Positions 1 to 64,000 of a stretch of DNA of 64,000 bases are shown here, piece after piece. The DNA is from an uncultured Pseudomonas sp. (GTDB lineage Bacteria > Pseudomonadota > Gammaproteobacteria > Pseudomonadales > Pseudomonadaceae). Position numbers and translations under genes: made by a program. The stretch is from contig NZ_CAMPHN010000002.1 of NCBI RefSeq assembly GCF_946885885.1, forward strand, positions 1 through 64,000, written 5' to 3'. The first letter of the stretch is position 1. Each line of letters opens with the position of its first letter. The notes under the pieces were generated by a model that saw nothing but the letters and a program-made list of their open reading frames with translations, was not told the origin of the DNA and did no database searches.

Positions 1-879
1 GGTCAGCACGTGGGCGAAGAGCATGGCGTTGGCGATGATGAACATCAGCATGATGGTCAGCTTGCCGGATTCCAGCAGCACCTTGGGGCACTCGCGGATG
101 CGCATGTCCTTGTACACGAACAGCGCCACGAACCCGGCGTAAACCGCCGCCACGGCGGCCGCTTCGGTGGGGGTGAACATGCCCGAGTAAATGCCGCCGA
201 GGATGATCACCATCAACAGCAGGCCCCATACCGCCTTGCGTGCGGCGGAGAGGAACTCGCGGAAGCTGGCGCGCGGCATGGCCGGCAGGTTCATTTTGCG
301 CGCCACTATATAGATCGCCACCATCAGCGCCACACCCAGCAGCAGGCCCGGCATCACCCCGGCCATGAACAGCTTGCCGACCGATTGCTCGGTCGCCGCG
401 GCGTACACCACCATGACGATCGACGGCGGGATCAGGATGCCCAGGGTGCCGGCGTTACACACGATGCCGGCGCCGAACGCCTGTGGGTAACCGGAGCGCA
501 CCATGCCGGCGATGGCGATAGAGCCGACCGCCGCCACAGTCGCCGGCGATGAGCCGGACAGCGCGGCGAACAGCATGCAGGCCATCACCGCGGAAATCGC
601 CAAGCCGCCGCGGATATGACCGACGCAGGCGTTGGCGAAGTCGATCAGGCGCTGGGCCACACCGCCGGTGGTCATAAAGGCGCCGGACAACAGGAAGAAC
701 GGGATCGCCAGCAGGGTGTAGTGCTCGCTGGTTTCGAACAGTTTGATCGCCAGCGAACGCACCGAGTCCGGGCTGAACAGCATGATCGTTACCGAGCCGG
801 CCAGACCGAGGGACACGGCGATCGGCACGCCGATCAGCATCAGCAGGAACAGCAGGAAAAAGAGGAACAGGATGGTCAT
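1..879 (-). CDS. dctM: TRAP transporter large permease DctM, C-terminal part cut off by the window edge
   Basis: Reading leftward from the ATG at 879, about 293 residues of an almost entirely hydrophobic protein are visible; the family is usually about 425 residues, so the C-terminus lies outside the window. It is the large membrane subunit of a tripartite ATP-independent periplasmic transporter, which uses an ion gradient to import C4-dicarboxylates handed over by DctP. Typical DctM stretches are present: a start of the form MTILFLFFLLFLLMLIGVP, then IPFFLLSGAFM and LSGSSPATVAAVGSIAI. The start ATG overlaps the dctQ stop in an ATGA, so the two are translationally coupled in a dctPQM operon. 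Confidence 0.93.
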   Translation of the reverse strand, partial: MTILFLFFLLFLLMLIGVPIAVSLGLAGSVTIMLFSPDSVRSLAIKLFETSEHYTLLAIPFFLLSGAFMTTGGVAQRLIDFANACVGHIRGGLAISAVMACMLFAALSGSSPATVAAVGSIAIAGMVRSGYPQAFGAGIVCNAGTLGILIPPSIVMVVYAAATEQSVGKLFMAGVMPGLLLGVALMVAIYIVARKMNLPAMPRASFREFLSAARKAVWGLLLMVIILGGIYSGMFTPTEAAAVAAVYAGFVALFVYKDMRIRECPKVLLESGKLTIMLMFIIANAMLFAHVLT

Positions 880-1508
880 TGCTTGGGCTCCTCGTGCTCG
901 GTCAACTTCATCGCTTCGGCGGCCTCATCGGCCAGACCGAGGCCGGTCTGCTGGTTGCGCAGGATGCGCACGAAGATTTCCAGGAAGCGGATAAACACCA
1001 TGGCGTAACCGAACGGCACGATGACGGTGATATGCCATTGCATGATGCCGTAATGGCCGAGGTCTTCGGCGCCGATGCCGGCGCTGAACAGCGTGCCCAT
1101 CCAGTCGAAGCTGGCCACCGCGATCAAGCCGGCGTAGCCCAGGCAGGCCATGCAGGCGAGCAGGCCGATGTAGCGTTGCACCGGTTTACTGGCCAGCTTG
1201 ACCAAGGCATCGACGCCGATATGCCCGGCGGTGCGCACACCGTAGGCCAGGCCGAAAAAGATCAACCAGGCGAATAGGGCCTTGGTCAGGGCAATGCTCC
1301 AGGTCATCGCCTGGGCCATCGCCAGAATGCTGTCGCCAATGGCGAAGAACAACTCGCTGCCAGCCGTCCAGCGATCCGCCAGGTTGTAGAACAGCGTGTA
1401 AAGGTTGTTGAGGATCACGTAGACGAAGGTCACCAGCGTCATGGCGGCCAATAGAAAGGCGATAAAGCCTTCCTCGAAGTGGTCCCAGACGCGCCGCAAG
1501 GCGTTCAT
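876..1508 (-). CDS. dctQ: TRAP transporter small permease DctQ
   Basis: This 210-residue protein has four predicted membrane spans (roughly residues 15-40, 70-100, 108-130 and 145-170) and a charged C-terminal tail, as expected for the DctQ small subunit that bridges DctP and DctM. The context is decisive: dctP lies upstream and dctM overlaps it downstream by four bases. Small permeases are poorly conserved, so the assignment rests on size, topology and neighbours. Together with DctP and DctM it should import succinate, fumarate or malate-type acids. Confidence 0.9.
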   Translation of the reverse strand: MNALRRVWDHFEEGFIAFLLAAMTLVTFVYVILNNLYTLFYNLADRWTAGSELFFAIGDSILAMAQAMTWSIALTKALFAWLIFFGLAYGVRTAGHIGVDALVKLASKPVQRYIGLLACMACLGYAGLIAVASFDWMGTLFSAGIGAEDLGHYGIMQWHITVIVPFGYAMVFIRFLEIFVRILRNQQTGLGLADEAAEAMKLTEHEEPKQ

Positions 1509-1572
1509 CGATAGAGTCTCCAGGGGTGGAGTGGATAGCGCAGGGTCACTGCGGACCGCTGTCCGCAGTGGG

Positions 1573-1643
1573 TAGGATCGGTTGAGTCGCAGGCGGCGAT
1601 ACCCATCGGGTCATGCGATGGGTATCGCTGCGCTCAATTCGTC

Positions 1644-1646
<3 letters not shown>
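1573..1646. repeat. REP-like palindromic element between dctP and dctQ
   Basis: A large imperfect palindrome. Its core is a perfect 13-bp stem (GCGATACCCATCG at 1596-1608, complement at 1616-1628) around a 7-base loop. Outer arms are also related: GTAGGATCGGTTGAG on the left, and the reverse complement GTAGGACGAATTGAG on the right. From memory, sequences of this type recur between genes in Pseudomonas/Stutzerimonas genomes. The right arm contains the dctP stop codon (1644-1646), so the hairpin forms exactly at the 3' end of dctP. It could stabilise dctP mRNA or lower dctQM expression. Confidence 0.75.
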
Positions 1647-2663
<1,017 letters not shown>

Positions 2664-2784
2664 TTATGCGCCGTAGCGCTGCAGGACAGATGAACAAGCT
2701 CAAGTCTAGGTGGCCTGCCGGAAAACGACAGGTTTGCGCCGCAATGGCCTGGACCGGAACTCGTCGAGTCGCCATGGGTACTAG

Positions 2785-2800
2785 AGCAACCGGCATGCCA
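2785..2800 (-). promoter_or_regulatory. Sigma-54 (-24/-12) promoter of dctP
   Basis: On the minus strand the sequence reads TGGCATG-CCGG-TTGCT, an excellent match to the RpoN consensus TGGCAYR-N4-TTGCW with the correct 4-base spacer. It lies about 150 bases upstream of the dctP start. The adjacent dctBD genes encode a sigma-54 activator, so this is the expected output promoter. Confidence 0.85.
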
Positions 2801-2910
2801 GGTCGCCGAAATACGCCGAATTGCGGTTGCGGTACGCGTTTACGCTGGGGCCTGGCTGGGATGTGCGGTGGCCCGCGGTGCGGGCCAATGGTGGTGGGTA
2901 TCGATGAGTT

Positions 2911-2926
2911 TGGCGGAAACCCGCCA
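2911..2926. promoter_or_regulatory. Candidate DctD upstream activator site 1
   Basis: Inverted repeat TGGCGG-AAAC-CCGCCA, about 110 bases upstream of the -24/-12 element of dctP and just past the dctD stop. A second copy with identical arms is centred 32 bp (about three helical turns) away, the arrangement expected for cooperative binding by an enhancer-binding protein. Confidence 0.7.
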
Positions 2927-2927
2927 C

Positions 2928-4313
2928 TTACTCGAATTCATCTGGCGGAAATCCGCCAGGCTCGGCGAAGCTGAGGCCGTGCTTACGCAGTTTATCGTGC
3001 AGGGTTTTGCGCGGCACGCCGAGGGCTTCGGCGAGGCTGCGCAGCGAGTTGTGCGAACGGCTCAGTTCGGCGCTGATCAGGCTGCGTTCGTAGGCTTCCA
3101 CCTGGGCGCTCAAACCGCTGGCCGCCGTTGTCGTTTCGACCTCGGGCGGCGCTTGCAGATCGAGGTTCAGATCCAGGCCCAGGGCGAAGCGCTCGGCGGC
3201 ATTTTGCAGTTCGCGTACGTTGCCCGGCCAGTTATGGCGTAGGAGGGCGGCGCGTTGCTGCGGTTGCAGCGCCCGTGGCGGCAGGCCATGGCGGCTGCCG
3301 GCGGCCTCGGCGAAGTGCTGGAACAGCAGCAGCGCATCCTCGCCGCGCTCGCGCAACGCCGGAATCCGTAGCGGCGCGACATTCAGCCGGTAATACAGGT
3401 CGGCGCGGAAACGGCCCTGATCGGCGGCCTGGCGCAGGTCTTCCTTGGTCGCGGCTATCACCCGGATATCCAGGGGGATCAACTGGTTGCCGCCAAGACG
3501 CTCGACCACCCGTTCCTGCAACATGCGCAGCAGCTTGACCTGCACCTCCAGGCTCATGCTTTCGATTTCGTCGAGAAACAGGGTGCCGCCATTGGCGAAT
3601 TCGAACTTGCCGATGCGGCGCTTTTGCGCGCCGGTAAAGGCCCCGGCCTCGTGACCGAACAGCTCGCTTTCCACCACCGATTCGGCCAGGGCGCCGGCGT
3701 TGATCGCGACGAAAGGCCCGTCGCGGCGGCTGGACAGATCGTGCAGGGCGCGGGCGACCACCTCCTTGCCGGCGCCGGTTTCACCGAGGATCAACACGTC
3801 GGCGCCGATACTGGCCAGGGCGCCGATCTGCTCGCGCAGGCGCAGCATCGCCGGCGATTGGCCGATCACGCGGGCACTCAGTTGCTGGCGGTCGGCCAGG
3901 GCCAGGCGCAGGGTGCGGTTTTCCAGCACCAGGCGGCGTAGGGTCAAGGCGCGGCGCACGCTGTCGAGCAGGTCTTCGCTGGCGAAGGGTTTTTCCAGGA
4001 AGTCGTAGGCGCCGGCGCGCATCGCTTGCACGGCCAGGGGGACGTCGCCGTGGCCAGTGATCAGCAGCACCGGCAGTTCCGGGTCTTGCTCGTGCAACTG
4101 TTCGAGCAGTTGCAGGCCGTCGATGCCGGGCATGCGGATATCGCTGACCACCACGCCGGGCCAGTCGTGGCCGATGCGTGCGGCCAGACCGCGGGCGTCG
4201 GCCAGGCTGGTGACTTTCAGGCCGGCCAGATCGAGGGTCTGGCTCAGGGCTTGGCGCAGGTGTGGATCGTCATCGATCAGCAGAACCTGGGTACGGGTGT
4301 CGAGGCTGGTCAT
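2928..4313 (-). CDS. dctD: Sigma-54-dependent response regulator DctD
   Basis: The protein has 461 residues in three domains. The receiver domain spans about 8-120, with acidic pocket DDD, phospho-Asp in VVSDIRMPGIDG and the EKPF lysine. The AAA+ sigma-54 activation domain spans about 145-375, with Walker A GETGAGKE, the RNA-polymerase contact loop GAFTGA and Walker B GTLFLDEIE. The Fis-type helix-turn-helix is at about 415-455. DctD, phosphorylated by DctB when dicarboxylates are present, drives transcription of dctP from the -24/-12 promoter. It overlaps the end of dctB by four bases, giving a translationally coupled dctBD pair. Confidence 0.95.
   Translation of the reverse strand: MTSLDTRTQVLLIDDDPHLRQALSQTLDLAGLKVTSLADARGLAARIGHDWPGVVVSDIRMPGIDGLQLLEQLHEQDPELPVLLITGHGDVPLAVQAMRAGAYDFLEKPFASEDLLDSVRRALTLRRLVLENRTLRLALADRQQLSARVIGQSPAMLRLREQIGALASIGADVLILGETGAGKEVVARALHDLSSRRDGPFVAINAGALAESVVESELFGHEAGAFTGAQKRRIGKFEFANGGTLFLDEIESMSLEVQVKLLRMLQERVVERLGGNQLIPLDIRVIAATKEDLRQAADQGRFRADLYYRLNVAPLRIPALRERGEDALLLFQHFAEAAGSRHGLPPRALQPQQRAALLRHNWPGNVRELQNAAERFALGLDLNLDLQAPPEVETTTAASGLSAQVEAYERSLISAELSRSHNSLRSLAEALGVPRKTLHDKLRKHGLSFAEPGGFPPDEFE
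2943..2958. promoter_or_regulatory. Candidate DctD upstream activator site 2, inside the dctD 3' end
   Basis: Inverted repeat TGGCGG-AAAT-CCGCCA, with the same arms as site 1. It sits within the last codons of dctD, where it encodes the Gly-Gly-Phe-Pro-Pro of the tail, so the activator's own coding sequence carries part of the dctP enhancer. Confidence 0.7.
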
Positions 4314-6121
4314 ATCGGGTAATCCTCAGCCGTCCGGGCGCTCACGCCATGTTCGGCGGCACGCAGACGGACGATCAACAGGGCGCCGCCCTCGGCATGG
4401 TTGGCGAACAGCAACTCGCCGCCCAGGGCACGCATCAGGGTATCGCAGATCGCCAGGCCCAGACCCAATCCCTGGGCGCTGGTCTTGGTGGTGAAGAAGG
4501 GTTCGCGAGCACGTTGCAGCGCATCGGCGGAAAACCCCGGGCCGTTGTCGCGCAGATGCAGCTCGATGCCTTCGGCGTGGCGCTCGGCGCTGAGCCAGAT
4601 GCGCCGCGGTTGGGGCACTTCGGCGAGGGCGTCGAGGGCATTGGCCAAGAGGTTGCCGAGCACCTGGCGCAGGCGGGTTTCGCCTGCCTGTACCCACAGG
4701 GTCGCCTCCGGCAGGTCGCGGATCAGCTCCACCTCCATGCCGCGCCGGCGCTTGGCCAACAGCGCCAGGGCATCGTCGATGGCCGGCTGCAGGGCCACGG
4801 TTTCCGGTGCATGCCTGTCGCGCCGGGCGAAGGCGCGCAAATGGGCGATGATCGAGGCCATACGCTCGGTCAGTTCGCTGATCGATTTGAGGTTGGCGCG
4901 GGCGTCCTCGCTGCGTTGATGGTCGAGCAATACTCCGGCGTTGTCGGCATAGCTGCGGATCGCCGCCAGCGGTTGGTTGAGCTCGTGGCTGATACTCGCG
5001 CTCATGGTGCCCAGGGCCGACAGCTTGCTGGCCTGAACCAGTTCGTCCTGGGCCTGTACCAGTTCCTGCTGGGCCTGTTCGCGCTCCAGCACTTCCTGCT
5101 TCAGCCGGCTGTTGAGCAGCTCCAGATCCTGGGTGCGTTCCTGGACCCGCCGTTCCAGGTGTTGTCGCGCGCGGGCATCCAGCGCGATGCGTTCGAGGTA
5201 GTGGCGGCGCCGTTGCATCAGCAGGCCGAGCAGCAGCATCAGCAGCGACAGCACGCCGGCGCCCGCGGCCACGGCGGTGCGCACCGGACGGTCGATCAGG
5301 CTGCGCGGGGCGAGAATGCTCACCGACCAGCCGATCTCGGTAAGTTCGCGCTGCTGCCTGATCCAATTTTCCTCATCGAGCTGCAACGGCGGCGGCGACA
5401 GCGTCTGGTAGGGCCGGTTGGCGGCGATCGCGGCGCGCTCGGCAGCGTCCAGCGGGCGGCTGGCGGTAAAGCGCCAGGCGCTGTTGGAGGTGAGGATCAC
5501 CACGCCGTTGGCGTCGGTGACCAGCAGTTGTTCCGGTGTATTGCCCCACAGCGTTTCGGTGTGGTCCAGGTCGACTTTGACCACCAGCGCGCCGAGGTTG
5601 TGGTCGCCGTTGCGCACCGCCGCGGCGAAGTAATAGCCGCGTTTGCCCGAAGTGGTGCCCAAGCCGAAGAAGCGTCCGGGTCGCCCGGCGATGGCCTCGC
5701 GAAAGTAAGGACGAAAGGCGAAGTTGCGGCCGACGAAGGAGTCCTCCTGATCCCAGTTGGAGGCCGCCAGCGTATTGCCCTCGGGGTTCATCAGGTAGAT
5801 CACATCGGCGCCGGTCTGTGCGCGAACGCGGTCGAGCAGGCGGTTGGCGTTATCCACCACGCGGCTGTTGTCCGGCTTGGCCAGCGCGCTGCGCAGGGCC
5901 GGCAGGTCGCCGAGGATCTGCGGCAATACCTCGTAGCGACCGAGGGTGCCGATCAGGTTGGCGACATAGAGGTCGAGGGTCTGGCGGTTCTGCTCGATCA
6001 GCACGCCGCTGTAGTAACGTTCGGCGAGCTGTTGTAGCGGCCAGAGCAGCGGCGCCAACAGCAGCGTCAGCAGAATCAGGTTGCGCCAACGGGGACGGCG
6101 CGGGTGGGGGAGCAGAGGCAT
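4310..6121 (-). CDS. dctB: C4-dicarboxylate sensor histidine kinase DctB
   Basis: The protein has about 603 residues. A membrane span lies near the N-terminus and a second near residues 290-310, bracketing a periplasmic PAS/dCache-type sensor with motifs such as GRNFAFRPYFREA and FFGLGTTSGKRGYYFA. A coiled coil then leads to the dimerisation/phosphoacceptor helix (SISHELNQPLAAIRSYADNA, H-box His) and an ATPase domain with N-box NLLANALDAL and G-boxes DNGPGF and GLGLGLAI. It senses external dicarboxylates and phosphorylates DctD. The ATG at 6121 is used here; an in-frame GTG at 6133 would add four residues. Confidence 0.94.
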   Translation of the reverse strand: MPLLPHPRRPRWRNLILLTLLLAPLLWPLQQLAERYYSGVLIEQNRQTLDLYVANLIGTLGRYEVLPQILGDLPALRSALAKPDNSRVVDNANRLLDRVRAQTGADVIYLMNPEGNTLAASNWDQEDSFVGRNFAFRPYFREAIAGRPGRFFGLGTTSGKRGYYFAAAVRNGDHNLGALVVKVDLDHTETLWGNTPEQLLVTDANGVVILTSNSAWRFTASRPLDAAERAAIAANRPYQTLSPPPLQLDEENWIRQQRELTEIGWSVSILAPRSLIDRPVRTAVAAGAGVLSLLMLLLGLLMQRRRHYLERIALDARARQHLERRVQERTQDLELLNSRLKQEVLEREQAQQELVQAQDELVQASKLSALGTMSASISHELNQPLAAIRSYADNAGVLLDHQRSEDARANLKSISELTERMASIIAHLRAFARRDRHAPETVALQPAIDDALALLAKRRRGMEVELIRDLPEATLWVQAGETRLRQVLGNLLANALDALAEVPQPRRIWLSAERHAEGIELHLRDNGPGFSADALQRAREPFFTTKTSAQGLGLGLAICDTLMRALGGELLFANHAEGGALLIVRLRAAEHGVSARTAEDYPI

Positions 6122-6374
6122 TAGGAATCTCACGATTAAGGCGCTCGGCAGATTCTATGCAATAACCGGGCAAATCATCCGATATAGGCAATACTGCAAG
6201 AATAGCTACCTCGACGATGGGTTTCTGAGTACGCAAAGCCGCCCCTCCTCACGCGCGGCGATGTCACCATGCGGATGAATCGTAGCCTGCCGGCAGTGCT
6301 CGACAGCCTGCACGAGCATATTCAATCGCGCCCAGCACGGACGACCTGCGCTTGTTCGTCCTTGGAGGTGTCTG

Positions 6375-8000
6375 ATGCTGACTCAATTGACCGTGCGTGC
6401 ACGGCTGCTGCTTTTAGCAGTGCTGCCTTTGGTAGTGCTGATCGTGGTGATCGTCATGGCATTGAACAATGCCAGTCGCTTGAATCGAAGCTTCGATGAA
6501 CTTTTCGTCGACCGCATGCAGCCGATCAGCCAGCTCAAGCTGGTTTCGGATGCGTATGCCGTGGCGATGGTCGATGCGCTACATAAATACCGTGCCGGGG
6601 TATTCGACGCGGCCCGCTTGCGTAAGGAGTTCGCCGATGCCCGCCAGCGTGGCGACCAGGCATGGTTGGCCTATACCGCGACCAATTTGACCGACGACGA
6701 AAAGGCCCGGGTCGCACGCGCCAAGCCGCATTTGCTGCGGGTGCAACAACTGGCGGACCATTACCTCGGGCAGATCGACAACGGCCAATTGCTCGCCGCC
6801 GAGGCCAATACCTTCAACCGTACCCTGTACGACACCTTCGACCCCTTGGGCGGCGAGCTGGGCGATCTGATCAGCCTGCAACTCAGCGAGGGCGAGAAGC
6901 TCGGCGCGCAGACGGCGAGCCAGTACCAGTCGATCAGGAACACCTTTATCGTCATCGGCGCGATCGCCTTGTTGCTGGTGTTGGCCGCGGCGTTGCTGAT
7001 CAGCCTGTCGATCATTCGCCCGCTGTCTGCGCTGTGCGCGGTGATCAGCGAGGTTCAGCATTCCTCGAACCTGACCCTGCGCGCCGATGTCGCGGGTCAG
7101 GATGAAGTCGCGGATACGGCGCGGGCATTCAATGCGCTGCTTGGTCACCTGCAGGAGCTGATTCGTCACCTGGCCGGTGCGGCCGCTCAATTGGCCACGG
7201 CCTCCGAAGAAATGAGCGCGATCAGTGCCCAGGTCAGCCATGCCGCGACGGCCCAGGGCGATCAGACCAATATGGTCGCCACCGCGATCCAGCAGATGAG
7301 CGTGGCGGTTCAGGAAGTCGCGCGCAATGCGCTCAGCACCGCGCAAACCGCCACCGACGCCAATCAGGAGGCGCGCCAGGGTAACGAGCTGGTGCAGTCC
7401 AACCTCAAGGCGATTCAGGGGCTGTCGGCGTCGGTGGAAAAGGCCAGCGAGGTGATCGATACCCTGCATAGCCAGAGCGATGAGATCAGTAAGGTGCTGG
7501 GGGTGATTCAAAGCATCGCCGAACAAACCAATTTGCTCGCGCTGAATGCCGCAATCGAGGCGGCCCGGGCCGGCGACGCCGGGCGTGGGTTCGCCGTGGT
7601 GGCCGACGAAGTGCGCAGCCTGGCCAGCAATACGCAGAAAGCCACCGAGTCGATCCGCAGCATGATCGATGCGTTGCAAGGCGGCGCGCGCAGCGCGGTG
7701 AATGCCATGCAGGCCTCCCGCGAGCAGGCGCAGAACAGCGTCAGCCATGCCCGCGAGGCCGGCGAGGTGCTGACCCATATCGCCCATGCGGTCGAAGGCA
7801 TCGCCGACGGCAATGCGCAGATATCCACGGCCACGGAGCAGCAGACCTCGGTGACCGGCGAGATCAGCCATAACATCAGCAGCCTCAACGACAGCATCGG
7901 CGATGTGGTCAATGGCGCCGAGCAAAGCTCGGTCGCCAGCCGCGATCTGGCCAAGCTGGCCAGCGAACTGCAGCAGCAGGTGCAGCGCTTCAGGGCTTAA
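6375..8000 (+). CDS. Methyl-accepting chemotaxis protein
   Basis: The 541-residue protein has an N-terminal membrane span (about 10-30), a periplasmic helical-bundle sensor (about 31-188), a second span (about 190-212) and a HAMP linker starting at [10 protein letters not shown] long cytoplasmic signalling coiled coil follows, with the hairpin tip [19 protein letters not shown]...[13 protein letters not shown], the highly conserved contact site for CheA/CheW. There is no C-terminal CheR-tethering pentapeptide. A good Shine-Dalgarno (TTGGAGGT) precedes the ATG. The ligand cannot be told from sequence; its place next to dctBD is suggestive only. Confidence 0.93.
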
Positions 8001-8006
8001 GGGTTG

Positions 8007-8873
8007 TTATCGCTCGGCAAGGCACTCGGCCAGGGCCGCCCGCCAGTCCGGCAACTGGATCGCCCAGTCGCGTTGCAGGCGCGAGCAGTCCAGGCGCGAG
8101 TTGAGCGGGCGGCGGGCCGGCGTCGGGTAGGCGCTGCTGGGAATCGGCGTCGGCTCGCAAGCCTGCTTACCCTGGGCGCGCAGGTGTTCGGCGATGGCGC
8201 TGGCAAAGCCATGCCAGCTGGTTTCGCCCAGGCTCGTCAGGTGATAGACGCCCCAGGGGCCGGGTCGGCCCGCGCGCCAGTGCTCGATCAATTGACCGGT
8301 GGCCCGGGCGATGCTGCCGGCCCAGGTCGGCGCACCGATCTGGTCGGCCACCACGTTGAGGCTGTCGCGCTCCTGCAGCAGGCGCTGCATGCTCAGCAGG
8401 AAATTGCTGCCGTGCAACGAGTAGACCCAGCTGGTCCGCAGGATCAAGTGTGCGCCGCCGGCCGCCCGAATCGCCTGCTCGCCGGCCAGTTTACTGCGCC
8501 CGTAAAGATTCAGCGGGTTGGGCGCATCCTGTTCGGTATAGGGCGTTGGCTTGCTGCCGTCGAATACGTAATCGGTGGAGTAGTGGATCAGTGGCACGCC
8601 CAGCTCGGCGGCGCGCTCGGCGAGCAGGCCGGGCGCCACGGCGTTGATCGCGAATGCCAATTCCGCCTCGCCCTCGGCGCGGTCGACGGCGGTATGGGCG
8701 GCGGCGTTGACGATCAAGTCGGGGTGCAGCGTCCGCAACTGGCGGCGCAGTTGTTCGGGTTGGCTGAGGTCCAACTGCGCCCGGCCGAGCACGCTGAGTT
8801 CGACCTGTTGCCCGAGGCTCAGTTGCAGTTCGCGGCTGAGCTGGCCGTGCTCCCCTAGCAGCAGAATTTTCAT
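8007..8873 (-). CDS. rfbD: dTDP-4-dehydrorhamnose reductase
   Basis: A 288-residue extended short-chain dehydrogenase. The N-terminal nucleotide-binding motif is [16 protein letters not shown], followed by NAAAHTAVDRAE, the YSTDYVFDG stretch and the catalytic YGRSKLAGE (YxxxK). It reduces dTDP-4-keto-L-rhamnose with NADPH to dTDP-L-rhamnose, the last step of the pathway. It is the last gene of an rfbBACD operon: it overlaps rfbC by four bases and runs tail to tail against the chemotaxis gene with only six bases between the two stops. Confidence 0.95.
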   Translation of the reverse strand: MKILLLGEHGQLSRELQLSLGQQVELSVLGRAQLDLSQPEQLRRQLRTLHPDLIVNAAAHTAVDRAEGEAELAFAINAVAPGLLAERAAELGVPLIHYSTDYVFDGSKPTPYTEQDAPNPLNLYGRSKLAGEQAIRAAGGAHLILRTSWVYSLHGSNFLLSMQRLLQERDSLNVVADQIGAPTWAGSIARATGQLIEHWRAGRPGPWGVYHLTSLGETSWHGFASAIAEHLRAQGKQACEPTPIPSSAYPTPARRPLNSRLDCSRLQRDWAIQLPDWRAALAECLAER

Positions 8874-9421
8874 GGGAAGAGGTCGGCGGCGCTGAAGGCG
8901 AGGCCGGCCTGGTCCTTGGCCGAGAGTTGCGGCGGCCCATCCAACGGCCAGTCGATGGCCAGCGTCGGGTCGTCCCAGCGAATACAGCGCTCATGCTCGG
9001 GGGCGTAATAGTCGGTGGTTTTGTAGAGGAATTCGGCGACTTCGCTCAGCACCAGGAAACCGTGGGCGAAGCCTTCGGGTATCCATAACTGCCGCCTGTT
9101 CTCGGCGGAGAGGTGGATGCCGAGCCATTGGCCGAAGCTCGGCGAGCTGCGTCGCAGATCCACCGCCACGTCATACACCTCTCCGGCTGTAACCCGTACC
9201 AGCTTGCCCTGAGCCTGCTGCACCTGGTAGTGCAGGCCGCGCAATACGCCGCGTTGGGAACAGGAGTGATTGTCCTGGACGAATTCACGCTTGAGTCCGC
9301 TTGCCTGCTCGAAGGCGCGTGCATTGAAGCTCTCGTAGAAGAAGCCGCGGCTATCGCCGAACACCTTGGGCTCGAGAATCAGCACGCCTGGCAGTTCGCT
9401 ATGGATCACTTGCATATTCAT
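8870..9421 (-). CDS. rfbC: dTDP-4-dehydrorhamnose 3,5-epimerase
   Basis: The 183-residue protein has the normal RmlC length and the cupin motifs [17 protein letters not shown] (catalytic His region) and [31 protein letters not shown] and [22 protein letters not shown] follow. It epimerises C3 and C5 of dTDP-4-keto-6-deoxyglucose. It overlaps both rfbA upstream and rfbD downstream by four bases, so the four enzymes are likely made in a fixed ratio. Confidence 0.96.
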
Positions 9422-10284
9422 TCCTCGGCCAGGCCGAACAGGTACTGGCCATAGCCGGTCTTGCTAAACAGTTGGGCTTGTTCGAGCAACTGGCGCTTGT
9501 CGATCCAACCTTGCTGGTAGGCGATTTCCTCCAGGCAGGCCACCTTCAGACCCTGGCGGTGCTCGATGGTTTGCACGTATTGCGAGGCGTCCAGCAGGCT
9601 GTCGTGGGTGCCGGTATCGAGCCAGGCGAAGCCGCGGCCGAAGCGCTCCACGCGCAAATCGCCGCGTTGCAGGTAAGCGTTGTTGACGTCGGTGATTTCC
9701 AGTTCGCCGCGTGCCGAGGGCTTCACCGCCTTGGCGATTTCGATCACCTGGTTGTCGTAGAAATACAGGCCGGTCACCGCATAGCTGGATTTCGGGATGG
9801 CCGGTTTTTCCTCGATGGACACGGCGCGGCCGTCGTCATCGAATTCGACCACGCCGAAGCGTTGCGGGTCCTTGACCCAATAGCCGAACACCGTGGCGCC
9901 GCTGGGTTCGGCGGCTGCGCGCAGCAGCTTCTCGGTGAAATGCTGGCCGTGGAAGATATTGTCGCCAAGGATCAGGCACACCGAATCGGTGCCGATAAAC
10001 GATTCGCCGATCAGGAACGCCTGGGCCAAACCATCCGGTGAGGGTTGTTCGGCATAGCTCAGGTGCAGGCCGAACTGGCTGCCGTCGCCGAGCATCTTCT
10101 GAAAGTGCGGCAGATCCACGGGCGTCGAAATGATCAGGATTTCGCGGATGCCGGCGAGCATCAGCACCGAAATCGGGTAATAGATCATCGGCTTGTCGTA
10201 GATCGGCAGCAGTTGCTTGGAAACACCCAGGGTAATCGGATGCAGGCGCGAGCCAGAGCCGCCCGCCAGAACAATTCCTTTCAT
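9418..10284 (-). CDS. rfbA: Glucose-1-phosphate thymidylyltransferase
   Basis: The 288-residue protein opens with the nucleotidyltransferase signature [20 protein letters not shown] and continues with [16 protein letters not shown] and the FVEKPAIP-like segment (here [22 protein letters not shown]). It makes dTDP-glucose from dTTP and glucose-1-phosphate, the first committed step to dTDP-rhamnose. The start lies 12 bases after the rfbB stop. Confidence 0.96.
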
Positions 10285-10296
10285 CTACTGCGTTCC

Positions 10297-11352
10297 TTAT
10301 TCGGGGGCGCCGAGGCGTTCGCGCCTGTAACTGCCGTCCTGCACGTGGCTGCACCAGTCGAGGTTATCCAGGTACCAGCGCACGGTCTTGCGCAGGCCGC
10401 TGGCGAAGGTTTCTTCGGGCGTCCAGCCCAGTTCGCGTTGGATCTTACCGGCATCGATGGCGTAGCGCAGATCGTGTCCGGGGCGATCCGGCACGAAGGC
10501 GATCAGCTCTTTATAGGAACCGGTTTGCCGGGGTGCCAGTTCGTCGAGCAGTTCGCAGATGCTCTGCACGACGTCGAGATTCTTCTGTTCGTTATGCCCG
10601 CCGATATTATAGGTTTCGCCGACACGGCCCTCGCTCACCACTTTCAGCAGCGCGCGGGCGTGATCCTCGACATACAGCCAGTCGCGCACCTGTTGGCCGT
10701 TGCCATACACTGGCAGCGGTTTGCCCTCGAGTGCGTTGAGGATCACCAGCGGAATCAATTTTTCCGGGAAGTGGTAGGGACCATAGTTGTTCGAGCAATT
10801 GGTCAGCAGTACCGGCAAGCCGTAGGTGCGATGCCAGGCGCGCACCAAATGATCGGAAGCCGCCTTGCTCGCCGAATAGGGCGAACTGGGCGCATAAGGT
10901 GTGGTTTCCGTAAACAGATCATCGGCGCCATGCAGATCGCCATACACCTCGTCGGTGGAGATATGGTGAAAGCGAAACGCCTGCTTGCGCATCTCGTCCA
11001 ATTGCAGCCAATAGGCGCGGGTGGCTTCGAGCAAAGCATAGGTGCCGACGATATTGGTTTGGATAAAAGCCGCCGGGCCGTCGATGGAGCGATCGACATG
11101 GGATTCGGCGGCCAGGTGCATGATGGCTTCGGGCTGGAACTCGGCCAGAGCCCGGCTCACGCGTTCGCTGTCGGCGATATCGGCCTGGACGAAGCGGTAG
11201 CGCGGGTTGCTCTCCACGCCAGCCAGCGATTCGAGGTTGCCGGCATAGGTCAGCTTGTCGAGGTTGAAGACCTGATGCTCTGTCTCGTGCAACAGATGGC
11301 GGATCAGTGCCGAACCGATAAAGCCTGCACCACCGGTGATAAGGATACGCAT
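10297..11352 (-). CDS. rfbB: dTDP-glucose 4,6-dehydratase
   Basis: A 351-residue RmlB with Rossmann motif [19 protein letters not shown], the active-site stretch [13 protein letters not shown] (Thr, Asp, Glu) and catalytic [14 protein letters not shown], plus [19 protein letters not shown]. It converts dTDP-glucose to dTDP-4-keto-6-deoxyglucose using bound NAD. It is the first gene of rfbBACD. The rhamnose donor probably feeds both LPS and the exopolysaccharide genes encoded next door. Confidence 0.96.
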
Positions 11353-11407
11353 TGGCTGCTGCTCGTTTAAATAAGGACGTCTGGTGAGGCGTCTTGAATC
11401 TGCCTGG

Positions 11408-11713
11408 TCACGCGCAATGTACCGTATCGCCCATGGCTTGGTTGCGTCGCTGGTTCGACAGCATATTGGCGATGATCGGCTTGGCGTTCTTCAGGTCGAT
11501 AGTCGAAGATGCTGCGCGGCGCGAAAGATTTGGGTTGGGGTCGCAGTAGGTTCTAATTTCCTGGTTGGTGGGAGCCGCGACGCTGTTGGCGATTCTTTCC
11601 AGGTAGGCGTGAAAGTGCCTCATGCCGAGGGTTTCCAGGGCCAGCAAGACGTCCGAGCTATGCTCATGCACCGCATCGCCGCTATGACGAATGGAGAAGG
11701 CGCGACGAGCCAT
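11408..11713 (-). CDS. Small hypothetical protein, possibly a remnant
   Basis: A 101-residue reading frame in the roughly 460-base gap between rfbB and the VPLPA protein gene. I do not recognise the family. Codon choice looks genuinely coding for this genome: runs such as GTC TTG CTG GCC CTG GAA ACC CTC GGC favour G or C at third positions. No clear ribosome-binding site precedes the ATG and no domain is visible; part of the middle reads like an amphipathic helix ([19 protein letters not shown]). It may be a real small gene or the relic of a larger one lost at this junction. Confidence 0.35.
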
Positions 11714-11817
11714 CGACGATGTTTGCAAGTTAAACGCGCTGAAATCTATCCACCGCGTGATTACCGGTCAAGCCCCGCGTGTCTCCATGCTTGCCCCGGT
11801 TCTTGCAGGGTAAAGGC

Positions 11818-12501
11818 TCAAGCGCTGTGCCGGCGACGGCGCAATAGTGCGCCAAACCCGAGAGCGGATAACATCAGCAAGGCTGCGCCGGGCAACGGCA
11901 CGGACGACACAGTGATCAGGTTCTGGCTGGAGTTCTTGTCCTGCAGAATGCCGTCGTAGAAATAGCTGATTTTGTAGTTGCCGGTATCCTGGCCGTCGAG
12001 TTTCAGCCATTCGTCAGCCAGGGTTTGGGCGTTGCCGAAGCCGGCGGCCTTGAAGGTGCCATTGGCCAGGCTGTAGCCGCCGCCGGTGTCGGTGACGATT
12101 TCCCATATGGCCAGTTGGAAGGCGGCCGAGGTGGTTTTGTCGGTAACCTGGGCATAACGCTGATTGGCCAGTTTCTGCAGGTCGTCAAAACGGTTGAGCG
12201 AGCTGGGGGAGCCGATGGTGTATTCGAACTGGTCGTTGAGCGCATGGAATACATCCACGCACCAGGCGATCAGCGTCTGGCCGGTGCTTGTTTCAAGCAT
12301 GTCGAAGCCGCCTGCGGCTACCGCCATGGATTCGAGGCCCTTCTTCCGTGGGTTGAAGTCGGCTTGGATCGCGCCGTCGGTGAAGCCATAGGCGGCGCCT
12401 TCGTACTGCAATGTAGTGCTGGCGGCGATGACTTGATGGCTGGCAGAAACCAGTCCGAAAAGTAGGAGCGTTTTAAGTGCTCTGGAAACTTGTGATCGCA
12501 T
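11818..12501 (-). CDS. Secreted protein with VPLPG-type exosortase sorting tail
   Basis: The 227-residue protein has a signal peptide (LLFGLVSASHQVIAA) and a C-terminal sorting domain: VPLPGAALLMLSALGFGALL, then an RRRRHSA basic end. Motif, hydrophobic helix and Arg cluster form the tripartite signal recognised by exosortases. The body (SSAAFQLAIWEIVTDTGGGYSLANG) resembles PEP-CTERM surface proteins whose function is not known. It is divergent from the exosortase gene that starts 166 bases away, so the two probably share a control region. A perfect TATAAT (minus strand, around 12536-12541) lies in the AT-rich gap. Confidence 0.85.
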   Translation of the reverse strand: MRSQVSRALKTLLLFGLVSASHQVIAASTTLQYEGAAYGFTDGAIQADFNPRKKGLESMAVAAGGFDMLETSTGQTLIAWCVDVFHALNDQFEYTIGSPSSLNRFDDLQKLANQRYAQVTDKTTSAAFQLAIWEIVTDTGGGYSLANGTFKAAGFGNAQTLADEWLKLDGQDTGNYKISYFYDGILQDKNSSQNLITVSSVPLPGAALLMLSALGFGALLRRRRHSA

Positions 12502-12667
12502 TCCGCGCCACCGAAGTTAAAGTATAAAGCGAATGATATTATAGTGATATTATGCGTGGCTAGCCTATCAAGTAAAAACAGCAGAAAAGTGACGCTAGTA
12601 CTCTCGGGACTCGCTTTACGTGGGTTGTGGTGCACGGTTGAAGCCAGTTAATCAGGGAGGATTTCCT

Positions 12668-14224
12668 ATGGGTGAGTCAGTGGTCGACAGGGTCGTCGGC
12701 ACGACTGTTTTGTTCGTTATCGCCGTTTTGCTGGCGTTCGCCGCCTATTTTGGTGGCCTGGTCGAGTTGACCAGTCGCTGGAGCAAGCAGGAGGAATACA
12801 GCCACGGTTTTTTCATTCCGCTGATAAGCCTGTGGCTGCTTTGGCAGCGTCGTGATGCTTTGCGGGAAAGTATCGGTAAACCGTCTTGGTCTGGCCTATT
12901 GCTGCTGTTAATCGCGCTCGCTGCGCTCTTGATGGGCGAGTTGACCGCCATTTTCATTCTTGCGCAGTACGGATTCCTCCTGTGCTTGCTGGCCTTGGTG
13001 CTCTGTCTGGGTGGTGTGCCGCTGCTGCGTGTGGCGCTTCTGCCACTGCTGTTGCTGATTTTCGCCATTCCATTGCCCTATTTCGTTGACTCGCAACTCT
13101 CCTGGCGCTTGCAGCTGTTGTCATCGGAGATCGGCGTGTGGGTGCTCAGGGCGCTGGATATATCGGTTTATCTCGAAGGCAATATCATCGATCTCGGCTC
13201 CTATCGCCTTCAGGTGGTAGAGGCGTGCAGCGGCTTGCGCTATCTCTATCCATTGCTGAGCATCGGTTTTCTGATGGGCTATATGTTTCGCGGCCCGCTA
13301 TGGCAGAGAGCGGCGCTGTTTCTATCCACGGTTCCTATCACTGTGCTGATGAACAGTCTGCGGATTGCTGCAGTCGGTTTGCTGGTGGAGCGCTGGGGCA
13401 TCGGTATGGCGGATGGCTTTCTGCATTATTTCGAGGGCTGGATCATCTTCATGGCCTGCCTGATGTTTTTGCTGCTGGAGGTTTGGTTATTCGAGCGCTT
13501 TGGCGCTCGCCGGAACGTACTCGATGTATTGCATTTTCCCACTGTGCGCGGCAGCGGTGGGACCCTTGCGCCGTCGCTCATGGGGCATCCGTTGTCTTTT
13601 GCATTGCCGGTTCTGCTGGTGGTCGGCGTGCTGGCAAGTAGCGTCAGCGAGCGTGAGGAGCTGCCTTTGGATCGTCTACCGCTTACGGCATTTCCGCTGC
13701 TGTTGGATGAATGGCGGGCCAGCGAGAGTCGATTGGAAACCGAGGTTGAAGTGAGCCTGGGGCTGGATGACTATGTCATCGCGGATTACCGCCGCGGCGA
13801 GGCCGATGTGGTTAATTTTTATGCGGCTTTCTATGGCTCCCAACGCAAGGGCGTCTCTCCCCATTCGCCGCAAGTGTGCATTCCTGGAGGGGGCTGGCTG
13901 ATCACTGGGCTGAGTCGTTTGCCGGTGACCCTGGCATCAGCGAGCGACGGCAGCTTCGAGGTGAATCGCGTGATCATCGAGCGCGGGGGGCACAGGCAGT
14001 TGGTGTATTACTGGTTCGAGCAACGTGGGCGCCGTATTGCCAATGAATACTGGATGAAATGGTATTTGCTGGTGGACGCTTTGCTGCGCAATCGCAGTGA
14101 TGGTGCGCTGGTGCGGGTGACCACGCCTATCGCGGCTCTCGAAGCGCCGGCCGATGCGGATCGGCGTTTACAGGACTTTATGAAACTTGCCGTGCCGCGC
14201 TTGGCGGCTCATGTTCCGCATTGA
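12668..14224 (+). CDS. xrtD: Exosortase fused to an EpsI domain (VPLPA-type, XrtD-like)
   Basis: A 518-residue two-domain protein. Residues about 1-290 are a polytopic membrane exosortase with the three catalytic signatures: Cys in VEACSGLRYLYPLLS, Arg in MNSLRIAAVGL and His in DGFLHYFEGW. Residues about 310-518 form an EpsI (DUF3485) domain with its signature SQRKGVSPHSPQVCIPGGGW. It should cut the VPLPx tails of three proteins encoded nearby and route them to the surface. The fusion and the VPLPA/VPLPG tails fit exosortase D; XrtA-type fusions also exist, so the subtype is an inference. The ATG at 12668 is chosen because GGGAGG lies just upstream; the frame stays open to 12620. Confidence 0.9.
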   Translation: MGESVVDRVVGTTVLFVIAVLLAFAAYFGGLVELTSRWSKQEEYSHGFFIPLISLWLLWQRRDALRESIGKPSWSGLLLLLIALAALLMGELTAIFILAQYGFLLCLLALVLCLGGVPLLRVALLPLLLLIFAIPLPYFVDSQLSWRLQLLSSEIGVWVLRALDISVYLEGNIIDLGSYRLQVVEACSGLRYLYPLLSIGFLMGYMFRGPLWQRAALFLSTVPITVLMNSLRIAAVGLLVERWGIGMADGFLHYFEGWIIFMACLMFLLLEVWLFERFGARRNVLDVLHFPTVRGSGGTLAPSLMGHPLSFALPVLLVVGVLASSVSEREELPLDRLPLTAFPLLLDEWRASESRLETEVEVSLGLDDYVIADYRRGEADVVNFYAAFYGSQRKGVSPHSPQVCIPGGGWLITGLSRLPVTLASASDGSFEVNRVIIERGGHRQLVYYWFEQRGRRIANEYWMKWYLLVDALLRNRSDGALVRVTTPIAALEAPADADRRLQDFMKLAVPRLAAHVPH

Positions 14225-14243
14225 TTTTCAAGGGTTTGGTTAG

Positions 14244-16649
14244 ATGACGATGGATTGGCGTAATCGTGGTAAAGACGTTCGGCGCGCGCTGTTGGCGGCT
14301 TGTTTCATTGGCTTGGTAGCCTGCTCTTCGCCGGAAGAAAAGGCCAATAAATACTACGAAAAAGGCCTGGCGCTGATGGAGCAGGGCGATTTGCTCAAGG
14401 CGCGCATTGAATTGCAGAACGCCTTGCAAATCAGACCCGATCTGACCGCGGCATGGTTCGCCCTCGCCCAGATCGCCGAGCAACAAGGGGACTGGGAAAA
14501 ACTCTTTGGCTTGCTGAACAAGGTTGTCGATCACGACCCTAAGCATCTGGAAACCCAGATCAAGTTGGGGCGCATGCTGCTGGCGGCCGGGCGATTGGAT
14601 AAGGCGCTGGCCGCGAGCGATCTCACCTTGGCCATGGCGCCGAATAACGCCGAGGTGCTGGGGTTGCGCGCCGGAGTACTGTACAAGCTCGATGACAAGA
14701 CCGGCGCGGTTGCCCAGGCCAATGCGGCGCTGGCGATAAGCCCGAGCAATATCGATGCTCTGGTGGTGCTGGCTACCGAGCGACTGGCGGCAAACGACGG
14801 GCCAAAGGCCATCGAGTATCTGGATCGCGGTCTGCGGGTCAACGACAAGAATATTGCCCTGCAACTGATCAAGGTGCAGGCCCTGGAGTCCATGGCGCAA
14901 ACGGAATCTTCCGAGGCTATTTTCCGCAAGCTTATCGCGCTCTACCCGGAAACCCGGGCGTTACGCCACACGCTTGCCCAGTTCTATTTGCTGCATGGGC
15001 GGGCGGACGCGGCGGAGGCCGAATATCGCGCCATTGCGGCGGAAAATCCGAATGACGTCCAGGCGCGCCTGGATGTGGTTCGCTTTATCGCTAGCGTCAA
15101 AGGGCAGGACGCAGCGCTTGAGCATTTGCAGCAAATGATCGGCGAGGATGCCAGCAACAATGAGTTGAGTTTCGCGTTGGTCACCATGCAGCAGGAACGG
15201 GGCGATCAGGTTGCCGCAGAGAGGGTCTTGCGCTCTATCATCGCCAGGTCTGGAGATACGCCGGATGCCGTCAAAGCCAAGGGGTTGTTGGCGGGTATGC
15301 TGCTCCTGAACGGCGACAAATCGGCCGCTCAGCGTCTTATCGATGAGGTGCTCGTAGGCGATCAGCGTAATGAGCAAGGCCTGTTGCTCAAGGCTGGGTT
15401 GGCGATAGATGCGCGTCAGTTCGATCAGGCGATTGCCGATTTGCGCACCATTCTTCGCGACTCGCCCAACTCTCCCCGCGCGCTGCTGATGTTGGCCAAG
15501 GCGCATGAGCTTACGGGGGCGGTCGAGCTTGCCCAGGAAAATTATCTGAAGGCATATGAGGCCGGCAAGCCGGCGCTGCAGTTCGGCATGGCCTATGCCG
15601 AGTTCCTCTTGCAGCGTGGTCAGCTGGCTCGTGCAGAGGTTGTCGCTTCTGAGGTGCTACAGGCGCACGCCAATCATGTACCGGCCATGCGTATACTCGC
15701 GCAGGCTCGGATCAATCAGGGTAACTGGTCGGGCGCCCAGGCGGTGGCGGATGACATGCAGGCTCTATCGGGGCAGGAACAGGCGGCTGAGCAGATTCGC
15801 GGCACCCTCTTTGCCGCGCGCAAAGATTACTCGGAAAGCATTGCGGCTTTTCGTCGTGCCTACGATGCCGCGCCTGCGGATGCTCAGCCGATGGTGGCGC
15901 TGGTGCGTTCCTACCTGCTGGCGGGCAAGGCGAACGAGGCAGTGGATTTCCTGCGCTCGGTGATTCAAGCGAGCCCGGACAACGCGCGTGCTTTTTTGCT
16001 GCTTGGCGAACTGCATGCCGAGAGCAAGGATGACGCGGCAGCCATTCAGGCTTTCCAGCAGGTCATTGGTTTGCAACCGCAACAAGCGGCGGGTTATGTC
16101 AACTTGGCCAACTTGCACATGCGCGCTGACCGTGTTGCTGAGGCGGAACAGACTATCGAGCGGGGGCTGGCGAAGGCTCCCGGTGATTTCGAGTTGCTGT
16201 TGGCCAGGGCGAGTATCTTTGAAGTGTCCGGGCGTTTTGTTGAGGCGATCAAGGCATACGAGGCGCTGCATAAGGATCATCCGGGCTCCGATGTTGCGGT
16301 CAACAATCTTGCCAGCTTGCTCAGCGAGCATGGCACCGAACAGGCAAACTGGGTGCGTGCATACGAGTTGGCTCAGCGCTTCAAGCGCAGCGATGTACCC
16401 TACTTCAAGGACACCCTGGGCTGGGCCAGCTATAGGCTAGGTAAGGTCGAGGAAGGGCTGGTGCTGATCGAGGATGCTGCGCGGCAACTGCCCGAACAGC
16501 CGGTCTTTCGTTACCACTTGGGTATGAGCTACGCGGCCTTGAATAGGAAACAGCAGGCGCGTGAGGAGTTGCAAAGAGCGCTTGAGTTGAGCCAAGGGCA
16601 TAGTGATTACGACGTTGCGCGGGTTCGCGAGGCGCTAGAAGGGCTGTAG
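14244..16649 (+). CDS. prsT: PEP-CTERM system TPR-repeat lipoprotein (PrsT-like)
   Basis: The 801-residue protein has a lipoprotein signal (LLAACFIGLVACSS, lipobox Cys near residue 28). The rest is tandem tetratricopeptide repeats: A-rich helices with recurring patterns such as YYEKGLALMEQGDLLKARIELQNAL, LLLGELHAESKDDAAAIQAF and AYELAQRFKRSDVPYFKDTLGWASYRLG. This matches the large TPR lipoprotein found beside exosortase genes, thought to be an assembly scaffold at the envelope. It follows the exosortase with a 19-base gap. Confidence 0.9.
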   Translation: MTMDWRNRGKDVRRALLAACFIGLVACSSPEEKANKYYEKGLALMEQGDLLKARIELQNALQIRPDLTAAWFALAQIAEQQGDWEKLFGLLNKVVDHDPKHLETQIKLGRMLLAAGRLDKALAASDLTLAMAPNNAEVLGLRAGVLYKLDDKTGAVAQANAALAISPSNIDALVVLATERLAANDGPKAIEYLDRGLRVNDKNIALQLIKVQALESMAQTESSEAIFRKLIALYPETRALRHTLAQFYLLHGRADAAEAEYRAIAAENPNDVQARLDVVRFIASVKGQDAALEHLQQMIGEDASNNELSFALVTMQQERGDQVAAERVLRSIIARSGDTPDAVKAKGLLAGMLLLNGDKSAAQRLIDEVLVGDQRNEQGLLLKAGLAIDARQFDQAIADLRTILRDSPNSPRALLMLAKAHELTGAVELAQENYLKAYEAGKPALQFGMAYAEFLLQRGQLARAEVVASEVLQAHANHVPAMRILAQARINQGNWSGAQAVADDMQALSGQEQAAEQIRGTLFAARKDYSESIAAFRRAYDAAPADAQPMVALVRSYLLAGKANEAVDFLRSVIQASPDNARAFLLLGELHAESKDDAAAIQAFQQVIGLQPQQAAGYVNLANLHMRADRVAEAEQTIERGLAKAPGDFELLLARASIFEVSGRFVEAIKAYEALHKDHPGSDVAVNNLASLLSEHGTEQANWVRAYELAQRFKRSDVPYFKDTLGWASYRLGKVEEGLVLIEDAARQLPEQPVFRYHLGMSYAALNRKQQAREELQRALELSQGHSDYDVARVREALEGL

Positions 16650-16660
16650 GCAACCTATAT

Positions 16661-17482
16661 ATGTACGAAGTGTTCTACGGGCTGCAGGAAAAGCCATTTT
16701 CCATCCAGCCAGACCCAGGATTTCTCTTTATGGGCAAGAGACACAGCATGGCCTATGCCATGCTGGAGTACAGCCTTGCCAATAAAGCGGCCTTTACGGT
16801 GATCAGTGGGGAGATAGGCTGCGGCAAGACGACCTTGATCCGCAATCTGCTGAATAATCTTGATGAGCAAGTGTTGATCGGGCTGGTCAGCAACACCCAT
16901 CAAGACATAACCGACTTGCTCGAGTGGATAATGCTGGCCTTTAGCCAGTCTTACCAAGGGCTATCGCAAGTGGCGTTGTACGATGCCTTTCAGCAGTTTC
17001 TGGTTCGCCAGTACGCTGCCGGCAAGCGAGTTCTGCTGATTGTCGACGAGGCGCAGAACCTTAGCCCGCGAGCGCTGGAATCTCTGCGTGTGTTGTCGAA
17101 CATAAACGCAGATAAGGACCAGCTTCTGCAGATAATTTTGGTTGGCCAGCCGCAGCTGAAGGAGCTGTTGCGTCGTCCGGAGCTCCGGCAATTGACCCAG
17201 CGGGTTTCTGCGCACTGCTTTATCCCGCCGCTGGAGGCCAATGAAGTGGCTGGCTACATCCTGCATCGACTGAATATTTCCGGGCGTGTAGCGCCGCTGT
17301 TTACTGCAGCCGCCTGCGCGCGTATCGCTCAACTGAGCGCAGGTATCCCGCGCAGTATCAATATCCTATGCGATACCGCGCTGGTGTATGGGTTCTCCGA
17401 AGAGCTTGCGCTGATCGACGTGAATACCATCGACGAGGTAGTCAGGGATCAGGTTGAGTTTGGGGTCTTTTCGGCGGGATGA
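16661..17482 (+). CDS. ExeA-like AAA ATPase of the exosortase/EPS locus
   Basis: The 273-residue protein starts MYEVFYGLQEKPFSIQPDPGFLF, the signature opening of GspA/ExeA-like ATPases in exosortase loci. It has Walker A GEIGCGKTT, Walker B RVLLIVDEAQNLS and sensor region LRVLSNINADKDQLLQIILVGQP. It begins 11 bases after the TPR lipoprotein gene, so it belongs to the same transcript. Family members lack a peptidoglycan-binding tail when they are this short. The exact role in secretion or assembly is not known. Confidence 0.9.
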   Translation: MYEVFYGLQEKPFSIQPDPGFLFMGKRHSMAYAMLEYSLANKAAFTVISGEIGCGKTTLIRNLLNNLDEQVLIGLVSNTHQDITDLLEWIMLAFSQSYQGLSQVALYDAFQQFLVRQYAAGKRVLLIVDEAQNLSPRALESLRVLSNINADKDQLLQIILVGQPQLKELLRRPELRQLTQRVSAHCFIPPLEANEVAGYILHRLNISGRVAPLFTAAACARIAQLSAGIPRSINILCDTALVYGFSEELALIDVNTIDEVVRDQVEFGVFSAG

Positions 17483-17500
17483 TGGCGGTGGCTTTGTCGT

Positions 17501-17732
17501 CCAGCAGGCTGTTGAAAAGCCTGGGCGAGGCGCCCCACAAAAAACTGCCAAGACGCGGCGAAGCGTAGTAACAGCCGCAAACTGTGCCGAAGGTCGAGCG
17601 CAGAGAGTCAAAAGCGGAGTTTACGTGCTGTAAATGAGCATCTTGCTGGGGGCGCCTAGCCTGGGCTCGCATCCGAGGGCGCTTCTAACCGCAGTATTGC
17701 CAGCGCAGGTGGTTTTTTAACAGCACTGCTAG
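17501..17732. mobile_element. MITE-like element with imperfect terminal inverted repeats
   Basis: About 232 bases with no reading frame of interest, bounded by related ends: CCAGCAGGCTGTTGAAAA on the left, and the reverse complement CTAGCAGTGCTGTTAAAAAA on the right. The interior (for example GCGGAGTTTACGTGCTGTAAATG split over 17617-17639) recalls repeated non-coding sequences I have seen in Pseudomonas genomes. It splits the ATPase gene from the sugar transferase gene. A small non-autonomous transposon remnant is the simplest reading; no transposase is present and no target duplication is obvious. Confidence 0.5.
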
Positions 17733-18021
17733 TGCAGAGCCGATATAGATAGCCGAGTCAGTCATGATTCCAAGCTATATGCCGTTGCAGTATATTCGCG
17801 AGCGCTGGAGCGCAGCCTTCAGGTTGGTTTTCTACGTGAATTCTGACATGCGGATTTTTAGTTAGTTCTTGCATCAGCTTTGCCAGGGCGAAAGATGTGA
17901 AACGGTACCTTTGATCGGCCTTTGGGGCCTTCAAAGCTGATTGGTAAACCCATAATTTTGTTTTCATCGCCCTGATTTTTGGGGGGTGAACGCTAGTGCC
18001 TCAATTTGATTTGGTCTCATT
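17733..18021. other. AT-richer intergenic stretch before the sugar transferase gene
   Basis: Together with the MITE-like element this makes a 539-base gene-free gap (17483-18021). I see no convincing gene, RNA or terminator in it. The lower GC compared with its flanks suggests either a promoter region for the following EPS genes or insertion debris. Confidence 0.4.
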
Positions 18022-19446
18022 ATGACATTCCAGCCCGGCGGTCGCCGTTCGATACTCCAGCGGCGCAGCAGTACCAGTAACAGCATTCAGGCGGGTCTTG
18101 ATGGTATTGCTGTAACTGGTGTCGCTTGGTGGTTGGTCGACTATCACATCGGCTTTCTCACGCCAGCCTATGTCATCCTGATCCTGCTGCTGCTCGGGGG
18201 GCTTGCGGTCGTGTATGACCATTATGCGATCTACCGCAGCAATGTCGGCTTCACTCTCAAGGCTTTCAGGCTGCTCAAGGCCTGGACTGCCACTTTTGCC
18301 TTTCTCGTCGCCATGGCCTTTCTGACCAAACAGAGCGAGCAGTACTCGCGCTTGTTGGTGGCGCAGTTGTTTTTTGGCGGATTCTTTATCCAGCTGTTGT
18401 TGCACGTCGCGATGCGCGAAGTGCAGAAAAAGCTCCTGAATCATCCTGATCAGCTGGAGAACGCCCTTATTATCGGTTCGGGGCGGCTGGCTAATTTCCT
18501 TCACCAAAAGATCAGCAACAACCCCTGGCTCGGGCAGCGGATGGTGGGTTGTGTGCCGATCAAGGCTGGCGGTGAACCTGCTGGGGAGCTCGCTGAAGAC
18601 CCGCGACATCCGTCGATACTGGGCAGTATTTCCGACCTTGACGAGTTGATCGAGCGACATGCCATCCGTACCGTCTATTTCGTTACGCCCCTGGATGCCT
18701 CCGAGGTGATTGAGGAGGTTTACCTCCGGCTGCTCGATAAGCACATCGCCGTTAATTGGGTGCCGGACATCTTTTCGCTGCGCCTGATCAACCACAGTGT
18801 TCGCGAAATCGCCGGTATCCCAGTGCTTACCCTGTCTGAAACACCGTTGATGGGCATGCGCCTGTTCCTGAAAAATCTTGAGGACAGGTTGTTGGCTTCG
18901 CTCGCCTTGATACTGGTCGCGCCCTTGCTCCTGGCTATTGCCATTGCCATCAAACTCGATAGTCCAGGGCCGGTGTTTTTTCGTCAGGAGCGCATGGGCT
19001 GGAGCGGTGGGATTTTCCGTATCTGGAAGTTCCGCAGCATGGTCGTCCATCAATTGGAAGATGGCATCGTCAAACAGGCACAAAAGAATGACCCACGGGT
19101 GACCAGGGTGGGGGCCTTCATTCGTCGAACCAGTCTGGATGAGCTGCCGCAGTTGTTTAACGTTTTATTGGGTGAAATGTCCCTGGTGGGGCCTCGCCCG
19201 CACGCCATTCAGCACGACGAGGAGTATTCGGACAGCATCGTCGACTACTTTGCCCGTCACCATATCAAGCCAGGCATTACCGGTCTGGCTCAGGTGCGTG
19301 GCTTTCGCGGTGAAACCCGGGATATAGAACAGATGATCCAGCGCGTCGAGTCCGATATCGAGTACATCAATAACTGGTCACTCTGGCTCGATTTCATCAT
19401 TCTTCTTCGCACGGTGTTTGCCTTCACGGGTAAGCATGCTTACTGA
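18022..19446 (+). CDS. Undecaprenyl-phosphate glucose phosphotransferase (EPS initiation)
   Basis: The 474-residue protein has four to five N-terminal membrane spans (about 25-135), a CoA-binding-like nucleotide fold ([14 protein letters not shown]), a further span (about 290-315) and a C-terminal bacterial sugar-transferase domain with [49 protein letters not shown] and [17 protein letters not shown]. It loads the first sugar phosphate, usually glucose, on undecaprenyl phosphate in the inner membrane. It is WcaJ/EpsB-like and starts assembly of the polymer made by the genes downstream. Confidence 0.93.
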
Positions 19447-19606
19447 CTAGTCGGCCGTTGTTGGGATCGGCAGCTTCTTGCAGGTTGTGCAGCGGTCTAC
19501 TGACAGCGCGCAAGCGCTGATATTTGGCGGGTCTCTAACTTGCTGTCGGCCGCTTTTTTGACGCATCTGTCAGTTTTTTTGCGCTTGCTCGCCGGCTGAC
19601 GTGATG

Positions 19607-19635
19607 TTGACGTAATGGCATTATGCTTATAGGAT
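19607..19635 (+). promoter_or_regulatory. Candidate sigma-70 promoter of the VPLPA protein genes
   Basis: TTGACG and TAGGAT separated by 17 bases, about 65 bases before the ATG at 19700. The -35 is close to consensus and the -10 is a moderate match. An upstream hairpin with a GCAA tetraloop (19504-19519, CAGCGC stem) lies between the previous gene and this promoter but is not followed by a T-run. Confidence 0.35.
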
Positions 19636-19699
19636 CGCCATCACTTGTAACTGTACTCCCGTACGCCCACAAAATATTCCTCTGCACAGGGAGTGTGTT

Positions 19700-20377
19700 A
19701 TGCGCCTAGTGCTACTCAAAAAACTATTTTTCATACTGCTGCTAAATGGCGCGGTCATTTCCTACGCTCATGCGGCGAGCTTGGCATACGAGTTCAGCCG
19801 CGTTAGCGACAACTCGGCTGAGGATCTGGGGCGTCAACTCGGGCTGATGGTGATCGAGCAGCCGGGAGGCGCGCTCTTTACATTCAGTAACCGCCTTGGC
19901 GTGCCCTCGTCGATCACCGATATCTATTTCGATGATGCTCAGCCTGCACTGTTTAGCAGTATCGCCTATCACGCCGATTCAGGCGTGGGGGTTTCCTTCG
20001 ACAGCCAAGCTGCGCCAGCGAATCTACCTGGTGGCAACGTTATTGGTTTTCTGGCGGGCTTCTCCGGCGATGCCAATGCGCAGAGTGTCGAAGGCGGCGT
20101 GGCCACCAAAGGGGTCATGAAAAATGGCGTCAACAGCGCCGATGAGTGGGTCAGCTTCTTTGGGCTATGGGCCAATGCTGGTTCGTTCGATGGTTTGATC
20201 GCAGCCTTTGCCGATGGTCATTTCAGGGTTGGTCTGCATGTCCAAGCTATTGGGCTGGCAGGGCAATCCGATTCCTATGTCAGTCAACCAAGTCCCGTGC
20301 CGCTCCCAGCAGCCGCATGGTTATTTGCTTCCGCGTTGTTTGGTTTCATTGTGGTCGCCAGCCGACGGAAGGTGTAG
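19700..20377 (+). CDS. Secreted protein with VPLPA-type exosortase sorting tail
   Basis: The 225-residue protein has a signal peptide ending YAHA and a C-terminal tripartite sorting signal: VPLPAAAWLFASALFGFIVV, then ASRRKV. The body is small, polar and glycine-rich (GGVATKGVMKNGVNSADEW) with no domain that I recognise. The presence of a canonical VPLPA motif supports calling the local exosortase VPLPA-specific. It lies just before a second such gene, and both are likely substrates of the exosortase encoded at 12.7-14.2 kb. Confidence 0.88.
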   Translation: MRLVLLKKLFFILLLNGAVISYAHAASLAYEFSRVSDNSAEDLGRQLGLMVIEQPGGALFTFSNRLGVPSSITDIYFDDAQPALFSSIAYHADSGVGVSFDSQAAPANLPGGNVIGFLAGFSGDANAQSVEGGVATKGVMKNGVNSADEWVSFFGLWANAGSFDGLIAAFADGHFRVGLHVQAIGLAGQSDSYVSQPSPVPLPAAAWLFASALFGFIVVASRRKV

Positions 20378-20413
20378 ATGATGGCGTTTAATTTTCGCGG
20401 CAAAGGGGGATCT

Positions 20414-20992
20414 ATGAAGTTTTTTCGCGAGCTGGGCTTGGCGGCAGTAATGCTGACATCGGCACAGGCGGCAATGGCTGCAAGCGTTCCGAATATGGGC
20501 TTTGAAACCGGTAATCTGGCTCCTTGGAGTGGTACTGGTTCGGTAGTTAACGACGCGGCGACGGCATACCAGGGTGACTGGTATGGCCAGGTTGTGGGCA
20601 ATCAGAGCCTGTTTCAAACGGTAAGTTTGGTCGCTGGCCAAAAATATGACTTTATGTGGCGTTTCATTGCCGGGGATTCCATGCCTTCCAATGACGCCTC
20701 GTTCGTCATCACCGATGCCGGTTACAATCTGTTGGCGAGCGTGGCGACAGTAGGTAATTTCGGGGATAGCGGCTGGCAGTATTACAGCTGGGTGCCTAAC
20801 GCTAACTACAATGGTCCGCTGGTGTTTGGCGTGAGTAATATTCTGGACAACGGACTAGATTCAAAACTGCTGCTCGACGCGGCCGTTCCGTTGCCTGGAG
20901 CTGCGCTGCTGTTCGGTTCCGCCCTGCTGGGTGCTGGTGTGTTGCGTCGCCGCAGGATGGCCGCCAAGAAGCTGGAAATGATCGCCGTCTGA
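20414..20992 (+). CDS. Secreted protein with VPLPG-type exosortase sorting tail
   Basis: The 192-residue protein has a signal peptide (MKFFRELGLAAVMLTSAQAAMA). Its body starts NMGFETGNLAPWSGTGSVV, typical of PEP-CTERM proteins with a jelly-roll-like carbohydrate-binding fold. The tail is VPLPGAALLFGSALLGAGVL, then RRRRMAAKK. The ATG at 20414 is preceded by AAAGGGGGA and fits the signal peptide; the frame is open from 20378 without a good start. A strong terminator follows, so the two VPLPx genes may form one short transcript. Confidence 0.87.
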   Translation: MKFFRELGLAAVMLTSAQAAMAASVPNMGFETGNLAPWSGTGSVVNDAATAYQGDWYGQVVGNQSLFQTVSLVAGQKYDFMWRFIAGDSMPSNDASFVITDAGYNLLASVATVGNFGDSGWQYYSWVPNANYNGPLVFGVSNILDNGLDSKLLLDAAVPLPGAALLFGSALLGAGVLRRRRMAAKKLEMIAV

Positions 20993-21013
20993 TCGTGGTT
21001 CTGGCTTGAAGAG

Positions 21014-21035
21014 GGGGAGCATGCTCCCCTTTTTT
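21014..21035 (+). terminator. Rho-independent terminator after the VPLPx genes
   Basis: Perfect palindrome GGGGAGCATGCTCCCC followed by six T residues, 21 bases past the stop of the upstream gene and about 40 bases before the next start. It separates the abundant surface proteins from the polysaccharide export genes. Confidence 0.9.
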
Positions 21036-21077
21036 ATTGGGCGGCTCTTTACCAGGTTATTTAATCGGAGAGACCCG

Positions 21078-21635
21078 ATGTTGCGTTTGTTGTTGCTCGC
21101 GTTCTGCTCGTTGGCGATCTGCTCGGGATCTGTGAGCGCCGACGAAAAAGGCGAGGCTTACTTGCTCAGCCCGGGTGATGCCATTCTGATTTCCGTATGG
21201 CGTGAAGAGAATCTACACCTGGAAGTGCGGGTGCTTCCCGATGGCAGCATCACGTTCCCGCTGGCGGGGCGAGTCGAAGTCGCCGGACTTGACTCCACCA
21301 CGGCTGCGCAAAACATTGCGTCCAGGCTTGAACGGTATCTGCCTGACCCGAGTGTCAGCATTGTCGTTACGAGCACCGCGGGCAACCTCGTCTATGTGTT
21401 GGGCAAAGTGGCGAAGCCCGGCCCGGTAGTGATGGCGGCTCCTACGTCGGTGCTGCAGGCACTGAGTATGTCGGGTGGGCTCGACAAGTTTGCCGATACG
21501 GACGCCCTCAAGGTGGTGCGGGGCAAGGGGCAAGCCCAGCAGATACTGCCCGTTCGCTACAAGGATCTGATTTCAGGGCGGGACATGGCCACCAATTTCC
21601 AACTGCAGGCTGGCGATACTCTGGTTGTGCCTTAA
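21078..21635 (+). CDS. Short Wza-like polysaccharide export protein (EpsE-like)
   Basis: The 185-residue protein has a signal peptide (LLLAFCSLAICSGSVSA), a poly-export domain (YLLSPGDAILISVWREENL, then DGSITFPLAGRVEVAGL) and one SLBB-like segment (GNLVYVLGKVAKPGPVVM). It is much shorter than Wza (about 380 residues) and lacks the C-terminal outer-membrane helix, as in exosortase-linked EPS loci. The periplasmic ring it forms would need another protein to cross the outer membrane, possibly the barrel encoded next. The ATG at 21078 with upstream GGAGAG is the start; the longer frame from 21006 would run through the terminator. Confidence 0.88.
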   Translation: MLRLLLLAFCSLAICSGSVSADEKGEAYLLSPGDAILISVWREENLHLEVRVLPDGSITFPLAGRVEVAGLDSTTAAQNIASRLERYLPDPSVSIVVTSTAGNLVYVLGKVAKPGPVVMAAPTSVLQALSMSGGLDKFADTDALKVVRGKGQAQQILPVRYKDLISGRDMATNFQLQAGDTLVVP

Positions 21636-21653
21636 CTTGCGTCGGGGATTATC

Positions 21654-22766
21654 GTGATTGCGCTACGATCAACCCGCATTGCGTCGGTGGCCTTGTGTCT
21701 ATCATTGCCTGGCGTCAGTTATGCGGCCAGTTGGCAAGCAGCAGTGGCGTTGCCGATGACCGTCGAGCACGACACTAATCCACGACTCGACGATTCAGAC
21801 AGGGGCATCACCCGCACGACCCTAGTACCCGATTACAACCTGGTAGGTACTTTCGGGCGAGACGAGTTACAGCTCGGTATTGGTATGCACCTGGAGCGCT
21901 CGTCCGACCAGTCCGTCAGTTTGGACCGCGAGGATCCGAAATTGCGCTTGGGATGGCAGCGCGAGAGCGAGACGGGTGGTTATGGCCTCGCCGCGAAATA
22001 TGACGAAAGTTCTTCGCTGTTCAGCTCGCTTGAAGAAACCGGAGTGGTCGCAAGCGACGGTACGCGCAAACAGCATGCGTTGTCCGGCAATTGGCGTGAA
22101 GCTATCAGCGAGCGCAGCAGTCTTGCTAGCGATGTTCAGTACAGCAGCATCGATTACGATAACCAAGAATTGACCAGCTATGACGACCTTTCGGCCAGCT
22201 TCAGTTGGGACTATGCCGTTAGCGAATGTGTCGAGCCGTTCAGCCGTTTGGCGCTAAGTCGCTACATGCCGGAGGACGCCGCCGAGGCGGCCTCTTCAAC
22301 CCGCTACAGTCCCACCGCGGGCGTTCGGCTGGCGTTATCCGAGCGGCTTGAAGGGACCTTGCGCGCGGGAGTCAATCGGATTTCGGGTGGGCAAGGCAGC
22401 ACCAGTTGGCAAGGCGGTTTTGAGCTGCTTTATACCGGGGAGCGTTTTGCTGCAAGTCTCGATGCCGGTCGCAGCACGGTCGCCAGTGGCGAGGGCGGGT
22501 TCGTCGAGGTCAATCAACTGCGTAGCACCTGGCGTTATGCCGTCGACGAGGCGACCAGCATCGGCGTTGACGCCTCGTGGCAAGACAATCAAGGGCAAAC
22601 CCCTAATACCATGCGACAATTCGCGGCTTGGGCAAGCCGGGAGCTTTCGCCTTTTTGGGTCACACGCTTGTCCTTGGCGTACAAGCAGCGCCAACAAGAC
22701 GGTCGGCCCGATGCCAGCGCTAATATCCTCGGGATGACGCTGATCTACAGTCACCCCGATTTCTGA
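21654..22766 (+). CDS. EPS/exosortase-locus outer-membrane beta-barrel protein (EpsL-like)
   Basis: The 370-residue protein has a GTG start and a signal peptide (ALCLSLPGVSYAASW). The remainder is alternating polar and aromatic strands (RSTWRYAVDEATSIGVDASWQ, FWVTRLSLAYKQRQQDG) ending in F, the hallmark of an outer-membrane barrel. Its place between the export protein and the chain-length gene matches EpsL or related exosortase-associated barrels. It may be the outer-membrane pore for the polymer; this is inferred from position and architecture. Confidence 0.8.
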   Translation: MIALRSTRIASVALCLSLPGVSYAASWQAAVALPMTVEHDTNPRLDDSDRGITRTTLVPDYNLVGTFGRDELQLGIGMHLERSSDQSVSLDREDPKLRLGWQRESETGGYGLAAKYDESSSLFSSLEETGVVASDGTRKQHALSGNWREAISERSSLASDVQYSSIDYDNQELTSYDDLSASFSWDYAVSECVEPFSRLALSRYMPEDAAEAASSTRYSPTAGVRLALSERLEGTLRAGVNRISGGQGSTSWQGGFELLYTGERFAASLDAGRSTVASGEGGFVEVNQLRSTWRYAVDEATSIGVDASWQDNQGQTPNTMRQFAAWASRELSPFWVTRLSLAYKQRQQDGRPDASANILGMTLIYSHPDF

Positions 22767-22786
22767 ATTCCAGTTGTGCGATTGCC

Positions 22787-24361
22787 ATGAACTCCGAATA
22801 CGAACTCACACTCAACGACTACCTTGCTGTACTCAAACGTAGAGCCCTGCTGCTGTGCCTGAGTTTTACCCTTATCCTCGGCGTGAGCTTGCTGGTAGCC
22901 GTGGCGATCCCGCCGGTCTATCAGTCGACCGGCACTATTCTGGTCGAGTCGCAGCAGATTTCCTCGGATCTAGTTGCTGCGAGTAACAGTACCTATGCGG
23001 ACGAGCGCATCGAGATCATCCGCCAGCGGGTGATGACCCGTGAGCATTTGATTCGGATCATCGACAAATATCAGCTCTTTGCCAACGAAGGCAAATCGCT
23101 GACCGTTTCTGAAAAAATCGATGAAATGCGCCGGTCGATCGCTGTGTCCCTGGTCAATGCCGAAGTCAAGGGGCGAGGCCTGGCGACTATCGCCTTTCGT
23201 CTTTCCTTCGAGCACCGGCGACCGGATGTTGCCAACAAGGTGGCCAACGAGTTGGTGACGCTGTTTCTTGACGAGAACATCAAGCAGCGTACCGAGCGGG
23301 CCAACGAAACAACGGAGTTTCTCACTCGCGAGGCGGACAAGCTCAGGGGCGAGTTGGAGAAGCTGGAGAATCAAGTCGCGGCTTTCAAGCAAGAACATGG
23401 CGACGCTCTACCTGAGCATCAGGAGTTGCGCATGAGCATGTTGTCGCGCACAGAGGCTGAGCTGAAAGAGCTTGATCGCGACTACAAGACCGCCCAGGAA
23501 GAGTTGCGCTTCCTCGACCTGGAGCTCTCCGCGGCAAGCGCAGGCTTGACGTCTGGAGCCGGTGCGTCTGGCGCGGCAGTTGATGCGCCCCAAGACCTGA
23601 GTAGCCTCAACGCCGAGTACACCCGGCTGCTGGCGCTATATAAGGAAGCGCACCCGGATGTACGCGCTGTCAAACGTAAGATTGCCGCACTTGAGGCCGC
23701 AGGCGCAGGAGAGGGCGGCGCCAGCAGTCCGCTTTCTCAGGCCAGTCTGGAGGTCGCCAGAGTTCAGGCCAAGATCGCAGCGACTGAGGCGCGTGCCGGA
23801 TCGCTTGCAGGGCAAAGGCAAACCTTGCTTGGCAAGATCGAGGACTACGAGCGACAAATCCTGCAGACGCCGCAAGTCGAACGCGGATTGATCACGCTGA
23901 TGCGTGACCATGACAATGCCCGCAAGAAATACGAAGAAATCCGCACCAAGCAGATGAGTGCGCAGATATCCGAAAACCTCGAGCAGGAAAACAAGGCCGA
24001 GCGTTTCGTGCTTCTCGAGCCGCCGTTGATGCCGGAAAAGCCGGTTAAGCCCAATCGCAAGAAAATCGCCGCCCTGGGCTTGTTTCTCGCCCTGGCCGGC
24101 TCTGGCGGTCTGGTCGTGCTTCTAGAGACCCTGAATCAGCGAGTGCGCGGTGCCGATGCCCTGGCAAGCGTACTGGGCCGGCGCGTGCTGGTGGCCATCC
24201 CCTACATCGCCACCCAGGCCGAACTGGCCCGCCGCAGGAAGTGGATGAAACGTGTGATCGTCTCAGGCGCCGTGATTGTGATCACCTTGTTGGTGGCCGT
24301 GCACCTGCTCTATATGCCCCTGGATCTTCTAGTGTTTAAAGCCCTGGCCCGGTTCGAATAA
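22787..24361 (+). CDS. EPS chain-length determinant (Wzz/GNVR family, EpsF-like)
   Basis: The 524-residue inner-membrane protein has a first span at about 19-42 and a last pair of helices near 425-445 and 483-507. Between them lie a Wzz domain (VYQSTGTILVES) and a long periplasmic coiled coil (about 170-390). It ends in the GNVR-like segment and proline-rich linker LEPPLMPEKPVKPNRKK just before the final membrane region. It sets polymer length and works with the separate BY-kinase downstream. Unlike Wzc there is no fused kinase domain. Confidence 0.92.
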   Translation: MNSEYELTLNDYLAVLKRRALLLCLSFTLILGVSLLVAVAIPPVYQSTGTILVESQQISSDLVAASNSTYADERIEIIRQRVMTREHLIRIIDKYQLFANEGKSLTVSEKIDEMRRSIAVSLVNAEVKGRGLATIAFRLSFEHRRPDVANKVANELVTLFLDENIKQRTERANETTEFLTREADKLRGELEKLENQVAAFKQEHGDALPEHQELRMSMLSRTEAELKELDRDYKTAQEELRFLDLELSAASAGLTSGAGASGAAVDAPQDLSSLNAEYTRLLALYKEAHPDVRAVKRKIAALEAAGAGEGGASSPLSQASLEVARVQAKIAATEARAGSLAGQRQTLLGKIEDYERQILQTPQVERGLITLMRDHDNARKKYEEIRTKQMSAQISENLEQENKAERFVLLEPPLMPEKPVKPNRKKIAALGLFLALAGSGGLVVLLETLNQRVRGADALASVLGRRVLVAIPYIATQAELARRRKWMKRVIVSGAVIVITLLVAVHLLYMPLDLLVFKALARFE

Positions 24362-24366
24362 GGCGA

Positions 24367-25176
24367 ATGACGATGGAAAGAATCAAGCAGGCAATCGAGA
24401 AAGCCAAGCAGCAGGCTTCGTCGCGCGTCGGCAAGCCGCCGGTCATGCCGTCGGCCGAGCCGACCGCCGAGCTCGCTGCGCTTAGTTACGTGCAAACCAA
24501 GGTGGTTTCGTTGCAGGCAGAACTGCTCGAACGCAACCGCATCGTTGCCTACAACAAGAACTCGAATATGGGTTGGGCTTTCGATCTGCTGCGTACCCAG
24601 GTTCTGAAGACCATGGAAGAAAATGGCTGGCGCACCCTGGCCATTACCTCGCCTACCGCCGAGGCCGGCAAGACGGTATTGGCCATCAATCTGGCCATGA
24701 GCATCGCCCATCACACGACCAAGACGGCGTTGTTAGTCGATTTCGACCTGCGTCGCCCGAAGATTGGCGAATACCTTGGTCTGCCAATGGATAAATCGCT
24801 GAACGACTTGCTGGCGGGGGAGGCTGAATTGCAGGATGTTCTGGTCAATCCATCCTTGCCGCGCTTTGTGGTGCTGCCCACGCTTAAGCCGGTTTCGCAT
24901 TCCACCGAAGTGCTGTCCTCGGCAAAAGTCGGCAATTTGATTGCCGACCTGCGCGAGCGCTACGAGTCGCGCATCGTTATTTTCGATCTGCCGCCGCTAC
25001 TGAGTTCCGACGATGTGATCGCGGTACTACCAAAAATCGACTGCGTTCTGTTGGTGGTCGCTAACGGCATGAGCAGCAAGAAAGAGATCGAAGACAGCCT
25101 GCATCACTTGCCGGCAGCCAATCTGATCGGCACCGTGCTGAATAAGGTCAAGGCCGAACAAAACGCCTACTACTGA
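24367..25176 (+). CDS. BY-kinase-type tyrosine autokinase of the EPS export system
   Basis: The 269-residue cytoplasmic ATPase has Walker A in SPTAEAGKTVLAINLA, Walker A' in ALLVDFDLRRPKIG and Walker B in RIVIFDLPPLLSSDD, the three BY-kinase motifs. The N-terminal MERIKQAIEKAKQ helix is typical of the exosortase-associated autokinase family. The C-terminus ends in NAYY, so the usual tyrosine cluster is reduced to two residues. It would act with the chain-length protein encoded immediately upstream. An alternative ATG at 24373 has the better-spaced AAGGCG. Confidence 0.9.
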   Translation: MTMERIKQAIEKAKQQASSRVGKPPVMPSAEPTAELAALSYVQTKVVSLQAELLERNRIVAYNKNSNMGWAFDLLRTQVLKTMEENGWRTLAITSPTAEAGKTVLAINLAMSIAHHTTKTALLVDFDLRRPKIGEYLGLPMDKSLNDLLAGEAELQDVLVNPSLPRFVVLPTLKPVSHSTEVLSSAKVGNLIADLRERYESRIVIFDLPPLLSSDDVIAVLPKIDCVLLVVANGMSSKKEIEDSLHHLPAANLIGTVLNKVKAEQNAYY

Positions 25177-25203
25177 CCTGCGAGCCTGGCGGCGGTCGCC
25201 CCG

Positions 25204-26181
25204 TCAGTGCCAGGGGTACTTCTGCTCCCAGGCCCAGGCGTGCGCGACTATCTGCTCGAGCGCGGCGAAGCGCGGCTGCCAGCCGAGCTTTGCGCGAGCC
25301 CGGCGGGCATCGGCCACCAGGCGTGGTGGATCGCCAGCGCGGCGCGGCGCTTCGCTGACTGGGATGGCTCTGCCGGTTACCCGGCGCGCGGTATCTATCA
25401 CCTCTTGCACGGAAAAGCCCTGGCCGTTGCCGAGGTTGAAGGCGGTGCTCTGTCCGCCTTCGAGTAGATATTCCAGTGCCAGGGCATGCGCCTGGGCGAG
25501 GTCGGCGACATGGATGTAGTCGCGGATACAGGTGCCGTCGGGGGTGTCGTAGTCGCGGCCAAATACGGTGATAGTCGGACGGCGGCCGGCGGCGGCTTGC
25601 AGAATCAATGGGATCAGGTGGGTTTCTGGTTCGTGGCGTTCGCCCAGTTGGCCGTCCGGGTCGGCGCCTGCGGCATTGAAGTAGCGCAGGCAGACCGATT
25701 TCAAACCGTAGGCGCGGTCGAAGTCCTCCAGTATCTGCTCCACCATCCACTTGCTACGGCCATAGGGGTTGATCGCCGCCTTGGGGTGTTCCTCGTCGAT
25801 GGGGACATAAGTCGGGTCGCCATAGACGGCGGCAGTCGACGAGAAAATAAAGTGTTTGATCTGTGCGCGCACCATTGCCTGGAGTAGCGTGAGGGTCGCG
25901 GCCAAGTTGTTGGCGTAGTACTTGCCGGGTTCGCTGACCGATTCGCCGACCTGAATAAAAGAGGCGAAGTGGAACACGACATCGAAGCGTTGCGCGGCAA
26001 ACAGGGCGTCAAGCGCGGTCGCGTCGGCTATATCCAGCTCCGCCAAGGGGCAGCCTTGCAAGGCTGCGCGATGACCGCTGGAGAAATTGTCCGCTACCAC
26101 GACCTTGTGGCCCTCGCCCAGCAGGTGCTTCACCATATGCGAGCCGATATAGCCCGCGCCGCCAATCACCAGAACCCTCAT
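25204..26181 (-). CDS. galE: UDP-glucose 4-epimerase
   Basis: A 325-residue extended SDR with MRVLVIGGAGYIGSHMVKHLL (NAD binding), FSSTAAVYGDP and catalytic YGRSKWMVEQ, and the GalE-specific CIRDYIHVADLAQAH. It interconverts UDP-glucose and UDP-galactose to supply the EPS. The ATG at 26181 has GGAG upstream; a TTG at 26196 is in frame but less likely. It lies tail to tail with the BY-kinase gene. Confidence 0.95.
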   Translation of the reverse strand: MRVLVIGGAGYIGSHMVKHLLGEGHKVVVADNFSSGHRAALQGCPLAELDIADATALDALFAAQRFDVVFHFASFIQVGESVSEPGKYYANNLAATLTLLQAMVRAQIKHFIFSSTAAVYGDPTYVPIDEEHPKAAINPYGRSKWMVEQILEDFDRAYGLKSVCLRYFNAAGADPDGQLGERHEPETHLIPLILQAAAGRRPTITVFGRDYDTPDGTCIRDYIHVADLAQAHALALEYLLEGGQSTAFNLGNGQGFSVQEVIDTARRVTGRAIPVSEAPRRAGDPPRLVADARRARAKLGWQPRFAALEQIVAHAWAWEQKYPWH

Positions 26182-26248
26182 GCCAATCTCCTGCAAACCG
26201 GCGCCACCCAGGTGGCTATTGCAAAGCCGCTGCTGGATGGCTGATGAA

Positions 26249-28837
26249 CTACTTTAAAAATAACCAGTTTGACATCCGGGTACCGTCGAACGTGATCGTA
26301 TAGCGCCCGTTCTCGTAGGTGACTGGCAATTCCTTTAGGTGCGCGAGGATATCATGGGCGAAAAGCTTTAAGTCCGGCGGCGCCTTGATTGTTAGCGTGC
26401 CCGCCAGCGGCTCTGTATAGAAAGGCGTCTTATTGCCGTCCTTGGGGTCGGCGCGAGTGCCCAGGGAAATCAGCAGGTGCCGGGATTGCTTGAGCGGAGC
26501 TTCATCCAGGCTTTGCACGGCCACGCTGGCATAGGGTGTTTGGGCGCGTATCTCTATATCGCCAAGGGTCAGCGTTTCCCCACCGATCCAGCCGGTCGCT
26601 GCCTGGGTGCGTACGGTATCGATGCGGTATATGCCTTTCTGCCAGTTGCGCGTTAGCTCGCCCGTATCGGTGGTGGCCTCGGTGGCGTTGGCCCCGAGCA
26701 CTGCCTGGTTCGGATCAAGCAGTATCTGTGCCCCGCTCGGCGTAGCGCTCTGCTCCAGCCAAGGCAGTTCTCTGGTGGCTGGCATCGCGATTTGCAGCTT
26801 GCCCTTCTCCGCGGCCGTGCGCAGTGCAGAGGCGTTAGCCGGTGTGATGCGCTCGTTGAACAGGGTGGCCGAAGTGGGGGCGAAGATATAGGTGGTGTTC
26901 GCCTCGCGAACGTCGCCGCGGCGATAGAGCAGAGCTGCGGCGGGCAGGGTGGCCAATAGTCCTGGGTCGTTATAGGCGTGCCAGTTGGATGCGCTCATCC
27001 AGCCGCCGGCCAGCCGCTCCTGGCTGTACGCGTATTGCATCAGCGCGTCCCAGCCCTGGTGGCTGGCCATGCCCGCCATATAGAGTGGCAGCGTGTGCCT
27101 GTCGGGCGTGGGGAAGGGTTCGGCATTCCACTCGGTCACCGTCAGCGGTTTACCCGTCACCTGGCCGGCGGCAATCCAATGCAGTAAACCTTCAGTGGTC
27201 AGCGGGTTCTTCTGCAGTTGCCCGGTGCCGCCGTAACTGTGCACATCGATGGCATCGCCCGCGGTGAGTGCCGGCAGCGAACTTAGGCCATTGCTGCCCC
27301 AGGTGCTGGTCGTGACTATGGGGGCTTTCACCCCCAACTGGCGCAGGTGCTGGATCATCTCGACGTTGAAGCGGCGCTCCAGATCGTTGAGGAACAGCTT
27401 CGCCGGACCATGCTCCCAGGCGCGCCATGTCAGGTTCTGCGGCAGGTTGTATTGGCTGGCGAAGGCGGTGGCCTCGGCCATGTAGAGTTGGTTGTGGATG
27501 GGTACTTGTTTGTCCGGCAGCAAGGCATTGCCGAAGTGATGGGTAATGTCGTTCTCGTTGGTGAGCAGTAGTGCGGCGATCGCCGGATCGTCTTTATAGG
27601 CGAGACCGGTATAGGGGTTCTCATGGTTCACATAAGCCTCGGCGAAACGCTTCATCGCCTGTTGCATGGTGCTGTTGACGTAGGCGTAGCCCTTGAGGCT
27701 GGCGACATCCTTACCTTTGCGTATCTCATCGAAGCCCATGATGTTGTCGGCGGGCATGAGCGCGCGCTCGACATGCAGGTCGAGCCAGACGTAGATCCCC
27801 TCGTCTTTGAGGCACTTGATCCACCAGTCGAGCTTGGCCAGGGATTCGGCACTGAGCCGCTGCGTATCCTCGATAACTGCCTTTGCGCCGAAGATATTCG
27901 GGCTGACCCAGGGCGAGTCGTGGTGGTGCAGGCGCACGAGATTGAAGCCCAGTTCGGACAGGCGGCGGGCCTGCTGTTTGATCGCATCATCGGGCGTGGC
28001 GAAAAGCGTGTAGGCCGATAAGTTGGTGCCCCAGAAGCGGGCAGGGGTGTTGTCGGCGAAGCGTAATTGCTCACCGGAGGTCTTTACAAAACCCCGTTTG
28101 CCGGCCGGCTTCTCAGGTGCGTTGAGAAAAGAAAGATCGACCGGCGAGGTTTTCCAATCGACTTTGTCGGTTGGCCAGGTCGTCGGGTCGGTCAGGCCGA
28201 AGCGCTCGGTGGTGGTTGGACCAAGCGCCACATCGCCGGTCACGCTCAGGGTCGCCTTGATGCGCTGGCTGCCTGGCGCGATGGCATCTTTATAGAAGAA
28301 GGCGCGTAGCTCGGCTTTATTACCGCGTTCGAAATACAAACTCGCCAGCGCCGGCTCGAAACGCATCTCGATGCGTCTACCTTGTGCTTGCCCCCATGTC
28401 CAGCCACTGTTGTCGGGCAGCAATTGCGGCTCGCCCATTTCGCCAGCGAGGTTCGCCAAGTCGAATTTGAAAACGATCCCGCCGCCGTTTACGCCCTCGA
28501 TCAGGCTGCGCGCATCCAGGGCGAACTCCCACACCAGCTTTTGCTGGTTTTCCTTCTGAATCTCGGCGCCCAGGGCGAAATCCAGCGTTTTATTTTCACC
28601 GCTCAGGGAATAACGATAAGGGGCGGTTACCGTGAAAGCCGTCTGCGTATGGGTCCAGGCCCAGTTGCTGCCCCAGAACGCGAACGCCGAAGACATTACC
28701 GGGCTACCGCCGTGCGCCAGTATGGGTAGGCCATTGCGCTCATCCACGCTGGCCACCCACTCTGACGCCCAGGTGCTGGCCGGCCAAACTACAAGGGTCA
28801 GGAGAACCAGGAGGAACGGGCGAAATAGAGCGGTCAT
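26249..28837 (-). CDS. Secreted clan-A (GH5-like) glycoside hydrolase
   Basis: The 862-residue protein has a signal peptide (LFRPFLLVLLTLVVWPASTWAS). An N-terminal beta-rich region (about 30-245) is followed by a TIM-barrel hydrolase: RFWGTNLS, LGFNLVRLHHHDS, a likely acid/base Glu in LLLTNENDI and a nucleophile Glu in PLTVTEWNAEPF. A beta-rich C-terminal region follows. The pattern is that of clan GH-A cellulase-like enzymes. Among EPS genes it probably trims, releases or recycles the polymer, as PslG or alginate-lyase-type enzymes do elsewhere; substrate unknown. The ATG at 28837 fits the signal peptide better than the upstream open frame. Confidence 0.85.
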   Translation of the reverse strand: MTALFRPFLLVLLTLVVWPASTWASEWVASVDERNGLPILAHGGSPVMSSAFAFWGSNWAWTHTQTAFTVTAPYRYSLSGENKTLDFALGAEIQKENQQKLVWEFALDARSLIEGVNGGGIVFKFDLANLAGEMGEPQLLPDNSGWTWGQAQGRRIEMRFEPALASLYFERGNKAELRAFFYKDAIAPGSQRIKATLSVTGDVALGPTTTERFGLTDPTTWPTDKVDWKTSPVDLSFLNAPEKPAGKRGFVKTSGEQLRFADNTPARFWGTNLSAYTLFATPDDAIKQQARRLSELGFNLVRLHHHDSPWVSPNIFGAKAVIEDTQRLSAESLAKLDWWIKCLKDEGIYVWLDLHVERALMPADNIMGFDEIRKGKDVASLKGYAYVNSTMQQAMKRFAEAYVNHENPYTGLAYKDDPAIAALLLTNENDITHHFGNALLPDKQVPIHNQLYMAEATAFASQYNLPQNLTWRAWEHGPAKLFLNDLERRFNVEMIQHLRQLGVKAPIVTTSTWGSNGLSSLPALTAGDAIDVHSYGGTGQLQKNPLTTEGLLHWIAAGQVTGKPLTVTEWNAEPFPTPDRHTLPLYMAGMASHQGWDALMQYAYSQERLAGGWMSASNWHAYNDPGLLATLPAAALLYRRGDVREANTTYIFAPTSATLFNERITPANASALRTAAEKGKLQIAMPATRELPWLEQSATPSGAQILLDPNQAVLGANATEATTDTGELTRNWQKGIYRIDTVRTQAATGWIGGETLTLGDIEIRAQTPYASVAVQSLDEAPLKQSRHLLISLGTRADPKDGNKTPFYTEPLAGTLTIKAPPDLKLFAHDILAHLKELPVTYENGRYTITFDGTRMSNWLFLK

Positions 28838-28919
28838 GACGGTCACCGGCAGTGAAGGTGGCACGGGAAGTCTAGCAGTCGGTTGAGGTGGACTAAGACG
28901 TAGCGAGGGAAGTTCCAGT

Positions 28920-30416
28920 TCAAGACTGTTCGGCCTGCTTGAGCCTGCGCGCCATCTGCACATAGGCCACCCCCACTCCGGCCACCGACCAATAGACCAC
29001 GGGGATCACGGTGATACTGCTGACAGTGAAAATGGTCAGCAGTATCCCGGCCAACGTCGCAAACAGTGCGCGTCCGAGCCGGCGTTGTTCGTCGTCCTTG
29101 TTGGGGAACGTCCGCATCGCCTTGCGTATGCCGAGCAGTACTGTGGCGAAGAAGCCGACGAAAAGGGCCAAGCCGATCAGGCCGACTTCCAGCGCGACGG
29201 CGATATAGGTGTTGACGATATCGATGATGCCCTGGCCCTGAATCATCGATTGCATTTCCGGCGTGCTGCGGTAATCGACGGAGCCCAGCCAGGGGTTGCG
29301 CTGGATGACGATCAGCGCGTTTTCGATCAGACGCTCCCGGTAGGTGATGTTGTGCTTTTCCACACTGCCGATAAATGGCAGCAGATCGAGCACTTTCTGT
29401 CCGCCGGGAATGACGGCCAACAGAGGCAGCGCGAGCGCTGCGGCGAGTACCAGCAGCATCAGGCGTTTGGCGGCGCTGCGGCCTGTGGCGATAAATACCG
29501 CGATTATCGCCGCAGCGCCGACCCAGGGGCCGCGCGACAGCGGCACAAACAGGCCGGCGGCGAGCAACAGGGCGCCAAGACGGCGCTGCAGCCGGCTGCG
29601 CACGTTGCCCTGCAAAAACAGGTAGAAGCCAATGGCCACGCTGATCACATAACCCAGGGCGATAGCCTGGCCGGTGGTGGCAATGGCGCGCAACGAGCCG
29701 CCGCGGCCCAGGTAGCTGGAAATCCCCCAGTGCAGATTCAGCGCATCGATAAGGGCGCTGTACAGCAGCCAATGGCGGGCAAACTCGAAGATGCCGACCA
29801 ATGCCAGGACCATCGCGGCAAGGGCGAAACCCAACAAGGCGTCCTTGAAGTCGCTGACTTCCTTGAGTAATCGGCTGGCCACGTAGTAAGGCAAGAATAT
29901 GTCGATAAACAGGTAGAGCGCCTGGCGCAAAGTGTCGGTCAGTGTGGTTTCGCGTAGGTACAGCAGGGCGCTCAATACCAGGTAGGCGAGCAGCAGTCGA
30001 TCTGCCCAGATACGGCCGAACGGCAGGCTGTCGGCGCGTTTGCGCAGGGCGAGGAAGGTCGGCAGCAGCACGCACAATGCCAGCAGGCGAATATGGTCAA
30101 GTGCGAAGAAATAGTTGATCAGGCCAAAACCGGGTATTTGCACCGGAACCGGCGGAATAAGAAACAGCAGGAAGAAAAATAACGCCAGGGGGTTACGTTC
30201 GCGGTGCCGCGTGATGCTCAGGACTATCGCCGCAACGCCCGCGTACACCCAGAAACTGTGCGAGACAAATGCCAATAGCGTAAGGGCGAGCCATAGATTG
30301 CGCCGACGAGTGAAGTCGTGGGGTGGAATCAGGTCGGCAGCCGGGCGGCGCGCAAAGGCAAAAACGATAGTGGCGAGAACGAGGATGACGATCAGCGCGC
30401 GAAGGTGTTCTGGCAT
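28920..30416 (-). CDS. Wzy/O-antigen-ligase-like membrane protein
   Basis: The 498-residue protein has about 11-12 membrane spans and a large periplasmic loop near 345-400 with YRERLIENALIVIQRNPWLGSVDY, the loop of the O-antigen ligase/polymerase (Wzy_C) domain. Exosortase loci often carry such a putative O-glycosylation ligase. It may polymerise EPS repeat units or attach glycan to sorted proteins; the sequence cannot separate these. It is divergent from the flippase gene. Confidence 0.85.
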   Translation of the reverse strand: MPEHLRALIVILVLATIVFAFARRPAADLIPPHDFTRRRNLWLALTLLAFVSHSFWVYAGVAAIVLSITRHRERNPLALFFFLLFLIPPVPVQIPGFGLINYFFALDHIRLLALCVLLPTFLALRKRADSLPFGRIWADRLLLAYLVLSALLYLRETTLTDTLRQALYLFIDIFLPYYVASRLLKEVSDFKDALLGFALAAMVLALVGIFEFARHWLLYSALIDALNLHWGISSYLGRGGSLRAIATTGQAIALGYVISVAIGFYLFLQGNVRSRLQRRLGALLLAAGLFVPLSRGPWVGAAAIIAVFIATGRSAAKRLMLLVLAAALALPLLAVIPGGQKVLDLLPFIGSVEKHNITYRERLIENALIVIQRNPWLGSVDYRSTPEMQSMIQGQGIIDIVNTYIAVALEVGLIGLALFVGFFATVLLGIRKAMRTFPNKDDEQRRLGRALFATLAGILLTIFTVSSITVIPVVYWSVAGVGVAYVQMARRLKQAEQS

Positions 30417-30518
30417 GGGCTATGGAAATATATTCATGGAAAGGCGGCTGGCCAGTGGGCTGTCTAATCGCGCGGGTTATGGTAACGTGCTGGCCCCCTG
30501 AAATCATGGATCGATGTT

Positions 30519-31895
30519 ATGCCTTCCGGTGATTTACCGCCATCGTCGAGCCTCGGTAAGCGAGCGAAATCCGCAGGGGTATGGAATCTGGGGGCGCTGG
30601 TGGCGTCCCAAGGGATTCGGTTGGGCGGCAACCTTATCATGGCCCGCCTGCTGGTGCCGGAAATGTTCGGCCTCATGGTTATCGCCACCACCGTTGCGGT
30701 GGTTCTCGCTTTGCTGTCCGACATGGGCTTGCGTCAGAACATCATTCAGAGCAAACGCGGCAATGATCCGGTGTTTCTCAATACCGCCTGGACGGTGCAG
30801 ATCCTGCGCGGCTTTATCCTCTTCGCCTTGTCGCTGCTGGTCGCCGGTTTTGCCTGGTTTGCGCAAGTCGTTAACCTCTCGCCAGCGGGTTCCACCTATG
30901 CGGCACCCGAGCTGCCGCTGGTGCTGGCAGTGACCGGCTTTACCTCGGTAATTAACGGGTTTCAGTCGACCAAATTGGCCCTGGCTTTTCGCTCCTTCCA
31001 GCAGAACAAAGTGGTTCTCGTCGAGCTTGCGGCGCAGATTATCGGCCTGTTGGTGATGCTCGGCATCGGCTACTTCACCGGGTCGATCTGGTCGCTGGTG
31101 GCCGCCGGCTTGGTGGCGGCCATGGTCAGCACAATGCTCAGTCATCTCTGGTTGCAGGGCCCGAGCAATCGGTTGCAATGGGACAGCTCGGCGCTCAAGG
31201 AGCTGATCGCCTTTGGCCGCTGGGTGCTGCTGTCGTCAGCGGTCGGGGTGCTGGCCGCCCATGGCGACCGCATCTGGTTCGGCGGCAGCATGTCGGCTGC
31301 CGAACTGGGCGTGTACTCCATTGCCGTGCTGATATTGGGCGCCATCGAGTTCGGCGTGCGCAGGCTAGCCGCGGCTGTGGCGCTGCCGGCTTTGAGCGAG
31401 GTGGCAAGAACTGGCGATGCAGCGCGCCTACGCGCACTGTATTACCGCTTCCGGCTGCTGATCGACCTTGCTCTGCTGTTCGCCTGCGGCCTGCTATTGA
31501 CCCTCAGCCCGCTGATCATTGGTTGGCTCTACGATGCGCGTTATGCCGGCGCTGGCAGCATGCTGGCGATTCTTTCGCTGTCGTTGTTCACCCTGCGCTT
31601 CACTCTGGCGCATCAGGCCTGGCTGGCCTTGGGCTTAACCAAATACCTGGCGGTGGATAACCTCATCCGCTTCGTCTCGTTATGGGCGTTGCTGCCGTTG
31701 CTGCTCGCAATGGGTGGCACGTCTTATGCGATCTGGGGCGTTGCCCTGTACGCGCTGCCTACGATTTTTTTCATCCTGTATATAAATCGCCGCCTGGGTC
31801 TGTTCGACATAAGGCGTGAGCTGGTGGTGTTGCCCATGTTGGGCATAGGGGCATTGTGTGGGATGGGCTTTTCCCAAGTGGTTACTTGGTTCTGA
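30519..31895 (+). CDS. Wzx-type polysaccharide flippase
   Basis: The 458-residue protein has about 12-14 membrane spans and the MOP-superfamily opening GVWNLGALVASQGIRLGGNLIMARLLVPEMFGLMV-type pattern (N-terminal helix, then ARLL.PE.FG). Good internal markers are FQQNKVVLVELAAQIIG and LRALYYRFRLLIDLALL. It should move lipid-linked repeat units from the cytoplasmic to the periplasmic face of the inner membrane. It faces the Wzy-like gene across a 102-base gap and starts a rightward series of transferase genes. Confidence 0.9.
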   Translation: MPSGDLPPSSSLGKRAKSAGVWNLGALVASQGIRLGGNLIMARLLVPEMFGLMVIATTVAVVLALLSDMGLRQNIIQSKRGNDPVFLNTAWTVQILRGFILFALSLLVAGFAWFAQVVNLSPAGSTYAAPELPLVLAVTGFTSVINGFQSTKLALAFRSFQQNKVVLVELAAQIIGLLVMLGIGYFTGSIWSLVAAGLVAAMVSTMLSHLWLQGPSNRLQWDSSALKELIAFGRWVLLSSAVGVLAAHGDRIWFGGSMSAAELGVYSIAVLILGAIEFGVRRLAAAVALPALSEVARTGDAARLRALYYRFRLLIDLALLFACGLLLTLSPLIIGWLYDARYAGAGSMLAILSLSLFTLRFTLAHQAWLALGLTKYLAVDNLIRFVSLWALLPLLLAMGGTSYAIWGVALYALPTIFFILYINRRLGLFDIRRELVVLPMLGIGALCGMGFSQVVTWF

Positions 31896-31996
31896 CGATG
31901 CTGATAGGTGTGCTGCTGCGGGTTTCTATCGGCGTTTATGAAATACAAGGCTGCATGTAATTGTGCAGTGGCTGTGAGTTGGATTGAGGAGGCCGA

Positions 31997-32608
31997 ATGA
32001 TTGGGCTGATTAAACGTTTTTTGTGCTACATCGCTATCAGTACTGGTCGTGGGCGCTCGATTTATAGGAAGTGTTGTGAGCCCTGGGGCGAAGAATGGGC
32101 TGATTATTTAGCTCGCTGGGGCGGCCTGCATTCGGTCGGGCGAGGCGTTCGAATTAGCCTTGGCTGCATTATTACCGACCCTACGCTTGTCCGCATTGGC
32201 AATAACGTAACGCTCTCTGATTGTGTGCTGTTTGGACATGATGGAGTGATCCGTATGCTGAATATTCGGTTCAATAAGAAACTCGATTCGGTTGGGCCTA
32301 TAGATATTCGCGATAACTGTTACGTCGGAGCGCGCGCAATGATAATGCCGCGTGTGACCATCGGCCCCGATTCAATTGTTGCCGCGGGCGCAGTGGTCAC
32401 CAAGGATGTGCCGCCTGGAGTTGTAGTAGGTGGTAACCCGGCCAAGGTCATTTGCACGACCGAAGAGCTGGTAGCGCGCATGGAGGCGCGCGCTGAGAGT
32501 TACCCTTGGATCGAGCTGATCCGGCAGCGCGAAGGTGCTTATGATCCGCAAATGGAACCGACCCTCAAGGCCATGCGTTCGGCATTCTTCTTCGGCGAAA
32601 AAAATTAA
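31997..32608 (+). CDS. Left-handed beta-helix (hexapeptide) O-acyltransferase
   Basis: The 203-residue protein has hexapeptide repeats: VRIGNNVTLSDCVLFG, YVGARAMIMPRVTIGPDSIVAAGAVVTKDVPPGVVVGGNPAKVI. The last block is the diagnostic end of WcaF/maa-type acetyltransferases. It probably acetylates a sugar of the EPS repeat unit. Codon use is more AT-rich than that of its neighbours (ATTGGGCTGATTAAACG at the start), suggesting later acquisition. A strong GAGGAGG precedes the ATG. Confidence 0.88.
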   Translation: MIGLIKRFLCYIAISTGRGRSIYRKCCEPWGEEWADYLARWGGLHSVGRGVRISLGCIITDPTLVRIGNNVTLSDCVLFGHDGVIRMLNIRFNKKLDSVGPIDIRDNCYVGARAMIMPRVTIGPDSIVAAGAVVTKDVPPGVVVGGNPAKVICTTEELVARMEARAESYPWIELIRQREGAYDPQMEPTLKAMRSAFFFGEKN

Positions 32609-32674
32609 TCGGGGTAGTGATGCTGCCACATTTCCCCTTGCGCACTATGTAGGAACTAAAGGATTACTTTGGCC

Positions 32675-33640
32675 ATGAAACTGTTGGTCGTTATCGTCAA
32701 CTACCGCACGCCAGGTTTGGCATTGGCCTGTTTGCGCTCGCTGGAAAAGATTGTCCACGCGGGGCTCGAAGTCAGTGCGGTGGTGATCGATAACTGCTCG
32801 GGCGACGACTCTGCCGAGATTCTTCAGCAGGGCCTGGCGCAAATGGATCTGCAAGTGCCGGCGACTTTTATGCAGTCGACGCGCAATGGCGGTTTTGCCT
32901 ACGGCAATAACGAAGTACTTCGCCAATGCTTCTTACCGCTGGCTGGCGCCGCCGCCGATGTAGTGTGGCTGTTGAACCCCGATACCTATTTAAAGGAGGG
33001 GAACATTCAGCCGCTGTTGGAGTTTATGCAGGCGAACCCACAGGTCGGCATAGTCGGCTCCAGGGTTGAGGATGAGGACGGCACTGTGCGCCGTAGCGCA
33101 TTCAGGAAACCGAGCATTTTTTCCGAAGTGGACTCGGCGCTGGCCTTCGGCCCGGTTTCGCGCCTGCTACAGCGTTTTCAGGTGGCGCCCGCGCCCAGCC
33201 CGGTCGCAGTGCCAGTGGACTGGGTTAGTGGCGCCAGCCTGTTTATCAGTGCCGAAGTAGTGCGGCGCATCGGCCTTATGGACGAAAACTACTTTATGTA
33301 TTTCGAAGAGACCGACTACTGCTTGGCCGCCCAGGCCGAGGGCTACCAGGTTTGGTACTGGCCGGATTTCAGCGTGGTGCATTTGGTCGGCCAGGCGTCC
33401 GGGGTGACGGGCACTACCCGCATGCTCAAGCGCAGACCTAAGTATTGGTTCGATTCCAGGGCGTATTTTTTCCGTAAGAATTTTGGTGGTCTTTACCTGC
33501 ACATGGCGAATATGGCCTGGCTGTTGTGTTATCCGCTCGGTCGGCTGTGGCAGTGGTTGCGGCGCAAGCCCTGTGAGGATCCGCCCCGCTTATGGTGGGA
33601 TTTTCTACGCTACTACTACCTACGTGGCAGGGCGATATGA
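32675..33640 (+). CDS. Family 2 glycosyltransferase (rhamnosyltransferase-like)
   Basis: The 321-residue protein has the GT-A opening KLLVVIVNYRTPGLALACL, the DxD-like VVWLLNPDTYLKEG, the acceptor region DWVSGASLFISAEVVRRIGLMDENYFMYFEETDYC and a C-terminal membrane-associated tail. The pattern fits WbbL-like rhamnosyltransferases, and dTDP-rhamnose is available from rfbBACD. The ATG at 32675 is used; a TTG two codons earlier is possible. Confidence 0.9.
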   Translation: MKLLVVIVNYRTPGLALACLRSLEKIVHAGLEVSAVVIDNCSGDDSAEILQQGLAQMDLQVPATFMQSTRNGGFAYGNNEVLRQCFLPLAGAAADVVWLLNPDTYLKEGNIQPLLEFMQANPQVGIVGSRVEDEDGTVRRSAFRKPSIFSEVDSALAFGPVSRLLQRFQVAPAPSPVAVPVDWVSGASLFISAEVVRRIGLMDENYFMYFEETDYCLAAQAEGYQVWYWPDFSVVHLVGQASGVTGTTRMLKRRPKYWFDSRAYFFRKNFGGLYLHMANMAWLLCYPLGRLWQWLRRKPCEDPPRLWWDFLRYYYLRGRAI

Positions 33641-34221
33641 CCGAGCCTTCAAGCGTTCGCCCCGAATCCGATGTTCTGCTTGGCACGCGCAACTGCAATC
33701 CGCCTGGGATCGGCTTTATGGCGTTGATCAAGGAGGACTTCATCACCCATGAGCGTGACTTGTTCAGCCAGGGTTTTTGGGCGCTAGCCGTGCATCGTTA
33801 CGGTAATTGGCGCATGGGTATCGGTAATCGCGTGCTGCGCTTGCCGTTCTCGTTGCTCTACAAGATATTGGAAAAAATCGTCGAATGGCTCTGCGGTATC
33901 AGCCTCAAGTACACGGTCGTGGTTGGCCGGCGCGTACGCATCTGGCACCACGGCGGCATGGTATTGGGCGCCCTGGCGATTGGCGACGATGTGCATATCC
34001 GCCAGAACACCACCTTCGGCGTCAAACATCGGGGTGATCCCAGGTGGCTGAAGCCCGTAATCGGCAACCGCTGCGACATTGGCGCCGGCGCGGTAATAGT
34101 CGGCGCTATCGAAGTCGGCGATGACTGCTTTGTCGGTGCAAACGTTGTGTTGGCTCAGTCTGTGCCAGCAAACTCGGTGGTACTGGCGGGTAAGCCGCAG
34201 ATAACCGTGAAAAGCCGGTAA
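33637..34221 (+). CDS. Serine-acetyltransferase-like hexapeptide transferase
   Basis: The 194-residue protein has an N-terminal helical part and a left-handed beta-helix with HHGGMVLGALAIGDDVHI, VIGNRCDIGAGAVIVGAIEVGDD and FVGANVVLAQSVPANSVVLAGKP. It resembles CysE, but its location in the EPS run (its start overlaps the previous stop in an ATGA) argues for acetylation of a sugar. A second protein of the same type is encoded at 36.0 kb. Confidence 0.85.
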   Translation: MTEPSSVRPESDVLLGTRNCNPPGIGFMALIKEDFITHERDLFSQGFWALAVHRYGNWRMGIGNRVLRLPFSLLYKILEKIVEWLCGISLKYTVVVGRRVRIWHHGGMVLGALAIGDDVHIRQNTTFGVKHRGDPRWLKPVIGNRCDIGAGAVIVGAIEVGDDCFVGANVVLAQSVPANSVVLAGKPQITVKSR

Positions 34222-34296
34222 TGCATTCAATCTCGTCCGCGCATGTTGCAGCGGTGGCGCTGGCGTCAAGCTGCGCGCAGAAACAAGGGCATACTT

Positions 34297-35025
34297 ATGA
34301 GTCACCCGCTGGACTATTTCGAGCGAATTTTCATTATCAATCTGCCAGCGCGGACGGATCGTCGAAGCGAAATGGCCGCGCAGTTGAGAGCCATAGGGCT
34401 GAGCCTTGCGCAGGCGAACGTCGAGCTTTTTCCGGCGGTACGTCCGGATGCGCCCGAAGGCTTTCCCAGTATCGGCGCCAGAGGCTGTTTCCTGAGCCAT
34501 CTGGGTGTGCTGCGTAGCGCCCAGCGTCTGGGCCTGCAGCGCGTGGCGATCTTCGAGGATGACTTGGATTTCGCCGCAGATTTCAATGCGCGTATTGGGT
34601 CAATTGTCGAACGACTGGAAAGCGCCAATTGGTCAATGTTCTATGGCGGTTACCACATGGCACAGGTTTCCTGCGGCCCGGCCCATGGCGGATTGGTGGA
34701 AAGCCGACCGGATGAGCTGATTGGAACGACCCATTTCGTGGTTTTTCAGGGCGAGGCGATCTCGGCGGCAGTGCACTACTTGGAAAAAATCCTGGATCGG
34801 CCTGCGGGAGATCCCGAAGGTGGTCCTATGCACGTCGATGGTGCTTACAACTGGTTCAGGCGCGCGAACCCACAGTTCAAGACCGTATTGGCCATGCCAG
34901 AGCTTGGCTTCCAGCGTGCGTCACGAACCGACATCCATGACTTGCGTTGGTATGACACTACGCCGCTTGTGCGTGACGGCGTGGCCTGTCTGCGGCTGGT
35001 CAAAAACGCGTTGATGCGGCGCTGA
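34297..35025 (+). CDS. Family 25 glycosyltransferase
   Basis: The 242-residue protein opens with FERIFIINLPARTDRRSEM, the GT25 signature, and continues with GARGCFLSHLGVLRSAQRLG and VAIFEDDLDFA (nucleotide/metal-binding acidic motif). GT25 enzymes often add galactose in LPS or EPS, and galE is close by. The ATG at 34297 begins MSHPLDYFERIF, which fits the family; the frame is open further upstream from 34243. Confidence 0.88.
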   Translation: MSHPLDYFERIFIINLPARTDRRSEMAAQLRAIGLSLAQANVELFPAVRPDAPEGFPSIGARGCFLSHLGVLRSAQRLGLQRVAIFEDDLDFAADFNARIGSIVERLESANWSMFYGGYHMAQVSCGPAHGGLVESRPDELIGTTHFVVFQGEAISAAVHYLEKILDRPAGDPEGGPMHVDGAYNWFRRANPQFKTVLAMPELGFQRASRTDIHDLRWYDTTPLVRDGVACLRLVKNALMRR

Positions 35026-35034
35026 GTGAAGGCC

Positions 35035-36012
35035 ATGACTACGGCAGTCGGTGTGGTTGTTATCGGTCGTAATGAGGGCGAACGGCTTGAGCGCTGCCTG
35101 GCTTCATTGCTCGGCACGGCGGACAAGGTGGTGTATGTCGACTCCGGCTCCACCGATGGCTCGGTGCGGATGGCGCGGGAGCTGGGCGTCGAGGTGGTCG
35201 AGCTGGATATGAGCATGCCGTTTACCGCGGCGCGTGCCCGCAACGAGGGCTTTGCTCGCTTGCAGCGGCTACAGCCGGCGATTGCCTATGTGCAGTTCGT
35301 CGATGGCGATTGCGAGGTGGTGCCGGGCTGGCTGACCAAGGCGCAGGCTTTCCTCGATCGGCACGCGGACGTTGCCGTGGTCTGCGGGCGCCGTCGGGAG
35401 CGTTTTCCCCAGCGCTCGATTTACAACCTGCTGTGCGATCTCGAATGGGATACCCCGATCGGCGAGGCGAAAGCCTGTGGCGGCGATGCGCTGATGCGTG
35501 TCGAGGCCTTTGCCGCAGCGGCTGGCTTTCGTCCAGAGCTGATCGCCGGGGAGGAGCCTGAACTCTGTGTGCGGCTGCGCGCGGCTGACTGGAAAGTCTG
35601 GCGCTTGGGCGAAGAGATGACCCTGCACGACGCCGCCATCACACGCTTCAGCCAATGGTGGCAGCGCAGCCTGCGCGCCGGCCACGCCTTTGCCGAGGGC
35701 GCTTTTTTGCATGGCGCGGCGCCGGAGCGGCATTGGTTGCGCGAGTCGCGGCGTGCCTGGTTATGGGGCTTGGGCATCCCGCTAGCCATCGTTATGGCCA
35801 GCACTCTTTTTGGCTGGTTGGCATTGGTTCTGCTGCTGGTCTATCCGCTGCAAATCGTTCGTCTGGCTGTGCGTGGCGCTAGATCGCCGCGAGAAAACTG
35901 GCTGCTGGCATTGTTTCTAGTGCTGGGCAAATTCCCCGAGATGCTCGGGCAGGTCAAATTCCTGGGGCGTCGGCTCGGTGCCGGCAGGTCGACATTGATC
36001 GAGTACAAATAG
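35035..36012 (+). CDS. Family 2 glycosyltransferase
   Basis: The 325-residue protein has VGVVVIGRNEGERLERCLAS, VVYVDSGSTDGSVRMA and FVDGDCEVVPGW (DxD). The AGEEPELCVRLRAADWKVWRL region is followed by two C-terminal hydrophobic segments (about 240-285). It is an inverting GT-A enzyme of the EPS assembly line; sugar unknown. A GTG at 35026 immediately after the previous stop is an alternative start. Confidence 0.87.
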   Translation: MTTAVGVVVIGRNEGERLERCLASLLGTADKVVYVDSGSTDGSVRMARELGVEVVELDMSMPFTAARARNEGFARLQRLQPAIAYVQFVDGDCEVVPGWLTKAQAFLDRHADVAVVCGRRRERFPQRSIYNLLCDLEWDTPIGEAKACGGDALMRVEAFAAAAGFRPELIAGEEPELCVRLRAADWKVWRLGEEMTLHDAAITRFSQWWQRSLRAGHAFAEGAFLHGAAPERHWLRESRRAWLWGLGIPLAIVMASTLFGWLALVLLLVYPLQIVRLAVRGARSPRENWLLALFLVLGKFPEMLGQVKFLGRRLGAGRSTLIEYK

Positions 36013-36537
36013 GTGGAAAAAGTATCCGTGCCATCGGCCGAAATTCCCGACATGTCGCGCGAGCACAAGGCGCGATTTGCCTGGGCGCCCTCACGAGCGT
36101 TGCTGGCGAGCATTCGCGCCTACCAGCGGCATAGCGCTTCGCCTAACCCACTGGCGCCGCTGTTGAAGAAGTGGGCGGTGCTGCGCCATGGCTTCTGGAG
36201 TGTGATAACCGGGGCGGATATTCCGCTCAACGCAAAAATTGCCGGGGGGCTATTGCTGCCCCATGCCAACGGCGTGGTGATTCATCCCGATGCCAGCATC
36301 GGCCCCAACTGCCTGATCTTCCAGCAGGTGACCATCGGCACGCGCGGCCCCGGCGGTGCGCCGCAGATTGCTGGGCATGTCGATATCGGTGCTGGCGCGA
36401 AAATTCTCGGCGCGGTGAAGATCGGCAAGCACGCAGTGATAGGCGCGAACGCGGTGGTATTGAGCGATGTGCCAGAACATTGCATGGCGGTGGGGATTCC
36501 CGCGGTAGTCAAACCTCGTAAGTATTCTGAAGAGTAA
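36013..36537 (+). CDS. Serine-acetyltransferase-like hexapeptide transferase
   Basis: The protein has up to 174 residues, with a beta-helix core: IHPDASIGPNCLIFQQVTIG, VDIGAGAKILGAVKIGKHAVIGANAVVLSDVPEHCMAVGIPA. It resembles colanic-acid and serogroup acetyltransferases that modify EPS sugars. The start is uncertain: GTG codons at 36013 and 36028 and an ATG at 36052 are possible. It is tightly packed between glycosyltransferase genes. Confidence 0.84.
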   Translation: MEKVSVPSAEIPDMSREHKARFAWAPSRALLASIRAYQRHSASPNPLAPLLKKWAVLRHGFWSVITGADIPLNAKIAGGLLLPHANGVVIHPDASIGPNCLIFQQVTIGTRGPGGAPQIAGHVDIGAGAKILGAVKIGKHAVIGANAVVLSDVPEHCMAVGIPAVVKPRKYSEE

Positions 36538-36540
36538 CCA

Positions 36541-37743
36541 ATGCGTATCGCCTACTTCATCAATCAATACCCCAAGGTCAGCCACAGCTTTATCCGCCGG
36601 GAGATTCTGGCGCTGGAGCGCAATGGCTTCGAAGTGCAGCGTATTGCTTTGCGCGGCTGGGATGACGGGCTGGTGGACGAGGAGGATCTGCGCGAGCGCG
36701 AGCGCACGCGCTATGTGCTGCAAAATGGCCTGAAGGGGCTGGTAGTACCTGTTTTGCAGGCGCTGCTGAACCGGCCGTCGCGCTTCTTTGCGGCGCTTGT
36801 GCTGGCGCTGCGCATGGGCCGGCGCGCCGACCGCGCCTGGCCTTACCACTTGGTGTATCTGGCCGAGGCTTGCCGTTTGTTGCCCTGGTTGCGCGGGTTC
36901 GGCGCCAGTCATGTGCATGCGCATTTCGGCACCAATTCTGCCGAGGTGGTGATGCTGGCCCAGGCGCTCGGTGGGCTGGCCTACAGCTTCACCGTGCACG
37001 GCCCTGAAGAGTTCGATAAACCACAATTCATTCACCTGGGCGAAAAGGTACGGCGGGCGGCCTTCGTCGTGGCGATCAGTTCCTATGGGCGCAGCCAGCT
37101 GTTTCGTTGGGTCGACCACGCCCATTGGCCAAAGGTGAAGGTGGTGCATTGCGGGCTGGAGCGGGCCTTTCACGATGTGCCGCCGGTCGCTATGCCGGCC
37201 GTGCCGCGTCTGGTCTGCGTGGGCCGGCTGTGCGAGCAGAAGGGGCAGCTGTTATTGATGCAGGCCGCCAACCTGTTGGCTGAGCAAGGCCAGGCATTCG
37301 AGATCGTGCTGGCCGGCGATGGCGAGATGCGCGCGGAGATCGAGGCCTTGATCGAGCGCTATGGCTTGCAGGGCCGGGTGCGGATTACCGGTTGGATCAG
37401 CAGCGAGCAGGTGCGGGCGGAAATCCTCGCGGCGCGCGCCCTGGTGTTGCCGAGTTTTGCCGAGGGTTTGCCGGTGGTGATCATGGAGGCGATGGCGTTG
37501 CGTCGTCCGGTGCTTACCACCTATGTGGCGGGTATTCCGGAGCTGGTTTGCCAGGGCGAGAACGGCTGGTTGTTTCCCGCCGGGGCGGTGGAGGAGTTGA
37601 CCGCGGCGCTGGCGGATTGCCTGGCGCAGCCGCCGGAAGTGCTGCAGCGCATGGGCGAGGCGGCCTATAGCCGCGTGCTGGAGCGCCATGCTATCGATAC
37701 CGAGGCGGCCAAGTTGGCCGAACTGTTCAGGGCGCAAGGATGA
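36541..37743 (+). CDS. Family 4 glycosyltransferase (WcaL-like)
   Basis: The 400-residue GT-B enzyme has N-terminal MRIAYFINQYPKVSHSFIRREI, typical of colanic-acid WcaL and exosortase-locus relatives. HVHAHFGTNSAEV and FTVHGPEEFDKP follow, then C-terminal donor-site motifs FVGRLCEQKGQLLLM-like (VCVGRLCEQKG) and LPSFAEGLPVVIMEAMALRRPVL (EX7E). It retains configuration and likely extends the repeat unit. Confidence 0.92.
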   Translation: MRIAYFINQYPKVSHSFIRREILALERNGFEVQRIALRGWDDGLVDEEDLRERERTRYVLQNGLKGLVVPVLQALLNRPSRFFAALVLALRMGRRADRAWPYHLVYLAEACRLLPWLRGFGASHVHAHFGTNSAEVVMLAQALGGLAYSFTVHGPEEFDKPQFIHLGEKVRRAAFVVAISSYGRSQLFRWVDHAHWPKVKVVHCGLERAFHDVPPVAMPAVPRLVCVGRLCEQKGQLLLMQAANLLAEQGQAFEIVLAGDGEMRAEIEALIERYGLQGRVRITGWISSEQVRAEILAARALVLPSFAEGLPVVIMEAMALRRPVLTTYVAGIPELVCQGENGWLFPAGAVEELTAALADCLAQPPEVLQRMGEAAYSRVLERHAIDTEAAKLAELFRAQG

Positions 37744-38927
37744 TCGATCTAATGAGTTGGCTGCTCTGCGCGCTGCTGCTACCTATCCTGCTGCCGGTAC
37801 TGGTGTTGTTCGTGCAGGTCGCACTCGCCTGCCTGCCGGGTCGCGCTCAGCCTGCGTTGGCGGGGGCGCGTCCGCGGGTGGCGGTGTTGGTGCCAGCACA
37901 CAACGAGTCGACGGTGATAGTCGCGACGCTGAGTGCATTGCGACAGCAACTGCAGGTGGGTGATCGCCTGCTGGTGGTCGCGGACAACTGCTCCGACGAC
38001 ACGGCAACCCTGGCCCGAACGGCCGGCGCCGAGGTGATCGAGCGCAGTGATAGCCAGCAGCGCGGCAAGGGCTATGCCCTGGACTTTGGCGTGCGGCACC
38101 TGGCGGGCGACGCACCTGAAGTGCTGATCATCGTCGATGCCGATTGCCAGGTGGGCGAGGGCGCCATCGAGCGTTTGGCCCTCTGCTGCATCCAGTCCGA
38201 GCGCCCGGCCCAGGCGCTGTACCTGATGCATGCGCCCGAGGGTTCCGGCTTGAAGGTACGCATCGCGGAGTTCGCCTGGTGTGTGAAGAACCTGCTGCGC
38301 CCGACCGGTTGGGTGCGCCTCGGCTGGCCCTGTCAGCTGATGGGCTCGGGTATGGCCTTTATCTGGCGCGATCTGGCGCTGATCGACCTGGCCAGCAGCC
38401 ACTTGGTCGAGGACTTGAAGATGGGTTTGGACTTTTGCCGCAACGGCAAGCCGCCACTGTTCTGCCCCGATGCCAGGGTCAGCAGTTATTTTCCGCGCAG
38501 CGAGGAGGGCTTGAGCAGCCAGCGCACGCGCTGGGAGCATGGCCACCTTGGCGTCATCCTCGGCGATGCGCCCAAGTTGCTTGTCGAGTCGCTTGGGCAG
38601 CGCAACTGGAAGCTGTTGGGCATGACCCTCGATCTGCTGGTGCCGCCGCTGGCGTTATTGACCCTGGTGGCCGTTGCCGCTTTCGTCCTGAGCTGGCTGC
38701 TGTTCGGTCTGAGCGGGTTGCTGGCGCCAGCAATGATTGCCACGGTCGGGGTGGCGCTGCTGGGCGTTACCATCCTGCTGGCCTGGGCGCGCTGCGGGCG
38801 CGAGATTATTTCGTTTATGTCGCTGCTATATGCGCCCTTCTATGCGCTGAAGAAAATACCTCTGTACCTGGGTTTTTTACTGAAGCGCCAAGTCGATTGG
38901 GTGCGTTCGAAGCGGGATGACGATTGA
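37740..38927 (+). CDS. Family 2 processive-type glycosyltransferase, membrane-bound
   Basis: The 395-residue protein has an N-terminal membrane span, a GT-A domain (VAVLVPAHNESTVIVATL, VVADNCSDDTATLA, IIVDADCQVGEG), the acceptor loop HLVEDLKMGLD and the QRTRW motif (QxxRW), then three C-terminal spans. The D, D, ED, QxxRW set is that of membrane GT2 enzymes such as cellulose synthase relatives. It overlaps the preceding gene by four bases. Confidence 0.9.
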   Translation: MIDLMSWLLCALLLPILLPVLVLFVQVALACLPGRAQPALAGARPRVAVLVPAHNESTVIVATLSALRQQLQVGDRLLVVADNCSDDTATLARTAGAEVIERSDSQQRGKGYALDFGVRHLAGDAPEVLIIVDADCQVGEGAIERLALCCIQSERPAQALYLMHAPEGSGLKVRIAEFAWCVKNLLRPTGWVRLGWPCQLMGSGMAFIWRDLALIDLASSHLVEDLKMGLDFCRNGKPPLFCPDARVSSYFPRSEEGLSSQRTRWEHGHLGVILGDAPKLLVESLGQRNWKLLGMTLDLLVPPLALLTLVAVAAFVLSWLLFGLSGLLAPAMIATVGVALLGVTILLAWARCGREIISFMSLLYAPFYALKKIPLYLGFLLKRQVDWVRSKRDDD

Positions 38928-39664
38928 TGCAGACCTTGGCTTGGCAGCAACGCTGGCGCGCGCTTGTCGACAAACTTCGGGTGGTAGGCGATCTCGAAGA
39001 TGAACAGCGCTTGATTGAATGTTTGTCGAAGCCTGAGTCGGCGACAGTCCTGGGTTTCGTCAATGCCCATGCGATGAATCTGGCCGCGGGTAACGCGGCT
39101 TACTACCAGGCATTGGCGGCCGCCGATGTGCTGTTGCGCGATGGCTCCGGGATGACCATCTTGTTCCGCCGCCGCGGGCTGATGCCGGGGCTGAATATGA
39201 ACGGCACCGATTTCATCCCCAAGCTGCTCGCCGCTTACCGGGGTAGGCGCGTCGCGTTCTGGGGCACCCAGGAGCCGTTTCTGGCCAATGCGGTACGCCA
39301 CAGCGAAGCGCGCTTCGGCGTGCAGGTGGTGTCTTCCCAGCATGGTTTCGCCGAGCTGGAGGCCTACACCTTGCTTGCCCGGCAATTGCGGCCAGAGCTG
39401 ATCGTGCTGGGCATGGGCATGCCCAAGCAGGAACAGCTGGCCGCCAGGATCGTCGCCAGCGGCATGCCCTGTTTGGTGGTGTGCGGCGGGGCGATACTGG
39501 ACTTTCTCGGTGGCAAGGTCAGCCGCGCGCCCCGCTGGGTGCGCCGTCTCGGCTGCGAGTGGCTGTTCAGGCTGATGCTCGAACCCAGGCGCTTGTTCCA
39601 GCGCTATGTGCTGGGTAATCCGCTGTTTCTGCTGCGCACGCTGATCTGGCGCGATTCCGCTTAG
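38927..39664 (+). CDS. WecG/TagA/CpsF family glycosyltransferase (GT26)
   Basis: The 245-residue protein has VLGFVNAHAMNLA, ADVLLRDGSGMTI, MNGTDFIPKLLA and PELIVLGMGMPKQEQLAARI, and then GGAILDFLGGKVSRAPRWVRRLGCEWLFRL-type motifs. These enzymes add the second sugar (N-acetylmannosamine or a relative) to the lipid-linked primer. The start ATG shares its A with the stop of the previous gene (TGATG). Confidence 0.93.
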   Translation: MQTLAWQQRWRALVDKLRVVGDLEDEQRLIECLSKPESATVLGFVNAHAMNLAAGNAAYYQALAAADVLLRDGSGMTILFRRRGLMPGLNMNGTDFIPKLLAAYRGRRVAFWGTQEPFLANAVRHSEARFGVQVVSSQHGFAELEAYTLLARQLRPELIVLGMGMPKQEQLAARIVASGMPCLVVCGGAILDFLGGKVSRAPRWVRRLGCEWLFRLMLEPRRLFQRYVLGNPLFLLRTLIWRDSA

Positions 39665-39720
39665 CGGGCCGCCATGCCGAGCGACTACGCGGCGACTTAC
39701 ATATCAATAGAGTTTTGCAG

Positions 39721-40788
39721 ATGACGCCAAGCGAGTCCGAGGCAATCAAGATTTGTCGGGTGCTGTGCATATTTTTTATGAGCTACGTGCATGTGAACCC
39801 TGGTCTGGACAGTTTTGCCGGCGAGCTGCCCGCGCATTTGACCCTGCTTAAAGCTGTGCTCGCCGATACCCTGGGGCGGGCCAGCGTGCCTGCACTCAGT
39901 GTGTTGGGCGGATTTCTGGCGGTGGCGGCCTATGCGCGCCGAAACAACTGGGCGGTCTATGCTCGCGAGCGCTGGCAAACCCTGATGGTGCCGCTGATCA
40001 GCTGGAACGCCGTGATCATCCTGCTCTCTGTGCTGATATGGCTGGCCAGCGGCGCGCAGACGGCGGTGCTGCGCGAACTGCCGCGCCTGCAGTGGGCAGA
40101 ACTGCCGCTGCTGTTGGACCGGGTGACGGCCTACAACTATGGCTCGGCGACCACCGCGCTCAACTTCCTCAGGGACATCTTCGTCTGCTCGCTGCTGCTA
40201 CCTGTGCTGTTGGCGCTGCTGCGGCGTACCGGTGCGGCCGGCTTGGCGCTGCTCTGGTTGGCGGGGCTTACCCTGGGTTTCGCCCCGGTGGTCATGCGCC
40301 CATCTATCCTGATGTTCTTCTGCGCCGGCATCTATCTTGGGTTGCAGGGCAGCCTGTACCGGCCAAGCCTGGGCACGCTGAGCAAGTTGGCGGCAGCGCT
40401 GCTGGTGCCTTTGGCGGCGGTTGGGCTGGCTCCGCTGGTCGTCGACGAATACCGTGACAATGCGGCTGACGCGCTGTCGCGCCTGCTGGTGAGTGGCGCC
40501 TTCCTGCTGGCGGCCCACGGGCTGAGTCGGCTGGCAGTGGGCAGCCTGTTGGCGCGGTTGGACCCCATGATCTATCTGATGTTCCTCGCTCACGCGAGCA
40601 TCATGCTGGTGTTCTGGGGGATTTGGCAGAAAGCAGTGGGGCCAGGGCTGGAATGGCCGTATGGGCTCTTCTATAGCGGTGCCCCGTTGGCGACCTTGTT
40701 TGCCGTAGCGATGCTGCATCGTTGCCTAGCATGTACTCCGGCGCTCTTTCAGCGCGCCTTGGCCGGTAAGCCGTCAGCCCGGACGTGA
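39721..40788 (+). CDS. Acyltransferase 3 family membrane O-acyltransferase
   Basis: A 355-residue polytopic protein with about ten membrane spans. The opening AIKICRVLCIFFMSYVHVNPG carries the family's conserved R and H. Related proteins O-acetylate or O-succinylate EPS sugars, or are required for EPS synthesis. It ends the EPS island. A TTG at 39715 is an alternative start. Confidence 0.85.
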   Translation: MTPSESEAIKICRVLCIFFMSYVHVNPGLDSFAGELPAHLTLLKAVLADTLGRASVPALSVLGGFLAVAAYARRNNWAVYARERWQTLMVPLISWNAVIILLSVLIWLASGAQTAVLRELPRLQWAELPLLLDRVTAYNYGSATTALNFLRDIFVCSLLLPVLLALLRRTGAAGLALLWLAGLTLGFAPVVMRPSILMFFCAGIYLGLQGSLYRPSLGTLSKLAAALLVPLAAVGLAPLVVDEYRDNAADALSRLLVSGAFLLAAHGLSRLAVGSLLARLDPMIYLMFLAHASIMLVFWGIWQKAVGPGLEWPYGLFYSGAPLATLFAVAMLHRCLACTPALFQRALAGKPSART

Positions 40789-41357
40789 CGCGGCTTTGAT
40801 CAGATAGGGGGGGGCGGCTCGCTAGGTTTTTGCCAGGCAGGACACGCCATCCATAGTCAAAATGACGGCGCTAGCGTTATGCAATCCATTTACGTGAAGC
40901 ACGTTGCATTTCTTTTAGATCCTCAGCCATTAGGTGGGATGCAGCTTGCCGCGTCACGGTTCTGGTCATAGCTTGTTGTCACTGTTTCAGCGCGCGACGC
41001 CTAAGCGGTGCCGTGCTGGCGGCAGGGAGTGTGGAGGTCGGCCGACGGGGAGTGAGTTCCCTTCTGCCGGTTCCGTTTTTATGCGCCAACTCCTACATCT
41101 CGTCGGATTTCAATCCGCGATTCTCTGCTAACGATTTGCCAGCTCACAAAGCTCCGGCAGTCGTTCAGCCTGGCCCCGGGCTTCCGCTTCGGGCCTTACC
41201 CTCGAGCGTTACCAATGCTCGCCAGGCGCTCAAGCCAGAACGGATTCGTCCCGATTTTGGCTGCAGGCGTTCGGCCATGGATTGCTGCATCCGCACAATC
41301 TGAACTTGGGGTGGTAAGCAACCAGTCTAATTTTTTCACAAGAAAATAACGAATGCG
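40789..41357. other. Gene-poor boundary between the EPS island and the biosynthetic cluster
   Basis: About 570 bases with lower GC, a run of G residues near 40807-40814 and no reading frame with coding-like composition. I see no RNA gene, transposase or convincing terminator. It probably holds the far upstream control region of the cluster that starts at 41451 and may be an old insertion junction. Confidence 0.5.
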
Positions 41358-41377
41358 TATGTGTACACATGGGCATA
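41358..41377 (+). promoter_or_regulatory. Candidate ArsR-family operator upstream of the AroA-like gene
   Basis: TATGTGTACACATGGGCATA contains the perfect 12-bp palindrome ATGTGTACACAT. Without gaps it matches the sequence between the -35 and -10 of the local arsR gene: shared positions read ATGTG.A....TG.GCAT, and all but one of the remaining positions differ only by transitions. It lies about 75 bases before the first gene of the putative arseno-organic operon, as expected for repression by the local ArsR protein. Confidence 0.5.
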
Positions 41378-41450
41378 TGTTGATGTATGCTGCCGTCCGC
41401 TTGTTATTGGCTCAACGAGCCTTCGGATTGTTTTGTGATGGAGTACAGAC

Positions 41451-42740
41451 ATGGACTGCCTGCCGTTAATCCGCAATAAACGCGCCGATGCCTACGAGGC
41501 GCATATCCCCGGTTCCAAATCCTTCACCAATCGAGCGCTCATCCTCGCCGCCCATAGGCTGGGTCGCACCACCATTCATAACGCGCTGATCTGCGACGAC
41601 ACCTGCCTCTTGGCGAAGGCGTTGGATGCGTTCGGCGGTTTGCATGTCGAGCAGCATGCCGATTCCTTTGTGGTGGAGCGCACTTCTGAGCGTCTGACCG
41701 CCCCCGAGCTGCCGCTATTCATGGGCGGTGCCGGCACGCCCGCGCGCCTGATCCTGGCGTTTGCTTCCGGTGTCGAGGGGGAAACGCTGGTCACCGGCAA
41801 TGCACGGCTTAGCGAGCGGCCGATGCAGGACATTCTGAAAACCCTCGGCGATATCGGCATCCGCTATGAGTGCCTGAAACTCTCCGGCTGCCTGCCCGTG
41901 CGGATTCAGGGCGGCAAAATCCGGAAGAGCGATTGGCAGGTCAACGGCAGCGTCAGCAGCCAGTTCCTGACCAGTCTGCTGATTCATGCCTCCCAGCAGT
42001 CGCAGTTCGCCAGCCTGGACGTTCGGGTCAAGGGCCATCTGGTCTCCGAGCCTTACGTCAATATGACTCTATCGATGATGAATAGCGTGGGGCTGCGCGC
42101 CGAAAAGGTCGCCCAGGGCCACTACCGCGTTTATCCGGGGGCGGTGAACTGCCGCGATATTCGCGTGGAAGTGGATGCCTCCGGCATGTCCTATCTGTTG
42201 GCGGCCGCGGTGCTGACCCAGAGCACGGTGAGGGTTCCGGGTATCGACCTGGCATCCGCCCAGGGCGATGTCGGGCTGTTGCGCATTTTCGAGCAGATGG
42301 GCTGCGAGTTGCGCGAAGAAGACAATGCCGTGGTGCTGACGGGCAAGCCGCTCAGTGGCCTCGAAGTCGACATGGAAATCATGCCGGATGTGGTACTGAC
42401 CCTGGCGGTGGTGGCCACGCAGGCGGCCGGCCCGGTGACCATCAGCAATATCGCCAATTTGCGTATCAAGGAGTGCGATCGCATCGCCGCCTGTTGCGCC
42501 GAGCTAGCGCGATTGGGCGTTAAGGTCGATGAAGGCGAGGATTGGTTGCGCGTCTACCCGGCCGACGTCTTCACGCCGGCGTGTATTCATTGCTACGACG
42601 ACCATCGCGTCGCCATGGCGTTTTCGTTGCTGGGGCTGATCGCACCGGGAATTACGGTGGCGGAGCCCGCCTGCGTTTCCAAATCCTTCCCGGGCTACTG
42701 GGCCGAGATGCAGCGTTTCGTCGATTTCCACGCAGCCTGA
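41451..42740 (+). CDS. EPSP-synthase (AroA) paralog, candidate arsenoenolpyruvate synthase
   Basis: The 429-residue protein has the normal AroA length. Enolpyruvyl-transferase residues are kept: PGSKSFTNR, ARLSERP, SVSSQFLTSLL, EPYVNMTL, Asp in IMPDVVLT, Glu in RIKECDR, DDHRVAM and Lys in CVSKSFPGY. The PEP-site loop is altered: family GNAGTAMRPL reads GGAGTPARLI at 92-101, changing the Asn and the Pro known for glyphosate response. It lies first in a cluster with a PstSCAB-like importer, an iPGM-like enzyme, PKSs and ArsR. That context matches the AroA homolog proposed in Streptomyces to join arsenate to PEP. The activity is inference; an ordinary EPSP synthase cannot be excluded from sequence. 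Confidence 0.8.
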   Translation: MDCLPLIRNKRADAYEAHIPGSKSFTNRALILAAHRLGRTTIHNALICDDTCLLAKALDAFGGLHVEQHADSFVVERTSERLTAPELPLFMGGAGTPARLILAFASGVEGETLVTGNARLSERPMQDILKTLGDIGIRYECLKLSGCLPVRIQGGKIRKSDWQVNGSVSSQFLTSLLIHASQQSQFASLDVRVKGHLVSEPYVNMTLSMMNSVGLRAEKVAQGHYRVYPGAVNCRDIRVEVDASGMSYLLAAAVLTQSTVRVPGIDLASAQGDVGLLRIFEQMGCELREEDNAVVLTGKPLSGLEVDMEIMPDVVLTLAVVATQAAGPVTISNIANLRIKECDRIAACCAELARLGVKVDEGEDWLRVYPADVFTPACIHCYDDHRVAMAFSLLGLIAPGITVAEPACVSKSFPGYWAEMQRFVDFHAA

Positions 42741-42779
42741 GCTGCATCCATTAATTTCAACTGAAAGGGACTTATTGTT

Positions 42780-43556
42780 ATGAAAGTATGGGCAGGATTG
42801 TTGATGGCCATGGTTGCCGGATGGGCGAACGCCGAAACCATCACCTTGGCGGGCAGTAGCACCATCATGCCGCTAATGGAACAAATGATGCCGACGCTGC
42901 AAGCGCATGGCATCGATGCACGCATCCAGGGTGGCGGTTCCGGCGCCGGGATCAAGAGCACCAAGATGGGCATGGCGCAGATCGGCATGGTTTCCCGGGC
43001 GTTGACCGAGGACGAAAGCAAGGACTTCGATCATCTGGTCATCGCCCGCGATTGGGTGGTGCTGATCGCCAATAAGCAGCGAAACCTCAGCGACATCACA
43101 ACGCAGCAGGTCGTCGATATCTACAGCGGCAAAGTCAGCACCTGGGACGACGGCGAGCCGATCCATGCGGTCGGCAAGGAAGCGGGGCGCGCGACCAAGG
43201 AAGTGTTCGACGCCCACTTCGATCTGCTCGGCAAAACGCGCAAGGACCTGATCATCATCGGCGCCAACGGCCAGGCCATCACCTCGGTCGCCAACGACAA
43301 AAATGCGCTGGCCTATGTCTCCTATGCCGATGCCGAAGAAGCGGTGCTCAACGGCGAAAGTATCCGCATCCTGACCCTCGATGGCGAAAGCGGTACGCCG
43401 GAGAACGTCGCCGCGGGCAAGTACCTGCTGGCGCGCGAGCTTAACCTGGTGTTCCTGCGCAAGAACGCGGCGCTTAAAGAGCGTATGCGCCTGGTTCTGA
43501 GCGATGAGGCTGCGCGTAAGGTATTTCTCGATCACCACGTGATGCCGGTGCTCTGA
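42780..43556 (+). CDS. PstS-like oxyanion-binding protein, candidate arsenate binder
   Basis: The 258-residue protein has a signal peptide (MKVWAGLLMAMVAGWANA) and the PstS-2-type fold: ITLAGSSTIMPLMEQ, IQGGGSGAGIKS, IGMVSRALTEDE and VIARDWVVLIAN. In phosphate binders a later loop usually reads R-E-x-GSGTR; here it reads KEAGRATK (residues 133-140), so two of the oxyanion-contacting small residues and the Arg are changed. It feeds the permeases that follow. Given the cluster context, it may bind arsenate rather than phosphate; this is inference. Confidence 0.85.
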   Translation: MKVWAGLLMAMVAGWANAETITLAGSSTIMPLMEQMMPTLQAHGIDARIQGGGSGAGIKSTKMGMAQIGMVSRALTEDESKDFDHLVIARDWVVLIANKQRNLSDITTQQVVDIYSGKVSTWDDGEPIHAVGKEAGRATKEVFDAHFDLLGKTRKDLIIIGANGQAITSVANDKNALAYVSYADAEEAVLNGESIRILTLDGESGTPENVAAGKYLLARELNLVFLRKNAALKERMRLVLSDEAARKVFLDHHVMPVL

Positions 43557-43616
43557 CAACGCCCCACCCCGAACTCTCGGCTGGACGGGCCCGCCCGTTG
43601 ATATGGAAGTCATGTT

Positions 43617-44414
43617 ATGTACTGGATTACGGTCATATTGGCGCTGCTGCCCGTACTGATTGTGCTGTTCCCGGTCTGGAAGTCCTTGCCGTTCTTCGCC
43701 GGCATGCCCGCCACGGCCTGGTTGCAGCTGGATTGGGCGCCGGATAACGGCGATTTCGGCATCGGCGTGGCACTGTTCGGTAGCCTCTATATCGTGGCGC
43801 TGGCGTTGCCGCTGTGTATCCTGCTGGGCTGGCTGATGAGCCTGCAGTTGGCGGAAAACCGCAATCACTGGTTGGCCGGTGTGACCGTGTCGGTGCTCGA
43901 AGTCTGGGTATCGATACCTTCGGTGGTGGTCGGTGTCTGGGCTTTGTCCCAGTTGGCGCCGTTGGTCCGCGCCATCGAGGGTTCCGGCTATTGTGTGCTG
44001 ACCGCGGCCCTGGGGTTGACCCTGTTGATCTTCCCCACGGCCACGTTGCTGTTCTATCGCAGTTACACGGCGCATCAGTCTCGGTTCCAGGGGCTGGAAA
44101 AAACCTTCGCGCTCAATTCACTCGATCGCACGCTGTACTTTTTCAAAAGCCAGCCAGCCTTGCTCATGTCCACCATCAGTTACTGTTTCTGCCGGCTGTT
44201 CGGCGAAACCCTGGTGGTGTTGATGTTGGCGGGCAATAGCGTGCAGGTCACCGGTTCGCCGTTCGACAGCGTGCGTACCCTGACCGCGACCATCGCCCTG
44301 GAGATGGATTACGCCAGCGGCATGCATGAAACGGCGCTGTTCGCCTTGGCCTCGATTTGCCTGGTGGTGATTCTGCTGGTGTTGCTGCCCCAGTTCAGGA
44401 GTCGCCATGTTTAG
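43617..44414 (+). CDS. PstC-like ABC transporter permease
   Basis: The 265-residue protein has six membrane spans. The cytoplasmic loop just before the last spans (SRFQGLEKTFALNSLDRTLYFFKSQPALLMS, then RLFGETLVVLMLAGNS) is the EAA-type coupling helix of PstC proteins. It is the first permease of the oxyanion importer. The next gene starts inside its last codons (ATG at 44407). Confidence 0.87.
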   Translation: MYWITVILALLPVLIVLFPVWKSLPFFAGMPATAWLQLDWAPDNGDFGIGVALFGSLYIVALALPLCILLGWLMSLQLAENRNHWLAGVTVSVLEVWVSIPSVVVGVWALSQLAPLVRAIEGSGYCVLTAALGLTLLIFPTATLLFYRSYTAHQSRFQGLEKTFALNSLDRTLYFFKSQPALLMSTISYCFCRLFGETLVVLMLAGNSVQVTGSPFDSVRTLTATIALEMDYASGMHETALFALASICLVVILLVLLPQFRSRHV

Positions 44415-45186
44415 ACGGCAATGGCTGCTCTGGGCTTACCTGGCGCTGACCCTGGTTTTCATTGGTTTCTTCGTCGGACCCGTGGTGATCAAAACCACCA
44501 CCTTGGGCATCGTCGTGGGTACCTTGGTGGTGACGGTGGGAGCGGCGCTGATCGCGTTCTTCCCCGCCTATCTGCTGGCCGGGGTGCTGGCCAATATCAT
44601 GCCCGCGCCGCCCGCGGTGCGGGTCATGGCGCAGTTGTCTTCGTACATTCTGGCCGCCATGCCTTCGATCATTCTCGGGGTGATCGGCTTTCTGGTGTTC
44701 TGCAACCTGTTGGGGCTGGGCTGGTCGATGCTGTCGGCCATGCTCACGCTGTTGTTGCTGCTCTATCCGACCATGGTGACGGCGTTTCTTCAGGTATTGG
44801 CGCCCTTGCGTGAGCGCTACTTGCTGCATGCGAAAGCCTATGGCGTCGGGCCGCTGGAGTTCCAGTTCCGGCTGATGCTGAAGATGAACCGCAAGCAGTT
44901 ATTCGAGGTTTTCGTGCTGGGCTGGGCCACGTCCTTGGGCGACACCGCCGCGGTCATGCTGACCTGCGGCGCCCTGACCGGTTTCCCAAGCAGCCTGCTG
45001 GATTCGGTACGGCTGATCAATTACCACATCTACATTCTGGCCATGGATACGCCCGGCGGCATGATCGAGGCGAAATCGCTCTCGCTATTGCTGCTGCTCG
45101 GGCTGATTTCCATCCTGGTGATCCCCCGCGTCGCATTGACCCTTTATCAAAAAAGAACCGCACGAACCGCACAAGGATGGGCTTGA
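44407..45186 (+). CDS. PstA-like ABC transporter permease
   Basis: The 259-residue protein has six spans and an EAA-type loop RERYLLHAKAYGVGPLEFQFRLMLKMNR, followed by GWATSLGDTAAVMLTCG, which resembles the PstA stretch after the loop. It overlaps the PstC-like gene by eight bases and pairs with it to form the channel of the importer. Confidence 0.87.
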   Translation: MFRRQWLLWAYLALTLVFIGFFVGPVVIKTTTLGIVVGTLVVTVGAALIAFFPAYLLAGVLANIMPAPPAVRVMAQLSSYILAAMPSIILGVIGFLVFCNLLGLGWSMLSAMLTLLLLLYPTMVTAFLQVLAPLRERYLLHAKAYGVGPLEFQFRLMLKMNRKQLFEVFVLGWATSLGDTAAVMLTCGALTGFPSSLLDSVRLINYHIYILAMDTPGGMIEAKSLSLLLLLGLISILVIPRVALTLYQKRTARTAQGWA

Positions 45187-45187
45187 G

Positions 45188-45982
45188 ATGAATAGAGCTA
45201 TCGATTTCTCGTTCGAACATTTCCTCGATCACAGTCCGAACCACGGCATCGAAATCCGTGATTTGCATGTCAGCGCGGGCAGCCGCCGGATTCTCGAAAT
45301 ACCCCAGCTGCGCATCCCGAAAACCGGGGTGATCGCCATGATGGGGCCGTCCGGCTGCGGCAAAAGCACGCTGCTCAAGGCGCTGGCCAGCCTGCATGAC
45401 GACTCCATACGGGTGAATGGCCATATCGATGTGCGCTGTTGTGCCGAGGAAGTCAGGATTCCCTCCTCGCGCTTCGCCATGATCTGGCAGCAACCCACCG
45501 TATTTCCCTGTTCGGTGTACGACAACCTGAAGATTCCGTTGCGTAAACGCGGTATTTCCCGTGGCGAATGGCCCGCGCAGATGAGTCATGCCCTTGAGCA
45601 GACCGGGCTGTTGGCGGAGCTGGGCAGCGCTTGGATGCGGGTCAATGCGCAAACCCTTTCCGGTGGCCAGCAGCAGCGCCTGTGCATCGCCATGGGGCTG
45701 CTGAAGAACGCCGACATCCTGCTGTTCGACGAGCCCACCTCGGCGCTCGATCCGATTTCCACGGAAAAGATCGAACGCATCATGGCCCGCCTGGGTCGGG
45801 AAAAGCTGGTGCTGCTGGTGACCCACAGTGTCGGCCAGGCCAAGCGTCTAAGCGAATACACCGCGATGTTTTGTTGCGTGGACGGTGTGGGGCAGCTGTG
45901 CGAATACGGCGCCACTCAACAGATCTTTAAAATGCCGCGCGCGGAACAGAGCCGGCGCTTCATTCAGTTGGAGGTGGGTTGA
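45188..45982 (+). CDS. PstB-like ABC transporter ATPase
   Basis: The 264-residue protein has Walker A GPSGCGKST, a Q-loop in WQQPTVFP, signature LSGGQQQRLCIAMG, Walker B ILLFDEPTSALDP and switch His in LLVTHSVGQA. The sequence VFPCSVYDNLKIPLR and the short DDSIRVNGHIDV segment are PstB-like. It powers the oxyanion importer. The stop overlaps the start of the next gene (TGATG), tying import to the phosphoglycerate-mutase-like enzyme. Confidence 0.92.
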   Translation: MNRAIDFSFEHFLDHSPNHGIEIRDLHVSAGSRRILEIPQLRIPKTGVIAMMGPSGCGKSTLLKALASLHDDSIRVNGHIDVRCCAEEVRIPSSRFAMIWQQPTVFPCSVYDNLKIPLRKRGISRGEWPAQMSHALEQTGLLAELGSAWMRVNAQTLSGGQQQRLCIAMGLLKNADILLFDEPTSALDPISTEKIERIMARLGREKLVLLVTHSVGQAKRLSEYTAMFCCVDGVGQLCEYGATQQIFKMPRAEQSRRFIQLEVG

Positions 45983-47463
45983 TGAACGCGGAGAAAGGCG
46001 TCTTGCTGATTCTCGACGGCATGGGCATGGCGCCGGAGCAGGGGCGCGCGGCCAGCGCCACCACCGCCGAGCACATGCCCTATGTGCATAGCCTGATGCA
46101 GCGGCATGGCCACGCCCTGTTGCAGGCCTCGGGCAGTGCCATTGGCCTGGATGAAGGCGTTGCCGGCAATTCCGAGGTCGGCCATCTGACCATCGGCTCG
46201 GGCGAGGTGTTGCAATCGACCTTGGCGCGGGTGCGCGAGGGTTATCACAGCGGCGTCTGGCTGCAATCGCCGGTGTGGCAACGGCTGGCGCAGAAACAGG
46301 CCGTCCATGTCGTCGGCCTGCTCTCCGACGCCGGTGTGCACGCCCATTGGCAGACCCTGAGCATGGCCGCGCAAGTCGCGCGCCAGGCGGGTTTCGCCAA
46401 GGTCTATCTGCACCTGCTGTTGGACGGCGTGGACAGCCAGGCCGGCAGTGCACCGGCGATTCTCGATGAGCTGCGAGCGGCCCTCGAAAGCCTGCAGGAC
46501 TCCTCTGTGGTGCTGTCCAGCGTCATGGGCCGCAAGTGGGGCATGGACCGCAGCGGTAATTGGGCGCTCACCGACGAATGCTGCCGAGCCCTGATGGATG
46601 CCAGTCGCGACAATGTCTTCAGTCCCGACGCGTTGCGCGAGCACCTGGCCGGCGACAGCGAAGCCAGCTTCCCGCCGGCCTATTGCGCCGGCGGCCAGTC
46701 CATCGCTGCGGGCGATACGGTGCTGCTGACCCTGCACCGCGCGGATCGGATTTCCCAATTGGCCAAGCGCCTGAACGAGCACTGCCGCGTGTTGTCGCTG
46801 ATCGAACTCAAGCAGGACGCGGTGCCGGTGGACGATGTGTTCTTTCCCACCCGTGCCTACGACAACGGCCTGGTCCGGCAGTTGAAGCGCCTGGGCTACC
46901 GCACCACGCGTCTGGCCGAACAGTGCAAGTTCCCCCATGTCACTTATTTCATGGATGGCATGAGCCCGGATAGCGAGGCGGAAACCATCATGATTCCGAC
47001 CATCAGCGACGATGAAATCCGCCTCAATCCGCTGATGTCGATCCAACAAATGACCGACACCCTGGAGACCTTGCTGGCCAGCCGCGACGGTTCCCATGCG
47101 CTGATCGTCAACATCCCCAACCTCGATCAGGTGGGGCACACCGGCGATCTTGAATTGACCGCCCGCGCGGCCCGTTGCGTCGATGAGCTGGTGAGCAAGG
47201 TGGTGACCTGGTGTGAGCTGCATCAATGGCAACTGGCGATCACCGCCGACCACGGCAACGCCGATCGCATGCGCGATGAAAACGGTAAAGCGCTGGGTTC
47301 GCACTCCGCCAACCCGGTGCCGCTGTTGCTGATCGATCGGCACAAGCCGGTCGAGTGGGCCGCCCACCAAGGCACGCTGGCGAATGTCGCGGCGAGTTTC
47401 CTCGGCCTGCTCGGCCACACCGCGCCCAGTCATTTCGAGCCGGCACTGATCGCTATCGCTTGA
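45982..47463 (+). CDS. Cofactor-independent phosphoglycerate-mutase-like enzyme, candidate arsenoenolpyruvate mutase
   Basis: This 493-residue member of the alkaline phosphatase superfamily is close to iPGM in length. The metal and catalytic residues are retained: D12, S64 in GNSEVGH, H120 in SDAGVHAH, R184/R190 in GRKWGMDR, RADR, Lys in KFPHVT, NLDQVGHTGD, ADHGNAD and HSANPVP. The substrate-binding LDGRD of glycolytic enzymes is LDGVD here (V150), losing an Arg that contacts phosphoglycerate. Glycolytic iPGM is also not expected inside a PKS operon. In Streptomyces arseno-organic clusters an iPGM homolog was proposed to rearrange arsenoenolpyruvate into arsonopyruvate; that role is inferred here. 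Confidence 0.82.
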   Translation: MNAEKGVLLILDGMGMAPEQGRAASATTAEHMPYVHSLMQRHGHALLQASGSAIGLDEGVAGNSEVGHLTIGSGEVLQSTLARVREGYHSGVWLQSPVWQRLAQKQAVHVVGLLSDAGVHAHWQTLSMAAQVARQAGFAKVYLHLLLDGVDSQAGSAPAILDELRAALESLQDSSVVLSSVMGRKWGMDRSGNWALTDECCRALMDASRDNVFSPDALREHLAGDSEASFPPAYCAGGQSIAAGDTVLLTLHRADRISQLAKRLNEHCRVLSLIELKQDAVPVDDVFFPTRAYDNGLVRQLKRLGYRTTRLAEQCKFPHVTYFMDGMSPDSEAETIMIPTISDDEIRLNPLMSIQQMTDTLETLLASRDGSHALIVNIPNLDQVGHTGDLELTARAARCVDELVSKVVTWCELHQWQLAITADHGNADRMRDENGKALGSHSANPVPLLLIDRHKPVEWAAHQGTLANVAASFLGLLGHTAPSHFEPALIAIA

Positions 47464-47497
47464 TGCCATTAACCGTCATTCACAGGGAAGTTTCGCC

Positions 47498-50400
47498 ATG
47501 AATCGCCTTATCCCCCGTCACGCCGACTACCGCAATATGTTGGAACTGGTAGAGGACCGCGCGAGCGTCCTGGCGGATAAACCGCTGTATACCTTCCTAC
47601 GCGACAACCTGGACGAAGCCGGGGTGATGAGCTTCGACGGGTTGCGGGCGCGGGCGATGAGCCTGGCGGCGGAGCTACAGCAGCTGGCGCAGCCGGGCGA
47701 GCGCGTACTGCTGTTGTTCCCCGCCGGCTTGGCCTATATCGAGGCGTTTTTCGCCTGCCTGTATGCTGGCTTGGTAGCGGTGCCGGCCTATGCGATCCAA
47801 TCGCCGAAGGACCACGACCGGCTGAATTCGATCGTCCGCGATGCCGGCGCGAAATTGATTCTGACCACCCAGGAACAGGAGCCGGCCACGGCGGCCTGGT
47901 TGGCGCGCGGCGAAATCCATGCGCCGCTGGTGCTGTGCAGCGACACCCTGGAACGCCGCCATCAATGGCAGCAACCGGATATCGGCCCGGACACCCTGGC
48001 GTTTCTGCAATACACCTCAGGCTCCACCGGCAGCCCCAAGGGCGTGATGGTCAGCCACCGCAACCTGCTGCATAACTCCGAACTGAGTTACCGCGCCTTC
48101 AATCACAGCGATGCGACCGTCGGCGCCAGTTGGTTGCCGCCCTATCACGACATGGGCTTGATCGGCGGCGTTCTGCAACCATTATTCGCCGGGATTCCGG
48201 TGTACCTGATGTCGCCGATGACCTTCCTCAAGCGGCCGATCCGCTGGCTGGAAACCATCAGCCGTTATGGCGTCAGCAGCAGCGGCGCGCCCAACTTCGC
48301 CTATGATTTTTGCGTGCGGCGGGTCAGTGAAGCCCAGCGCGATAGCTTGGATCTGTCGTCCTGGCGGGTCGCCTTCAATGGCGCCGAACCCATTCACCAT
48401 GAGACCCAGCGCCGTTTCGCCGACTATTTCGCCTCGGCGGGTTTCCGTCCGCAAGCGATGGTGCCTTGCTACGGCCTGGCGGAAGCCACGCTGCTGGTGT
48501 CGGCCAATAGCTTCGATGCCGGCCCGCTGAGCTGCGCGGTGGATGCCGCAGCGCTCGAGGGCGGCGTGGGGCTGGCGCAGTACCCGCTGGAACCGCTGAT
48601 GGCCCTGGAGTCGGCCGTCGACAGCGCTCGGCAGATTCTGATCAGCAGCGGCGAAATCGCCTATGAGCACTGCGCGATCGTCAATCCGGAAACATCGATA
48701 GCTTGTCCGGATGGCAGCGTCGGCGAGATCTGGTTGCAAGGCTCGAGCGTCGCCCAAGGCTATTGGAACAAACCGCAGGAGACCCGCGAAACCTTCGCCG
48801 CGCGTATCCAGGGCCAGGACGGCGAGTACCTGCGCACCGGTGACCTGGGTTACCGGCTCGGCGATCAACTGATCGTCACCGGTCGCCTGAAAGAGCTGAT
48901 CATCATCAACGGCCGCAACCTCTACCCGCAGGATCTGGAACGCGGCCTGCAACAAAGCGACGAGCGCCTGCGCGAAGGCCACGGCGCAGCGGTGGGTTTG
49001 CTCGATAGCGAATCGGGCACCGAGCGCCTGGTGATCATTCAGGAAGTGGAGCGCAAGATCGGCGACGAGGAGACCTTGCGCGGCCTGGCGGATGGTATCA
49101 ACGCCTGTTTGCAGGAGCGTTTCCAGGTCACCCCTTATGCGACTCTGCTGATCGCCGCCTCCAGTCTGCCGAAGACCACCAGCGGCAAAATCCAGCGGCG
49201 CAAGGCGTTGCAGCAGATGAACGAGGGTAGCCTCAACCTGCTCTACGACTCGCGCGAGCGCGCCGCGCTGCAGGCGGCCGCGCCGGTGACGACACAAGCG
49301 TCGGAGCGGGTTGCGGCACCTTCGCTCGTGTCCTTCAGCCAGCGCCAATGGGAAGCGCAACTCGCGGTACTGGTCAAAGCCTATATGCCGGAAGGCACCA
49401 GCCCGGAACGCGATCAGCCGTTCCAGTCGATGGGCCTGGATTCCAAGCAGGCGGTGAGCATCGTCGGCGAACTGGAGGACCTCTACGGGCGCAGCCTCAA
49501 CGCCACCCTGTTGTTCGATTACCCCTCGATCGCAGCGCTCGCCGCCTATTTGGCTGGTGTCGACAGCCAGGCAGGCCTAGCGGAAAGTCGGCCCGTCGCC
49601 ACTGCGGAGCCCCTGGCGATTGTCGGCATGGCCTGCCGTTTCCCCGGCGCGCAGGACCTGGACGGTTTCTGGCGTCTGCTGCTAGGCAAGGAAAACGCCA
49701 TCCAGGAAATCCCCGCCGCACGCTGGGATTGGCGAGCGGTGCAGGGCGAAAACGGCGAAGCGGGCACTTCGCGCTCCGCCTATGGCGGCTTTATCGAGGA
49801 TGTCGAGGGCTTCGACGCGGCGTTCTTCGGCATTACGCCCAAAGAAGCGCGCTTGATGGACCCGCAGCAGCGCATCCTCCTGCAAACCGTTTGGCATGCG
49901 CTGGAGGACGCGGGCCTGTCGGTGGACACGCTGCGCGGCCGACCGGTCGGGGTTTATGTCGGCGCCTCGACCAACGATTACTCGCGACTGCTGGCGAACA
50001 CCGCGGATGCGGTCTCGCCGTGGTCCGGCACCTCCAATGCACTGTGCATCCTGGCCAACCGCGTGTCCTATCTGCTGGGCTTCAACGGCCCGAGCATTAC
50101 CAGCGATACCGCTTGCTCGTCGTCGCTGACCTCGTTGCATCTGGCAGCTCAGGGCCTGCGCGCCGGGGAAAGCGAGCTGGCCGTGGTGGCCGGGGTGAAT
50201 TTGATGCTGATTCCCGAGCTCCATGTGATTTTCTCCCAGGCCGGGATGCTCGCGCCGGATGGCCAATGCAAGACCTTCGATGACGCCGCCGACGGCTATG
50301 TGCGCGGCGAGGGTTGCGGCGTGGTGGTGCTCAAACCCCTGGCCCAGGCACAACGGGATCGCGACCGTATCTACGGCGTGGTCGACGCCAGCCAGATCAA

Positions 50401-53400
50401 CCAGGACGGCGCCAGCAATGGCCTCACCGCGCCCAATGCCTTGTCCCAGCAGATGCTGATGCGCGATGCCCTGGCCAAGGCGGGTAAAGCGGCGGACGCG
50501 ATTCAGTATGTCGAATGCCACGGCACCGGCACCTCCTTGGGCGATCCGATCGAACTGCATTCGCTCGATGCCGTGTATGGCCAACAGCGCAGCGGGACCC
50601 TGCGCCTTGGTTCGGTGAAAACCAATATCGGTCATCTCGAGGCCGCTGCCGGCATCGCCGGGGTGATCAAGGCCGCGCTGATGTTGCACCACCGCGTCTG
50701 GATTCCATCGCTGAACGTGCAGACCCCGACCCGTCATTTCGATTGGGCCGGCTCGCCGTTGCGCATCCAGCAGGAAGTCGAAGCCTTTAGCGACGCCGCC
50801 AGCGTGGCGGTATCCGGGTTCGGCTTCGGCGGCAGCAATGCCCACGTCATCCTTTCCAGCGCGGCGCAACAGGACGCCGACGTCGACAGTGCCGCAGACA
50901 GCTGCCAACTGATCACTCTGTCGGCCCGCCATCCGGAATCCCTGCGCCTGCTTACCGAGGCTTATTCGCAGCGCGCCCAGGCCGGTTCTGTAGCGGCACT
51001 TGCCCGCGCCAGCCGTCGGCGCCGCGGCCATCTGGCCTACCGTAATGCGCTGCTGGTGGGGCCGGACCGCACTGTCCGGCTGGCCACTGGCACTGCGGCA
51101 GAGCCGGCGCGTCGGGCGCCGACGGCGTGGCTGTTCACCGGCCAGGGCAGCCAGTATCTGGGCATGGCCCGGCAGCTGTACCAGACGCAGCCGGGTTTTC
51201 GCGCCATTCTCGATCGGCTCGCCGCGACCTTCGACGAGCTGCTGCCGCAACCGCTCCTGTCGATTTTGTGGGAGGAGCCGGCACATCGTCTGGCGGACAC
51301 CCGTTTTACCCAGCCCGCGCTGTTCGCCTTGGAAGTCGCCCTGGCGCGGCTGTGGCAATCCTGGGGGCTGCAGCCGGATATGCTGCTAGGCCATTCCGTC
51401 GGCGAATTCGCCGCCGCCTGCATCGCTGGCGTGTTCAGCGAGGCGGACGGGATTCGCTTGATCGCCGCGCGCGGCCGGCTGATGGCGGATCTGTGCACGC
51501 CCGGCGCGATGACCGTGGTGATGGCCGCGCAGAACCAAGTGGAAACCTGGCTGCCGGCTTATCCCGGGCTGTCGATCGCTGCACTCAATGGGCCAAGCGC
51601 CCAGGTGGTGGCGGGCGAAGCGAGCGCGATGCAGGACTTCATCGGCTTTCTCCAGCAGCAGAACATCAAGCACCAAGCCCTGGATGTCAGCCATGCGTTC
51701 CACTCGGCGCTGATGACGCCGATGCTCGACGCCTTTCGCGAAGTCGCATCGACCATCACCTACCAGACGCCGCAGATTCCCCTGGTATCCAATATCAGCG
51801 GTCGCTTGGCCGGGGCGGAACTCGCCAGCGCCGACTACTGGGTGCGTCACGTAATGGCCCCCGTGCAATACCACGCGGCCATCTGCGAGGCGGAACGCCA
51901 GGGCATCACCACCTGGCTGGAAATCGGCCCGGACAGGACCCTGCTGGGGATGGCGCGCATGGCCGTCAGTGGCGATGCCGAGCATCGCTGGTTGAGCAGC
52001 TTGAGCCGCAAACAGGAGGATAACCAGACCCTGCTCGATAGCCTGGCCCAGCTGTATTGCCTGGGGCATGAGGTGGACTGGTGCGCCTTCGACGGGCAAA
52101 CCGCGGCGGCCCATACGCCTCTGCCGCTGTATCCGTTCCGCGCGGTGCCGCACTGGATCGCCAGCGGCGGCGAGCAAACCTGGCTGCAGCAACGCAATCC
52201 GCTGGGCCAACGGTATTTCATGGCGCCGAGTCAGGTGGTCTACCAGCAGAGTTACCAGGGTCAGCAGCCCTACGACCTGGGCCAGCATGCGGTCAATGGC
52301 CAAACCCTGTTGGCCGCCGCCAGCCATGTCGTCGCTTTCCTCGAATTGGCCGTCAGCGAATGCCCGCAGGACGCGGTGCGCCTGAGCGATATCGAAATCG
52401 GCGCCACGCTGAGCCTGGCGGAGCACCCCACGACGTCCGTTCAATACCAGCTCGACACCGCCAGCGGGCAATTGCAGGCCTACGCGATGGGCGAACAGGG
52501 TAGCCGCTGGAATCAACTGGCTGTCGCGCGTTTGTCCCAAGAGCCTGCGCGTCCCGCTATCGCCCGCCCAGCGGCGCTAACCCTGGATATTCCCGCCAGC
52601 GCCTTGTACGACGCCTTGTGGCAAGGCGGCTATCACTATGGACCGTCTTTCCGCTGGCTGGAGCGCATCGGCCTGGCGCCGGACGCACAGGAATGGCAGG
52701 CATTGGGCGAGTGGCGCGCGCCGCTGGATCTGGATCAACGGCAGCGCAAGTTCAGCCTGGCGCCAGGCATGCTCGACAGCTTCCTGCACATGGCCTCGGT
52801 GCTGCACGGGCCGCTGGCGGAGATCACCCGGCATGATTTCCTTTACCTACCCGTCGCCATCGAGAGCTTCTGGATCGATACCGCGGCAATGGCCAGCCAG
52901 GGGGTGGTCGGCATTCAGCAACACTCGGGCGTGTTGGGCGATAAATTCCTCAGCTACCGGATCGCCGTATGGAACGACGCTGGCCAGCTTCTGCTGGAAC
53001 TCGATGGTCTTAAACTGCGGCGGATTTCTAAGCGCTTGTTGCAGGGTTCGCAAGCGCCGCAGGTGCAGACCTGCGCATTGACTTGGCAGGCCGTTGCTGC
53101 GCAGCCGGGCCAAGTGGCGGCCGAGCAGTGGGCCGTTCAGCTTTTCGGCAACGCCGTGCCCTCCGCCTGGCTGGAGCGGCTGAGCCAAGGTATCGAGCCG
53201 GTCGGCGTTCAGCGCGTCGTCGGCGCCTCCGACAAACGCTTCGAACGGCACATTCTGCTGCTGGCGGTGGATGCCGGCTTGGCTGACTTGCACGCGCTGT
53301 GGCAACAATTGCAGAGCTGGCAAGCGCAAGGCGCAGATGCACCGCGCGAGGTGATCGTCATTGCCCCGCAGGCATTGCAGGCGCAGGGCGAACCTTGCTT

Positions 53401-54772
53401 GAGCGCTTTGGTGGCAGGCTGGTTACGCGCACTGAATAACGAAAGCCGCGGAATCAAGGCTCGTCTGATCGACACGCAGTGGGCAACGCTCGATCTGCAG
53501 CGACTGGTGCAAGAAGTGTTCTGCCGCAACCCGGAAGCCGAAGTGCGCCTGGATGGGCTGGAGCGTTGGGTGCCACGTTGGCAAGCCCTGGCGCCGCAAG
53601 CACCGGCCTTGGCGGCGGAGGATTGTGCGCTGGTCACCGGCGCCAGTGGCGACATCGGCCTGCGCCTGATCGAGCGTCTGGCCAGGCGCGGGGTGAAAAC
53701 CATCGTCGCCGTCAGCCGCCAGGCGCAGCCCGCTGCCTTGGCGGAAACATTGCGGGGCACCGGCGCGCGTTTGATCTGGCTGCAAGCGGATATCGACGAT
53801 GCCGCGTCGTTACGCGCAGCCTTTGTCGGCGTGACCTTGCCGCAACCGATCCAGAGCCTGTACCACGTCGCCGGTAGCACCATCGATGCGGCGTTCGCCG
53901 ACGCCACTTGGCAGGATTTCGAAAGCATCGCGCAAGCCAAGGTGACCGGCACCCTGAACCTCCTCCAGCTGGCGCAGGCGTTGCCCGCGCAATTCCAGCT
54001 CAGTCGTTGGTTGCTGTTCTCCTCCATTTCGGCGGTGACCGGCTCCTTCGGTCAAGCCCATTACGCGGCCGCCAATGCCTTCCTCGACCATGCCGCACAA
54101 GCGATCCGCGCCAGCGGTATCGAGGCTGTCAGCATCAACTGGGGCCCCTGGCAGAACACCCGCATGGTGCGGGCGGTGGAGAAGCAACGCGGCCTGCGCG
54201 AGCGTGCCGGGCTCTATGCGATGAGCGATGACGCAGCCTTTTCGGCCCTCGAACGGTTGCAGGGGCAGAGTGCCAACCTGATGATCGCCGCCGTGGATTG
54301 GAGTCTGTTTCAGCAGATGCCCGGCGGCGACCAGGCCAAGTTCGAAGGGCTCAGCGGCGCGCCGCTTGGCGCGGCGAGCGAAGCCGAAGCGCTGCTGGCC
54401 CAACTGGCCGCCCAGCAAGGCCGCGAGCGTCAGCGCCTGCTGGTCGAGCTATTGACCGCACGGGTGCGTACGGCCATGGAGTTGGAGGACGACGCTTACA
54501 TCGATGCCGACAGCCAACTGCAATCCTTGGGCATGGACTCGTTGATCGCGGTGGATTTGCGCAACCACCTCAACAACATCACCGGCCTGAAGCTGTCGGC
54601 GACCCTGCTGTTCGACTACCCGACCATCAATGCGATTGCCGAGCACCTGCTGCAGCAGCTGTTCCCGGTGACGCAAGTCGCGGCGGACGAGCCCGCTGCG
54701 GTTCCGCCGGAATGGGCCGATTTGAACGAAGAAAAGCTGGATGCGTTTTTAGCCGATTTGATCGAGGAATGA
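47498..54772 (+). CDS. FAAL-loaded type I polyketide synthase (FAAL-ACP-KS-AT-DH-KR-ACP)
   Basis: The 2424-residue protein. FAAL covers about 1-575, with YTSGSTGSPKGVMVSHRN and LPPYHDMGLIGG. ACP1 has GLDSK near 645. KS covers about 705-1125: DTACSSS near 869, HGTGTSLGDPIE, NIGHLEAAAG. AT covers about 1205-1500, with GHSVGE near 1298 and HAFHS, the malonyl-CoA type. DH covers about 1550-1850: active His in QHAVNGQTLL near 1595, YGPSFRWLE, and LDSFLH with Asp. KR has TGASGDIG near 2046 and SS..Y residues near 2173-2188. ACP2 has GMDSL near 2344. It should activate a fatty acid with ATP, load it on ACP1, extend it once and reduce and dehydrate the product to an enoyl chain. No enoyl reductase or thioesterase is visible. 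Confidence 0.95.
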   Translation: MNRLIPRHADYRNMLELVEDRASVLADKPLYTFLRDNLDEAGVMSFDGLRARAMSLAAELQQLAQPGERVLLLFPAGLAYIEAFFACLYAGLVAVPAYAIQSPKDHDRLNSIVRDAGAKLILTTQEQEPATAAWLARGEIHAPLVLCSDTLERRHQWQQPDIGPDTLAFLQYTSGSTGSPKGVMVSHRNLLHNSELSYRAFNHSDATVGASWLPPYHDMGLIGGVLQPLFAGIPVYLMSPMTFLKRPIRWLETISRYGVSSSGAPNFAYDFCVRRVSEAQRDSLDLSSWRVAFNGAEPIHHETQRRFADYFASAGFRPQAMVPCYGLAEATLLVSANSFDAGPLSCAVDAAALEGGVGLAQYPLEPLMALESAVDSARQILISSGEIAYEHCAIVNPETSIACPDGSVGEIWLQGSSVAQGYWNKPQETRETFAARIQGQDGEYLRTGDLGYRLGDQLIVTGRLKELIIINGRNLYPQDLERGLQQSDERLREGHGAAVGLLDSESGTERLVIIQEVERKIGDEETLRGLADGINACLQERFQVTPYATLLIAASSLPKTTSGKIQRRKALQQMNEGSLNLLYDSRERAALQAAAPVTTQASERVAAPSLVSFSQRQWEAQLAVLVKAYMPEGTSPERDQPFQSMGLDSKQAVSIVGELEDLYGRSLNATLLFDYPSIAALAAYLAGVDSQAGLAESRPVATAEPLAIVGMACRFPGAQDLDGFWRLLLGKENAIQEIPAARWDWRAVQGENGEAGTSRSAYGGFIEDVEGFDAAFFGITPKEARLMDPQQRILLQTVWHALEDAGLSVDTLRGRPVGVYVGASTNDYSRLLANTADAVSPWSGTSNALCILANRVSYLLGFNGPSITSDTACSSSLTSLHLAAQGLRAGESELAVVAGVNLMLIPELHVIFSQAGMLAPDGQCKTFDDAADGYVRGEGCGVVVLKPLAQAQRDRDRIYGVVDASQINQDGASNGLTAPNALSQQMLMRDALAKAGKAADAIQYVECHGTGTSLGDPIELHSLDAVYGQQRSGTLRLGSVKTNIGHLEAAAGIAGVIKAALMLHHRVWIPSLNVQTPTRHFDWAGSPLRIQQEVEAFSDAASVAVSGFGFGGSNAHVILSSAAQQDADVDSAADSCQLITLSARHPESLRLLTEAYSQRAQAGSVAALARASRRRRGHLAYRNALLVGPDRTVRLATGTAAEPARRAPTAWLFTGQGSQYLGMARQLYQTQPGFRAILDRLAATFDELLPQPLLSILWEEPAHRLADTRFTQPALFALEVALARLWQSWGLQPDMLLGHSVGEFAAACIAGVFSEADGIRLIAARGRLMADLCTPGAMTVVMAAQNQVETWLPAYPGLSIAALNGPSAQVVAGEASAMQDFIGFLQQQNIKHQALDVSHAFHSALMTPMLDAFREVASTITYQTPQIPLVSNISGRLAGAELASADYWVRHVMAPVQYHAAICEAERQGITTWLEIGPDRTLLGMARMAVSGDAEHRWLSSLSRKQEDNQTLLDSLAQLYCLGHEVDWCAFDGQTAAAHTPLPLYPFRAVPHWIASGGEQTWLQQRNPLGQRYFMAPSQVVYQQSYQGQQPYDLGQHAVNGQTLLAAASHVVAFLELAVSECPQDAVRLSDIEIGATLSLAEHPTTSVQYQLDTASGQLQAYAMGEQGSRWNQLAVARLSQEPARPAIARPAALTLDIPASALYDALWQGGYHYGPSFRWLERIGLAPDAQEWQALGEWRAPLDLDQRQRKFSLAPGMLDSFLHMASVLHGPLAEITRHDFLYLPVAIESFWIDTAAMASQGVVGIQQHSGVLGDKFLSYRIAVWNDAGQLLLELDGLKLRRISKRLLQGSQAPQVQTCALTWQAVAAQPGQVAAEQWAVQLFGNAVPSAWLERLSQGIEPVGVQRVVGASDKRFERHILLLAVDAGLADLHALWQQLQSWQAQGADAPREVIVIAPQALQAQGEPCLSALVAGWLRALNNESRGIKARLIDTQWATLDLQRLVQEVFCRNPEAEVRLDGLERWVPRWQALAPQAPALAAEDCALVTGASGDIGLRLIERLARRGVKTIVAVSRQAQPAALAETLRGTGARLIWLQADIDDAASLRAAFVGVTLPQPIQSLYHVAGSTIDAAFADATWQDFESIAQAKVTGTLNLLQLAQALPAQFQLSRWLLFSSISAVTGSFGQAHYAAANAFLDHAAQAIRASGIEAVSINWGPWQNTRMVRAVEKQRGLRERAGLYAMSDDAAFSALERLQGQSANLMIAAVDWSLFQQMPGGDQAKFEGLSGAPLGAASEAEALLAQLAAQQGRERQRLLVELLTARVRTAMELEDDAYIDADSQLQSLGMDSLIAVDLRNHLNNITGLKLSATLLFDYPTINAIAEHLLQQLFPVTQVAADEPAAVPPEWADLNEEKLDAFLADLIEE

Positions 54773-54774
54773 CC

Positions 54775-57700
54775 ATGGAAGCCTTTATTGAGCAACTCAA
54801 GAGCATGGACCGCAACCAGCTGATCCTCACCGCGGCGCAGCTGAAAAAGGCCAGTCTGCCCGAGCCCATCGCCGTGGTTGGCATCGGCTGCCGCTTCCCC
54901 GGCGGCGTGCATGATCCCGCGAGCTTCTGGGATCTGGTGGTGGAGGGTCGTGATGCGGTCACCGACTTGGACGATCAGCGCTGGCGCAAGGAGCAATTCT
55001 TCAGCCCGCGCCAGGACATGCCAGGGCGCACCTACGTCAACCATATGGCCCTGGTCGAAGACCCCGATAGATTCGACGCGGAGCTGTTCGGCATCGGTCG
55101 TCAGGAAGCCGAACTCATGGACCCGCAGCAGCGCTGGCTGCTCGAGGTGAGCTGGCATGCCCTGGAAGATGCGGGCATTGCGCCCACTGGCGTCAAAGGC
55201 CAGAGCGGCGGGGTGTTCGTCGGGCTGATGAACCACGACTACGAGCAGCTGCAGCACATGCGCGGCGACTTCGACACCATCAGCGGCTACACCGCGGTGG
55301 GCAACTCCATGGCCGTCGCGGCGGGGCGCTTGTCCTATTTCTTCGGCCTGCGTGGCCCCAGCCTGGCACTGGATACGGCTTGCTCGTCGTCGCTGGTCAG
55401 CGTGCACCTGGCTTGCCAGGCGCTGCGCAACAAGGAATGCGAGTTCGCCCTGGCCGGTGGGGTGAACGCCATTTTGTCGCCGACCACCACCATCGCCGAG
55501 TCCAAGGCGCTGATGCTGTCGCCGAGCGGGCATTGCCACACCTACGACGCCGCCGCCGACGGTTACGTGCGCGGCGAAGGTTGCGGCATGGTCGTGCTCA
55601 AGCGCCTGAGCGACGCGCGCAAGGCCGGCGACCGCATTTACGCGGTGATCCGCGGCAGCGCGGTGAACCAGGACGGCAACAGCCAGGGGCTGACCGCGCC
55701 CAATGGTCTCAGCCAGCAGGCGGTGATAGGCGCGGCTTTACGCCAGGCCAACGTCAGTCCGGATGCGGTCGGCTTCGTCGAAACCCACGGCACCGGCACT
55801 CCGCTGGGCGACCCCATCGAAATCGGCGCCTTGCTCGGCAGCTACGGTGCGACGCCGCGTGCGGTGCCATTGCAAGTCAGTACGGTGAAGACCAACTTCG
55901 GCCATACCGAATCCGCCGCCGGCATCGCCGGTCTGATCAAACTGGTGCTGGCGCGTCGGCATGGTGTGGTGCCCAAGCTCAACCGCTTTCAGACCCTCAA
56001 TCCGCATATCCAGCTCGATGCGAACAAATTGACCCTGCCGTTGGAAAATCAACCCTGGCCGGTCGAGGCGCCCTTCGGTGGCGTGAGCTCCTTCGGCTTC
56101 AGCGGCACCAACGCCCATATCATTGTCGGCAGCGCCCCGGCGCCCGCCCAGGACACCAGCGCGCCGCCGGCGCAGTCGGAGTACGATCTGATCTGCCTGT
56201 CCGCCCAGCATGCACAACCTTTGCAGGAGCTGGAGCGGCGCTATGCCGATGAGCTGGCGCAGGCTTCCGATAGCGTCGCGTTGGCGGCGGCCAGTCGTAA
56301 GCAGCGTGCTCATCTGAAACAGCGCAGCGCCTGGGTGATCAAGCAGGGGCGCGTCGTCGACAGCTTCAGCGGCGCGCTGACCAGTCGCGTGCCGCTAACC
56401 GCCTGGATGTTTTCCGGGCAGGGCTCCCAGCATGCGGGGATGGCGAAAGGGCTCTATGACTATAACCAGGTGTTCCGCGCCACCCTGGACGAATGCGCCG
56501 CGCACCTGGACAAGCTGATGCCGCACCCTCTGTATTCGCTGTTGTGGGGCGAGCACATGGCCCTGTTGGACGATGCCCGCTATACCCAGCCGGCGATTTT
56601 TGCGGTGGAAGTCGCCCTGTCGCGTATGTGGCAGGCGCAGGGGGTGAAACCCGATTACCTGCTGGGACACTCGTTCGGCGAATACGCGGCAGCCTGCCTG
56701 GCCGAGGTCTTCAGCCTGGAGGATGGCATTCGTCTGATCTGGGCGCGCGCCAGCAGCGTCGCCGACCACTGCGAGCGGGGCGGCATGGTGGCCATCAAGG
56801 GCGATCTGCAAACCGCGCAGTCCTGGCTGGAGGATTTCCCGCAGCTGCAACTGGCGGCGATCAATACCGCGAACTCCCATGTGCTCGCCGGGCCTCTGGC
56901 GGCAATAGAACAATTGCTCGATGCATTGACTGAGCAAGGCGTGGGGCACAAACGCCTGAGTGTCAGCCATGCCTTCCACACGCCGATGATGCAGGCCATG
57001 CAGGAGTCCTTCCTGGCGGTGGCGAGAACGGTCGAGTACCGCCGCCCGCGTATTCCCTTCGTCTCCACCATGACCGGCAAGGTCGAGACCGATCTGATCA
57101 CCACGCCCGAATACTGGGCACAGCACATCCTCAGTCCCGTGCGCTTCGCCTCGGCGGTCGATACCGCGTTGCAGCAACGGGTCAAGTGCTGGTTCGAAGT
57201 CGGCCCTAGCGTGACCTTGAACGCCATGGCCAGGCAGTGCGTCGAGCAGGAAAGTGAACACACCTGGATCTGGAGCATGAAGGAGGAGGTCGACGACGCA
57301 CGCTCGCTGTTAAGCGCCATGGCACGGCTCTATTGCGCCGGCCACGAGGTCGATCTGAGCGGCCTGGATAGCGGCAGCCCAGCGCGCCAGGTGGACCTGC
57401 CCAAATACCCTTTCCGCGATACCCGCTACTGGTTCGAGGCGGAGCGCAGCTTTGCCTATTCCGCATCCGATGTCGCTCTGCGGGCGGACCGTGCAGCGTC
57501 GGTCCAGGCCAGTGAAGAGGAGGATACCGCATCGCGTGGACAGCAGCTGGCGGCGACCTTGGCGTCCCTGGACACTGAAGAGCAGTGGCTGACGTTGGTC
57601 AATATGACGCGCTCGGCATTGGCGCGGGTATTGGAAATCGAGGAAGAAGAAATCCCCCTGGATGCCGATTTGTTCGACCTGGGTATCGACTCCATGAAGG

Positions 57701-57873
57701 CCCTCGACCTGCGGGCCAGCGTGCAGAAAGAATTGGGTTACGAGTTGTCCGCCACCTTGTTGTTCGATTACCCCAATGTGCTGTCGCTGGTGGACTACAT
57801 GGGCATCGAGCTGCTCCAGTTGTGGAGCGTGTCGCCGCTGGCCGAGGAGGCTGAAGCGCTTGCGGAAAACTGA
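54775..57873 (+). CDS. Type I polyketide synthase extension module (KS-AT-ACP)
   Basis: The 1032-residue protein. A short helical N-terminus (MEAFIEQLKSMDRNQLI) may dock to the first PKS. KS covers about 30-455: DTACSSS near 200, HGTGTPLGDPIE near 339, NFGHTESAAG. AT covers about 540-850: GHSFGE near 631, HAFHT near 731, malonyl type. A linker leads to an ACP with GIDSM near 971. There is no KR, DH, ER or thioesterase, so the chain should keep a beta-keto group and must be released by another protein or by attack of a nucleophile. The ATG at 54775 is used; an ATG at 54769 overlaps the previous stop. Confidence 0.94.
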   Translation: MEAFIEQLKSMDRNQLILTAAQLKKASLPEPIAVVGIGCRFPGGVHDPASFWDLVVEGRDAVTDLDDQRWRKEQFFSPRQDMPGRTYVNHMALVEDPDRFDAELFGIGRQEAELMDPQQRWLLEVSWHALEDAGIAPTGVKGQSGGVFVGLMNHDYEQLQHMRGDFDTISGYTAVGNSMAVAAGRLSYFFGLRGPSLALDTACSSSLVSVHLACQALRNKECEFALAGGVNAILSPTTTIAESKALMLSPSGHCHTYDAAADGYVRGEGCGMVVLKRLSDARKAGDRIYAVIRGSAVNQDGNSQGLTAPNGLSQQAVIGAALRQANVSPDAVGFVETHGTGTPLGDPIEIGALLGSYGATPRAVPLQVSTVKTNFGHTESAAGIAGLIKLVLARRHGVVPKLNRFQTLNPHIQLDANKLTLPLENQPWPVEAPFGGVSSFGFSGTNAHIIVGSAPAPAQDTSAPPAQSEYDLICLSAQHAQPLQELERRYADELAQASDSVALAAASRKQRAHLKQRSAWVIKQGRVVDSFSGALTSRVPLTAWMFSGQGSQHAGMAKGLYDYNQVFRATLDECAAHLDKLMPHPLYSLLWGEHMALLDDARYTQPAIFAVEVALSRMWQAQGVKPDYLLGHSFGEYAAACLAEVFSLEDGIRLIWARASSVADHCERGGMVAIKGDLQTAQSWLEDFPQLQLAAINTANSHVLAGPLAAIEQLLDALTEQGVGHKRLSVSHAFHTPMMQAMQESFLAVARTVEYRRPRIPFVSTMTGKVETDLITTPEYWAQHILSPVRFASAVDTALQQRVKCWFEVGPSVTLNAMARQCVEQESEHTWIWSMKEEVDDARSLLSAMARLYCAGHEVDLSGLDSGSPARQVDLPKYPFRDTRYWFEAERSFAYSASDVALRADRAASVQASEEEDTASRGQQLAATLASLDTEEQWLTLVNMTRSALARVLEIEEEEIPLDADLFDLGIDSMKALDLRASVQKELGYELSATLLFDYPNVLSLVDYMGIELLQLWSVSPLAEEAEALAEN

Positions 57874-57908
57874 CCGATAAGCCAATTAGTTGCCAATTTG
57901 TTTATGGG

Positions 57909-57922
57909 CGATGCTAGCATCG
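57909..57922. promoter_or_regulatory. 14-bp perfect palindrome upstream of arsR
   Basis: CGATGCTAGCATCG, lying 13 bases before the arsR -35 element. It could be a second regulator site or an overlap of transcript end signals; no T-run follows, so it is not a classic terminator. Confidence 0.3.
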
Positions 57923-57935
57923 ATCTCAATATATA

Positions 57936-57965
57936 TTGACATGTGCATGTGTGTGCATGAATAAT
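57936..57965 (+). promoter_or_regulatory. Sigma-70 promoter of arsR
   Basis: TTGACA (perfect -35) and AATAAT (five of six for -10) with an 18-base spacer, about 18 bases before the arsR ATG. The spacer is filled by the candidate ArsR operator, the usual geometry for an autoregulated repressor. Confidence 0.65.
57940..57959 (+). promoter_or_regulatory. Candidate ArsR operator inside the arsR promoter
   Basis: CATGTGCATGTGTGTGCATG lies between the -35 and -10 and aligns without gaps to the sequence at 41358-41377 before the AroA-like gene. Binding here would block polymerase and give autorepression. Confidence 0.5.
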
Positions 57966-57982
57966 CGATATGGAGAGCCCAT

Positions 57983-58306
57983 ATGAGCGAATTGCACCAG
58001 ATTTTCGATTCAAAGTTGTTCAAGGTCCTTAGCGAGCCGGTGCGCATCGACATTCTCAAGGTGTTGGCGCAGCACGGCCAGATGGACATCGCAGAGATCA
58101 CCGGCTACTTGCCGCAGGATCGCTCCGTGGTTTCGCGGCACCTCAGCGTCATGCACGACGTGGGGGTGCTGAAGGCGGAAAAGCGCGGCAGGCACATATT
58201 TTACGAACTCGACGGGCTGGCAATTTTGCACCGTTTGGAAGGCATCGCTAAAGCGATAAGGCATTATTTCGAGAGCTGCTGCCCCGAAGCGCTCAAGGAC
58301 GAGTAA
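57983..58306 (+). CDS. ArsR-family transcriptional repressor with a C-terminal vicinal Cys pair
   Basis: The 107-residue winged helix protein has FKVLSEPVRIDILKVLAQHG, recognition helix DRSVVSRHLSVMHDVGVL and wing RGRHIFYELD. The classic ELCVC arsenite site of E. coli-type ArsR is absent. Instead Cys99-Cys100 (FESCCPE) lie in the last helix, similar in position to the C-terminal thiol sites of some ArsR proteins that bind As(III), such as that of Acidithiobacillus ferrooxidans. Candidate operators lie in its own promoter and in front of the AroA-like gene. It likely derepresses the cluster on arsenic exposure; the inducer is inference. Confidence 0.9.
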   Translation: MSELHQIFDSKLFKVLSEPVRIDILKVLAQHGQMDIAEITGYLPQDRSVVSRHLSVMHDVGVLKAEKRGRHIFYELDGLAILHRLEGIAKAIRHYFESCCPEALKDE

Positions 58307-58361
58307 TGGTTTAGCGCCGCCCCAAACGCGCCAGTTCGTCCTGACAGGCTCAGGAGGACGG

Positions 58362-60755
58362 ATGTTCAACGGACTGGTTGTATTTTCGGTAAAGCGGCCC
58401 TGGTGGGTCATTCTCGTATCGCTGATCGTCTTCGGGCTTTTCGCCAGCCAACTGCCGAAGTTGCAGGTCGATGGCCGGGTCGAGGCGCTGGTTCCCGAGC
58501 ACAACGCCCATGTGACCCTGCGCAATGAAATGGAGAAGGTGTTCGGCGCGGCCGGCTTCATCATTATCAGCGTCAGCGAAGACGAAGTGTTCAGCCAGCC
58601 GGTGCTCGCTTCGGCCTACGCGCTAAGCAAGCAACTGAGCCAATCGCCTCACGTTCGTGAGGTGCATTCGATTTTCTCCAAGCAATATCTCCAGGGCGGT
58701 GGCGGTACCTTCGAGGTCGGCCAGATCGTCGATGACCCCGACTCCGGGCGCTTCAATCCCGTGCTCATTGAGCAACGCCTGGCGAGCGACCCGGTATACA
58801 GCGGCAACCTGCTCAGCCTCGACGGCAAGGGATTGGCGTTGCTGGTGGAGTTCAATACCGGCACCGCCGACCAGGTCGCCACCGAACTGGTCGAGCAAGC
58901 ACTGGAACAGGCTGGCCTGCAAGGACGCTGGCCGATCGCCGGGCTGGCGGTGATTCAGCATGAAATGAAGCGCTATATGGACCGCGACATGGGGGTGCTG
59001 ATGCCCCTGTTTCTGGTGGTGCTGGCCGCTTTGTTGTTCTTGTCTTTCCATACCGCTCGCGGCGTGCTGGTGCCCTTCGCGCCCATCCTGCTGGCGGTGG
59101 TGGCGAGCACCGGTTTGATGAGCATGCTGGGCATCAAGATCACCATGATCACCAATCTGGTGCCCATGCTGATCATCGCGGTGGGCTCGTCCTATTCGAT
59201 CCACTTCCTGAACGAATACTACCGACAAGTCGGTATGGCCCCGGAGGCATCCTCGGCGGCGATTCTGCGCGCAACCGGCCAACATATCGGGCCGATCATT
59301 CTGTTGGCCGCGGCCACGACCTTTCTCGGTTTCATCTCCAATATCTTCAATCCGATAGTCGCCATTCGCGATTTCGCCACCACCCTGGGCTTTGCCGTGG
59401 TGGTGTTGTGGTTGGCCAACCTGACGCTGCTGCCGGCCATCGTCAGCCTGCTGAAACCGGTCACGGGCGTACTTAACGGCCACGCCAAGGGCCGCTTCAA
59501 CCGCCTGCTCGATCGTGTGCTGGAACTGCTGGGGCACGGTATCGTCAACCGGCGCTGGTGGGTGCTGGGCCTGGGAGCGCTGCTGGTCGGCAGCTCGGCG
59601 TACTACCTGCAACAGGTGAAAGTGGAATCGTCGGGGCTGAGCTTCTTCAAGGAAGACTCGAACCTGGTGCGTTCGTCCCGGGCGATCTCGCAATCATTCG
59701 GCGGCGTGGTGGGTTTCAACTTCGTCATCGATACCGGCAAGGTGGATGGCGCCAAGGATCCCGCGGTACTGAGCACTTTGGCCGCATTCAAGGATTGGCT
59801 GCACAGCGAGTATGGGGACCAGGTCAAGGTAACCCTGTCGCTGGCCGACTACATCAAGCAAATGAGCGGTGCCTACAACGGCGACAAGAGCTATCACCGG
59901 ATTCCCGAATCCGCCGGGGAAGTGGCCCAGTACATCGAGATCTTCAGCTGGGGCGCCGACGTGCGTGAAAGCCTGCGCAACGTGGTCGACGAGGACTTCC
60001 GCTTGCTCAGCTTCGGCGGCCGCTTCGCCTTGATCGAATACCCGGACGGCAGCTACCGGGAAGAAAGCCTGCAGAACCAGAAACGCATCATCGATGCCGC
60101 CAGCGCCTGGCTGAAGGCGAACTTGCCGGCAGGGGTGGAAGCCAAGCCCTACGGCGACATCATGATCGTCTCGGATATCAACGACAGCATCATCCGCGGC
60201 CAGATCATCTCCGTAGTGTTGGCGCTGATCTGCGTGCTGGTCGTCACCACCCTGGTATTCCGTTCGCTGCTGGGCGGCATCATCAGCCTGATTCCGGTAT
60301 CCCTGGCGGTGGTGGTGAACTTCGGTTTCATGGGGCTGTTCGGGATTCCGCTGAACATCGCCACCGCGCTGGTCTCGGCGATGGCGATCGGTATCGGCAT
60401 CGACGACACCATTCATTTCCTGATGACCTTCCAGCAGCAGGTTCGCCAGCACGGCAATTATCAGCGTGCCTTTGTCGACACCCTGCAGCAAAGCGGCCGG
60501 GCGATCATCTACACCTCCCTGGCCTTGATCGGCGGTTACCTGGTGCTGATGGTCTCGCCCTTCACCCCGATCATCTACTTCGGTGTGTTGAACATCGTCA
60601 CCATCCTGTTCGCCACGCTCGGCACCTTGCTGTTGCTGGGGGCGGTGATTCTGGTGCTACAGCCGCGTTTTCTGTTGCGCGGCGCGGCGCTAAGCCAAAC
60701 GCCGCTGCCGGAGCTGCAGCCGCGCGCCGTTAAATCCGATGCCCAGGAGGCTTGA
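58362..60755 (+). CDS. RND/MMPL-family exporter
   Basis: The 797-residue protein has two repeated halves, each with one leading membrane helix, a periplasmic domain and a five-helix sterol-sensing/MMPL bundle: about 205-365 (LVPMLIIAVGSSYSIHFLNEYYR) and about 610-770 (ALVSAMAIGIGIDDTIHFLMTF). The family moves lipids, hopanoids and lipid-like products across or out of the inner membrane, driven by proton flow. It lies 55 bases after arsR and is followed by LolA-like and beta-barrel-like genes, so it may export the acyl-polyketide product of the cluster. Confidence 0.92.
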   Translation: MFNGLVVFSVKRPWWVILVSLIVFGLFASQLPKLQVDGRVEALVPEHNAHVTLRNEMEKVFGAAGFIIISVSEDEVFSQPVLASAYALSKQLSQSPHVREVHSIFSKQYLQGGGGTFEVGQIVDDPDSGRFNPVLIEQRLASDPVYSGNLLSLDGKGLALLVEFNTGTADQVATELVEQALEQAGLQGRWPIAGLAVIQHEMKRYMDRDMGVLMPLFLVVLAALLFLSFHTARGVLVPFAPILLAVVASTGLMSMLGIKITMITNLVPMLIIAVGSSYSIHFLNEYYRQVGMAPEASSAAILRATGQHIGPIILLAAATTFLGFISNIFNPIVAIRDFATTLGFAVVVLWLANLTLLPAIVSLLKPVTGVLNGHAKGRFNRLLDRVLELLGHGIVNRRWWVLGLGALLVGSSAYYLQQVKVESSGLSFFKEDSNLVRSSRAISQSFGGVVGFNFVIDTGKVDGAKDPAVLSTLAAFKDWLHSEYGDQVKVTLSLADYIKQMSGAYNGDKSYHRIPESAGEVAQYIEIFSWGADVRESLRNVVDEDFRLLSFGGRFALIEYPDGSYREESLQNQKRIIDAASAWLKANLPAGVEAKPYGDIMIVSDINDSIIRGQIISVVLALICVLVVTTLVFRSLLGGIISLIPVSLAVVVNFGFMGLFGIPLNIATALVSAMAIGIGIDDTIHFLMTFQQQVRQHGNYQRAFVDTLQQSGRAIIYTSLALIGGYLVLMVSPFTPIIYFGVLNIVTILFATLGTLLLLGAVILVLQPRFLLRGAALSQTPLPELQPRAVKSDAQEA

Positions 60756-60758
60756 GCC

Positions 60759-61523
60759 ATGAAAAGCGTTCTCTCCGTATTACTGATGCTCGCACTGCCC
60801 GCTGTGGCCAGTGCGCAGGACGCCCGGGAACTGATGGACAAGGTCAACAACCGCTATGTCGGCGATGACGCGCTCAGCGAAGTCACCCTCGAGTACACCA
60901 GCAAAAGCGGCAGCAGCAAGGAATACCAGCTGCGCATCTGGAACATCGAGGAAAGCGCCGGCAACAAGACGCTGCTCAAATACACCGCGCCGAACTTCAT
61001 GCGCGGCAGTGGCGTGCTGGTGCATGGCGAGGACAAACAAGAGACCTTGCAGTGGTTGTATCTGTCGCAGGCGGCGAAGAAGGAAGCGCGCAAAATCGCC
61101 AGTTCCGAGCGCGGTAGGCCACTGTTCGGCACCGACATCTTCTACGTGGATATCGAAGCCAAAGCCACTGCGGATTTCACCTACCAACACCTGCGCGATG
61201 AAGTGCTCGACGGCATCGCCTCGGTCGTGGTCCAGGCCGTGCCGAACAAGCCGGACTATCCCTACGAGCGGACGATTTCCTGGGTCGACCCCGAGCGCTT
61301 GCTGGAGCTGAAAGTCGAGTACTACCAGGACGGCAAATTGCTCAAGACCCTGATCGCCGAACAGACCGAACAGATCGAAGACGTCTGGACCGTGACGCGC
61401 TCCAAGGTGGTGAATGCCAAGCAAGGCTCCAGCACGGTGATGAACATCGACAAGATCGATTACAACCTCGGGTTGCAGGTCGATCAATTCAGCTTCAAGG
61501 CGTTAACGGCCAGAGAGATTTGA
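60759..61523 (+). CDS. LolA-like outer-membrane lipoprotein-sorting family protein
   Basis: The 254-residue protein has a signal peptide (VLLMLALPAVASAQD) and the LolA-like opening ARELMDKVNNRYVGDDALSEVTLEYTSKSG. An antiparallel sheet with RIWNIEESAGNKTLLKYTAPN and a conserved SSERGRPLFGTD segment follow. COG2834-type proteins of this kind often sit directly after MMPL exporters, as here (three-base gap). It probably carries a lipidic substrate through the periplasm. Confidence 0.87.
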   Translation: MKSVLSVLLMLALPAVASAQDARELMDKVNNRYVGDDALSEVTLEYTSKSGSSKEYQLRIWNIEESAGNKTLLKYTAPNFMRGSGVLVHGEDKQETLQWLYLSQAAKKEARKIASSERGRPLFGTDIFYVDIEAKATADFTYQHLRDEVLDGIASVVVQAVPNKPDYPYERTISWVDPERLLELKVEYYQDGKLLKTLIAEQTEQIEDVWTVTRSKVVNAKQGSSTVMNIDKIDYNLGLQVDQFSFKALTAREI

Positions 61524-61526
61524 TTC

Positions 61527-62786
61527 GTGTCGATGAGAGAGGGATTGCTCGCACTGCTGTTATCGGCACCTGTATTGGCCAGTGCCGGATGGAATCACAC
61601 CGGCACCGTCAGTCTGCGCCTGGATGGACGCGAGGCGGGCGAATCCGCTTTGCTGGGCCGCGCCGCCGTGGAAACCTCGGGCGAACTGTCCGAGCGTTTG
61701 ACCTTGCAAATGGAAGTCGAAGGCAACGGCGAAACCTCGGTGGAGGGTGCCAGTGCTGAGCTGCGCACGCTGCTGTTGAACTGGCAGGTACACGACGCCG
61801 TGCACCTGTTCGCCGGTTGGCAGCAGCAGGTATGGGGGCGGGCCGATGAAGTGAATCCGCTGGATTTCGCCTTCGCCGAGGACACCCGCTGGTATTACCT
61901 GGAGCCACGTGCGCAACGCAAATTGTCGCGCTTGTCCGCCGGCACGCGCATCGAGTGGGGCGATTCCAGCCTGGCGCTGTTTTATTTCCCGGAGTCCTCG
62001 CGCAACCACTTGGCCGACGACGATAGCATCTGGTGCGAGCGGGCCTGCGATTTTGCCGACCCCGATTTTCAGCGTGAGCAATTCGCCGCGTTGGGCTTTG
62101 CCGTCAATACCTCCAAGGCATCCGCGCCGCGGCACGAGTGGGCGGGACGCTTCACCAGTCGCGCGGGCGGGCTGGACTACGGCGCCGCGGTGTATTACGG
62201 CACCGACCACCGCCAGCGGGTGGAACGGACATTCGTCGCGCCCGGCGTGGTGGCGCTGGAGACCAAGGAATACCAAAGCCTGTCTTATGGTCTCGATGCG
62301 GCCTACGCGCTCGGCGATGTCGTGGCCCGCGCCGAGCTGGCGCGTTACCAGGACGTGAAGCTGTATATCGATCCCGAGTTGCCACGCTATCTGGCCGACG
62401 ACGACGGCCTGACGGAAACCGATGCGACCGCGGCGATCCTGTCGTTGGATTACACCGCCCCTGGCGATATTTATCTGAACGTCCAATACCAGGATGTCTG
62501 GCTGGGCGAGCCCGAAGACGAGGTGATCCTGCCGCGGGAGTTGAATCTGGCCACGTTTCAGATCGCCAAAACCTTCTATGAGCCGGAGGTCAAGATCGAA
62601 TGGACCACGCTTTACGACATAGGCAAAGAAGGCGGTTTCAGCAAGCTGGAAGCGCGTTGGCAGATGGACATGCAATGGTTGTTATCCGTCGGCTGCCTGG
62701 TTTTCGACGGTGAGGACGGTGCCGAGGATTACGGCGCCTTTCGAAAAAACAACAGCGTTTATCTAGCGACGCAATATCAATTCTAG
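61527..62786 (+). CDS. DUF1302-like outer-membrane beta-barrel protein
   Basis: The 419-residue protein has a signal peptide (ALLLSAPVLASAGW), then repeated amphipathic strands such as GTVSLRLDGREAG, LEPRAQRKLSRLSAGTRIEWG and FQIAKTFYEPEVKIEWTTLYD, with a terminal Phe (VYLATQYQF). It resembles the DUF1302-type proteins that accompany MMPL and LolA-like genes. With those two it would complete a path from inner membrane to outer membrane. The start could also be the ATG a few codons further in. Confidence 0.78.
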   Translation: MSMREGLLALLLSAPVLASAGWNHTGTVSLRLDGREAGESALLGRAAVETSGELSERLTLQMEVEGNGETSVEGASAELRTLLLNWQVHDAVHLFAGWQQQVWGRADEVNPLDFAFAEDTRWYYLEPRAQRKLSRLSAGTRIEWGDSSLALFYFPESSRNHLADDDSIWCERACDFADPDFQREQFAALGFAVNTSKASAPRHEWAGRFTSRAGGLDYGAAVYYGTDHRQRVERTFVAPGVVALETKEYQSLSYGLDAAYALGDVVARAELARYQDVKLYIDPELPRYLADDDGLTETDATAAILSLDYTAPGDIYLNVQYQDVWLGEPEDEVILPRELNLATFQIAKTFYEPEVKIEWTTLYDIGKEGGFSKLEARWQMDMQWLLSVGCLVFDGEDGAEDYGAFRKNNSVYLATQYQF

Positions 62787-62795
62787 GGTGGGGTC

Positions 62796-63704
62796 ATGGC
62801 CAGTTTATTGTCGAAAGTCTATGTGAAGATGAAAGAGCTACCGCGCAAGCAATCGGCCCGATTGCTGCCGCTGAAACGCCGTGAACTGCGCGCCGTATTG
62901 AAACTGTTCTATGAAGAAGGCTGGGTGGATTTCACCCTGGCGGATCTGGAGTTCATGTACAACATGAGCCCGGATACCTGCTTCAAGTTCGCCATGGACG
63001 ATGGCGTGATGATCGGCGTTACCTTCGCGCTGCTGCTGGATAACGGCGTGTGTTACCCGAATTCCAGCGTGATCGCGGAGAAGTACCGTAACCAGGTCAA
63101 GTTTCACGGCGAGGTGCTGAAGTACGCCGATGCACTGAAGAAAATCGCCAAGTACGAAATCATGTACGCGGCCCATTGGCTGGTCGACCTGTACAAGGAT
63201 GGTATGGGGTATCGGCCGGCGGGCAAGATCAAACGTCTGCTGTTGACCCGCGTGGCTAACGCCAGCGCTGAAACCTTCGAGCCGCTCAATCAGGGCAACC
63301 TCGAGCAAATCGCCGAGTTTCTGCAGCCGGTCTATAACAGCGAGCGCCGCTCCATTCTGCGGCATGCCCTGGAACTGGAGTTCAAGACCGCATGCGTAGT
63401 GCGCGACGGCCAAGTCGCAGGCTTCGCCATGCGCCGCGCCTTGCCCAAATACGACCAGATCGGGCCGGTGGTCAGTGCCGACCCGGCGCTGGCAGCCGCG
63501 CTGATCGCCCAGCTGCTCGAGCCCGATAACCAGCGTCCGGTGATCATCGACGGCGATATCCAGCGCTTGCCCGCCTTGTTACGCCAAGCCGGTATCGACT
63601 TTACCGAGAGCGAAGTCGAGATGACCAAAATGGTGCGCGGCGACGAATCGTTCCACGAGAACGAAAACATGATCCACGCGATTTACTCCCATTACCTGAG
63701 TTGA
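62796..63704 (+). CDS. GNAT-family N-acyltransferase-like protein
   Basis: The 302-residue protein has two GNAT-like halves. The first (about 27-150) contains LEFMYNMSPDTCFKFAMDDGVMIGVTFALLLDNG, and the second (about 160-295) contains CVVRDGQVAGFAMRRALPKYDQIGPVVSADPALAAALI, resembling the Acetyltransf_18 arrangement. It may acylate or release a product of the cluster, or protect against it; the substrate is unknown. It lies nine bases after the barrel gene, so it is part of the same run. Confidence 0.7.
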   Translation: MASLLSKVYVKMKELPRKQSARLLPLKRRELRAVLKLFYEEGWVDFTLADLEFMYNMSPDTCFKFAMDDGVMIGVTFALLLDNGVCYPNSSVIAEKYRNQVKFHGEVLKYADALKKIAKYEIMYAAHWLVDLYKDGMGYRPAGKIKRLLLTRVANASAETFEPLNQGNLEQIAEFLQPVYNSERRSILRHALELEFKTACVVRDGQVAGFAMRRALPKYDQIGPVVSADPALAAALIAQLLEPDNQRPVIIDGDIQRLPALLRQAGIDFTESEVEMTKMVRGDESFHENENMIHAIYSHYLS

Positions 63705-63709
63705 ATGTC

Positions 63710-64000
63710 ATGGAACGGTTTCAACTTAGCGTGGAAGAGCCGGCGCCTGCCGGAGCGATTGGATTATTGCTCCCGGTGCCTCCCGAAACGCACTTTCAGC
63801 AACCGATTGCCGCGCGCTTATTACACGGCGGCGATGAAGTAACGCTGCTACACGAGGCGCGCCAAGGGCAAGCCGCTTTTGTCCTGAAGGTGCGGGGCGA
63901 TTCGCGTATCGAACAGCCGCTGGTGGAATACCGCATGGCGTTGCAGAGCGCCGCCGCCAATCCCCGGCACTATGGGCTCGCCAATGGCGCCAGTCTGGCC
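63710..64000 (+). CDS. Partial protein, cut off by the window end
   Basis: The first 97 residues are visible, starting at an ATG five bases after the previous stop. The sequence has strands such as GAIGLLLPVPPETHFQQPIAA and LVEYRMALQSAAA, loosely resembling the N-terminal domain before transglutaminase-like folds. That is a weak resemblance and I give no function. Its spacing makes it a further member of the cluster operon. Confidence 0.5.
   Translation, partial: MERFQLSVEEPAPAGAIGLLLPVPPETHFQQPIAARLLHGGDEVTLLHEARQGQAAFVLKVRGDSRIEQPLVEYRMALQSAAANPRHYGLANGASLA

Follow-up and report, generated by a model that had tools for sequence, protein, structure and literature searches.

A putative arseno-organic polyketide cluster in a gammaproteobacterium

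The closest described relative of the locus analysed here is the bisenarsan (bsn) cluster of Streptomyces lividans and S. coelicolor, with which the 2016 work of Cruz-Morales is reportedly associated. In Streptomyces, according to the consulted part of PMC12159101 (through which the bisenarsan work of Hoshino 2023 is cited), bisenarsan formation requires bsnM, bsnN and bsnJ, and the enolpyruvyl donor is proposed to be EPSP; five ArsR-family regulators are reported for the S. coelicolor cluster in the consulted part of PMC8062868. The arsinothricin cluster arsQML is another bacterial route to a C-As natural product, also from a proteobacterium, but it uses other genes, and AroA, iPGM and PKS are not named in the consulted part of PMC8552651. 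The listed titles and abstract openings of the open-licence literature include no proteobacterial AroA/iPGM/PKS arsenic cluster.

The window (the whole stretch of 64,000 nucleotides that was analysed) resembles the bsn cluster in having an AroA-like and iPGM-like pair, the AroA-like member being of non-housekeeping type, as well as a type I PKS (of other architecture) and an ArsR-family regulator. It differs in that its iPGM-like protein belongs to a distinct set, BsnJ was not found, and RND/LolA-type genes are present in a Gram-negative host. In addition, the bsn enzyme is a trimethylnonenoate PKS, whereas the window PKS is FAAL-primed and its two AT domains are malonyl-type by their HAFH motif. 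The FAAL-ACP-KS-AT start, with the FAAL domain fused to ACP-KS, is shared with the FAAL-PKS lipopolyketide synthases, but the window type forms its own eight-row set tied to contigs that carry the AroA-iPGM pair. Other AroA-iPGM loci (Planctomycetota L006, L009 and L010; L008; Kiloniellaceae L016; Paenibacillus L033; Kangiellaceae L007) have the pair in common with the window, but there its neighbors are instead Ppd and PhnW, AioAB, or an aminotransferase and an ATP-grasp ligase, and the L006 to L010 and L016 stretches contain no match to the window's PKSs.

The cluster is a single plus-strand run of 14 genes from position 41451 to the window end (64000), in the order AroA-like, PstS-, PstC-, PstA- and PstB-like, iPGM-like, FAAL-PKS, KS-AT-ACP, ArsR, RND, LolA-like, a protein without family match, GNAT and an open frame; the successive intergenic gaps are 39, 60, -8, 1, -1, 34, -4, 109, 55, 3, 3, 9 and -4 bp. 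The sequence-only reading had placed the named genes on one strand in this order with short gaps, and the family searches and gap list confirm it. The gene set and order stand, with two starts corrected: the iPGM-like gene likely starts at 45982 (not 45979), an ATG overlapping the PstB stop, and the second PKS likely starts at the ATG at 54769, which gives an overlap of 4 bp, rather than where the ORF opens (54298). The cluster continues past the window, its final frame being open at 64000. The features are as follows.

41348..41381, no strand: inverted repeat (17-nt arms, 76% complementary), candidate cluster operator
41451..42740, +: AroA-like enolpyruvyl transferase, predicted arsenoenolpyruvate synthase, BsnM-like (PF00275, TIGR01356, tree, motif)
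42780..43556, +: PstS-like oxyanion-binding protein (TIGR02136)
43617..44414, +: PstC-like permease (TIGR02138; no Pfam match)
44407..45186, +: PstA-like permease (TIGR00974)
45188..45982, +: PstB-like ATPase (TIGR00972)
45982..47463, +: iPGM-like metalloenzyme, predicted arsenoenolpyruvate to arsonopyruvate mutase with a BsnN-like role (TIGR01307, tree, motifs)
47498..54772, +: FAAL-ACP-KS-AT-DH-KR-ACP polyketide synthase (domain searches)
54769..57873, +: KS-AT-ACP polyketide synthase, no thioesterase (domain searches)
57923..57942, no strand: inverted repeat in the sequence upstream of ArsR, candidate operator
57983..58306, +: ArsR/SmtB-family regulator with C-terminal Cys-Cys pair (NF033788)
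58362..60755, +: RND/MMPL (HAE3-type) transporter, predicted lipid or product exporter (TIGR00921)
60759..61523, +: LolA-like protein (PF17131)
61527..62786, +: protein without Pfam or NCBIfam match, N-terminus signal-peptide-like by eye, putative outer-membrane barrel
62796..63704, +: GNAT-type acyltransferase, possible releasing or N-acylating enzyme (PF18014, 43.8 bits)
63701..64000, +: open reading frame cut at the window end, no family match (ORF list, family search)

The first inverted repeat contains a perfect palindrome, ATGTGTACACAT, at 41359-41370; it is the sole match in the window when up to one mismatch is allowed, against 0.03 expected for a pattern that was picked after being seen.

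It is quite probable that the cluster imports arsenate (a predicted function) and converts it to arsonopyruvate, a C-As compound, which would then be attached to a polyketide primed with a fatty acid, and the product exported. The Pst-type ABC importer would bring in arsenate, and the AroA-like enzyme, with the checked EPSP-synthase active-site residues retained, would transfer an enolpyruvyl group to it. By analogy with the role of BsnN, the iPGM-like enzyme then likely carries the arsenic group from oxygen via serine onto C3, which yields arsonopyruvate. A fatty acid is likely loaded onto an ACP by the FAAL; the first module would extend it by a C2 unit, with reduction and dehydration, and the second by another C2 unit. 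Since neither window PKS has a thioesterase, release of the chain likely relies on a nucleophile, for which an arsonopyruvate-derived amine or alcohol may serve, with participation of the GNAT protein or of a gene beyond the window. The RND, LolA-like and 61527-62786 proteins would export the product, and ArsR may be the arsenic-responsive switch.

The arsenic module and the PKS might alternatively be separate neighbors, making a small water-soluble arsonate and an arsenic-free FAAL-PKS lipid, respectively, and this we judge unlikely. Only 34 bp separate the iPGM-like gene from that of the 2424 aa FAAL-PKS, although no gene joining arsonopyruvate to an acyl chain was seen in the window, and 16 of the 17 loci examined have the pair with no PKS like the window's around it (only L049, from an actinobacterium, matched). 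Stretches examined around the pairs of gammaproteobacterial genomes G001-G004, G006 and G010 likewise gave no window-like PKS, Ppd and PhnW-type genes lie at L006 and L008-L010, and L007 carries the aminotransferase and ATP-grasp ligase. Those FAAL-PKS relatives that do exist argue the other way. The window's own PKS is entry P0241 (longest contig 83,219 bp), and the full-coverage relatives have longest contigs of 717264, 36829, 92780 and 51903 bp; exactly the same sizes occur among the AroA and the iPGM matches, so that the relatives lie on at least four further contig sizes common to both. They also form their own clade, as the window sequence, these four relatives and three 91-92% identical copies make up the eight-row set of the PKS tree (SH-aLRT 100). 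Among AroA matches on contigs of at least 10 kb (n = 57), 20 contig sizes recur among iPGM matches, against 0.011 expected under a log-uniform model of contig sizes that is our own. The idea that the FAAL-PKS travels with the AroA-iPGM pair is thus supported as far as identical contig sizes can tell.

An arsenic-bearing polyketide, the reading we prefer, also calls on the importer and the arsenic genes. The four importer proteins all score under their NCBIfam cut-offs (PstS-like, TIGR02136, 115 with cut-off 206.6; PstC-like, TIGR02138, 91.8 with cut-off 196.45; PstA-like, TIGR00974, 50.5 with cut-off 193.45; PstB-like, TIGR00972, 198.2 with cut-off 343.2) and are therefore divergent; such low scores show divergence, not arsenate specificity. 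The AroA-PstSCAB-iPGM order is conserved in L004, L007 and L011, a Pst-type importer adjoins the pair in L007-L009, Pst-type genes lie a few kb off in L016, and two actinobacterial relatives (L067 and L076) have Pst-type genes beside the pair. Close to the pair, L010, L049 and L053 gave no match to a Pst-type set, and L006 gave a weak PstS match only. A PstB-AroA fusion protein (P0213) is known elsewhere.

The window ArsR scores 64.3 with NF033788 (cut-off 55) and lacks the ELCVCDL-type motif. Outside the window the pair has richer arsenic surroundings, in lineages other than the window's: ArsI, of the C-As lyase family, passes its cut-off in 9 of 18 genomes versus 1 of 14 control genomes, and in eight of the nine it lies no more than 25 kb from the pair. 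In Kiloniellaceae L016 the iPGM gene is followed by ArsR, AioB (174.1 bits, cut-off 95.65) and AioA (1195.3, cut-off 359.05), and in Paenibacillus L033 ArsR-ArsB-ArsC-ArsI, each over cut-off, precede AroA-iPGM. No ArsI match was found in gammaproteobacterial relatives G001-G004, G006 and G010. ArsR is the only arsenic-type gene within the window. Genomes with relatives number at least those listed in the genome scan; L005, titled Omnitrophota, is 58% to the window and near the gammaproteobacterial copies, so we doubt this label and leave Omnitrophota out of the phyla counted. The window's gammaproteobacterial origin is deduced from its nearest relatives. Two overlapping gammaproteobacterial class samples (2 of 369 each, centre genome included) gave no closer relative, and for an EPS glycosyltransferase encoded in the window the best full-length matches in 340 sampled genomes reach 43-44%, too low to name a taxon.

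It is quite unlikely that the module acts instead on phosphate, making phosphonopyruvate without PepM as a building block for a phosphono-polyketide. The importer is of PstSCAB type and Ppd and PhnW, phosphonate enzymes by name, adjoin the pair in Planctomycetota and Paenibacillus, but so do AioAB and ArsRBC neighbor it elsewhere, ArsI is close to it in nearly every genome that has ArsI, and the Streptomyces arsenic product requires bsnM, bsnN and bsnJ (PMC12159101, consulted part). None of the 14 cluster genes matches phosphoenolpyruvate mutase, the mark of a PepM-dependent phosphonate cluster.

The carbon-arsenic chemistry would depend on the pair itself. The AroA-like protein scores 346.5 bits with PF00275 and 377.8 with TIGR01356 (cut-off 287.25), and it retains all of the 19 EPSP-synthase active-site positions that were checked. 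In the AroA tree it lies inside a 28-row set (99/99), which together with six actinobacterial, Paenibacillus and Chloroflexota copies splits from 12 housekeeping copies (87/76); support for this 34 versus 12 split is not strong, and three of the housekeeping rows sit on very long branches. The same split places it with the actinobacterial copies, which are bsn-context sequences among which the S. lividans BsnM itself was not identified. A private motif, DAS.MSY, is present in 34/34 non-housekeeping and 0/12 housekeeping sequences. The iPGM-like protein (TIGR01307 295.8, under the cut-off of 330.65) belongs to a 29-row set (100/100) separate from housekeeping copies, and three private motifs occur in 118, 118 and 120 of 121 sequences and in 0 of 18 housekeeping ones. 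It keeps the di-metal and nucleophilic serine residues but no longer has the arginine of DGRD, a motif which 6/6 bsn-context copies retain; a single clade of window-type and bsn-context iPGMs is neither shown nor rejected (AU p 0.507). Trees and motifs thus separate both proteins from the housekeeping copies, so that the branching with housekeeping EPSP synthase and glycolytic iPGM which the sequence-only reading had named as refuting it did not occur, and a housekeeping identity is rejected on these grounds.

Non-housekeeping AroA occurs in 13 of 15 genomes (nine of the window's set, four bsn-context), with a second, housekeeping-type AroA alongside in 10 of the 13; the genome search found no such AroA in G001 and G003, and in L001 and L003 enolase-, GAPDH- and phosphatase-like genes occupy the AroA slot. 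Window-type iPGM is present in 11 of the 15, nine of which also have a housekeeping copy, and the remaining four have bsn-context iPGM only. The clade AroA in G007, G008 and G015 and the clade iPGM in G006 and G007 may have a housekeeping role, because there the clade copy is the only match (for AroA, at E 1e-15). That the two are resistant paralogues, with an extra EPSP synthase and an extra phosphoglycerate mutase shielding core metabolism beside a PKS for an ordinary lipid, would agree with the retained active-site positions, the TIGR01356 score over cut-off and the three genomes with a sole AroA, but is very improbable given the split of both proteins from housekeeping copies and the co-occurrence of the pair in several phyla, in many cases accompanied by an oxyanion importer and arsenic genes.

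A plasmid or phage origin of the iPGM-like gene was considered and rejected: 44 plasmid and 21 phage-collection records match, all below 60% identity (33.5% for the best plasmid match among those listed), the listed matches (20 of 44 plasmid, 3 of 21 phage) are annotated as gpmI/gpmM-type or carry no annotation, and the viral contigs searched gave no match.

The parallel with Streptomyces covers the non-housekeeping AroA-like protein, the presence of an iPGM-like partner, the PKS and the ArsR, but it does not extend to a BsnJ-type phosphonopyruvate decarboxylase. None was found among the 40 window ORFs scanned with Pfam, and none of the six gammaproteobacterial relatives (G001-G004, G006, G010) has one over cut-off; G012, one of four actinobacterial genomes, also lacks it. 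The step after arsonopyruvate therefore differs or is encoded beyond the window. Among the putative export genes, the RND protein scores 230.9 with TIGR00921 (cut-off 351.9) and the LolA-like protein 137.5 with PF17131; a single-sequence structure model of the 61527-62786 protein is uninformative (mean pLDDT 30.8).

This route to arsenic natural products is probably not confined to Streptomyces and its kin, because the cluster carries relatives of the enzymes proposed for the C-As bond there. The pair accompanies arsenic genes in several other phyla, and the window's lineage has its own FAAL-PKS clade. More tentatively, the AroA-like and iPGM-like proteins could form, in many cases together with a Pst-type importer, a portable arsonopyruvate module that is the equivalent of PEP mutase for arsenic and is combined with varied tailoring genes in Actinomycetota, Bacillota, Chloroflexota, Planctomycetota and Pseudomonadota; in this Gram-negative lineage it would be decarboxylase-free and yield a FAAL-primed arsono-lipid destined for the cell surface. 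If the arsenic reading is right, the pair and the iPGM motifs would provide a genome-mining handle for arsenic metabolites, such clusters may be a genetic source of some environmental arsenolipids, and a second, distant enzyme pair would make C-As bond formation without SAM enzymes testable.

The cluster consists of 14 genes, all on the + strand, that run from position 41451 to the end of the window with intergenic gaps of -8 to 109 bp; a 662-bp gap sets it off from the upstream exosortase/EPS cluster. The latter, at about 12-40 kb of the window, includes an exosortase (12620-14224) that matches the XrtD, VPLPA-CTERM type (564.8 bits, cut-off 400). Family scans give the following order from 41451.

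+ strand: AroA-like enzyme
+ strand: PstS-, PstC-, PstA- and PstB-like importer proteins (four genes)
+ strand: iPGM-like enzyme, start codon revised to 45982
+ strand: first PKS protein (FAAL-PKS), 2424 aa, FAAL-ACP-KS-AT-DH-KR-ACP
+ strand: second PKS protein, KS-AT-ACP, start codon revised to 54769
+ strand: ArsR, the window's one arsenic-type gene
+ strand: HAE3-type RND transporter
+ strand: LolA-like protein
+ strand: unmatched protein
+ strand: GNAT
+ strand: open frame

Strand, spacing and gene families thus stand in substance as in the sequence-only reading, and the two start codons are corrected.

That reading would have failed had the AroA-like and iPGM-like proteins branched with the housekeeping enzymes, and in both trees they lie apart from them. 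The AroA tree has 46 rows (the window, 18 hand-picked from 120 database matches, and 27 copies from loci in relatives). The window protein falls in a 28-row set (99/99). Adding six actinobacterial, Paenibacillus and Chloroflexota MAG copies gives a group of 34 rows, set against the 12 housekeeping ones at an unstarred 87/76; the branches of three housekeeping rows are very long. The motif DAS.MSY is present in all 34 and in none of the 12. All 19 checked E. coli EPSP synthase active-site positions are conserved in the window protein. In the iPGM tree (58 rows: the window, 17 of 120 matches and 40 of 105 locus copies, with four bsn-context genes present twice), the window lies in a 29-row set (100/100), and bsn-context copies form a separate set of 10 rows (6 distinct genes; 100/99); an AU test neither supports nor rejects a grouping of the two sets (p 0.507). 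Among the window protein and its best 120 matches, DG[VTI]D[SA] and E-x-CKF each occur in 118 of 121 and NLDQ[VI]GH in 120 of 121; none occurs in 18 housekeeping copies, 17 of which have DGRD. Unlike the window type, the six bsn-context copies keep DGRD. The metal ligands and nucleophilic serine known from iPGM structures are retained and the DGRD arginine, a substrate-side residue, is gone; therefore the iPGM-like catalytic core is intact and a substrate-side arginine has been lost.

The AroA-iPGM pair travels together across genomes. Non-housekeeping AroA was found in 13 of the 15 genomes scanned (nine of the window's set, four bsn-context), ten of which have a housekeeping-type second copy at E 1e-15; at that threshold none was found in G007, G008 or G015. 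Window-type iPGM is present in 11 of the 15, nine with a housekeeping copy as well (none was found in G006 and G007), and bsn-context iPGM in the remaining four. Of the best 120 AroA matches, 57 come with a longest contig of 10 kb or more, and 20 of these sizes recur among the best 120 iPGM matches (0.011 expected by chance under our own log-uniform model); co-location here means equal size of the longest contig. Three loci (L004, L007, L011) keep the order AroA-PstSCAB-iPGM, two (L008, L009) have PstSCAB-AroA-iPGM, and in L067 and L076 Pst-type genes follow the pair; in L016 they lie about 5 kb off on the opposite strand, and no Pst-type set adjoins the pair in L010, L049 or L053. The 731-aa database protein P0213, a PstB-like ATPase fused to an AroA-like enzyme (33% and 53% identical to the respective window proteins), ties importer to transferase. 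The module is rare. Counting each sample's centre genome, it occurs in 2 of 369 genomes sampled from the gammaproteobacterial class (the same count in two samples that overlap), 3 of 294 of the planctomycete phylum, 1 of 385 of the class of the Kiloniellaceae genome, 1 of 40 Kangiellaceae and 6 of 24 of the order of G001.

Some loci depart from this pattern. In two gammaproteobacterial MAGs (L001:2860-5747, by family scan; L003:2465-5332, by similarity) the AroA slot before PstSCAB-iPGM holds enolase-, GAPDH- and histidine-phosphatase-like genes, and no AroA of the window's clade was found in either genome; speculatively, this set may be an alternative route to arsenoenolpyruvate through arsenate-using glycolysis-like steps. 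PiT/CysP-type oxyanion permease genes near the pair (L033:11546-12637, L047:7508-8011; weak scores, far below cut-offs) are possible alternative importers. A contig titled Candidatus Omnitrophota (L005) bears the gammaproteobacterial module, 58% identical to the window; its label is probably a binning error.

Arsenic genes accompany the pair in relatives. ArsI/CadI (NF041414), the C-As lyase family, scores above cut-off in 9 of 18 genomes searched versus 1 of 14 controls. Eight of the nine have a copy no more than 25 kb from the pair, at distances of about 55 bp (G615), 60 bp (G007), 114 bp (G009), 0.6 kb (G731), 1.2 kb (G005), 5.3 kb (G013), 20 kb (G014) and 23 kb (G015); only in G011 is ArsI unlinked. 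Acr3 is above cut-off in 8 of 18 versus 6 of 14, and G012 is the one genome where it is linked, at a distance of about 5 kb. The Paenibacillus prosopidis locus (L033) has ArsR-ArsB-ArsC-ArsI ahead of the pair, and in the Kiloniellaceae locus (L016) ArsR and arsenite oxidase subunits AioB and AioA lie downstream of iPGM; a glycine/sarcosine N-methyltransferase-like gene sits between AroA and iPGM there (L016:9192-9992; 183 bits, cut-off 350). No ArsI was found in gammaproteobacterial relatives G001-G004, G006 and G010, where the only arsenic-type genes among scanned neighbours are ArsR (L007, L011).

In the bisenarsan route BsnJ decarboxylates arsonopyruvate (PMC12159101), whereas no phosphonopyruvate decarboxylase was found among 40 scanned window ORFs. 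Because of this, and because of the AU result for the iPGM sets, the cluster is a bsn variant and not a member by all features. Of 15 genomes, 7 score above cut-off for the decarboxylase model TIGR03297: three of the four actinobacteria and four genomes whose loci are of planctomycete type, but none of six gammaproteobacteria and not the Kiloniellaceae genome. Decarboxylase (Ppd) and PhnW-type aminotransferase genes lie near the pair in L006, L008 (12064-14390), L009, L010 and L033 (13510-15800, beyond the pair on the opposite strand), and these loci are predicted to make 2-aminoethylarsonate. Directly after iPGM, L007:8849-11365 holds ATP-grasp L-amino-acid-ligase-like and aspartate-aminotransferase-like genes, with an arsonoalanine-containing dipeptide as predicted product.

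Both AT domains of the window PKSs carry GHSxG and HAFH, the latter a malonyl-type motif, and the expected catalytic residues of KS, DH, KR and ACP are there as well (the DH motif without its last proline). The PKSs are predicted to extend a fatty acyl chain by one reduced-dehydrated and one unreduced C2 unit and to hold it on an ACP; they include no thioesterase. Four full-length FAAL-PKS relatives, P0245 (55% identical; longest contig 717264 bp), P0247 (47%; 36829 bp), P0256 (42%; 92780 bp) and P0261 (42%; 51903 bp), have exactly the longest-contig sizes of AroA and iPGM matches. A quick tree was built from the window protein plus 39 of the remaining 119 matches, the other 80 being dropped since their best match did not span FAAL to AT; in it these four, the window and three 91-92% identical copies form one set (SH-aLRT 100). 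Among 17 loci compared, only actinobacterial L049 matches the window PKSs, which counts against a general link between pair and PKS.

A nucleophile derived from arsonopyruvate would free the acyl chain, possibly through the GNAT or a gene past base 64000. Product export and arsenate specificity, both putative, are plausible. Phylogeny and the neighbours in relatives make the predicted arsonopyruvate half of the cluster highly probable, and the whole reading, with arsenic predicted to reach the product of the FAAL-PKS, is likely.
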